Source of the DNA: an uncultured Gemmatimonadota bacterium
GTDB lineage: Bacteria; Gemmatimonadota; Gemmatimonadetes; Gemmatimonadales; Gemmatimonadaceae
NCBI GenBank assembly: GCA_946479015.1
Contig: CAMLEQ010000006.1
Location: forward strand, 1 to 31,950
Direction: 5' to 3'
Length of the DNA: 31,950 bases
The notes under the pieces are model-generated. The model did not search any database. It saw only the letters and a program-made list of their open reading frames with translations, and was not told where the DNA came from. The position numbers and the translations under genes are program-made. Shown one piece after another: positions 1 to 31,950 of the stretch. Numbering within the stretch: position 1 is the first letter of the stretch; the number at the start of each line of letters is the position of its first letter.

Positions 1-581
1 AGGCGATCAAGATCGAGAACGGCGATGAGCTGATCGACGTCCAGATCACCACCGGCACGAGCGACATCGTGCTCGCCACCCAGCACGGGATGTCCATTCG
101 CTTCCACGAGCAGGACGTCCGCGAGATGGGGCGCGACACGACGGGGGTGAAGGGGATCGAGCTCGGCAAGGGCGACGAGGTGAAGGGGATGGTGGTCATC
201 AAGCGCGACGCCACCCTCCTCGTGGTCACCGAGAAGGGGATGGGCAAGTGCTCCCCGATCGACGAGTACCGCGTGCAGAAGCGCGGAGGGAAGGGGATCA
301 TCACCCTCAATCGCACGGACAAGACCGGCGACGTGGTGGCGCTCAAGGAAGTGCTCCCCGACGACGAGCTGATGCTGATCACGAAGCACGGCATCGTGAT
401 CCGCATGCCGGTGAAGGGGATCCGCGTGAGCGGCCGCAACACCCAGGGGGTGCGCCTCGTGAGCCTCGACGACGGTGACCGCGTGTGCGACGTGGCGCGC
501 GTGGTGATCGAGGACGACGACCAGCCGGGCGTCGACACCGCCGAGGAGCCGGTGGGGGTGACGCCGGAGGAAGAAGAGTAA
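1..581 (+). CDS. gyrA: DNA gyrase subunit A, C-terminal part (5' end outside window)
   Basis: The reading frame enters at base 3 and runs 192 residues to TAA at 579-581. It encodes the C-terminal beta-pinwheel domain of the type II topoisomerase A subunit, which wraps DNA so that gyrase can introduce negative supercoils. Visible signs are repeated pinwheel blades (for example DIVLATQHGMSIRF and ELMLITKHGIVIRM) and a GyrA-box-like motif QKRGGKG, which marks gyrase rather than topoisomerase IV ParC. The protein ends in a strongly acidic tail (EDDDQ...PEEEE), common in gyrase A. The catalytic tyrosine and breakage-reunion domain lie upstream of the window, so the gene is partial only because of the window edge. 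A stable hairpin follows 18 bases after the stop. Confidence 0.95.
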   Translation, partial: AIKIENGDELIDVQITTGTSDIVLATQHGMSIRFHEQDVREMGRDTTGVKGIELGKGDEVKGMVVIKRDATLLVVTEKGMGKCSPIDEYRVQKRGGKGIITLNRTDKTGDVVALKEVLPDDELMLITKHGIVIRMPVKGIRVSGRNTQGVRLVSLDDGDRVCDVARVVIEDDDQPGVDTAEEPVGVTPEEEE

Positions 582-599
582 GGCTACTGCATGAGGAAC

Positions 600-641
600 G
601 CACACCGCCCCGCGTCGCCTACCCGACGCGGGGCGGTGTGC
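600..641 (+). terminator. Hairpin 3' of gyrA, probable transcription terminator
   Basis: Bases 600-617 pair perfectly with 624-641 (18 bp, mostly G/C) around the 6-base loop CCTACC. It begins 18 bases after the gyrA stop. No T-tract follows (the next bases are ATCGTGGGG), so it is not a textbook intrinsic terminator. A Rho-assisted terminator or an mRNA 3'-end stabiliser is equally possible. Confidence 0.6.
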
Positions 642-667
642 ATCGTGGGGGGGGTGTGTAGAGGATG

Positions 668-838
668 GACCACCGAACAACGCGTGTGGCGTGTGGGGGA
701 CTGACGGGAAGAGGAGGGAGGTAGAGCGCGTGTAGGACCGGATGTAGAGAGAGTCCGCCTACACACGAAGCTACACGCGCCGTACCCATCTCCTCTTTCC
801 GTCAGTTCCCCACACGCCACACGCGTTGTTCGGTGGTC
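668..838 (+). repeat. 171-bp near-palindromic element, copy A
   Basis: Two 68-base arms (668-735 and 771-838) are reverse complements at about 62 of 68 positions, separated by a 35-base asymmetric centre (736-770). The outermost 31 bases of each arm pair perfectly. A second copy lies at 15201-15371 in the opposite orientation, shown both by the centre and by arm-specific differences. The element fills most of the gap between the gyrA hairpin and the threonine dehydratase gene. It carries no credible gene: both strands are open, but this follows from base composition and symmetry. It could be a non-autonomous mobile element (MITE or REP-like) or a structured RNA. I see no clear target-site duplication. 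Confidence 0.9.
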
Positions 839-911
839 TACCCCCCAGTTCCTGGAACCCCCCGAGGCCCGACGCCTTGGTCAGTTCTCACCCACCCCTC
901 CCCGCCCACCC

Positions 912-937
912 CACTGGCGCGAACCGCGGCGCCAGTG
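912..937 (+). promoter_or_regulatory. Leader hairpin just upstream of threonine dehydratase
   Basis: Bases 912-920 (CACTGGCGC) pair perfectly with 929-937 (GCGCCAGTG) around an 8-base loop, ending 11 bases before the chosen ATG at 949. It overlaps the place where a ribosome-binding site would be expected, and no Shine-Dalgarno sequence is seen there. A role in translation control is possible but not shown. Confidence 0.3.
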
Positions 938-948
938 CAGAGTCCAGC

Positions 949-1944
949 ATGTCCACGTCGACTCCCTCCGCCACCGTGTCTCCCGTCCTCGTCACCCTCG
1001 CCGACCTCCACGCCGCCGCCGCGGTGCTCAGGGGGGTGGCCGTCCGCACGCCGCTCCTCCCCGCCGATGACCTGGCCGAGGAGCTCGGGAGCGAGGGGAT
1101 CTGGCTCAAGCCGGAGATGCTGCAGCGCGGAGGGGCGTTCAAGTTCCGTGGGGCGTACCTCTTCCTCTCGCGACTCGGCCCGGAGGAGCGGGCGGCCGGC
1201 GTGGTGGCGCCGTCGTCGGGGAATCACGCGCAGGCCGTCGCGCTCGCGGCGCGGCTGCTCGGCGCGCCCGCCACGGTGGTGATGCCCACCACCGTCACCC
1301 CGGCCAAGCGGGCCGGCGCTGAGCGGCTCGGCGCCCGCGTGGTGCTCGCCGGCACCACCACCGCCGACCGCATGGAGCGCGCGCTCCAGCTCATGGAGGA
1401 GGAGCAGCTCACCCTCGTCCCCCCGTACGACAACCGCACCATCATACTCGGGCAGGGGACGGCGGGGCTGGAGATCGCCGAGGACCTCCCCGATGTGGGG
1501 ACGGTGCTGGTGCCGGTGGGGGGAGGCGGCTTGAGCGCCGGCGTGGCGGCGGCGGTGAAGCTCCTCGTCCCCTCGGCCCGGGTGATCGGGGTGGAGCCCG
1601 CCGGCGCGCCGAAGCTCACGCGCGCCCGGCGGCACGGCGCCCCCGTCCGCCTGGAGCGCACCGCGAGTCTCGCGGACGGCCTCCTCGCGGTGGAGATCGG
1701 CGCCATCCCCTTCGCTCACCACCAGGCATTCATCGACGACGTGGTGCTGGTGGAGGATGCGGCACTCCCCGGCGCGATGCGGTGGCTGCTCGACCGCCTC
1801 AAGGTGGTGGCCGAACCGAGCGGCGCGATCACCGTCGCGGCGCTCCGCGAGGGGCTCGTGCGTCCAGTGGGGAAGACGGTGGCCGTGCTGAGTGGCGGGA
1901 ACATCGAATGGAACGGCCTGCGCGAGCTGCTCGGAGATGGATAG
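949..1944 (+). CDS. Threonine (serine) dehydratase, PLP-dependent fold type II
   Basis: A 331-residue enzyme that deaminates L-threonine to 2-oxobutyrate (and L-serine to pyruvate) with pyridoxal phosphate. Family motifs are clear: the PLP-lysine segment GGAFKFRGA (K65), the substrate loop SSGNHAQA (about 89-96) and the phosphate-binding glycine loop VGGGGLSAG (about 190-198). There is no C-terminal ACT domain, so the length matches the short catabolic TdcB-type or serine racemase-like enzymes rather than long IlvA. The frame stays open upstream to an ATG at 826, but those 41 residues come from repeat copy A and a proline-rich stretch, so ATG 949 (MSTSTPSATVSP) is preferred. It is the first gene of a six-gene run and overlaps the next by 8 bases. 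Serine racemase or threo-hydroxyaspartate dehydratase activity cannot be excluded. Confidence 0.88.
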   Translation: MSTSTPSATVSPVLVTLADLHAAAAVLRGVAVRTPLLPADDLAEELGSEGIWLKPEMLQRGGAFKFRGAYLFLSRLGPEERAAGVVAPSSGNHAQAVALAARLLGAPATVVMPTTVTPAKRAGAERLGARVVLAGTTTADRMERALQLMEEEQLTLVPPYDNRTIILGQGTAGLEIAEDLPDVGTVLVPVGGGGLSAGVAAAVKLLVPSARVIGVEPAGAPKLTRARRHGAPVRLERTASLADGLLAVEIGAIPFAHHQAFIDDVVLVEDAALPGAMRWLLDRLKVVAEPSGAITVAALREGLVRPVGKTVAVLSGGNIEWNGLRELLGDG

Positions 1945-3412
1945 AGCGAGGATCCTGATCGCCGATGAGGACGAGGTCCTCACGCGCACGGTCAGCTGGC
2001 TGCTGAAGGAGCAGGGCTACGACGTGGCCGTGGCGCCGCGGAGCGAGCGCGTGCTCGACACGCTCGCCTCTCACCAGCCGGACCTCCTGCTGTTCGATGT
2101 GCAGATGCCCGGCGGCGATGGCTACGAGATGCTCCGCCGCATCAACGCCGACGAGCGCTGGCGCGACATGCCGGTGCTCGTCGCCTCGGCGCTCCGCGCC
2201 GAGGAGGCCGCATCGCAGCTCGTGACCCTCGGCGCCACGGACTTCATCAGCAAGCCGTTCCACGTCCGCGAGCTGCTGGCGCGCATCCGCGTGCAGCTCC
2301 GGATCCGCCAGGAGCTCCTCCACGCGCGCTCCGCCCTCCGTTCCACCGAGGTGCAGCTCGAGCGCGCGCGCGCCGAGGCGGAGAGCCGGCGCAAGATGGT
2401 GGACATCCTGCACGAGGTGACGGGCGACTTCTCGTCGGAGGAGCTGTACCACATCCTGGTGCGGCGCGTCGCCCGCGCGCTCGACATCTCCCACTGCTCG
2501 CTCGTGCTCGCGCGCCCGGGAGACGAGGTGGGCGTGGTCGCCGCGGCATACGAGGCGCCGGGGCTCACGCATCTGGAGATCCGCCTGGAGCGCTATCCGG
2601 AGATCCGCGCCGCGCTGGAGACGGCCGAGCCGGTGCTCATCGAGGACCTGGACTCGAGCGCGCTGTACAACGAGGTGCGGCTGGACTGGGCGGTGAGCGG
2701 CACGATGGTCCCCTTCCGCTCCGTGATCGCGCTCCCCTTCCGCCTGGATGGCGAGCGCGCCGGGGTGATCTTTCTCCGCACGCTGCTCGATGAGCCGCCG
2801 CTCGGCCGCTCCGACGTGGAGTTCGCCGAGACGGTGGTGCGCGCCGCGGTGGCGGCGATCCGGCGGGCGCAGGTGATCGAGAGCACGCGCGCCGACAAGG
2901 CGCGGCTGGAGGTTTTGGCGCTCACCGACCCGCTCACGCAGACGCACAACCGGCGGGCGCTCATGGAGCGGCTCACCGCCGAGCTGGAGCGCGCGCGCCG
3001 GTATGCGCTCCAGCTCTCCCTGCTCATGGTCGATCTCGATCACTTCAAGGCCATCAACGACACCTACGGCCACGTGGTGGGGGACGAGGTGCTGCGGAGC
3101 GTCGCGCGCACGCTCCAGCGCGAGGCTCGCGCCGTGGACGTGGTCGCGCGCTACGGCGGGGAGGAGTTCGTGGTCATCCTCCCGGAGACGCCCGAGGAAG
3201 GGGCGGTGTCGCTGGCCGAGCGCATCCGCGCGCGCGTGGGGGACGCGCTCCCCATCTCCGCCGGCGAGTACGGCTGGCTGAACGTGACCGTGAGCATCGG
3301 CGTCGCCACCATCCCGTCACCGCGGGTGAACTCACCGGAGGAGCTGATCGCCCTCGCGGACGAGGCGCTCTATCGCGCCAAGGCGCAGGGGCGCAATCGG
3401 GTGTGCACGTGA
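1937..3412 (+). CDS. Response regulator with GAF and GGDEF domains (diguanylate cyclase)
   Basis: A 491-residue cytosolic signalling protein predicted to make c-di-GMP from two GTP. Order of parts: receiver domain at about 4-120 with phospho-acceptor D54 and conserved K106; a short helical linker (about 125-155); a GAF-like domain (about 155-305); and a C-terminal GGDEF domain (about 325-491). The active-site motif is GGEEF at 407-411, a fully active form. An RxxD autoinhibitory I-site (398-401) stands exactly five residues before it, so product inhibition is expected. The ATG at 1937 lies inside the end of the threonine dehydratase gene (8-base overlap), implying translational coupling. The stop overlaps the kinase start as GTGA. 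No cognate histidine kinase is adjacent. Confidence 0.93.
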   Translation: MDRARILIADEDEVLTRTVSWLLKEQGYDVAVAPRSERVLDTLASHQPDLLLFDVQMPGGDGYEMLRRINADERWRDMPVLVASALRAEEAASQLVTLGATDFISKPFHVRELLARIRVQLRIRQELLHARSALRSTEVQLERARAEAESRRKMVDILHEVTGDFSSEELYHILVRRVARALDISHCSLVLARPGDEVGVVAAAYEAPGLTHLEIRLERYPEIRAALETAEPVLIEDLDSSALYNEVRLDWAVSGTMVPFRSVIALPFRLDGERAGVIFLRTLLDEPPLGRSDVEFAETVVRAAVAAIRRAQVIESTRADKARLEVLALTDPLTQTHNRRALMERLTAELERARRYALQLSLLMVDLDHFKAINDTYGHVVGDEVLRSVARTLQREARAVDVVARYGGEEFVVILPETPEEGAVSLAERIRARVGDALPISAGEYGWLNVTVSIGVATIPSPRVNSPEELIALADEALYRAKAQGRNRVCT

Positions 3413-4545
3413 GCACCCGCTGTCCCGCGTGCGGCGCGGAATATCCCGCCGACGCGCGCTTCTGCCCGCGCGACGGCACCAGGCTGGAGCCAGTGGCCGC
3501 ACCAGGTGCCGATGCCGCGCCCCCGCCGTCGCACGCGCGCGTGTTCGAGTCGATCTCCCCCGCCGAGGCGCGCGCGACCACGCCGCGCCTCGGCGGCGCC
3601 GCGCCGCCGTTCACGCCGCCGGTCGACGTCGCCCGCCTCCCGGGGCAGGTGCTCGATGGACGGTACCGCGTGACGCGGAAGATCGGCGAGGGGGGAATGT
3701 CCTTCGTGTTCCTCGCGAGCGATGCGAGCACGGGAGAGAACGTCGCGATCAAGCTCCTCTCGCCATCGCTCATCCGCGACCGGAACGCGATGGCCCGGCT
3801 GCGCCGCGAAGCGGAGCTGGGAGGGCGGCTCGCGCACCCGAACGTGTGCCACATCATGCGGCTCGGCGAGACAGCGCAGGGGCTCGTCTACGTGGTGATG
3901 CCCTTCATCGAGGGGGAGCTGCTCTGCGACCGCAACATCCGCCTCGGCCAGCTCCCGCTCGACGTGACCACGCGCTTCGTGTCCGACATCGCCGCCGGGC
4001 TGCACGTGGCGCACGCGCTGGGGATCATCCACCGCGACCTCAAGCCCGAGAACATCATGATCTGCCGCCGCCCCGACGGCTCGGAGCACGCGGTGGTCAT
4101 GGACTTCGGGCTCGCCAAGGAGCGCCAGCTGGGGCCCGAGGTGCAGAAGCTCACCGCGACCGGCATCGTGCTCGGCACGCCGGAGTTCATGAGCCCGGAG
4201 CAGCTCCGCGGGAAGACGCTCGATCCGCGCACCGACATCTACTCCCTCGGGCTCATGGCGTGCGAGATGCTCACCGGGCAGCTCCCGTTCACCGGACGCA
4301 CCCAGCAGGACGTGATGCTCGCGCGGCTGAAGAGCGAGCCCACCCCCATTCGCGCCGTGCGCCCCGACCTGCACTTCCCCGCGGCGGTGGAGCAGGTGCT
4401 GCTGAAGAGCATGCACCGCGATCCCGACCACCGCTATCGCACGGCGCCGGAGTTCGCCGCGGCGCTGGCGGACGCGGCCGCCGGCGGGAGCGGCGGGGAG
4501 GGCCCCTCCGCCTCCGCGTTCCTGGACCGCCTGCTCCGTCGCTGA
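3409..4545 (+). CDS. Ser/Thr protein kinase (Hanks type) with N-terminal zinc-ribbon-like motif
   Basis: A 378-residue soluble kinase. The N-terminus has CPACG (C5, C8) and FCPRDG (C19), a zinc-ribbon pattern in which the usual fourth cysteine position is aspartate. A proline/alanine-rich linker leads to the catalytic domain (about 85-355). That domain has the glycine loop GEGGMSFVF, the ATP lysine K115 (VAIK), the catalytic loop HRDLKPEN (208-215), DFG (232-234) and the SPEQLRG segment after the activation loop. No transmembrane segment or extracellular sensor is present, unlike PknB-type kinases, so it acts in the cytoplasm. The start is taken as GTG 3409, whose GTGA overlaps the preceding stop. 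An in-frame GTG at 3403 would add only two residues. Coupling to a diguanylate cyclase regulator is notable; substrates are unknown. Confidence 0.93.
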   Translation: MSTRCPACGAEYPADARFCPRDGTRLEPVAAPGADAAPPPSHARVFESISPAEARATTPRLGGAAPPFTPPVDVARLPGQVLDGRYRVTRKIGEGGMSFVFLASDASTGENVAIKLLSPSLIRDRNAMARLRREAELGGRLAHPNVCHIMRLGETAQGLVYVVMPFIEGELLCDRNIRLGQLPLDVTTRFVSDIAAGLHVAHALGIIHRDLKPENIMICRRPDGSEHAVVMDFGLAKERQLGPEVQKLTATGIVLGTPEFMSPEQLRGKTLDPRTDIYSLGLMACEMLTGQLPFTGRTQQDVMLARLKSEPTPIRAVRPDLHFPAAVEQVLLKSMHRDPDHRYRTAPEFAAALADAAAGGSGGEGPSASAFLDRLLRR

Positions 4546-4550
4546 GCATT

Positions 4551-4583
4551 GCCGGGGGGTGGCCCTCGGGCCACATTCCCGGC
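4551..4583 (+). promoter_or_regulatory. Two-tier stem-loop abutting the E1 alpha start codon
   Basis: An inner stem (GTGGCC 4559-4564 with GGCCAC 4569-4574) sits inside an outer stem (GCCGGG 4551-4556 with CCCGGC 4578-4583). The outer stem ends exactly at the ATG at 4584. No Shine-Dalgarno sequence is evident. The fold could attenuate read-through from the kinase gene or limit initiation of the next gene. Function is inferred only from position. Confidence 0.35.
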
Positions 4584-5723
4584 ATGAAGCGGCACCAGCC
4601 CTTCGAGCCCGCCGAGTACGTCGCGTGGACGCGTGACGAGGGGGCGATGCGCGAGTACCGCGACACGCTCGAACGCGATGCCGCGCGGGCGCGCGTGATC
4701 GAGGGGCTCGACATCGCCGCGCTGCTCGACCTCTACAAGGGACTCGTGCGCAACCGTCTCACGGACATCGCGCTCAAGCGGCTGGTGCGCCAGGGCGTGG
4801 TGTCCAAGGCGTGGCTGGGCACCGGGGAAGAGGCGACGACGATCGGCCCCGTGCACGCGCTCCGGCGGACGGAGCCGCGCGACGTGGTGGCGCCGATGAT
4901 CCGCAATGGCGGCGCCTGTCACGAGATGGGGATGCCGGTGGCGGACATGATGCGCGCGTACATGGGCACGGGCGATGGCCCATCCCACGGGCGCGATGGG
5001 CACTACGGCGACCTCTCGAAGGGGATCCTCCCGCCGATCAGCCACGTGGGAGACATGGTCCCGGTGGTGACGGGGATCGCGATGTCGCTCCGCATGCGGG
5101 GCACCGACGGCGTGGCGATGACGTGGATCGGCGATGGCAGCACCAAGGCCGGCGTCACGCACGAGGGGCTGAACCTCGCCGCCGTGCGCCGCGCGCCGGC
5201 GGTGTTCATCATCCAGAACAATCAGGTGGCGCTCGGGACGCGGCTCGCGCAGCACCACCTGGGCGCGGACGCGCGCGCCTTCGCCGACTGGCCGGCGGCG
5301 TACGGCGTGTGGGGCGGGGTGTTCGATGGGAACAACGTGCTCGATGCGTACGCGCTGGCGGTGCTCGCCGTGGAGCGGTGCCGAAGGGGAGAGGGCCCGT
5401 GCATCCTCGTGGCCGAGACGTTCCGCATGGGCGGCCACGCCACGCACGATGAGGCCGAGGCCCGGCGCACCTTCGACGCGGCGCTCTTCGAGCGCTGGGG
5501 GCGGCGCGATCCGATCGCCCTGTACGAGGAGTACCTGACGGAGCGAGGCATCGCGCGCGATGCGCTGGCGGCGGCGGAGCGGGAGGTGGAAGGGGAGGTG
5601 GAGCGCGCGGAGGCGGAGGCGCTGGAGAGCAGGGGGCGGCGGATGCCGGCGGGGGAGAGCGCCCTCGCCGGCGTGTACGCCGACGGGGGCCACGGAGTCC
5701 ACCCATCCCGGAGGTCATCGTGA
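4584..5723 (+). CDS. 2-oxoacid dehydrogenase E1 component, alpha subunit (TPP-dependent)
   Basis: A 379-residue thiamine-pyrophosphate enzyme subunit related to pyruvate, acetoin and branched-chain 2-oxoacid dehydrogenase E1 alpha. The TPP/magnesium motif begins with GDG at 183-185 and ends with NN at 212-213, about the usual 30-residue spacing. The HGRDGH and HVGDMVPVVTGIAMS segments match the substrate/cofactor region. It would decarboxylate a 2-oxoacid and pass the acyl group to an E2 lipoyl domain. An E1 beta subunit is normally adjacent, but none lies in this window, so the partner must be elsewhere. Threonine dehydratase in the same operon supplies 2-oxobutyrate, which E1 enzymes can use; this link is inferred. 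Its stop overlaps the next start (GTGA). The exact substrate cannot be told from sequence alone. Confidence 0.88.
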   Translation: MKRHQPFEPAEYVAWTRDEGAMREYRDTLERDAARARVIEGLDIAALLDLYKGLVRNRLTDIALKRLVRQGVVSKAWLGTGEEATTIGPVHALRRTEPRDVVAPMIRNGGACHEMGMPVADMMRAYMGTGDGPSHGRDGHYGDLSKGILPPISHVGDMVPVVTGIAMSLRMRGTDGVAMTWIGDGSTKAGVTHEGLNLAAVRRAPAVFIIQNNQVALGTRLAQHHLGADARAFADWPAAYGVWGGVFDGNNVLDAYALAVLAVERCRRGEGPCILVAETFRMGGHATHDEAEARRTFDAALFERWGRRDPIALYEEYLTERGIARDALAAAEREVEGEVERAEAEALESRGRRMPAGESALAGVYADGGHGVHPSRRSS

Positions 5724-6871
5724 CGTCCATCGTGCTCGCGAGCGCCACCGCGCTGTGCGTGGCGGCGCAGGCGTGTGCCGGCGGCCGGGAGCCGTCGCAG
5801 CCGCCGCCTCCGGCGGACTCGCTGAGCGCGCGCCTCGTGCTCCCCCCAGGGTTCGAGGTGGCGTACTTCGCGCGCAATGTGCCCGTGCGCTTCATGGCGC
5901 TCGGTCCCGACGGCGCCGTGTACGCGAGCGAGCCCGGGAACGGGCGCGTGGTCCGCATCTGGGACGAGGATGGCGACGGCGTGGCCGACAGCACCGTGAC
6001 GGCGGTGGACGGGCTCGACCACCCGCACGGTCTCGCCTTCCACAAGGGCTATCTCTACATCGCCAACACCGGCGGCGTCGCGCGTGCGCGCCTGGACGAG
6101 CACGGTCGCGCGGTCGGCTCCCCCGAGCGGGTGAATGCCTTCGAGGGGGGCGGAGGGCACTGGACGCGGAGCATCGCGTTCGGTGCCGACAGCGCGATGT
6201 ACGTGAGCATCGGCTCCACGTGCAACCTGTGCGCGGAGTCCAATCCGGAGCGCGCGTCCGTGATGCGGTTCGACGAGGACGGCGCGAACGGGCGCGTGTA
6301 CGCGTCGGGGCTCCGCAACGCGGTGGGGATCGCGGTCGACCCGGCGACGGGGGAGCTCTGGGTGTCGCAGAACGAGCGGGACAACATCCCCCCGGACCAT
6401 CAGGACCTTCCGCCGGAGGAGATCAACATCCTGCGCGATGGAGGAGACTACGGGTGGCCGTACTGCTACTCGCTGCACGGACGCCCGGTGCCCTCCCCCG
6501 ACATGCGGGGCGCGAGCGATGCGCGCTGCGCCGCGACCATCCCCGCCGCGCTGGAGATGCAGGCGCACTCGGCGCCGCTCGGCATGACCTTCCTCGACCG
6601 GGCGACGAACTTTCCCGCGGACTGGCGCGGCGACCTGCTGGTGGCGTTTCACGGATCGTGGGACAGGGACACGCCCACCGGCGCGAAGGTGGTGCGGGTG
6701 CGCGTCTCCGGGGGGAAGCCGGTCTCGTACGAGGATTTCGTGACCGGTTGGCAGCTCTCCGACGGGAGCCGGTGGGGACGCCCGGTGGACGTGATGGTGT
6801 ACCGGGATGGCTCGGTGCTCATCTCCGACGACGCCGGCCGCGCGATCTACCGGGTGTACAGGAAGCAGTGA
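5720..6871 (+). CDS. Sorbosone dehydrogenase-like / PQQ-dependent sugar dehydrogenase family protein, secreted
   Basis: A 383-residue predicted beta-propeller of the glucose/sorbosone dehydrogenase family, normally a periplasmic quinoprotein oxidising sugars or sugar aldehydes. An N-terminal hydrophobic stretch followed by ACAGG (Cys near residue 19) suggests export, perhaps as a lipoprotein, although the lipobox is weak. Family features include LPPGFEVAYFARNV at the mature N-terminus, repeated propeller strands (LDHPHGLAFHKGYLYIAN, GLRNAVGIAVDPATGELW), NILRDGGDYGWPYC and FHGSWDR. The start is GTG 5720, preceded by a strong GGAGGT and overlapping the E1 alpha stop by four bases. Many family members have unknown substrates and some may not bind PQQ, so the reaction is tentative. 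No PQQ biosynthesis gene is present here. Confidence 0.85.
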   Translation: MTSIVLASATALCVAAQACAGGREPSQPPPPADSLSARLVLPPGFEVAYFARNVPVRFMALGPDGAVYASEPGNGRVVRIWDEDGDGVADSTVTAVDGLDHPHGLAFHKGYLYIANTGGVARARLDEHGRAVGSPERVNAFEGGGGHWTRSIAFGADSAMYVSIGSTCNLCAESNPERASVMRFDEDGANGRVYASGLRNAVGIAVDPATGELWVSQNERDNIPPDHQDLPPEEINILRDGGDYGWPYCYSLHGRPVPSPDMRGASDARCAATIPAALEMQAHSAPLGMTFLDRATNFPADWRGDLLVAFHGSWDRDTPTGAKVVRVRVSGGKPVSYEDFVTGWQLSDGSRWGRPVDVMVYRDGSVLISDDAGRAIYRVYRKQ

Positions 6872-7863
6872 TGCCGCGGCCAGCGATCTGGATCGCGCCG
6901 CTCTGCGCGGCGCTGCTCTCGGTGGCGTGTCGCGATGGCGTGCGTCGCCAGTCCTCCCGCGCCCCCGAGGTTCGCGTCATCCACCTGGAGCAGGAGACGC
7001 GGAGCGGGATGACCGCCCGGGTGCGGTGGGCGCTCTCCCCCGATTCCTCCGCGATCCTGCTGATGGAGGACCCGGCGGGGGTGGAGATGGATCCGGTGCC
7101 CAACGCCTTCATCCTCGCGCGCGAGGGGTGGGGGACGGTGCGCGACGATGCCGCGTGGGACGTGGCCCCCTCACCCGACTGGCGCTGGCTCGCGTGGGGG
7201 CGCGCGTACCTGGTGATGCCGGCCAACGGGGACTCGGTGAGCGACTCGGCGTGGCGCTCGCTCGCCGGAGTGGTGGGGCTGGACGCATCGCTCCTCGAGC
7301 GGGGCTCCTTCCCGGCGAGCGGGATGTCCATGGCCCGCGGGTTCGCGCGCCCGGTGGTGGCCTCCATAGCGGAGGGGGCGGCCCCCGCGGGCACGGCGCG
7401 CGCCCTCGATCTCGCGGGAGGATGGCGCGTGCGCTGGTCGGGGGACACGCTCGCGGCGTTCGGCGCGCGCCCCGTGCGCGCGGTCGACGATGCCGCGCCG
7501 GTCTCGTGGACGCTCGTGGACCCGCGCACCGGGCGCGATGCGATCGAGGCACGCGACAGCGCCGCGCTCTCCCAGGTGGCGTGGACGGAGGGGCCGCTGC
7601 TGGACATCGCGGTCCCCCTCGACCTTCGCGCGCCGCGCACGATCGTGACCAGCCGCTGGCGCTTCGAGAGCCGCGACGGGGTGCTCGCGGTGGCGCCCGC
7701 CGCGGGGGGCGCGTCGCGGGCGATCGGCCCCGCGCTCCCGCTCGCGGCCACGCGCTCGGGGACCTACCTCGCGGCGCTCGTCCCCCGGCGCAACGCCGAG
7801 GAGCACGACCGCACCGAGGAGCTGGTGATGCTGGAGCTGCGGGGAGGAGGGGGAGGGAAGTGA
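6871..7863 (+). CDS. Hypothetical lipoprotein
   Basis: A 330-residue protein I do not recognise. It begins MPRPAIWIAPLCAALLSVAC, a signal peptide ending in a relaxed lipobox (SVAC, Cys20), so it is probably a lipoprotein at the cell surface or in the periplasm. The body is rich in Trp, Asp and short beta-strand-like segments (WALSPDSSAILLMEDP, VAPSPDWRWLAWGRAYL), resembling a WD40/propeller-like fold, but no catalytic motif is visible. It ends in a glycine-rich tail. The ATG shares its first base with the last base of the preceding TGA (TGATG), so it is translationally coupled to the dehydrogenase and may assist or anchor it. It is the last gene of the operon that starts at 949. Confidence 0.8.
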   Translation: MPRPAIWIAPLCAALLSVACRDGVRRQSSRAPEVRVIHLEQETRSGMTARVRWALSPDSSAILLMEDPAGVEMDPVPNAFILAREGWGTVRDDAAWDVAPSPDWRWLAWGRAYLVMPANGDSVSDSAWRSLAGVVGLDASLLERGSFPASGMSMARGFARPVVASIAEGAAPAGTARALDLAGGWRVRWSGDTLAAFGARPVRAVDDAAPVSWTLVDPRTGRDAIEARDSAALSQVAWTEGPLLDIAVPLDLRAPRTIVTSRWRFESRDGVLAVAPAAGGASRAIGPALPLAATRSGTYLAALVPRRNAEEHDRTEELVMLELRGGGGGK

Positions 7864-7889
7864 CGGCGCGGCGCCCGGGAGTGCGCCGT
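7863..7889. terminator. Possible bidirectional hairpin between convergent genes
   Basis: ACGGCGC (7863-7869) pairs perfectly with GCGCCGT (7883-7889) around a 13-base GC-rich loop. It lies exactly between the stop of the + strand operon (7863) and the stop of the convergent - strand gene (7894). There is no T-tract. Position is the main support. Confidence 0.35.
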
Positions 7890-7893
7890 GACG

Positions 7894-8907
7894 CTACAGC
7901 TCCACCACGATCTCCCCGCGCCGCGCGTCGAGCGTCCACTGCCCGCCGCGCAGGTAGCGCTGCACGTCGGGGTGGCCGAGCGGAAAGAGCGTCCCGGACT
8001 TGATCACGTAGACGCCGGTCTCGTTGGTGAGCGTCGCGATCCGCCAGCCGCGCGCATCGGCGGGAACGCGCCCGCTCGCGCGGAGCAGCAGTCTCCCCGC
8101 GCCCGGCTCGAAGGTGGGCGCCAGCCGGCCGAGCACATCGAGGCCGAGCAGCACCTCGTCAGGCGCGCGCAACGGGCGGAATGCCGCTGGCACGTTCGTG
8201 AGCGCGTAGTCCCCCAGCCGCGCCTCCGGCACCACCGCCGCCATGCGCCGCGGGTCGCGCTCCCCGCGCGACGCCCAGTGGCGCACGTCCGCGCGGTGCA
8301 GCCACGAGGTGTCCACCACCAGCCCCTGCACGCGCGCATCGATCGTCGCGTCCACGGTGTCGCCGCCGATCGCCAGCCGGACGCGCCCCAGCAGGTGGCT
8401 GTCGCTCACCTCGAGCGGCACGAACGCGGAGTCGGGACCGGCCGCTCCGGGAGGATGATCGCGCAGCCACTCGGCGCGCACCCGTTCGGCGTAGGGCAAT
8501 GGCGAAGCGGGCAGGGAGGCCAGGGCGCCGTACTCGCCGAGCCGCGCGTACACGGGAGCGAGCTCCCGCGCCACGACGCCGGGATCGCCGCCGAAGTAGC
8601 GCGCCTCCTCCATGAGCACCGCGCCGACCTTCAGCGCCCCGCGCTCCGCCAGATACTTCCCGAGGGCGAGCCGCGCCTCCGGGTTTCGTGGGTCGATGCG
8701 GACGGCGTAGTAGTACAGCGACTCGGCGGAGAAGATGCGCCCCGCCAGGAGGAGCGTGTCCGCCCGGGCGACGATCTCCTGCGCCCCGGCCGCGCGAGCG
8801 GCCAGCGCCACGAGAACCGCCGCGCCCCACGCGAGGCGCCCCCGGCGCGCGCGGACGCGAGAGGGGGCGGATGGCCGGAGCGGGAGCGTCGAGGGGGAGC
8901 GCGGCAT
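7894..8907 (-). CDS. Secreted TPR / retropepsin-like aspartic-protease-like protein
   Basis: About 337 residues from ATG 8907. An arginine-rich N-terminus followed by a hydrophobic helix ending AARAAGAQE looks like a signal peptide. Residues about 45-130 resemble tetratricopeptide repeats (AESLYYYAVRIDPRNPEARLALG and the following helices). The C-terminal half recalls retropepsin-like (clan AA) folds: VVDTSW at the place of the D-T-G/S motif and LLGLDVLGRL like the hydrophobic-Gly-Asp motif after it. The active-site loop is atypical, so proteolysis is uncertain and it may be a non-catalytic relative. A GTG at 9003 would overlap the upstream stop as GTGA, a pattern common in this window, but the extra 32 residues look non-coding, so 8907 is preferred with doubt. 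It probably forms an operon with the gene at 9000-9461. Confidence 0.65.
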   Translation of the reverse strand: MPRSPSTLPLRPSAPSRVRARRGRLAWGAAVLVALAARAAGAQEIVARADTLLLAGRIFSAESLYYYAVRIDPRNPEARLALGKYLAERGALKVGAVLMEEARYFGGDPGVVARELAPVYARLGEYGALASLPASPLPYAERVRAEWLRDHPPGAAGPDSAFVPLEVSDSHLLGRVRLAIGGDTVDATIDARVQGLVVDTSWLHRADVRHWASRGERDPRRMAAVVPEARLGDYALTNVPAAFRPLRAPDEVLLGLDVLGRLAPTFEPGAGRLLLRASGRVPADARGWRIATLTNETGVYVIKSGTLFPLGHPDVQRYLRGGQWTLDARRGEIVVEL

Positions 8908-8999
8908 CGGGTGGGAGACGGTGACGGGCGAATCGCGGAGCCTGCACGGCTTACAGGGGGACGCGGCGCCGCGCCGGCTCGTAACGCGCTCCCGGCCGC

Positions 9000-9461
9000 T
9001 CACATCCCGATCCGGCGCATCTCCACCATGAGGCAGCGGTCCTGCACCACCTGGATCCCCGCTCTGGCGAGCGCCTCCGCCGCCTCATCGTTGCGGATCC
9101 CGAGCTGGAACCACACCGCCCGTGGGCGCTTGGCGAGGATGTCCGGGACGTGCGGCGGGATGTCCTTCGGGCGCCGGAACACGTTCACCAGATCCACCTC
9201 GCCGGGAACGTCCACGAGGCGCCGGTACACGCGTTCGCCGAGGATCTCCGTGACCTCGGGGAAGTAGACCGGCACGGGCACCACCTCGAGCCCCGCCATC
9301 TGCACGTACTCCGGGACGTAGAACGCCGGCTGCCCCGTCCATTCGGTCTTGATGCCGAGCACCGCCACGCGACGCGTCCGCTCGAGGAGCGCGCGGATCT
9401 CTTCCGGACTCTCCAGCAGATTGCGGCGCCACTCGCCGGTGTCGCGTGGTCTGGCGGTCAT
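9000..9461 (-). CDS. CoA-binding domain protein (YccU-like)
   Basis: A 153-residue protein of the small CoA-binding (Rossmann-type) family. The N-terminal segment RVAVLGIKTEWTGQPAFYVPEYVQ matches the nucleotide-binding strand-loop of the family. VPVYFPEVTEILGERVYRRLVDVPGEVDLVNVFRRP and VWFQLGIRNDEAAEALARAGIQVVQDRCLMVE follow the canonical order of family motifs, ending with the conserved D-R-C-L segment. The family is related to the CoA-ligase domain of succinyl-CoA synthetase but lacks the catalytic parts; its physiological role is not established. It is divergently transcribed from the reductase gene at 9579 across a 117-base gap that must hold promoters for both. Its stop lies just ahead of, or overlaps, the next - strand gene. 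Confidence 0.88.
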   Translation of the reverse strand: MTARPRDTGEWRRNLLESPEEIRALLERTRRVAVLGIKTEWTGQPAFYVPEYVQMAGLEVVPVPVYFPEVTEILGERVYRRLVDVPGEVDLVNVFRRPKDIPPHVPDILAKRPRAVWFQLGIRNDEAAEALARAGIQVVQDRCLMVEMRRIGM

Positions 9462-9532
9462 GTGGTCGAGAGAGATGCCAGGATCGTGCGCGGTGAGTCC
9501 CGCAGGGTGACCTCCGAGGCTCCGGCGGGTTA

Positions 9533-9554
9533 ACTTTCGGGCTCTTCCGAAAGT
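9533..9554 (+). promoter_or_regulatory. Perfect inverted repeat in divergent promoter region
   Basis: ACTTTCGG (9533-9540) pairs with CCGAAAGT (9547-9554) around the loop GCTCTT, less G/C-rich than its surroundings. It lies between the divergent genes at 9461 and 9579, seven bases before the AAGGAGA ribosome-binding site. It may be a repressor operator or a leader hairpin. No cognate regulator is adjacent. Confidence 0.4.
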
Positions 9555-9578
9555 GCCCGGTACAAGGAGAACTCGTTC

Positions 9579-10721
9579 ATGCGCATGCTCGTTCTGGGAG
9601 CGGGGCTGCAGGGGTCGGCCTGTGCCTACGATCTGCTGCAGAACCCCGATGTCACCGAGGTCCGTCTCGCTGACCTGAACATCACCCACCTGCCCGACTT
9701 CCTCGCGCCGTACTCCGGGAAGCGGCTCATCCCCACGCACCTCGACGTGCGCGACCGCGAGGCGGTGCTCGCCGTGATGCGGGAGAGCGATGCGGTGATG
9801 AGCGCGATCCCCTACTACTTCAACCTCGACATGGCCAGGTGCGCCGTCGAGGCGGGGACGCACTTCTGCGATCTCGGCGGCAACACGGAGATCGTGTTCC
9901 AGCAGCGCGAGCTCGAGGGGAAGGCCAGGGAGAAGAACATCACCGTCGTGCCCGATTGCGGGCTCGCGCCGGGGATGGTGAACATCCTCGCGCAGCACGG
10001 GATCGAGCAGCTCGACGAGGTGAAGTCGGTGAAGATCTACGTGGGCGGGTTGCCGCAGCACCCGGAGCCGCCGCTGAACTACCAGATCGTGTACTCGCTC
10101 GAGGGGGTGCTCGACTACTACACGACGCTGTCGTGGGTGGTGCGCGACGGGAAGCGCGCGAAGGTGAAGGCGCTGTCGGAGCTGGAGACGGTGGACTTTC
10201 CGCAGCCGGTGGGGGCGCTCGAGGCGTTCCACACGGCGGGCGGCCTGTCGACGATGGCGTTCCGGTACGAGGGGAAGATCCCGACGATGGAGTACAAGAC
10301 GCTCCGCTATCCGGGGCACGCGCACATCATGGAGGCGATCCGCGAGCTCGGGCTGCTCGATCTCACCCCGGTGGATGTGAAGGGGGTGAAGGTGGTGCCG
10401 CGCGACGTGTTCGTCGCCACCGTCGGCCCGCGGCTGACGAAGCCCAAGGGGCGCGACCTGGTGGCGTTGCGCGTGATCGTGGAGGGGACGAAGGACGGGA
10501 AGGCGAAGAAGCTCGGGTGGGAGCTCCTCGACTACTACGACGAGGCTCGCGGGATCAGCGCCATGATGCGCACCACCGGCTATTCGCTCTCGATCACGGG
10601 GCAGATGCAGGCGCGGGGTGAGGTGAAGCCCGCCGGCGTGCACACGCCCGACGAGTGCATCCCCGCGGTGCCGTACATCACGGAGCTGGAGAAGCGGGGG
10701 ATCAAGATTCGGAGCATGTGA
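9579..10721 (+). CDS. Saccharopine dehydrogenase family NAD(P)-dependent reductase
   Basis: A 380-residue oxidoreductase. It opens with the Rossmann motif MRMLVLGAGLQGSACAYDL (GxGxxG-type dinucleotide binding), then the second strand ending in acidic D33 (VRLADL). VMSAIPYYFNLDMARCAVEAGTHFCDLGG and VVPDCGLAPGMVNILA are characteristic of the saccharopine dehydrogenase / lysine 6-dehydrogenase-like group. The family acts on amino-acid-derived imines, for example saccharopine or related lysine-pathway intermediates; the substrate here is not determined. A strong ribosome-binding site AAGGAGA (9564-9570) lies 8 bases before the ATG. The gene is transcribed alone, bounded by the divergent promoter region and by the hairpin at 10782. 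Confidence 0.87.
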   Translation: MRMLVLGAGLQGSACAYDLLQNPDVTEVRLADLNITHLPDFLAPYSGKRLIPTHLDVRDREAVLAVMRESDAVMSAIPYYFNLDMARCAVEAGTHFCDLGGNTEIVFQQRELEGKAREKNITVVPDCGLAPGMVNILAQHGIEQLDEVKSVKIYVGGLPQHPEPPLNYQIVYSLEGVLDYYTTLSWVVRDGKRAKVKALSELETVDFPQPVGALEAFHTAGGLSTMAFRYEGKIPTMEYKTLRYPGHAHIMEAIRELGLLDLTPVDVKGVKVVPRDVFVATVGPRLTKPKGRDLVALRVIVEGTKDGKAKKLGWELLDYYDEARGISAMMRTTGYSLSITGQMQARGEVKPAGVHTPDECIPAVPYITELEKRGIKIRSM

Positions 10722-10767
<46 letters not shown>

Positions 10768-10781
10768 TGGGATACGGAATT

Positions 10782-10819
10782 GCGACGGGGGCTGCGGCAC
10801 ATGCCGCAGCCCCCGTCGC
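10782..10819. terminator. Strong bidirectional hairpin between convergent genes
   Basis: Bases 10782-10799 pair perfectly with 10802-10819 (18 bp as written, realistically 17 with a 4-base loop), mostly G/C. It lies between the convergent stops of the reductase (10721) and the carboxypeptidase (10873). The + strand side is followed by moderately T-rich sequence (GTTCCTTGTTCGTGGTGTT), so it should end transcription best from the + strand and probably serves both. Confidence 0.75.
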
Positions 10820-10838
10820 GTTCCTTGTTCGTGGTGTT

Positions 10839-10870
10839 CCCGCGCCCCGCACCCCGCGTCCCGCGTCCCG
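10839..10870 (-). repeat. Heptamer array, right arm (inverted)
   Basis: Read on the - strand this stretch has CGGGACG, CGGGACG, CGGGGTG and CGGGGCG units, the same heptamer family as 10722-10763 in inverted orientation. It ends two bases before the stop codon of the carboxypeptidase gene. Confidence 0.7.
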
Positions 10871-10872
10871 TT

Positions 10873-12504
10873 CTATCTCACGAATCCCGCCAACGTCGCC
10901 CCCATCGCGTCGATGGTGCTCTTCGCGTTCCAGCGGTCGGTGCCGTTGTAGATGAACGCGAAGGCGAGCAGCTCGCCGTCCCGAGCGGTGACGTAGCCGC
11001 CGAGGGAGATCACGGTGTTGGTGGTGCCGGTCTTGGCGTGGAGGTTTCCCTGGGCCGGCGTGTACTTCATGCGGCGGCGCAGCAGCTCCGACTCGCCGGC
11101 CACCGGAAGGGAGGCGTGGAAGGCGTCTCCCCAGGGGGCGTGGTGCGCGTACGAGAGGAGCTGCACGAGCGAGCGCGGCGTCACGTGGTCGAGCACGGAG
11201 AGGCCGCTGCCGTCGGCCGCGAACACCGAGCCGGGTGCGGCGCCCACCTTCTCGGTCATGAAGCGCTGGAGGAGGCGGCTCCCGGTCTCCACCGAACCGA
11301 CGGCGGTCGGGGACGCATGGCGTCCCGCGTCGCGGAAGAGCAGTTCCGCGTAGTGATTGATGCTCTCCCGGTTCATGGCCGAGATGAGACGCGCGAGCGG
11401 AGGCGAGGCGAGCGAGGTCACGCGCGCGGCGCCCGCGGGAGTGGCGGCGAACTGCGTGGGACCGTCCACGCTGATCCCGCGCGCCGCGAGCGCGCGGCGG
11501 AAGGCGCCGGCGGTGAACGCGGTGGGGTCCTCCACCACCAGCTCGTAGCGCTTCTCCCCGGCGCGGGCGCCGATCCACCCGCGCACGTCGATGGTGCCGT
11601 TGGAGGTGGTGTGGGCGAGCACGCGGGCGCCGCTGCCGCCGGTGGTCCGCACGTTCGCCGAGAGCGGGATGTCGGTGGCCGGCTCGAGGGTGACCACCGC
11701 CTTCCCGTTGCGGCCGGGCGTGACCACCACCCACACGAGGTTCTCGTTGAGCGACAGCGCCGAGACGCGCGCCGCGTAGCCGGACTGCAGGTAGCGCGAC
11801 TGCCACCCCTCGGGGATGCGCTGCGTGTCGAACGCGCTCGCGTCGGCGATGAGCCGCCCGGTCACGTGCTTCACGCCGGCGCCGGCCACGAGCTGCGCCA
11901 GGAGGTCCATCGACGCGCCGGGACCGCCATCGAAGAAGCGGGGGGAGAGCGCGGGGTCGCCATCGCCGCGCAGGATCAGGTCCCCGTGCAGCGTGCCATC
12001 GGGGCCGAGCGTGCCGGCCCGCAGGACATCCGTGCTGAACTGGTGGTTCTCGCCGAACTGGTCGAGGGCGATGGCCGTGGTGAACAGCTTCATGTTCGAC
12101 GCCGGCTGCATCGCGGAGTCCGGCGCGTAGTCGAACAGCGTGTCGCCGCGCGAGAGCGAGACCACCATGACCCCCCACTTCCCGCTGCGCACGCGGCTGA
12201 AGAGCATCGAGCGGAGATCGCCGGTGAGCGCGTCCTCGCCGCGAGGGGTGGTATAGCGCGGGGCGGCCGGCGCGGCCGCGCGGACATGCCGGAGCGTGCG
12301 GCGGCGCGTGCCGCGCCGCGTCCTCGTCGTCGCGGCGTGCGCGGGGCGCGACGCCCCTTCGGCCGCCGGGGCCGCGGCGTCCGGGCCGCTTCCGGCATCC
12401 CCCTGCGCCGCGGCTGTGCCGAGCGGCACGCAGAGGATGGCGGCGACGGCGAGCGCCGCGAGGCGGGCGCGCGAACGGGCGAGCAGCGGCACGATCACAG
12501 ACAT
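10873..12504 (-). CDS. dacB: D-alanyl-D-alanine carboxypeptidase/endopeptidase, PBP4 (class C, DacB) type
   Basis: A 543-residue periplasmic penicillin-binding protein predicted to trim or cleave peptidoglycan peptides. All three active-site motifs of the serine-peptidase S13 family are present: SNMK (S136, K139), S-I-N (381-383) and KTG (491-493). The N-terminus (MSVIVPLLARSRARLAALAVAAILCVPLGTAAAQ, two adjoining parts) is a signal peptide, followed by about 60 low-complexity Ala/Arg/Thr residues before the catalytic domain. The long insert between SxxK and SxN is typical of PBP4. ATG 12504 is chosen because it gives a proper signal peptide; the frame is open further upstream to 12633 but that part looks non-coding. 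It lies 162 bases downstream of the acyltransferase gene and a hairpin, so it probably has its own promoter. Confidence 0.92.
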   Translation of the reverse strand: MSVIVPLLARSRARLAALAVAAILCVPLGTAAAQGDAGSGPDAAAPAAEGASRPAHAATTRTRRGTRRRTLRHVRAAAPAAPRYTTPRGEDALTGDLRSMLFSRVRSGKWGVMVVSLSRGDTLFDYAPDSAMQPASNMKLFTTAIALDQFGENHQFSTDVLRAGTLGPDGTLHGDLILRGDGDPALSPRFFDGGPGASMDLLAQLVAGAGVKHVTGRLIADASAFDTQRIPEGWQSRYLQSGYAARVSALSLNENLVWVVVTPGRNGKAVVTLEPATDIPLSANVRTTGGSGARVLAHTTSNGTIDVRGWIGARAGEKRYELVVEDPTAFTAGAFRRALAARGISVDGPTQFAATPAGAARVTSLASPPLARLISAMNRESINHYAELLFRDAGRHASPTAVGSVETGSRLLQRFMTEKVGAAPGSVFAADGSGLSVLDHVTPRSLVQLLSYAHHAPWGDAFHASLPVAGESELLRRRMKYTPAQGNLHAKTGTTNTVISLGGYVTARDGELLAFAFIYNGTDRWNAKSTIDAMGATLAGFVR

Positions 12505-12642
12505 GACGACGGGCACGGAAGGGGCGACTCGAGATCCACGCCCGGCACCTGGGGCGTGTGACGACACCGGCCGGCGTCCACGGCTTCTACGGGACGGGAC
12601 GCTGGGTCGTTTCGCGGCGGCGCCGGGGCACATGCTTCACGA

Positions 12643-12664
12643 GCGTGACCGCCAATGGTCACGC
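12643..12664 (-). terminator. Hairpin 3' of the HGSNAT-like gene
   Basis: GCGTGACC (12643-12650) pairs perfectly with GGTCACGC (12657-12664) around a 6-base loop. On the - strand it starts two bases after the stop codon of the gene at 12667. There is no T-tract, so it may be Rho-assisted. Confidence 0.5.
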
Positions 12665-12666
12665 CC

Positions 12667-13941
12667 CTACAGCTTAATGACGATTTTCCGCTGGTACAGT
12701 CCCCACATCAGCGCGAGAAAGAGGAGCACGTAGCAGACGGCGAAGAGGAGCGAGGCGTCGCGCGGCGCCAGCCACGACGCGAACGCCGACTGGTAGATCG
12801 CCGACTCCACCGGCACCATCGTACCTCCACGGGGCACCCGCACGAGGGTGTAGATGAGGCGGGAGAAGAGCCCCTCCCCCACGAACGCCGCCAGCGGGTT
12901 GAGCCCGAACACGACGAACGGCTTCGTCCACCATGTCACGTGCTCGATGTCGATCAGCCACATGCAGGTGGCGAGCGTGACGCTGGCGAGGCCGCCGGTG
13001 AGCAGCACGTAGGAGCTGGTCCAGAGATTCTTGTTGACCGGGAAGGACCACCCCCACATCAGTCCGGCCACGATCGCGATCGCGCCCACGCCATGGAGCG
13101 CTGCCACGCGGGAGAGGAGCGGGCGGTCGGCGGCGATCCAGCGGCCGGCGAGCACGCCGAGCATGCAGGTGGCGATCGCGGGGAAGGTGGAGAGGATCCC
13201 TTCCGGATCCCATGTCCGCGATCCGGCCCACATGTGGTTCGTCCCGAACACAGCGCGGTCCAGCCAGGCGGCGAGCGTGAGGCTGTGGTCCGGGGCGCTG
13301 AGCACGGCCGCCCCGATCAGGCCGTGGCCGGGCACAGGAATCAGCGTCATCACGAACCAGTAGCCGAGCAGCAGCCCCGCGACGATCGCCACCACCCGCT
13401 TCACCGGGGCGCGCAGGGTGAGGAGCGCGGCGCAGACGTAGGCGACGCCGATGCGCTGGAGCACGCCGGTGAAGCGCCAGTGCGCGAGCCCCAGGTGGGG
13501 GGTCACCGAATCGAAGCGCGCGCCGAAGGGGAGGGGGAGGATGAACTCGTGATAGGGGAGCCCCGAGAGCAGGAGCCCCACGAGTACGATCATCCCCCCG
13601 CGCTTCAGGATCTGGAGAACGATGTCGCGGTCGCTCGCCCCGCGCGCGCGGCGCGAGGAGAGCGAGAGGTGCGTCGTGATCCCGACGATGAACAGGAAGA
13701 AGGGGAAGATCAGGTCCGTCGGGGTCCACCCGTTCCACGCCGCGTGCTCGAGCGGGGGATAGATTGCGCCCCACGTTCCCGGATTGTTGACGAGGAGCAT
13801 CCCGGCGATCGTGAGTCCCCGGAAGACGTCGAGAGAGACCAGCCGCTCGCGCACCCGGGTGGGGGCGACGGTGCTCTCCGGCGTGGAGAGCGGTGTGGCG
13901 GGGGCGCCGGAGAGCTCCCCGGGGCGCAGCGTGGTGGTCAC
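12667..13941 (-). CDS. HGSNAT-like membrane acyltransferase (DUF5009/DUF1624-type)
   Basis: A 424-residue multi-spanning inner-membrane protein with roughly ten hydrophobic segments. The first carries the family hallmark [20 protein letters not shown], followed by [16 protein letters not shown], as in bacterial relatives of heparan-alpha-glucosaminide N-acetyltransferase. These are thought to transfer acetyl groups across the membrane to glycans; the bacterial substrate is unknown. The start is GTG 13941, whose GTGA overlaps the stop of the upstream lipoprotein gene. About 20 residues of Thr/Pro/Ser-rich sequence precede the first membrane helix. Translational coupling to the small lipoprotein suggests a shared envelope role, and a cell-wall carboxypeptidase gene follows. 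A general acyltransferase-3-like role cannot be ruled out. Confidence 0.85.
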
Positions 13942-14447
13942 GACACGTGCTCCTCTTCGGTGCGCATCAGGCCCCACTGCCCGTCGTTGCAGTGGAACCA
14001 GATGGTGCGCGATGGTGCGACCTGGCCGTCCTCCTTCCCGCCGACGAAGCGGCCACCGAAGCGGATCGCCGCGCTGTCGCGGTCCACGGCGCCTCCCCCA
14101 CGGTAGAGCACGAGCAGGGTGGGCCATTCACCCTTGCTCTTCAACATGGCGCGGACCTTGGCCCGAAGCGCCGTGTCGGGCGGAAAGAGGAAAGTCGGTC
14201 CCGCGTTCTGGAGCGCCTCACGGCCGGCGTCGGGGAGAGCGGAGTCCCCCGACGTGACGACGAGGAAGCGCTGTGGGCGCGGGGTGATGTTCCGAAGATA
14301 GGCACTGGTGGCCGCGGCCAACTCGGCGTCGGTTGGAGCGGCACAGGCGATGACGACGGCTCTGGGCGTCGCCTCCGAGGACCGGCCGCAGGCCGCGGCC
14401 AGGAGGAAGGCGAACGCGGCCGTGCTGCGCGCGACGTTGCGTGACAT
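13938..14447 (-). CDS. Small hypothetical exported protein or lipoprotein
   Basis: A 169-residue protein, not recognised. MSRNVARSTAAFAFLLAAACGRSS (in two parts: a basic start, then a hydrophobic core ending AAAC, Cys20) is a likely lipoprotein signal. Residues about 30-110 contain a hydrophobic strand (AVVIACAAP), helices and FLVVTSGDSALPDAGREAL, a pattern vaguely like a thioredoxin or periplasmic-binding fold. A conserved-looking C-terminal part includes TLLVLYRGGGAVDRDSAAIRFGG and IWFHCNDGQWGLM. No catalytic motif is identified. The ATG at 14447 is chosen for the signal peptide; AGGA lies directly before it. Its stop overlaps the start of the HGSNAT-like gene (GTGA). The 223-base gap on its 5' side is shared with the divergent gene at 14671 and contains a GGCGGCC/GGCCGCC hairpin (14600-14616). 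Confidence 0.7.
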   Translation of the reverse strand: MSRNVARSTAAFAFLLAAACGRSSEATPRAVVIACAAPTDAELAAATSAYLRNITPRPQRFLVVTSGDSALPDAGREALQNAGPTFLFPPDTALRAKVRAMLKSKGEWPTLLVLYRGGGAVDRDSAAIRFGGRFVGGKEDGQVAPSRTIWFHCNDGQWGLMRTEEEHVS

Positions 14448-14670
14448 TCCTGATTCTTGCACCGCCGAGCGGATTTGTCGAGCCCGTTCTCCGCGCCTTT
14501 CGGGGAGTCTGCGGGCTAGGCAACCGCCAGCGCCCGCCACAGATTGGGATGGACCGTCGCGCACCGCCCTGGCGCGCGCGACCCCTCCGAGGGCATTCCG
14601 GCGGCCACCGGCCGCCTGTGGATCGTGTGCAGGTGGGTTACCCGATCAACCCGTGCTGGAGGGTCATGGC

Positions 14671-15162
14671 ATGCCACAGCGGCACAGCATCACGCGTGAG
14701 GGGGTCATCGCGGGGATCATCGGCGCCACGAGCGTCGCGATCTGGTTTCTCGTGGTGGACGCGCTGGCGGGCCACCCGCTGTTCACCCCCACGGTGCTGG
14801 GGACCGCGGTGTTCAGCGTGTTCGGCGACACCACGCGCGACGGCGCCATCTTCCACGTGCTGTTCTATACCGTGATCCACTACGCGGCGTTCATCGTCGC
14901 CGGGATCGTGGTGTCGTACGTGGTGCACCGCGCGGAGACGGAGCCCTCGGTGCTGGTGGTGTTCACGCTCCTGTTCATCATCTTCGAGCTGGGCTTCTAC
15001 GGCTTGGCGGCGATGCTCGCCGAGACGGAGCTGCGGTCGCTCGCCTGGTACCAGATCGCGGCCGGCAACGTGCTGGCGGCGCTCCTGATGGGGGTGTACA
15101 TGTGGCGGACGCACCCGGCGCTGCGACAGGAATTCGCGCACGCGTTGGGAGGGGATGAGTAG
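14671..15162 (+). CDS. Four-helix integral membrane protein of unknown function
   Basis: A 163-residue membrane protein with four hydrophobic segments: about 10-32 (GVIAGIIGATSVAIWFLVVD), 60-84 (HVLFYTVIHYAAFIVAGIVV), 92-115 (VLVVFTLLFIIFELGFYGLA) and 124-146 (WYQIAAGNVLAALLMGVYMW). Short charged termini and a His/Arg/Glu loop (VHRAETEPS) lie between them. I do not recognise a named family; the layout resembles small conserved membrane proteins found near respiratory genes, and the cytochrome oxidase operon lies immediately beyond, on the other strand. GGAGG at 14658-14662 lies 8 bases before the ATG and fixes the start. It is a single gene; repeat copy B lies between it and ctaG. Confidence 0.78.
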   Translation: MPQRHSITREGVIAGIIGATSVAIWFLVVDALAGHPLFTPTVLGTAVFSVFGDTTRDGAIFHVLFYTVIHYAAFIVAGIVVSYVVHRAETEPSVLVVFTLLFIIFELGFYGLAAMLAETELRSLAWYQIAAGNVLAALLMGVYMWRTHPALRQEFAHALGGDE

Positions 15163-15200
15163 CGGGGCGGAGGCTGGGGGATTGTAGGACATAGTGGCTG

Positions 15201-15371
15201 GACCACCGAAGGACGCGTGTCGCGTGTGGGGAACTGACGGACAGAGTGGCGAGGTACGGCGCGTGTGGGTACGTGTGTAGGTGGACTCTCTCTACAGCCG
15301 AGCCTACACGCGCCGTACCTCCCTCCTCTGCCCGTCAGTCCCCCACACGCCACACGCGTTTCATGGTGGTC
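15201..15371 (-). repeat. 171-bp near-palindromic element, copy B (inverted relative to copy A)
   Basis: Arms 15201-15268 and 15304-15371 are reverse complements at most positions, with a 35-base centre (15269-15303). The centre matches the reverse complement of the centre of copy A, sharing CGTGTGTAGG and GGACTCTCTCTACA, so this copy is turned round. Weaker complementarity continues outward about 20 bases on each side (15180-15200 with 15372-15392, about 15 of 21 matched). The element therefore reaches the stop codon of ctaG at 15391-15393. It lies 3' of both neighbouring convergent genes. There is no coding content. Confidence 0.9.
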
Positions 15372-15390
15372 TACCCACCAGGTCCTAGAT

Positions 15391-16278
15391 TCACGCCGTC
15401 GCTTCCCTCCGATCCTGCGCCTCGAGCTCCCCGACCCACTTGAAGAAGATCACCGACAGCACCCCGGCGAAGATCAGGCCGCCGGGGATCCACATGATCA
15501 GGCCGCCCAGCCGCTGGTCCTGCAGCGGGGAGAGTCCCAGCACGCGCGGGGCGCTCGCGTAGAAGGGGTAGAGCAGCGAGTCGGAGTACGTGATGATGAT
15601 CGCCACCAGCGACATCGGCATCGTCATCAGGAACACGTACAGCATCTGCTTCGGGTACGAGAGCCGCGGCAGCTCCGGCATCGTGCTCATGATCGGCCAC
15701 CACATGATCGTGGAGGCGACGAGGAAGCACAGGTGCTGGACGATGTGCACCGGGTGGTGCGCCAGCGCGTAGTTGTAGAGCGGCGGCAGGTGCCAGACGA
15801 CGATCGTCAGGTTGAAGATCGCGAACGCCGCCGGGCCGGTGGTGATGCGCCGGGCGATCGCCGCCACGGCCCGGCTCCGCAGCGCCGGACGCAGCATCCA
15901 TCCCGGCGTGCCGGCGATGAGGAGCGGCGTCACGAGCATGGTGAGCAGCAGGTGCTGCACCATGTGCGCGCTGAAGAGATAGCTGTCGCTCAGGTCGTGG
16001 ATGGGGCCGTTGAGCGTGAAGAAGAGCGTGGCGAGGCCGAGGAGAAAGAGCACCTTCCGCCCCGCCGTGAGCGGCGGATGCGCGACGGCGGCGGGGACGC
16101 GCCTCTCGACGCCGCCCTCCGCCGCCGTCATCGCGCGCTCCCCCGCGCGGGCCCGCCAGACGTACAGTCCGGCGAGCGCCGCGATGCCGATCACCGTGCT
16201 CCAGTGGACGTCGAAGCTCGTCCAGGAGAGCTCGGTCGTGGGGTGCAGCAGCATCACATCGAACATCGAAACATCCAA
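15391..16278 (-). CDS. ctaG: Cytochrome c oxidase assembly factor CtaG (caa3 type)
   Basis: A 295-residue polytopic membrane protein with about seven hydrophobic segments, matching the caa3-CtaG family required for active caa3 oxidase assembly. Typical segments are LNGPIHDLSDSYLFSAHMVQHLLLTMLVTPLLIAG (read as adjoining motifs with the conserved HMVQH), VWHLPPLYNYAL and HPVHIVQHLCFL. Conserved histidines in these loops are consistent with a metal-related role. It is the last gene of the cta operon, 25 bases after ctaF. The first residues MDVSMFDVM derive from a degenerate repeat, so ATG 16266 or 16254 are possible alternative starts, but GAGG just before 16278 supports the longer form. Its stop abuts repeat copy B. 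Confidence 0.92.
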   Translation of the reverse strand: MDVSMFDVMLLHPTTELSWTSFDVHWSTVIGIAALAGLYVWRARAGERAMTAAEGGVERRVPAAVAHPPLTAGRKVLFLLGLATLFFTLNGPIHDLSDSYLFSAHMVQHLLLTMLVTPLLIAGTPGWMLRPALRSRAVAAIARRITTGPAAFAIFNLTIVVWHLPPLYNYALAHHPVHIVQHLCFLVASTIMWWPIMSTMPELPRLSYPKQMLYVFLMTMPMSLVAIIITYSDSLLYPFYASAPRVLGLSPLQDQRLGGLIMWIPGGLIFAGVLSVIFFKWVGELEAQDRREATA

Positions 16279-16303
16279 CCTCGAACGTCGGCCGGCCGGC
16301 CGC

Positions 16304-16660
16304 TCACGCGGCGTGAATCGACAGGTGGCCGAACAGGAAGAGCAGCGAGATCAGGATCAGGATCGCGATCGTGAGCGGGCCCACGAACAGCCCGCGGAAC
16401 AGCTTCGCATCGTACTTCAGGTGCATGTAGAACATCACCACGATCGCGAACTTCGCCACCGACAACGCCAGCAGCGTGGGGACGAAGAGCCGCGTCTCCT
16501 TGATCGGGGTGTAGTAGATCCAGACCTCGGCCACGGTGATCAGGGTCAGGATCAGCGCCACCCACTTGTAGGTCCCCCAGTCGGGGTGCGTGTGCTCCAC
16601 GGCATGCGCATCGCCGTGGGCGTCGATCGTGGTCTGGCTGTGGGAATGATCGGCGGTCAT
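16304..16660 (-). CDS. ctaF: Cytochrome c oxidase subunit IV (caa3 type)
   Basis: A 118-residue small membrane subunit of the aa3/caa3 oxidase. A His-rich hydrophilic N-terminus (HSHSQTTIDAHGDAHAVEHTHPDWGTY) is followed by three hydrophobic segments. The middle contains VPTLLALSVAKFAIVVMFYMHL, the family signature with F-Y-M-H-L-K. It stabilises the oxidase core. It lies 10 bases downstream of ctaE. The His-rich leader might bind metal, but His-rich N-termini occur widely in this family, so no special role is claimed. Confidence 0.9.
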   Translation of the reverse strand: MTADHSHSQTTIDAHGDAHAVEHTHPDWGTYKWVALILTLITVAEVWIYYTPIKETRLFVPTLLALSVAKFAIVVMFYMHLKYDAKLFRGLFVGPLTIAILILISLLFLFGHLSIHAA

Positions 16661-16670
16661 CGCGTCCTCG

Positions 16671-17312
16671 TCACTGGATCAGGTACACGAGCGTGAAGAT
16701 GGCGATCCAGACGACGTCGACGAAGTGCCAGTACAGGGCGCAGATGTCGACGTTGATCGCGTCGCGGGGCCCGAGGCCGCGCTTCATGTCGATGAACAGG
16801 AGCGTCATCAGCCACAGCACGCCCGCGGTGACGTGCGCGCCGTGGAAGCCGGTGAGAATGAAGAAGGACGAGCCGAAGAGGTTCGTCTTGATCGTCAGTC
16901 CCTCGTGCACGAACGACGTGAACTCGTAGGCCTGGAAGCCGAGGAACGTCGCCCCGAGGAGCGCGGTCATGGCCAGCCAGATCTTCGAGTACTTCCGATC
17001 GCCGCGCACGACGGCGGAGTGGGCGAGCACCATCGCCAGCGACGACATGAGCAGCACGAACGTCGAGGCGGAGGTGACGGGGATGTTCAGGATGGCCTTG
17101 AAGTGCTGGCCGGTGGCGGGGTTGGTCCACGCCTCGTGCGGGAACGGTCCCACCACCGACCGTCCCTTGTAGATCAGGTAGGTCGAGATGAGGGACGCGA
17201 AGAAGAAGCACTCCGAGCCGATGAACGCCCAGATCGCGATCTTGGTGCTGCTCAGACCGGTGCTGGTGTAGTGATGCTCGGCGTGCGCGTCGGCGACTGC
17301 GGCGGATGCCAA
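16671..17312 (-). CDS. ctaE: Cytochrome c oxidase subunit III
   Basis: A 213-residue subunit III with five hydrophobic segments, the short bacterial form. Motifs include IAIWAFIGSECFFFASLI, the conserved FLGFQAYEF segment, FFILTGFHGAHVTAG and ALYWHFVDVVWIAIF, all diagnostic for heme-copper oxidase subunit III. The start is TTG at 17312: no ATG or GTG lies near the expected N-terminus, and GGAGA stands about seven bases upstream. TTG may keep its translation in step with the other subunits. It lies 33 bases after ctaD and 10 bases before ctaF. Confidence 0.93.
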   Translation of the reverse strand: MASAAVADAHAEHHYTSTGLSSTKIAIWAFIGSECFFFASLISTYLIYKGRSVVGPFPHEAWTNPATGQHFKAILNIPVTSASTFVLLMSSLAMVLAHSAVVRGDRKYSKIWLAMTALLGATFLGFQAYEFTSFVHEGLTIKTNLFGSSFFILTGFHGAHVTAGVLWLMTLLFIDMKRGLGPRDAINVDICALYWHFVDVVWIAIFTLVYLIQ

Positions 17313-17345
17313 TGTAGTTCTCCGAGATCTCGGTGAAGTGGGCGT

Positions 17346-19286
17346 TTAGTGTTCCGGCTCGACCGGCGTGAGCAGCCAGGCGTACAGGGTGACGGCGAAG
17401 AACACGGCGCCCAGCAGGATCACCGGCAGGCTCTTGTGCCACATGAGGCCGATGAACGGGATGGTGAGGGCGAACGCGGCCACCATCGGCTTGATCGTCG
17501 GCGTCGGCATGTGGATGCCCAGCGACTCGGCGGACGGGTGCACGTCCTCGGCGTTCATCTCGACGTCCGAGGGCGTCGAGATGTGCCCCGTGGGCTTGCC
17601 GGCCATCGACACCGTGATCTCCTTCTCCCCTTCCTTGGAGTGCGGCACGCCGCTGGTGAGGTGCGGCGCCTTGGCATCCCACATCGGGTAGCGCGAGGTG
17701 ACCGTCGGGATCCGCGCGAAGTTGTACTCGGGCGGCGGCGACGGGATCGACCACTCGATCGTCGGCGCGCCCCACGGGTCGTTCCCCGCGCGCTGGCCCG
17801 ACTTCCGGCTGCGCAGCAGGTTCACCACGAAGATCGCCGTCGCCACCACCAGGATGTACGCGCCGATCGTCGAGAGGTGGTTGTCGAGGTTCCACCCCTG
17901 GTTGTTGTCGTACGACCAGATGCGGCGCGGCATGCCATCCAGCCCGGCGAAGTGCATGGGGAAGAACGTGAGGTTCATCCCGATGAACGTGAGCCAGAAG
18001 TGCCACTTGCCCAGCGTCTCGTTCATCATCCGCCCGGTGATCTTCGGGAAGTAGTAGTAGATGCCGGCGAACAGCCCCATCATCGACCCGCCGAACAGCA
18101 CGTAGTGGAAGTGCGCGACGATGAAGTAGCTGTCGGTCTGCTGCAGGTCCGACGGCGGCGAGGAGTGCATCACGCCCGAGATGCCGCCGATCGTGAACAG
18201 CCCCACGAGCCCGATCGCGAACATGCAGGCGGTGGTGAAGCGCAGCGAGCCGCCCCACATCGTGCCGAGCCAGTTGAAGATCTTCACCCCCGTCGGGATG
18301 GCGATGAGCATGGTGGTGATCCCGAAGATCGAGTCCGCCACCGGGCCCATGCCGACCGCGAACATGTGGTGCGCCCACACGCCGAAGCCGAGGAAGGCGA
18401 TGAGGATCAGCGAGTAGACCATCACCGGGTAGCCGAACAGCGGCTTCCGCGAGAACGTCGGCAGCACCTCCGACACGAGGCCGAAGGCCGGGAGGATCAG
18501 GATGTAGACCTCGGGGTGCCCGAACAGCCAGAACAGGTGCTGCCAGAGCAGCGGGTCGGCCCCCGCGGAGATCTCGTAGAAGTTCGTCCCGAAGAAGCGG
18601 TCGAAGAGCAGGAAGGTGATCGCGACCGTGATGATCGGGAACGAGAGGATGATCAGGAACTGCGTCACGAACGCCGCCCAGGTGAACACCGGCATGCGCA
18701 TGAAGTGCATGCCAGGGGCGCGCATGTTGATCACCGTGGTGACGAAGTTGAACCCCGCCGCGAGCGTCGAGACGCCGAGGATCTGCAGCCCGACCACGTA
18801 GAAGTCCATGTTCAGCCCGGGGGAGAACTGCGGCGTGCTGAGCGGCGCATAGCCGAACCAACCGCCGTTCGGCGCGGCGTGGAAGAGCCAGCTCGCGTTC
18901 AGCACGAGGCTGCCGAACAGGAATACCCAGTAGCTGAAGGCGTTGAGGCGCGGGAACGCGACGTCGCGCGCGCCGATCTGCAGCGGGATGAGAAAGTTGA
19001 AGAACGCGGCCGACAGCGGCATGATCGCCAGGAAGATCATGCTGAGGCCGTGCATGGTGAAGAGCTGGTTGTACGTCTCGGCCGACACCACGCGGCCGTT
19101 CGGCCCGTAGAGCTGGGTGCGGATGATGGCCGCCTCGAGGCCGCCGACCAGGAACCAGGTGAGAGCGGTATAGAGGTAGAGCTGACCGATCCGCTTGTGG
19201 TCGGTGGTGGCCAGCCAGCTCCAGAGGCCACTCTCGTACTTGCGCGTCGTGCCGGCGAGTGCAGGCGCCGCAACGGTCGTTGCCAT
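17346..19286 (-). CDS. ctaD: Cytochrome c oxidase subunit I, long form
   Basis: A 646-residue catalytic subunit carrying heme a and the heme a3-CuB centre, which reduces oxygen and pumps protons. The twelve-helix core is clear: FTMHGLSMIF (heme-ligand helix), FWLFGHPEVYILILPAFG with the CuB His and cross-linked Tyr, ATGVKIFNWLGTMWGG-like K-channel region (here IPTGVKIFNWLGTMWGG), and VAHFHYVLFGG with the two heme ligands. The chain continues about 130 residues past the core through a hydrophilic stretch (EWSIPSPPPEYNFARIP...) to two further membrane helices (about 600-640), longer than the usual 530-560. GGAG lies eight bases before the ATG. It is the second gene of the operon, 13 bases after ctaC. 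Confidence 0.96.
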   Translation of the reverse strand: MATTVAAPALAGTTRKYESGLWSWLATTDHKRIGQLYLYTALTWFLVGGLEAAIIRTQLYGPNGRVVSAETYNQLFTMHGLSMIFLAIMPLSAAFFNFLIPLQIGARDVAFPRLNAFSYWVFLFGSLVLNASWLFHAAPNGGWFGYAPLSTPQFSPGLNMDFYVVGLQILGVSTLAAGFNFVTTVINMRAPGMHFMRMPVFTWAAFVTQFLIILSFPIITVAITFLLFDRFFGTNFYEISAGADPLLWQHLFWLFGHPEVYILILPAFGLVSEVLPTFSRKPLFGYPVMVYSLILIAFLGFGVWAHHMFAVGMGPVADSIFGITTMLIAIPTGVKIFNWLGTMWGGSLRFTTACMFAIGLVGLFTIGGISGVMHSSPPSDLQQTDSYFIVAHFHYVLFGGSMMGLFAGIYYYFPKITGRMMNETLGKWHFWLTFIGMNLTFFPMHFAGLDGMPRRIWSYDNNQGWNLDNHLSTIGAYILVVATAIFVVNLLRSRKSGQRAGNDPWGAPTIEWSIPSPPPEYNFARIPTVTSRYPMWDAKAPHLTSGVPHSKEGEKEITVSMAGKPTGHISTPSDVEMNAEDVHPSAESLGIHMPTPTIKPMVAAFALTIPFIGLMWHKSLPVILLGAVFFAVTLYAWLLTPVEPEH

Positions 19287-19299
19287 TCGTGATCTCCGG

Positions 19300-20532
19300 T
19301 TACTTCAGGGACGAGAGGTACGCGGCGATGTCGGCGATCTGCTGATCGTCGTAAGCTCCCATGGCGTGCGGGAGCCCCTTGCCCATCGCGGGCATGATGC
19401 TGCCGGGCTTCATCGCGGGCGCATCCTTGATCCACAGCGCGAGGTGCTTCATGTCGTTCGGGTACAACCCACCAGCGATCGTGTAGCGGCTCCCCACGTG
19501 CGTGAGGTTCGGCCCGATCACGCCGGGCGAGACCCCCTGGATGGTGTGGCACCCGATGCACGCGCCGGTCTTGAAGAGCTGGGCGCCGCGCGCCGGATCG
19601 CCGTTCACGGTGGAGATGGTGAGCCCAGCCGGGGTGGGCGTCTCGGGGATCAGCCACTTGGGCACCCGATCGCGCGGCCAGATCCCATCCGCGCCCTCGG
19701 CGGCTGGCGCCGGCGTGGTGGGCGCGGCCGCGGCGACCTGCCCCGCCGGGGAGGCGGCGCCCTTCTTGGACGTGTCCGCCCCCGGCACCGGCGCCGCGGC
19801 GGCCGCGAACGCCGGACCGGTCTTCTGGTGGGCGATGTAGGCCTCGAACTGCTGCGGGCTCACGGTGAACACCTTGAACCGCATGTTCGAGTGCGACGCG
19901 CCGCAGTACTCGGCACAGAAGCCGTTCCAGGCGTACGACGAATCCGGCGTGAACCAGAGATAGTTCGTCCGGTTCGACACCAGATCGCGCTTCCCGCCGA
20001 GCTGCGGGATCCAGAACGAGTGGATGACGTCGTTCGTCTTGAGGTGGAAGTTGATCGTCCGCCCCACCGGCAGGTACAGCTCGTTGGCCGTGACCACCTG
20101 GTACTGCGGGTAGCGGAACTCCCACCACCACTGGTGCCCGATCACCTCGACCTGGAGCGCGTTGGCCGGCGCGGGCGCCTGCGTCTTGAAGATGGTTTTA
20201 ATGGTGGGGACCGCGATGAAGGCGAGAATCACCGCCGGAATCAGCGTCCACGTCACCTCGAGCGTGGTGTTCCCGTGGGTCTGCTTGGGCTCGGGATTCC
20301 CTGGTCTCGCGCGGAACTTGATCAGCACGAAGATCAGGAGCCCCTCCACGAGCACGAAGACGAGGCCGCCGAGGATGAGCAGGCGGTACGTCAGGCTGTC
20401 GATCTCGTGGCCGAATTCGGAATGGGCGCCGAAGATCGTGTTGGGGACATCGGAGCAGGCAGCCAAGCCCAGGACGAACACCGGTGTCAGCGCGGCGAGG
20501 AGGAGCCGGCGCGCGCGGTGGTAACCAGTCAT
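19300..20532 (-). CDS. ctaC: Cytochrome c oxidase subunit II with fused cytochrome c domain (caa3)
   Basis: A 410-residue membrane-anchored electron-entry subunit. A signal with lipobox LAAC (Cys about 26) is followed by two membrane helices (about 45-65 and 85-110). The periplasmic cupredoxin domain carries the dinuclear CuA site (CAEYCGASHSNM, with its upstream His in FHLKTNDVIHSFW). A Pro/Ala-rich linker (about 240-285) leads to a C-terminal cytochrome c domain with heme motif CIGCH and an M-K-P-G-S-I-M-P segment for the axial Met. The fused heme domain defines the caa3 type, allowing electrons to be taken from membrane or soluble cytochrome c. It is the first gene of the ctaCDEFG operon. 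AGGATAAGGG directly precedes the ATG. Confidence 0.95.
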   Translation of the reverse strand: MTGYHRARRLLLAALTPVFVLGLAACSDVPNTIFGAHSEFGHEIDSLTYRLLILGGLVFVLVEGLLIFVLIKFRARPGNPEPKQTHGNTTLEVTWTLIPAVILAFIAVPTIKTIFKTQAPAPANALQVEVIGHQWWWEFRYPQYQVVTANELYLPVGRTINFHLKTNDVIHSFWIPQLGGKRDLVSNRTNYLWFTPDSSYAWNGFCAEYCGASHSNMRFKVFTVSPQQFEAYIAHQKTGPAFAAAAAPVPGADTSKKGAASPAGQVAAAAPTTPAPAAEGADGIWPRDRVPKWLIPETPTPAGLTISTVNGDPARGAQLFKTGACIGCHTIQGVSPGVIGPNLTHVGSRYTIAGGLYPNDMKHLALWIKDAPAMKPGSIMPAMGKGLPHAMGAYDDQQIADIAAYLSSLK

Positions 20533-20614
20533 CCCTTATCCTGATAGGCGTTCAGTGGGCGAGCGCGTGGTTGGAAGGAGGGCGCCCAGCCCGGTTGATG
20601 GGGTTTCGGCGCGG

Positions 20615-20643
20615 AAGCTATGGGCTAAACTTCGACAAAGCAA
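20615..20643 (-). promoter_or_regulatory. Tentative promoter of the cta operon
   Basis: On the - strand, TTGCTT (20643-20638) and TAGCTT (20620-20615) are separated by 17 bases, in a local low-GC patch (about 20611-20655). They match sigma-70 boxes at only about 3 of 6 positions each. They sit about 80 bases before ctaC, in the 205-base gap after the nicotinate phosphoribosyltransferase gene. The same gap holds a weak hairpin near 20713-20733, a possible end signal for the upstream gene. Apart from these, nothing else is seen in the gap. Confidence 0.25.
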
Positions 20644-20737
20644 GGCAAAGCGGGTGCCCATACCCCCCTGGAACGTCCGCTCGTCGCGAGTGCGACACGC
20701 CGCGTCGGGGACTCTCCCACAGCGGGAGTCGAACGAT

Positions 20738-21796
20738 CTACTCCACGCGCTCGAGCCGCGGATTGGGCCGGTACGAGCGACCGGCCTTCGACTCGGGACG
20801 GCCATCCACGAGCACGATGTCGGCGGTGAAATCGAAGCGCCCGCCGAAGAGCGACGAGCCCACGCCGTAGGAATCCACCGGCACCCCCGCCTCCTCGAAC
20901 GAGCGGATCTTCTCCACCGTGAATCCGCCGGAGACCACGATCTTCACGTCGCGGAAGCCCGCCGCGTCGAGCGCCGTCCGCACGTTCCGGACGAGCTGCG
21001 GATTCACGCCCGTCGGCTTGAACGTCCCCATCTGCGGGATGATGGATTGGTCCACCATGTTCTCCGACGTGTCGATCCGCACTCCCCACAGCCGGCCGCC
21101 GAGCGCGCGCGCCACGTCGAGGCTGGTGCGGACGCAGTCGTTGTCGTAGTCGACGAGCGTGATGATCTGCACGTCGGGGGACATGTACTCCGCGAACTTC
21201 CGCGTCGCGAGCACGGTGTCGCCGCCGTACGCGGCGATCAGCGCGTGCGGCACGGTGCCGATCCCCTTCGACCCCCACCAGCTGGCCTGCGCGTCGGTGG
21301 AGACGCCGATGGCCCCGGCGATGTGCGCCGCGTAGCCATCCCCCGTCTGGACCAGCCAGTGGTCGTGGCGGGCCGGGAAGAACATCACGGTCTTGGGGGA
21401 CGCGGCCTCCACCACGCGGCGCGTGTTGGTCCCCACCCGCGTGCGGCGGGCGAGCACGCCGAGGTACAGCGTCTCGAGGTGCGCGAAGGAGGCGTAGGGC
21501 CCCTCGATCGTCATCACCGTCTCCCACGGGTCGATCGGGTCGCCGTCGTACAACGCGTGCACCTCCAGCGCGCTCCAATCATCGGAGCACAGCTTGAGGA
21601 TGGCGATCGCCTCGTCCATCCCCCCCAGGTACGCGTGCTCCTTCCCGAACACCTGCATCGTCACGCGCGGCGCGTGGTGGTCGGCGAGCAGGATCTCCCG
21701 TGCCCGGACGAAGTACTTGTCCGAGTAGTACCCTTCCCGCATGCGCTCCACGGGAAGATGGAAGACCGACGGGTCGAGCCTGGGCTTGCGGGGCAT
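20738..21796 (-). CDS. Nicotinate phosphoribosyltransferase (short form)
   Basis: A 352-residue enzyme of the nicotinate/quinolinate phosphoribosyltransferase superfamily, predicted to convert nicotinate and PRPP to nicotinate mononucleotide in the Preiss-Handler NAD salvage route. Supporting segments are REGYYSDKYFVRAREIL near the start (the SDxY-like segment of the family), IEGPYASFAHLETLYLGVL, the His-containing FFPARHDHWLVQ, TLVDYDNDCVRTSLDVA, GVRIDTSENM and the phosphate-binding loop VVSGGFTVEKI with GVGSSL after it. It is shorter than E. coli PncB (about 400) and resembles the short archaeal/bacterial class. It follows the aspartase by 22 bases on the same strand, so the two are probably co-transcribed. 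A nicotinamidase-like gene, the preceding step of salvage, lies 4.5 kb away at 26323. Confidence 0.88.
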   Translation of the reverse strand: MPRKPRLDPSVFHLPVERMREGYYSDKYFVRAREILLADHHAPRVTMQVFGKEHAYLGGMDEAIAILKLCSDDWSALEVHALYDGDPIDPWETVMTIEGPYASFAHLETLYLGVLARRTRVGTNTRRVVEAASPKTVMFFPARHDHWLVQTGDGYAAHIAGAIGVSTDAQASWWGSKGIGTVPHALIAAYGGDTVLATRKFAEYMSPDVQIITLVDYDNDCVRTSLDVARALGGRLWGVRIDTSENMVDQSIIPQMGTFKPTGVNPQLVRNVRTALDAAGFRDVKIVVSGGFTVEKIRSFEEAGVPVDSYGVGSSLFGGRFDFTADIVLVDGRPESKAGRSYRPNPRLERVE

Positions 21797-21818
21797 CGCG
21801 GACGGGCGGCGGGAGCGG

Positions 21819-23687
21819 TCAGCGGTCGTGATTGGCCATCCTCGCCGGGTCGAGGATCTCGTCGAGCTGCTGCCGCGTGAGCAGGCCGTGCTCCGCCACC
21901 ACCGCGGCGACGCTCTTCCCCGACTGGAGCGCTTCCTTCGCCACCCGCGTCGCGGCCTCGTAGCCGATCGCCGGGAGGAGCGCCGTCACCACGCCAATGG
22001 AGTGCTCCACGAAATACCGCATGCGCTCGGGGTTGGCGGTGATTCCCACCACGCACCGCTCGCGCAGCACGACGCAGGCGTTGCCGAGCGACTGGAGACC
22101 GCCGAGCAGGCGGAAGGCGATCACGGGCTCGAACACGTTGAGCTGGAGCTGCCCCGCCTCGGCGGCGATGGTGACCGTCACGTCGCCGCCGATCACGTCG
22201 AAGCACACCTGGTTCACGACCTCCGGGATCACCGGGTTCACCTTCCCCGGCATGATCGAAGATCCAGGCTGCCGCGGGGGAAGGTTGATCTCCCCGAGCC
22301 CGGCGCGCGGCCCCGAGCTCAGGAGCCGCAGGTCGTTGCAGATCTTGGAGAGCTTCACCGCGCAGCGCTTCAGCACCCCGGAGAGCTGCACGAACACGCC
22401 GGTGTCCGCGGTGGCCTCCACCAGGTCGGGGGCGGTGACGAGCTGGAGCCCGGTGACCTCGGCCAGGTGGCGCCGCACGGCCTCGGCGTAGCCCGGAGGC
22501 GCGGTGATCCCGGTGCCGATCGCCGTCGCCCCCATGTTGATCTCGCGGATGAGCGCCTGGGTCTCGGTGAGGCGGTCGATGTCCTCGAGCATCGTGTGCC
22601 CGAACGCGGCGAATTCCTGGCCGAGCGTCATCGGCACCGCGTCCTGGAGCTGCGTGCGTCCCATCTTGAGCAGCGCGCCGAACTCCTCCCCCTTGGCGAG
22701 GAAGGCGTCCGCGAGCTCCCGCATGGCCGTCTTGAGCCGGTCGATGCTCGTGTGGAGCGCCAGCTTCACGGCGGTGGGATACACGTCGTTCGTGGACTGC
22801 GAGAGGTTGACGTGCGTGTTCGGGTGGATCACGTGGTACGCCCCGCGCGGCTGTCCCATGAGCTCCAGGGCGCGGTTGGCGATCACCTCGTTGGCGTTCA
22901 TGTTCGTGGAGGTGCCGGCGCCGCCCTGGATCATGTCCACGAGGAAGTGCTCGTGGTGCCGGCCGGCGCGCACCTCGCGCGCGGCGCGCACGATGACGTC
23001 GCACAGCGCCGGGGGGAGGAGGCCGAGCTCCGCGTTCGCGAGCGCGGCGGCCTCCTTCACGGCCGCGAGCGCCTCCACGAGGGCGGGGAACTCGCGCAGC
23101 GGGACGCCGGTGATGGGGAAGTTCTCCAGCGCCCGCAGCGTCTGCACGCCGTAGAGGGCGTCGTCGGGCACCTCGCGCTCGCCGAGCAGGTCGTGCTCGG
23201 TGCGGCGGCGCCCGCCGGCGAAGCCGAGCATGCGCCCGCGTCCGGCGAGGGTGGCATCGGCGGCGCGCAGGCGCTGGGAGATGGAGCGCGCCGCGCTCGA
23301 CACCAGCGCCGCGTGCAGCGACGGCCGCTCCTGGAGGAGCGACCGCACGTCGAGCACGTTCCAGTACACCAGGGTCGTCGGCTCGAGCGTGCGCGCGCTC
23401 GTGCCGTGGGGCGCATCATCCTCGAGGAGCACCCCTTCGCCGAGCGCCTCGCCGGCGCCGAGCGTCGCGAGTCGCATCGGGCGGCCATCGGCCCCCTTCT
23501 CGATGGCGACGCTGCCGCGCTCGATCACCGCGAAGACGCCGCGCTGGTCCCCCTCGCGGAAGATGAAGCGGTCGCCCTCGAACGTCGCGGTGTTCGCGGC
23601 CTCGGCGAGGGCGCCGAGGTCCGCATCGGAGAGCGCGTGAAAGAAGGCGATGCGCCGCAGCGCGTCGCCGGACTGTGGCATGGTCAT
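21819..23687 (-). CDS. aspA: Aspartate ammonia-lyase fused to an N-terminal cyclic-nucleotide-binding-like domain
   Basis: A 622-residue two-domain protein. Residues about 160-622 form a complete aspartase, which reversibly splits L-aspartate to fumarate and ammonia. They contain GGAGTSTNMNANEVIANRAL and SQSTNDVYPTA, and the catalytic loop GSSIMPGKVNP (Ser pair at 476-477). These segments fit bacterial aspartases better than fumarase C. Residues about 8-130 look like a Crp/cAMP-binding domain: FHALSDADL, FREGDQRGVFAVIERGSVAI, then LGAGEALGEGVLLEDDAP. In the phosphate-binding cassette the usual Arg-containing PRxA/ERSA motif reads PHGTSA, so the canonical phosphate contact may be missing. The usual aspartase is about 470 residues and lacks this domain. 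ATG 23687 is used; ATG 23681 is equally possible. It is first of two genes with nicotinate phosphoribosyltransferase. Confidence 0.92.
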   Translation of the reverse strand: MTMPQSGDALRRIAFFHALSDADLGALAEAANTATFEGDRFIFREGDQRGVFAVIERGSVAIEKGADGRPMRLATLGAGEALGEGVLLEDDAPHGTSARTLEPTTLVYWNVLDVRSLLQERPSLHAALVSSAARSISQRLRAADATLAGRGRMLGFAGGRRRTEHDLLGEREVPDDALYGVQTLRALENFPITGVPLREFPALVEALAAVKEAAALANAELGLLPPALCDVIVRAAREVRAGRHHEHFLVDMIQGGAGTSTNMNANEVIANRALELMGQPRGAYHVIHPNTHVNLSQSTNDVYPTAVKLALHTSIDRLKTAMRELADAFLAKGEEFGALLKMGRTQLQDAVPMTLGQEFAAFGHTMLEDIDRLTETQALIREINMGATAIGTGITAPPGYAEAVRRHLAEVTGLQLVTAPDLVEATADTGVFVQLSGVLKRCAVKLSKICNDLRLLSSGPRAGLGEINLPPRQPGSSIMPGKVNPVIPEVVNQVCFDVIGGDVTVTIAAEAGQLQLNVFEPVIAFRLLGGLQSLGNACVVLRERCVVGITANPERMRYFVEHSIGVVTALLPAIGYEAATRVAKEALQSGKSVAAVVAEHGLLTRQQLDEILDPARMANHDR

Positions 23688-23753
23688 GGCCCCGGGAAGC
23701 TACACCGGCTCCGCGACTGGCGGCAACCTGCGCCTCCCGCGTATTCTCCGGCG

Positions 23754-24647
23754 ATGACCCGAATCCAGGCCCATCTCGTGTGCATCGCCCTCGTCGCCGT
23801 GGACGTGATCGTGCGCACGTGGCGCTTCCAGTGGATCCTGCGCGGGCTGCGCTTCGATGTGCCGTTCCGCGACGTGCTCGCCCTGAACCTGGTGGGGGAC
23901 GCGGCATCGGCGATCACGCCGCTCCGGATCGGCGGGGAGCCGGCGCGCCTCGCCGCGCTCGCGCGCGAGCGCATCCCGCTCACCGCCGGGCTGGTGGCGG
24001 TCGGGATCGAGATCGTGGTGATGTGGCCGGTGATCCTGATCGCTTCGGGGATCCTCGCGCTCCTCTACGCGCCGCAATGGTGGACCGAGGTGGAGCCGCA
24101 TCTCGCGAGCACGGTGCGCGTGGGGTGGCCGTGGGTGGCGCTGGTGGTGGCGGCGTCGGTGCTCACGTGGATCGCGGCGCGGCGCGCCTTCCCGAGCGCG
24201 TCGCACACCGTGCGGCGAAGCATGCGCCGGGCGCTCGCCTACGCGCGGCGGATGCCGCGGTGGCCCCTCCTGGCGGGGATCCCGCTCACGCTGGTTGGGC
24301 TCGCGGCGCGCGTGGCGATCCTCCCCGTGCTGGCGCTCACGCTCTCCTCGCCGCCGCCGATCGGTCCCCTGAGCTTCGCGTCGTTCGCGCTGCTCTACGG
24401 GCAGCTGCTCCTGCCCACGCCGTCCGGCGCGGGAGTGGTGGAGCTGGGCTTCCTCGGCGGCGCGGTCGGCGACCTGGGGGGAGAGCTCGGCGCCATCCTT
24501 CTCCTGTGGCGCTTCTACACGACGTTCGTGCTGGTGGCGCTCGGGCTGGTGCTCGGCGTCCGGCACTACGGGCGCGCGGCGGTGTCGGCGATGCTCCGGG
24601 GGCGGCCCGCGGCCGCCGCGGCGCGCGCCGTTCCGGAGCGCGACTGA
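23754..24647 (+). CDS. Lysylphosphatidylglycerol synthase TM-region / UPF0104 (YbhN-like) membrane protein
   Basis: A 297-residue polytopic membrane protein with about seven or eight hydrophobic segments. Family features include an early WRFQWILRGL helix end, FRDVLALNLVGDAASAITPLRIGGEPARLAAL (read as adjoining parts; the conserved loop with P-x-R-I-G-G-E) and LLLPTPSGAGVVELGF near the C-terminal side. This is the flippase-like membrane half of MprF without the lysyl-transferase domain. Stand-alone members are widespread and their substrate is mostly unknown. ATG 23754 lies 66 bases from the divergent aspartase gene. It is followed after 32 bases by the M61 peptidase, probably in the same operon. 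The C-terminus ends in an Ala/Arg-rich tail. Confidence 0.82.
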   Translation: MTRIQAHLVCIALVAVDVIVRTWRFQWILRGLRFDVPFRDVLALNLVGDAASAITPLRIGGEPARLAALARERIPLTAGLVAVGIEIVVMWPVILIASGILALLYAPQWWTEVEPHLASTVRVGWPWVALVVAASVLTWIAARRAFPSASHTVRRSMRRALAYARRMPRWPLLAGIPLTLVGLAARVAILPVLALTLSSPPPIGPLSFASFALLYGQLLLPTPSGAGVVELGFLGGAVGDLGGELGAILLLWRFYTTFVLVALGLVLGVRHYGRAAVSAMLRGRPAAAAARAVPERD

Positions 24648-24679
24648 ACCCTGACCCATTTCCAGCGGAGAGATCCTTC

Positions 24680-26326
24680 GTGCACCAACGTCTTTCGCTC
24701 GCGCTCGTCGCCGCGATCGTCATCGGCTGCGCTTCCGGCGGTGCCACGGCCACCCACCCGGCCGGACGCGCCGCGGCGCCGGCGGCGCCGCTCGACATCG
24801 CGTACCACATCGCGATGCCGGACACCCTCGGTCACCTGTACGAGATCGGGATCGACATCGGCGGCGTGACCGGCGACTCGCTCGAGCTGCAGATGCCCGT
24901 GTGGTCCCCGGGGCGCTACGCCCGCATGGACTTCGCGCGCAACGTGCGCGACTTCACCGCGGCCGGGGAGGACGGACGTCCCGTGCGGGTGCAGCGCGCG
25001 TCGGGATCGCTCTGGCGGCTGTACCCGGGCGGCGCCTCGCGCGTGCGCGTGCGGTACGCCGTGTTCGCGGACAACCTGTCCGGCACGTTCAGCGTGCTGG
25101 ACACGGCGCACGCCAACTGGAACGGCGCCTCGCTCTTCATGTACGTGGTGGGGCACAAGCCCGACCCGGTGCGCCTGACGATCGAGCCGCCCGCGGGGTG
25201 GCACATCATCAACGGCGACGCCGTCACGCCCGACCAGCGCGCGTACCGCTTCGAGAACTACGACCGGCTGATCGACACGCCCACCGAGGTGGCGCGGTCG
25301 TTCTCCGTGGACAGCTTCCGCGTGGACGACCGGTTGTACCGCGTGCTCCTGCACCACAACGGCCCCGAGCACGGGCAGCACGAGCGGTTCCTCCAGGGCG
25401 TGGAGCGGATCGTGCGCTACGAGAACCGCGTGATCGCGCCGCCGCCGCTGTCGATGTACACGTTCATGTTCAACGTGGGCTACCCGGGCGCGGATGGGAT
25501 GGAGCACCTGTACTCCACGCAGATCGAGGTGCCGCACCCGTGGACGGACGACAGCGCGTCGGTGCTCCCGGCGCTCGAGGATGCGGCGCACGAGTACTTC
25601 CACGTGTGGAACGTGAAGCGGATCCGTCCCGCCGCCCTCGGCCCGTTCGACTACGCCACGGAGCAGTACCAGCCCAGCCTGTGGGTGGCCGAAGGGTGGA
25701 CGCAGTACTACGGAGAGATCGGGATGATGCGCGCCGGCGTGGTGGACAAGGCGGACTACTATCGGACGCTGGAGCGCGAGATCACGGCCAACCTCGAGAC
25801 GCCGGGGCGGAAGGAGGTGTCGGCGCGGATGGCGTCGTTCCTCGCGCCGTTCTGGGATGGCGCCTCCACGCCAATGAAGACCGACCCGCGCAACAGCTAC
25901 TTCACCTACTATTTCAAGGGGAGCGGGCTGGCGCTCCTGCTCGACCTCCAGATCCGCGCGCGCTCGAACAACGCGCGGTCGCTCGACGATGCCCTGCGGA
26001 ACCTGAAGCGCCTGAGCTGGGACGCGCCGAACGCGAGCTACTACCTGCAGGGGCGTGGCTACACCGAGGCGGACGTGGAGCGCGCGGTGAGCGAGGCGAT
26101 GGGAACGGACATGCACGCCTGGTTCGAGCGCTACGTCGGGGGCGTGGAGGACCCGCCGTTCGCCGAGACGCTGAAGCTGGCCGGGCTCGCGCTCACGCCG
26201 CACGAGGAGGAGGGGCGGCGCATGTGGGCGGTGGAGGAGATCCCCGACGCCACGCCGGCGCAGCGCCGCGTGCGCGACGGGTGGCTCACCGGCACCACCA
26301 CCGGCCAGACGGAGAGCAGACGATGA
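24680..26326 (+). CDS. M61-family metallopeptidase (glycyl aminopeptidase-like), lipoprotein, lacking a PDZ domain
   Basis: A 548-residue exported peptidase. The signal peptide ends in lipobox VIGC (Cys17). The N-terminal beta domain (about 40-200, including QMPVWSPGRYARMDFARNV) precedes the thermolysin-like catalytic domain, with zinc motif HEYFH (H304, E305, H308) and WNVKRIRP directly after it. The third ligand is E338 in WVAEGWTQYYG. It would cleave peptides in the periplasm; family members prefer N-terminal Gly or Ala. M61 proteins usually carry a C-terminal PDZ domain and reach about 600 residues; here the chain ends soon after the helical domain (LKLAGLALTPHEEEG...) with no PDZ pattern. 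The start is GTG 24680, with GGAGAG upstream. Its stop overlaps the next gene (ATGA). Confidence 0.9.
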   Translation: MHQRLSLALVAAIVIGCASGGATATHPAGRAAAPAAPLDIAYHIAMPDTLGHLYEIGIDIGGVTGDSLELQMPVWSPGRYARMDFARNVRDFTAAGEDGRPVRVQRASGSLWRLYPGGASRVRVRYAVFADNLSGTFSVLDTAHANWNGASLFMYVVGHKPDPVRLTIEPPAGWHIINGDAVTPDQRAYRFENYDRLIDTPTEVARSFSVDSFRVDDRLYRVLLHHNGPEHGQHERFLQGVERIVRYENRVIAPPPLSMYTFMFNVGYPGADGMEHLYSTQIEVPHPWTDDSASVLPALEDAAHEYFHVWNVKRIRPAALGPFDYATEQYQPSLWVAEGWTQYYGEIGMMRAGVVDKADYYRTLEREITANLETPGRKEVSARMASFLAPFWDGASTPMKTDPRNSYFTYYFKGSGLALLLDLQIRARSNNARSLDDALRNLKRLSWDAPNASYYLQGRGYTEADVERAVSEAMGTDMHAWFERYVGGVEDPPFAETLKLAGLALTPHEEEGRRMWAVEEIPDATPAQRRVRDGWLTGTTTGQTESRR

Positions 26327-26964
26327 AGCGCCCGCTGATCTTCTGGGATGTGGACACGCAGCACGACTTCATGCATCCCGACGGGAAGCTGTACGTGCCC
26401 GACGCGCAGGCGATCACGCCGCACCTGAAGCGGCTCACCGACTTCGCCCACGAGCGGCAGATCCACATCGTGGCGTCCGCCGATGACCACGAGCCGGGGC
26501 ACCGGGAGCTCTCGGCGGCGCCGGATTTCGAGGAGACGTTCCCCGAGCACTGCATGCGAGGGACGCGCGGCGCGGAGAAGATCGAGGAGACGCGCCTGTT
26601 CTCGCCGTACGTCATCGAGCCGGAGCCGGTGCCGCACGAGGAGCTCGCGCGGCGGCTGTGGGGGCACGGTGGGGATGTGCTCATCCGCAAGCACTGGTTC
26701 GACGTGTTCACGAACCCGAACACGGAGACGCTGCTGGAGGCATGGGATCCGACGGAGATCGTGGTGTACGGCGTGGCGCTGGACGTGTGCAACCGGTACG
26801 CGATCGAGGGATTCCTGGAGCGGGGGATCCCGCGGATCCACCTGGTGGTGGATGCGACGAAGGCGATCCACCCCGAGCGCGCCTCGGCGCTGCTCGAGCA
26901 GTGGAAGGGGGCGGAGGTGAATCTGGTGTCCACGGAGGACGTGGTCAGCGGCCGGTTGGTGTGA
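26323..26964 (+). CDS. Isochorismatase-superfamily cysteine hydrolase, nicotinamidase-like
   Basis: A 213-residue hydrolase with the cysteine-hydrolase triad: D11 in DVDTQHDF, K123 in IRKHWFDVF and C156 in GVALDVCN. Nicotinamidases deamidate nicotinamide to nicotinate; ureidoacrylate hydrolases and isochorismatases share the fold. The H-S/A-x-D-x-H style metal site of PncA may be represented by ASADDHEPGH (about 51-60), where D and H residues follow strand two, favouring a nicotinamidase-like reading. The ATG overlaps the peptidase stop (ATGA) and is preceded by GGAG. Nicotinate phosphoribosyltransferase, the next salvage enzyme, lies nearby on the other strand. The gene ends at a canonical terminator. 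The family is clear; the exact substrate is less sure. Confidence 0.83.
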   Translation: MKRPLIFWDVDTQHDFMHPDGKLYVPDAQAITPHLKRLTDFAHERQIHIVASADDHEPGHRELSAAPDFEETFPEHCMRGTRGAEKIEETRLFSPYVIEPEPVPHEELARRLWGHGGDVLIRKHWFDVFTNPNTETLLEAWDPTEIVVYGVALDVCNRYAIEGFLERGIPRIHLVVDATKAIHPERASALLEQWKGAEVNLVSTEDVVSGRLV

Positions 26965-26988
26965 CGGGGGACCGCGCCTGGCGCGGCG

Positions 26989-27025
26989 AAGGACGACAGC
27001 GGCCTCGGCCGTTGTCGTCCTTTTT
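26989..27025 (+). terminator. Rho-independent terminator of the 23754-26964 operon
   Basis: Bases 26989-27004 pair with 27007-27022 (16 bp with one G-T wobble; effective 4-base loop CTCG), followed by TTTTTGTTTG. It begins 25 bases after the nicotinamidase-like stop. It is the best intrinsic terminator in the window and separates the operon from the signalling locus. Confidence 0.92.
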
Positions 27026-27189
27026 GTTTGTGCGCAATCCCAAGTGGACGGAGCGAACGGGATGTGTTATTAGTGTTTCCTAAGAATTACGGCGATGTGA
27101 CGTTCCGACCGATATCTGGCCCTGCTCCAGTCACGGTAAGCGTCGCATCGCGCCCGTAGGGTCTGGGCATTCAGCGGTGGGCGGTACCC

Positions 27190-27873
27190 ATGAAGCTCCT
27201 CGTGATCGACGACGATCGGATGGTTGCCGAGCTCATCCGGCGTGGCCTCCGTGAGGAAGGCTACGCGATCGATGTCGCCAACGATGGCACCGCCGGCAGC
27301 ATGCTGGCCTTCGTGAACGCCTACGACGGGATCATCCTCGATGTGATGCTCCCCGACCGCACCGGGCTCGAGATCGTCCAGGAGCTCCGGCTCGAGGGAC
27401 AGAAGACCCCTGTCCTTCTCCTCACCGGCAAGTCGGCGAAGGAAGACGTGATCCGCGGGCTCGACCTCGGCGCGGACGACTACCTGGTGAAGCCGTTCGA
27501 CATCGATGTGCTGAAGGCCCGCGTGCGCGCGCTCGTGCGCCGCGGGGGCGCGCACCGCACGGAGCGGATCGCGTTCGGCGGCATCGTCGTCGACCGGCTC
27601 CTGCACACCGCCACCGTGCAAGGGCGCAAGCTCCAGCTCACGCCGAAGGAGCACAGCCTGCTCGAGTACCTCCTGCTGCACGCCGAGCAGGTGGTGTCGC
27701 GTACGGAGCTGCTCGAGAAGGTGTGGGACCTCCACTTCGATCCGGGCTCGAACGTCATCGACGTGCACGTGGCGCGGCTGCGGAACAAGCTGCGCTGGAA
27801 GGGCGCCGCGCCGGAGCTGGCGACCGTGCGCGGCGTCGGCTACCGGCTCACGCTCGAAGCGGATGCGGACTGA
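27190..27873 (+). CDS. OmpR/PhoB-family response regulator
   Basis: A 227-residue DNA-binding response regulator. The receiver domain (1-118) has the acidic pocket D7-D9, phospho-acceptor D51, T79 and K101. The C-terminal winged helix (about 130-225) has LTPKEHSLLEYLLLHAEQVVSR, VIDVHVARLRNKL (recognition helix) and TVRGVGYRL. The segment ELLEKVWDLHFDPGSNVIDVHV resembles the QseB/CusR branch rather than E. coli PhoB itself. Family members bind direct repeats about 11 bp apart, and two such sites occur downstream (27916 and 30708). The 226-base gap before it has an AT-richer patch (27061-27095) likely to hold the promoter. No strong ribosome-binding site is seen. The histidine kinase at 28026 is the probable partner. 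Confidence 0.93.
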   Translation: MKLLVIDDDRMVAELIRRGLREEGYAIDVANDGTAGSMLAFVNAYDGIILDVMLPDRTGLEIVQELRLEGQKTPVLLLTGKSAKEDVIRGLDLGADDYLVKPFDIDVLKARVRALVRRGGAHRTERIAFGGIVVDRLLHTATVQGRKLQLTPKEHSLLEYLLLHAEQVVSRTELLEKVWDLHFDPGSNVIDVHVARLRNKLRWKGAAPELATVRGVGYRLTLEADAD

Positions 27874-27915
27874 CCGGCCGCGGCAGGGGAGGCCGCGTCG
27901 ACCCGCATGAAGCCA

Positions 27916-27944
27916 TCGTCATCTCCTCTTCACGAATCCGTCAT
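27916..27944 (+). promoter_or_regulatory. Triple 11-bp-spaced half-sites (Pho-like box) before the histidine kinase
   Basis: Three 7-mers stand at exact 11-bp spacing: TCGTCAT (27916-27922), TCTTCAC (27927-27933) and CCGTCAT (27938-27944), with 4-base spacers. This is the geometry of PhoB/PhoP operators and of OmpR-family sites generally. The same arrangement recurs at 30708. It lies in the 152-base gap between the regulator and kinase genes, so the kinase probably has its own controlled promoter. No convincing -10 box follows. Confidence 0.55.
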
Positions 27945-28025
27945 GCGTGCGACCACAGAGTGTCGTCGGGCCGCCACGCGGCGCTCGGGTGCGCCGGGGC
28001 GCACGGGTCGGCGAACGCGGGATGA

Positions 28026-29504
28026 ATGCTGATGCTGTCATCCACGACCAAGGTGCGCCTGGTGTTCTGGTCGGCGCTCATGATCCTGACCCTCGTCAGC
28101 TTCGTGGCGTTCCAGAGCATCGTGGATCTCGCGGACAGCTCGCACCGCCTCGAGCGGACGCACCGCGTGCTGGAGCAGCTCGACAGCCTCGACGGCCTCC
28201 TGCGCGACGCGGATGCCGCGCGGCGCGGCTATCTCAGTGTGGGCGACGACGCGGACCTCGCCGCCTACCAGGAGCAGATGCCGCACGTGACCGAAGTGCT
28301 GGCCACGCTCCGGACCATGCTGGCATCCGACGTGGGGCAGCAGCGGCGGATCGACTCGGTGACCCCGATGATGGACAGCGCGATCACCGTCATGCGGCAG
28401 GCGATGGCGCTGGGAGCGTCGGAAGGGGGCGCCAGGGGCGCGGTGCTCGCGGCGCTCGATCGCGGCACGGCGCCATCGCGCGCGGTGCGGAGCGTGGTCG
28501 GCTCCATGAAGGCCACGGAGCTCAAACGCCTGCAGACGCGCTGGGTGAGCCAGCGGATCAGCGCCCGCCAGACGGCCCTGATGATCGTGTTCGGCTTCCT
28601 GCTCGCCTCCGGCATCCTCCTCGTGGTCACCATGCGGCTGGAGCACAACCTGGCCGAGCGCCTGCAGGCGGAGCGACACGCGCTGGAGGCGAAGCAGGTG
28701 GCGGAGTCCGCGAGCCGCGCGAAGAGCGAGTTCCTGGCGCGGATGAGTCACGAGCTGCGCACGCCGCTCAACTCGGTGATCGGGTTCTCCGGCGTGCTCA
28801 TACGCAATCGCGCGGGGCACCTGCAGGAGCAGGAGATCACGTACCTCGAGCGCATCCGCGACAACGGGATGCACCTGCTCAGCCTCATCGACGAGATCCT
28901 CGATCTCACGAAGATCGAGGCCGGCAAGCAGCGGCTGATGCTCGCCAGCGTGGACATCGGCCAGCTCCTGATGGAAACGGTGGCGCAGCTCGAGGGGCGG
29001 CTGATCGGCAAGGACGTGTTCATCCGCATCGACGCGCCGGCGCAGATGGCGCCGATCGAGAGCGACCGCGGCAAGCTGAAGCAGGTGCTCATCAACCTGC
29101 TCGCGAACGCGATCAAGTGGACCGACGCCGGGAGCATCACGCTGCGCGTGCACGTGGACGGCGGCGTGATGCGTCCCGTGCGCATCGACGTGATCGACAC
29201 CGGCATCGGCATCGCGGAGGAGCATCAGGAGGCGATCTTCGAGGCATTCGAGCAGGTGGGTGACTGGCCCGCGCGCCAGCATGGCGGCACGGGGTTGGGG
29301 CTCACGATCTCACGGTCGCTCTGCCAGTTGATGGGCTACGATCTGACGGTGGCGAGCAAGGCCGGGGCGGGCTCCACCTTCAGCATCATCATGGACGTCC
29401 CCGTGACGCGTCCGCGAGCGGGCGAGGCGCCGGCCGCCGCGCCGGCGGGCGGAGACGGATACGCCGCGGATACGCGGCACCCCGCGGCACTGCGCCCCAC
29501 GTGA
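28026..29504 (+). CDS. Membrane sensor histidine kinase with CHASE3-like sensor
   Basis: A 492-residue sensor kinase. It has a membrane helix at about 10-32, then an extracytoplasmic helical domain (about 33-183) with the CHASE3-like segment LLRDADAARRGYLSVGDDADL. A second helix at about 184-205 leads through a coiled-coil linker (210-235) to HisKA with SHELRTPL (phospho-acceptor H242) and an HATPase domain: N-box NLLANAIKWTD, G1 DTGIGI and G2 GGTGLGL. A proline/alanine-rich tail follows. There is no receiver or HPt domain in the chain, although separate HPt and receiver genes lie downstream. The likely target is the OmpR-type regulator at 27190. ATG 28026 is used; ATG 28032 is also possible. 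The cupredoxin gene starts 39 bases after its stop. Confidence 0.93.
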   Translation: MLMLSSTTKVRLVFWSALMILTLVSFVAFQSIVDLADSSHRLERTHRVLEQLDSLDGLLRDADAARRGYLSVGDDADLAAYQEQMPHVTEVLATLRTMLASDVGQQRRIDSVTPMMDSAITVMRQAMALGASEGGARGAVLAALDRGTAPSRAVRSVVGSMKATELKRLQTRWVSQRISARQTALMIVFGFLLASGILLVVTMRLEHNLAERLQAERHALEAKQVAESASRAKSEFLARMSHELRTPLNSVIGFSGVLIRNRAGHLQEQEITYLERIRDNGMHLLSLIDEILDLTKIEAGKQRLMLASVDIGQLLMETVAQLEGRLIGKDVFIRIDAPAQMAPIESDRGKLKQVLINLLANAIKWTDAGSITLRVHVDGGVMRPVRIDVIDTGIGIAEEHQEAIFEAFEQVGDWPARQHGGTGLGLTISRSLCQLMGYDLTVASKAGAGSTFSIIMDVPVTRPRAGEAPAAAPAGGDGYAADTRHPAALRPT

Positions 29505-29543
29505 GGGCGGGCCCGCGGCAACGCACTGGTCAGGAGGTGTGTC

Positions 29544-29942
29544 ATGGTGGGCATCGTTCGATCGGCACGTCCCGCCGCCGTGCTCTCGGTGCTGGCGCTC
29601 GCGGGGTTCGGGGCGCCGGGGCGTGCCGCGCCGCCGGCACCCGCGGTCACCGCCACCGTCGTGATGACCGAATGGAGCGTCGTCATCGCGCCGCGGACGA
29701 TTCCCGCGGGGAAGGCGACCATCCTCGTGCGGAACGTGGGGCGGCAGACGCACGCCGTGGAGATCGAGAACGACGCGGCGAGCACGGAGATCGAGGGAGA
29801 CGAGCTCGCGCCCGGGCAGTCGGAGACGCTCGTGGTGCACCTCACGCCGGGTCAGTGGGTCGTGGACTGCTCCATGGTGAGCCCGAGCGCCAGGGGGAGC
29901 CACGCGCTTCGGGGGATGAGCACCACGCTCGTGGTGAAGTGA
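29544..29942 (+). CDS. Small periplasmic cupredoxin (type-1 copper protein)
   Basis: A 132-residue exported protein. A signal peptide (about 1-28, cleavage near GRAAPP) is followed by one beta-sandwich domain of about 100 residues: VTATVVMTEWSVVIAP, then ATILVRNVGRQTHAVEIEN and GQWVVDCSMV. A complete type-1 copper ligand set is visible: H70, C109, H120 and M125, with the H-x4-M spacing of blue copper proteins. It resembles small cupredoxins that carry electrons or sense copper. AGGAGGT lies six bases before the ATG, a very strong ribosome-binding site suggesting higher expression than its neighbours. Its stop overlaps the HPt gene (GTGA). Position between a sensor kinase and phosphorelay genes suggests, but does not prove, a sensory role. 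Confidence 0.85.
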   Translation: MVGIVRSARPAAVLSVLALAGFGAPGRAAPPAPAVTATVVMTEWSVVIAPRTIPAGKATILVRNVGRQTHAVEIENDAASTEIEGDELAPGQSETLVVHLTPGQWVVDCSMVSPSARGSHALRGMSTTLVVK

Positions 29943-30298
29943 GCGCATCATCGCCGGTGGACCCGGAAGCCCTCCAGCGTCTGCGGCGGCTGGGCGGCGA
30001 TGACCTGGTGCGGCGCATGATCGAGGTGTTCCTCGAGGATGCGCCGAAGCGACTCGTGGCCGCGCGCCGGGCGGTGGAGATGGACGACCTGGATGGCGCG
30101 CGGCGGGCATCGCACTCGCTGAAGTCCGCCGCCGGGATCCTGGGCGCGCGCGAGCTGCAGACCGCGGCCGAGCGGATGGAGGCGTGGGCGGATGCGTCGG
30201 ACGTGGAGCAGGTACGCGGGATGATGCACGAGCTCGAGACGATGTTCACGGTCGCGAGAGCCGAGCTGGAAGCGCAGCAACGGAGGGTCGCCGAATGA
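29939..30298 (+). CDS. Histidine phosphotransfer (HPt) domain protein
   Basis: A 119-residue all-helical single-domain HPt protein, an intermediate that passes phosphate between receiver domains. The phospho-acceptor motif is SHSLKSAAGILGA with H59, in the expected helix. IEVFLEDAPKRLVAARRAVEMDD (adjoining parts) before it and LQTAAERMEAWA after it are the usual flanking helices. The start is GTG 29939, sharing GTGA with the cupredoxin stop. The earlier part of the frame is antisense-like and not coding. It overlaps the next gene by ATGA. No hybrid kinase, the usual phosphate donor for HPt, is found in the window. Confidence 0.9.
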   Translation: MSASSPVDPEALQRLRRLGGDDLVRRMIEVFLEDAPKRLVAARRAVEMDDLDGARRASHSLKSAAGILGARELQTAAERMEAWADASDVEQVRGMMHELETMFTVARAELEAQQRRVAE

Positions 30299-30702
30299 AA
30301 CGGATCGCCATCATCGAGGACAATCCCGATAACCGACTGCTCGTCCGCGCCATCGTCGGGGATGCGTACGAGCTGGATGAGTACGAGCTGGGATCGGATG
30401 CCCTGGCGCACGTGGGAGATGATGGCGTGGACCTGCTGCTCGTCGACATCTCGCTGCCGGAGATGGATGGGATGGAGGTGGTCCGGCGCGTCCGGGCGGA
30501 CGCCGCGCTGCGTCACCTCCCCACGATCGCGCTCACGGCGCACGCCATGGCCGGGGACCGCGAGCGCTTGCTCGCGGCGGGCTTCGACGACTACGTGGCG
30601 AAGCCGATCGTGGACGAGGGCGTGCTGCTCTCGACGCTCGAGCGCTGGCTGAGCACTCCAGCGCGCCGCCGTCCTGCCGCCGGCGCGCCGCCGGCATCGT
30701 GA
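30295..30702 (+). CDS. Stand-alone receiver (CheY-like) response regulator
   Basis: A 135-residue single receiver domain: acidic pair E8-D9, phospho-acceptor D51, T81 and K103 (YVAKPI). The segment IALTAHAMAGDRERLLAAGFDDY is typical of receivers found in hybrid kinases and of DivK/PleD-like proteins. There is no output domain; a short Ala/Pro/Arg tail follows. The ATG overlaps the HPt stop (ATGA), so both are made together. Together they provide the missing REC and HPt pieces of a multi-step relay as separate proteins. Partner kinases are inferred, not shown. Confidence 0.9.
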   Translation: MKRIAIIEDNPDNRLLVRAIVGDAYELDEYELGSDALAHVGDDGVDLLLVDISLPEMDGMEVVRRVRADAALRHLPTIALTAHAMAGDRERLLAAGFDDYVAKPIVDEGVLLSTLERWLSTPARRRPAAGAPPAS

Positions 30703-30707
30703 AGGGA

Positions 30708-30752
30708 CCGTAATAGGAGCTTCACCGGGCGTTCATGCGCACGTCCTAGCTT
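30708..30752 (+). promoter_or_regulatory. Triple Pho-like half-sites with a -10 box, before the metallophosphoesterase
   Basis: Three 7-mers at exact 11-bp spacing are CCGTAAT (30708-30714), GCTTCAC (30719-30725) and CGTTCAT (30730-30736). TAGCTT (30747-30752) follows ten bases after the last, where a -10 element stands in Pho-type promoters. The unit resembles the PHO-box of PhoP/PhoB regulators, and matches the site at 27916 in half-site sequence, spacing and the GCG after the last repeat. The start codon of the phosphoesterase lies about 95 bases downstream. Confidence 0.6.
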
Positions 30753-30851
30753 CTGGGCCGGCGTCGAGCTCCGCGCGCTCCCACTCCGGCCGCCGCGGGT
30801 GGAGTGTGAGCCGCGGGGCCGGCGCCGCCACGCCGCACTCGCGGAGGTCTC

Positions 30852-31841
30852 ATGCGCATTCTCGGCCACACCGTGCCGCGCTGGATCGTGCTCGCGGCCG
30901 TCCCGCTGCTCGCCGTGATCGTCGTCGGTCTCATCGTCTCGTGCTCGGGAGACCGCCCCGCTGGACCTCGGAGCGTGCGCGCCGGCGTGGTCGCGGACTC
31001 CACCGCACCGCCGCCCCCGGCGCCCGTGGTGTTCGTGGGCGCCGGCGACATCGCCGGATGCACGTCCAAGGGCGGGATCAAGGCCGGCACCATCGGGACC
31101 GCGGCGCTGCTCGATTCCATTCCCGGTACCGTGTTCACGATCGGCGACAACGCGTACGAGCTCGGCGCGGCGGCCGATTTCGCGAACTGCTACGCCCCGA
31201 GCTGGGGGCGCCAGAAGGCGCGCACGTACCCGTCGATCGGGAATCACGAGTACGACCTCGGCACGCCGCAGGCGTACTTCGACTATTTCGGTCCGATCGC
31301 CGGCGATCCGAGCAAGGGCTACTACAGCTTCGACCTCGGGGCGTGGCACATCATCATGCTCAACAGCAATCAGGACTACGTCCCCACCAAGGCGGGAACG
31401 CCGCAGGAGCTCTGGCTGAAGGCGGACCTCGCCGCGAGCACGAAGCGCTGCACGATCGCCATCTGGCACCACCCGCGATTCTACTCCAACGACGCGCCGT
31501 CGCTACCCGGCGTGCGCGGCTACGTGAAGGCGTTCTGGGACGACCTGTACGCCGCCAACGCGGAGATCGTGCTGGTCGCGCACCAGCACTGGTACGAGCG
31601 CTACGCGCCGATGACGCCGGACGGCGTGGTGGACACGGTGCGCGGCATCCGCCAGTTCATCGTGGGGACGGGGGGGAAGAGCATCAGCGCGCCGACCTCG
31701 ATCTACCCCACGAGCGAGGTCCAGAACGGCGACACCTATGGCGTGATCAAGCTCACGCTCGATACGGCCTCGTACACCTGGCAGTTCATCCCGATCAAGG
31801 GGCAGACGTTCACCGATTCCGGGAGCGGGCGCTGTCACTGA
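30852..31841 (+). CDS. Secreted metallophosphoesterase (purple-acid-phosphatase-like), lipoprotein
   Basis: A 329-residue exported phosphoesterase. A hydrophobic signal ends in lipobox IVSC (Cys31), followed by a Pro/Ala-rich spacer. The calcineurin-like metal-binding blocks occur in order: GAGDI (D66), IGDNAYE (D99, N100), GNHEY (N131-H132), WHHPRF and AHQHWYERY. GGKSISAP and a C-terminal beta segment follow. It would hydrolyse phosphate esters outside the cytoplasm with a two-metal centre; the order and HQHWYER end block are like purple-acid-phosphatase relatives. GGAGGT lies five bases before the ATG. A Pho-like operator lies upstream, which fits phosphate-starvation control. The substrate (mono- or diester) is not determinable. 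Confidence 0.9.
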   Translation: MRILGHTVPRWIVLAAVPLLAVIVVGLIVSCSGDRPAGPRSVRAGVVADSTAPPPPAPVVFVGAGDIAGCTSKGGIKAGTIGTAALLDSIPGTVFTIGDNAYELGAAADFANCYAPSWGRQKARTYPSIGNHEYDLGTPQAYFDYFGPIAGDPSKGYYSFDLGAWHIIMLNSNQDYVPTKAGTPQELWLKADLAASTKRCTIAIWHHPRFYSNDAPSLPGVRGYVKAFWDDLYAANAEIVLVAHQHWYERYAPMTPDGVVDTVRGIRQFIVGTGGKSISAPTSIYPTSEVQNGDTYGVIKLTLDTASYTWQFIPIKGQTFTDSGSGRCH

Positions 31842-31950
31842 GGGATGGGCGCGGGCGGCGCCGGGGCCGGGGGGGGCGGGAGCCGGGCGGGGCCGGCCGC
31901 CGGGCTCGCCGCCCCGCGCGCGGGGGGGGGCTGCAGGGCGCGCACCGCGG
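31842..31950. other. Extreme-GC low-complexity tail
   Basis: About 109 bases of almost pure G/C with runs of seven or more G and very few A or T. No gene, repeat unit or stable terminator with T-tract can be assigned. It may be genuine intergenic sequence or unreliable sequence at a contig end. Confidence 0.6.

Follow-up and report, generated by a model that had tools for sequence, protein, structure and literature searches.

Two long palindromes that resemble each other lie about 14 kb apart in the 31,950-base stretch of DNA analysed here (the window), each beside the end of a gene. The host belongs to the Gemmatimonadaceae, as do two MAGs that are near relatives of it. What are they, and how did the same sequence come to occupy two separate sites?

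The two copies and their setting

A preliminary description had placed copies of a 171-bp element at 668-838 and 15201-15371, and both were recovered at these places. While the 171-base core holds, the homology extends further, to about 201 bases. Across this longer span (663-863 and 15176-15376) copy A and the reverse complement of copy B are 83% alike, with a longest identical run of 30 bases; beyond it the resemblance is weaker and uneven, and that between the two arms of copy B continues to approximately 15386. The alignment score of the two copies was 236, compared to at most 27 in 500 shuffles, and the resemblance is not due to chance. When a sequence model built from the four arms was run over every position of the window, the arms themselves scored 87.6-94.5 bits and the next-best match reached 11.7 bits (10105-10178, within a saccharopine dehydrogenase-like ORF), leaving two copies in the window. 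The GC content of the element is 0.63-0.64, against 0.70 for the window. The features are as follows.

69 to 581, + strand: 3' part of gyrA (DNA gyrase A C-terminal repeats; Pfam), upstream of copy A
600 to 641, + strand: terminator-like hairpin with an 18-pair stem and without a T run, behind gyrA and about 20 bases before copy A
663 to 863, + strand: copy A (core 668-838; outer edges fixed to within about 15 bases), from repeat search, fold and alignment
668 to 735, + strand: left arm of copy A
736 to 770, + strand: asymmetric centre of copy A; copy B has the same base at 29 of the 35 positions
771 to 838, + strand: right arm of copy A
949 to 1944, + strand: threonine/serine dehydratase-like PLP enzyme on the downstream side of copy A (listed ORF 826-1944; start codon inferred)
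14308 to 15162, + strand: ORF with no family assigned, ending just before copy B (codon-position GC)
15163 to 15390: gap of 228 bases between convergent genes, nearly entirely copy B
15176 to 15376, - strand: copy B, inverted relative to copy A (core 15201-15371), from repeat search, fold and alignment
15391 to 16278, - strand: ctaG (cytochrome c oxidase assembly factor), ending at copy B

The proposed inversion of copy B is borne out by local alignment, in which copy A scores 269 against the reverse complement of B and 229 against its forward strand, as well as by the asymmetric centre and a few asymmetries common to the arms. The arms alone are insufficient to prove it, because the left arm of A, which matches the reverse-complemented right arm of B at exactly 61 of 68 positions (about 61 had been claimed), also matches the right arm of A at 61 of 68. 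The right arm of A and the reverse-complemented left arm of B agree at 58 of 68 bases in the 171-base register.

Segmental duplication, the check that the preliminary description had named, is ruled out. The flanks (640 bases to the left of A, up to the window end, and 1000 bases for each of the other three) are unrelated, with none of the eight comparisons exceeding its own shuffled maximum, and the neighbouring genes are not common to A and B. The resemblance ends at the element edges and the segment was therefore not duplicated together with its neighbours.

Both copies are intergenic, A after gyrA and B directly behind ctaG, whose C-terminus resembles that of its relatives. Copy B reads TAGGAC...GTCCTA, and GATT stands outside this at either end, on the left with one additional base in between; these boundaries are uncertain. 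At copy A, where the boundaries are likewise uncertain, no target-site duplication was seen. An IS630-type TA target, as the ends of copy B would read, is unsupported at copy A.

The palindrome as a unit

Each copy folds as one long hairpin, at -153 kcal/mol for A (z -20.1) and -155 kcal/mol for B (z -15.9); none of 200 shuffles of either was equally stable. The arms span 85 bases at 84% complementarity in A and 116 bases at 75% in B. The palindrome is imperfect, and Watson-Crick pairing in register continues without a break for at most 31 pairs in copy A and 16 pairs in copy B. Left/right asymmetries common to both copies amount to two G-T pairs and one mismatch in 78 pairs. From these, together with the shared centre, it follows that the palindrome was copied or moved whole.

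Divergence between A and B is approximately 12% over the core arms and 17% over the 201 bases. Fifteen core pairs are changed, 13 of them on one side and one in a compensatory manner, and the changes mostly make or break a pair. Two-sided changes numbered two, compared to 1.03 expected if the arms changed independently. The arm changes thus look almost independent, which suggests decay after insertion rather than selected pairing, a comparison of low power with 17 core-arm differences. A selected RNA structure was tried as an explanation of these changes and is unsupported, with the same 17 differences giving little power. On the A-minus/B-plus strand there is a lean towards G-U pairs, by our reading 6 one-sided changes versus 1 among the 68 core pairs, but the numbers are too low for any conclusion. 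The changes spare one paired block:

680 to 708, + strand: conserved arm block, left side of copy A, pairing with 798-826
798 to 826, + strand: conserved arm block, right side of copy A, pairing with 680-708

This 29-pair block has one A/B difference in 58 bases, compared to 16 in the remaining 78 arm bases, and a conservation as strong was reached by 25 of 1000 permutations.

Coding capacity and RNA families

Thirty of the 115 ORFs of at least 100 aa in the window were given to Pfam. Consistent with the earlier remark that no transposase is near, no transposase family was found among these 30 ORFs, and neither a Y1 transposase domain or RAYT nor a recombinase family was present among the ORFs scanned. 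One frame is open through the element in three of the four readings; it had no protein relative at E <= 0.001 among 284 candidates, and a small protein gene was rejected on this ground. Searching the whole window against Rfam at gathering thresholds returned no matches. Permissive thresholds returned 21 and 18 matches, nearly all to microRNA precursors and all under the cut-offs (for example, 86.7 bits versus 168), which we rejected as scores generic to any long hairpin.

Search for further copies

An exact core pattern run against 84,980 species genomes returned six stretches, none of which is the element and whose number we estimate to be about that expected by chance. Comparing the full element with the six genomes behind these stretches gave weak matches (E <= 1) in four, the best with 19 identical bases and the longest covering 43 bases at 77%. 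One of the six, from a Roseomonas MAG, sits at the margin of a dispersed hairpin that has no relation to the element. Plasmids and phages contained no match by blastn, and plasmid 2 of Gemmatirosa kalamazoonensis contained none by DNA or arm model. In viral contigs, pattern searches with the element retrieved 86 stretches for comparison, a translated-element probe gave 29 pattern stretches of which none was confirmed, and a search with the host COX1 matched one stretch, also not confirmed. With default filters, the arm model found eight matches up to E 10 in 77 loci (best 18.9 bits, E 0.00058), each sitting on the pattern by which its locus had been retrieved, and no matches in the other 16 loci. 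Across all 93 loci, no blastn match to A or B exceeded 30 bases. The genome-wide dispersed family proposed at the outset would be an extrapolation from two copies in 32 kb.

Comparison with known repeats

The Yersinia repeat YPAL is described as an intergenic sequence of approximately 168 bp whose targets span or adjoin dyad symmetry (PMC2229807, PMC2267715), and a YPAL model is reported to match 101 sequences, 68 of them complete, in Y. pestis (PMC2267715). YPAL (RU-2) is characterized as palindromic, intergenic, not A+T-rich and dispersed as units (PMC2229807, PMC2267715); the present element is likewise an intergenic palindrome and has a comparable size, with a core of 171 bases and a whole of about 201. 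YPAL inserts in or next to dyads; here copy A lies some 20 bases behind the gyrA hairpin, and no separate dyad was seen at copy B. The differences are the two copies here versus 101 matches, a host from another phylum, and arms that span nearly the whole unit, whereas the inverted repeats of YPAL are described as internal. The resemblance, judged by description, would be one of build only.

MITEs such as ERIC, Correia/NEMIS and RUP are likewise presented as small, intergenic, with inverted ends, and regarded as non-autonomous (PMC2229807). The present element has terminal inverted repeats and no coding capacity was found in its 201 bases, but its arms of at least 68-85 bases are not short terminal repeats, there is no clear target duplication, and no parent transposase is known. 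REPINs and GTAG REPs resemble it in being extragenic and in consisting of an inverted pair that makes a hairpin (PMC3116915, PMC3733652). REPs, however, are 20-40 bp long, GTAG-tagged and tied to RAYT genes, and the arms here, at least 68 bases, exceed them, as the preliminary description had noted. GTAG does occur directly outside the common GACCACC on two of the four arms (A-right and B-right); on A-left and B-left it is farther out and out of register. TIRYT-associated repeats with long TIRs ("TIRtrons") are, by description, also long inverted repeats in moderately abundant families (PMC3733652), although no tyrosine transposase gene was seen among the ORFs scanned here.

Origin of the element

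We consider it probable that A and B were inserted long ago and represent a small palindromic mobile element, non-coding and non-autonomous, that is MITE-like and closest in build to YPAL. Arms and asymmetric centre occur together at two intergenic sites that are unrelated to each other, in opposite orientation. An enzyme encoded elsewhere would have recognised the arms, perhaps at the conserved 29-base block, which is duplex in either arm or in an extruded hairpin, and would have transferred or duplicated the unit to gaps adjoining gene ends, where harm is least. Once inserted, the element would passively provide the transcripts on either side with a highly stable hairpin at the 3' end, which could block exonucleases or help transcription to stop. 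Copy B is the most plausible place for such an effect, as the convergent-gene gap there holds little else. The low GC relative to the window and the lack of coding likeness also speak for a mobile element; against it count that only two copies are seen, that there is no clean target-site duplication, that none of the 30 ORFs given to Pfam belongs to a transposase family, and that no relative turned up in the collections searched.

That last effect could instead be the reason for the element: a long hairpin that selection keeps behind genes because it terminates transcription in both directions or stabilises mRNA 3' ends, with a rare duplication as the source of the second copy. The hairpins are very stable on both strands, copy B fills the gap between convergent genes, and each copy, read in the common orientation, follows a gene in sense (gyrA for A, ctaG for B), an orientation bias that is unprovable from two copies. 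We find this account unlikely, as the largely one-sided changes mostly make or break pairs, gyrA is already followed by a hairpin of its own (600-641), no terminator was found in a scan of 400-1200, and no T run is visible by eye at copy B. Still less likely is the remnant of a larger transposon, in which loss of the transposase gene joined two long terminal inverted repeats. Long arms do flank a short centre, and transposases of the REP-associated type are described that have long TIRs on both sides, the TIR families being moderately abundant (PMC3733652). Against this, none of the 30 ORFs given to Pfam matched a transposase family, and both copies have the same 35-base centre. Any such deletion must therefore have preceded copying, at which point this account merges with the mobile palindrome.

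Two further accounts seem very improbable. As recombination sites, the pair would invert or bound the intervening 14.3-kb segment, in keeping with their opposite orientation and the 30-base identical run; yet the genes inside the segment to which Pfam and NCBIfam give a name serve metabolism, the cell wall and signalling, no recombinase family is among the ORFs scanned, and the copies are 17% diverged. Paralogues of a non-coding RNA or small protein gene would fit the frame open in three of four readings, but not its lack of protein relatives, the Rfam results, or the absence of a compensatory pattern. A narrower version of the mobile palindrome we regard as rather improbable: restricted to Gemmatimonadaceae, it would present its long hairpin, with the recognition block within the arms and not at their tips, as the substrate of a trans-acting enzyme, and would spread to gene 3' ends despite a length at which hairpin nucleases start attacking.

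Dispersed palindromic repeats have been described in several phyla. Judged by titles and the opening of abstracts, literature searches for them in Gemmatimonadetes, Gemmatimonas and Gemmatimonadota listed no paper on such repeats. Two decayed copies support modest significance only; a confirmed family would add one more phylum and a longer arm to these repeats. It would also allow us to ask how natural palindromes of approximately 200 bases are tolerated. E. coli SbcCD is reported to cleave a 246-bp interrupted palindrome, while one of 85 bp was not cleaved during replication (PMC3315005).

Two inverted copies of one palindrome

The 201 bases at 663-863 (copy A) and 15176-15376 (copy B) match in inverted orientation, ungapped and 83% alike, which bears out the preliminary description of two inverted copies. 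Its narrower register of 68-base arms around a 35-base centre also holds: the left arm of copy A agrees with the right arm of copy B at 61 of 68 bases, the right arm of A with the left arm of B at 58 of 68, and the two centres at 29 of 35. The arms alone would not settle the inversion, as the left and right arms of copy A are equally alike (61/68). That the inversion is real follows from the alignment scores, 269 for copy A against reverse-complemented copy B and 229 against copy B read forward. The likeness of the copies, 236 compared with a maximum of 27 in 500 shuffles, is far beyond chance. Their GC content is 0.63-0.64, compared with 0.70 for the window, and eight comparisons of the flanks of A and B all failed to show likeness.

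Scoring a four-arm sequence model at every window position gave 87.6 to 94.5 bits for the four arms; no third copy was seen in the window, the next match reaching only 11.7 bits and lying within a saccharopine dehydrogenase-like ORF. Each copy is predicted to fold as one long hairpin, copy A (655-860) at -153.3 kcal/mol (z -20.1) and copy B (15180-15392, minus strand) at -155.1 kcal/mol (z -15.9), and none of 200 shuffles of either was as stable. Beyond the core the arm-to-arm likeness is uneven and, with two copies only, the edges of the element are uncertain by about 15 bases. The ends of copy B read GATT-G-TAGGAC ... GTCCTA-GATT, possibly a target duplication of four bases, possibly an end of the TA type; neither was seen at copy A.

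Genomic setting

On sequence grounds the source of the window is a Gemmatimonadaceae bacterium; the cytochrome oxidase subunit II and CtaG encoded here have 88% and 80% identity, respectively, to Gemmatimonadaceae MAG homologues. The features around the copies are as follows.

Features flanking copies A and B
581, stop codon of gyrA, upstream of copy A
600-641, hairpin behind gyrA, perfect 18-pair GC-rich stem without a T run
near 949, inferred start of a threonine/serine dehydratase-like gene, downstream of copy A
14308-15162, ORF with no family in either Pfam or NCBIfam, convergent with ctaG
15391-16278, minus strand, ctaG, adjoining copy B

The hairpin behind gyrA is separate from copy A, ending about 20 bases before it, and is probably a terminator. 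A scan of 400-1200 found no intrinsic terminators with a T run, and no T run was seen by eye at copy B. The 228-base gap between the ORF at 14308-15162 and ctaG is nearly all copy B; taking out the 201 bases would leave only about 30 between the two stop codons. The C-terminus of CtaG ends within a few residues of those of eight relatives, in a comparison set that also contained the window's own database entry, with one protein, P0132, differing somewhat. ctaG is therefore not cut. By position alone, the copy B hairpin may act as a 3' barrier for both convergent genes. The ORF at 14308-15162 has codon-position GC of the coding type, and its end looks membrane-protein-like by eye.

Divergence between the copies

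Both copies contain the same two G-T pairs and one mismatch at the same places among 78 pairs, and the asymmetric centre is likewise common to both. These shared asymmetries indicate that the palindrome was copied whole, and the copies appear to have decayed after insertion. Comparison of the 68 core pairs gives 53 without change, 13 with a change on a single side and 2 with changes on both; independent change in the arms would predict 1.03 two-sided cases. One of these two is compensatory (A-T versus C-G at 709/797) and the other is not. Nothing in this pattern points to selection or inter-arm correction having preserved the pairing since the copies parted, in a test of small power resting on 17 differences. 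Arm block 680-708 and its partner 798-826 hold 1 difference in 58 bases, compared with 16 in the other 78; in a scan of blocks of at least eight pairs, 25 of 1000 permutations reached this contrast. This may be a protein-binding block.

Search for relatives

An exact pattern of 18 fixed bases common to all four arms matched six stretches in genome_contigs, a collection that by its description comprises 84,980 species genomes; simple base counting led us to estimate that about seven would arise by chance. We rejected these six as copies of the element because their likeness scarcely exceeds the search pattern. The full element had matches at E <= 1 in four of the six genomes, the best with 19 identical bases and the longest covering 43 bases at 77%. 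The element was not found in viral contigs by pattern scans with follow-up checks, blastn gave no match in phages and plasmids, neither the element's DNA nor the arm model matched a 1.04-Mb Gemmatirosa plasmid, and a translated probe matched none of 284 candidates from the protein collection. These negatives limit the spread of the exact core across the genomes searched; they do not bear on how many copies the host genome carries.

One of the six stretches (L001, from a Roseomonas MAG) borders another, unrelated long hairpin, which occurs at 40 places in that genome among the matches listed, itself included (40 of 77 candidates scored). This chance positive control shows that the same tool does pick up dispersed hairpin families in a genome open to searching. 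The L001 hairpin (400-560) lies between two convergent ORFs, much as copy B lies between convergent genes, and its other matches in the MAG have 75-97% identity.

Relation to known palindromic repeats

The element fits best as a small non-autonomous palindromic insertion of YPAL-like build. YPAL of Yersinia is about 168 bp long and found between genes, where it spans or adjoins dyad symmetry, according to PMC2229807 and PMC2267715; the likeness is one of build, that of a small intergenic palindrome. Such an element would be moved by an enzyme acting in trans. The preliminary description saw no transposase nearby, and the 30 ORFs given to Pfam (of 115 listed) include no transposase family. Identity with the GTAG REP/REPIN repeats, as defined in PMC3733652 and PMC3116915, was rejected, since the arms exceed the length of such units and only two of the four have GTAG at the same place. 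Among the papers listed in literature searches, titles and opening lines of abstracts revealed none on palindromic repeats or miniature elements in Gemmatimonadetes, Gemmatimonas or Gemmatimonadota. We regard the element as a new and probably lineage-restricted representative of a known kind of repeat. It may belong to a dispersed family, as the preliminary description suggested.

Other repeats in the window

The gap at 10722-10870, between the convergent saccharopine dehydrogenase-like gene and a PBP4-like gene (minus strand), contains an array of GCGGGAT heptamers in tandem (10729-10767, 5.6 copies) and a largely complementary CCCGCGC array (10839-10870, 4.6 copies). By eye, there is also a hairpin between the two arrays.
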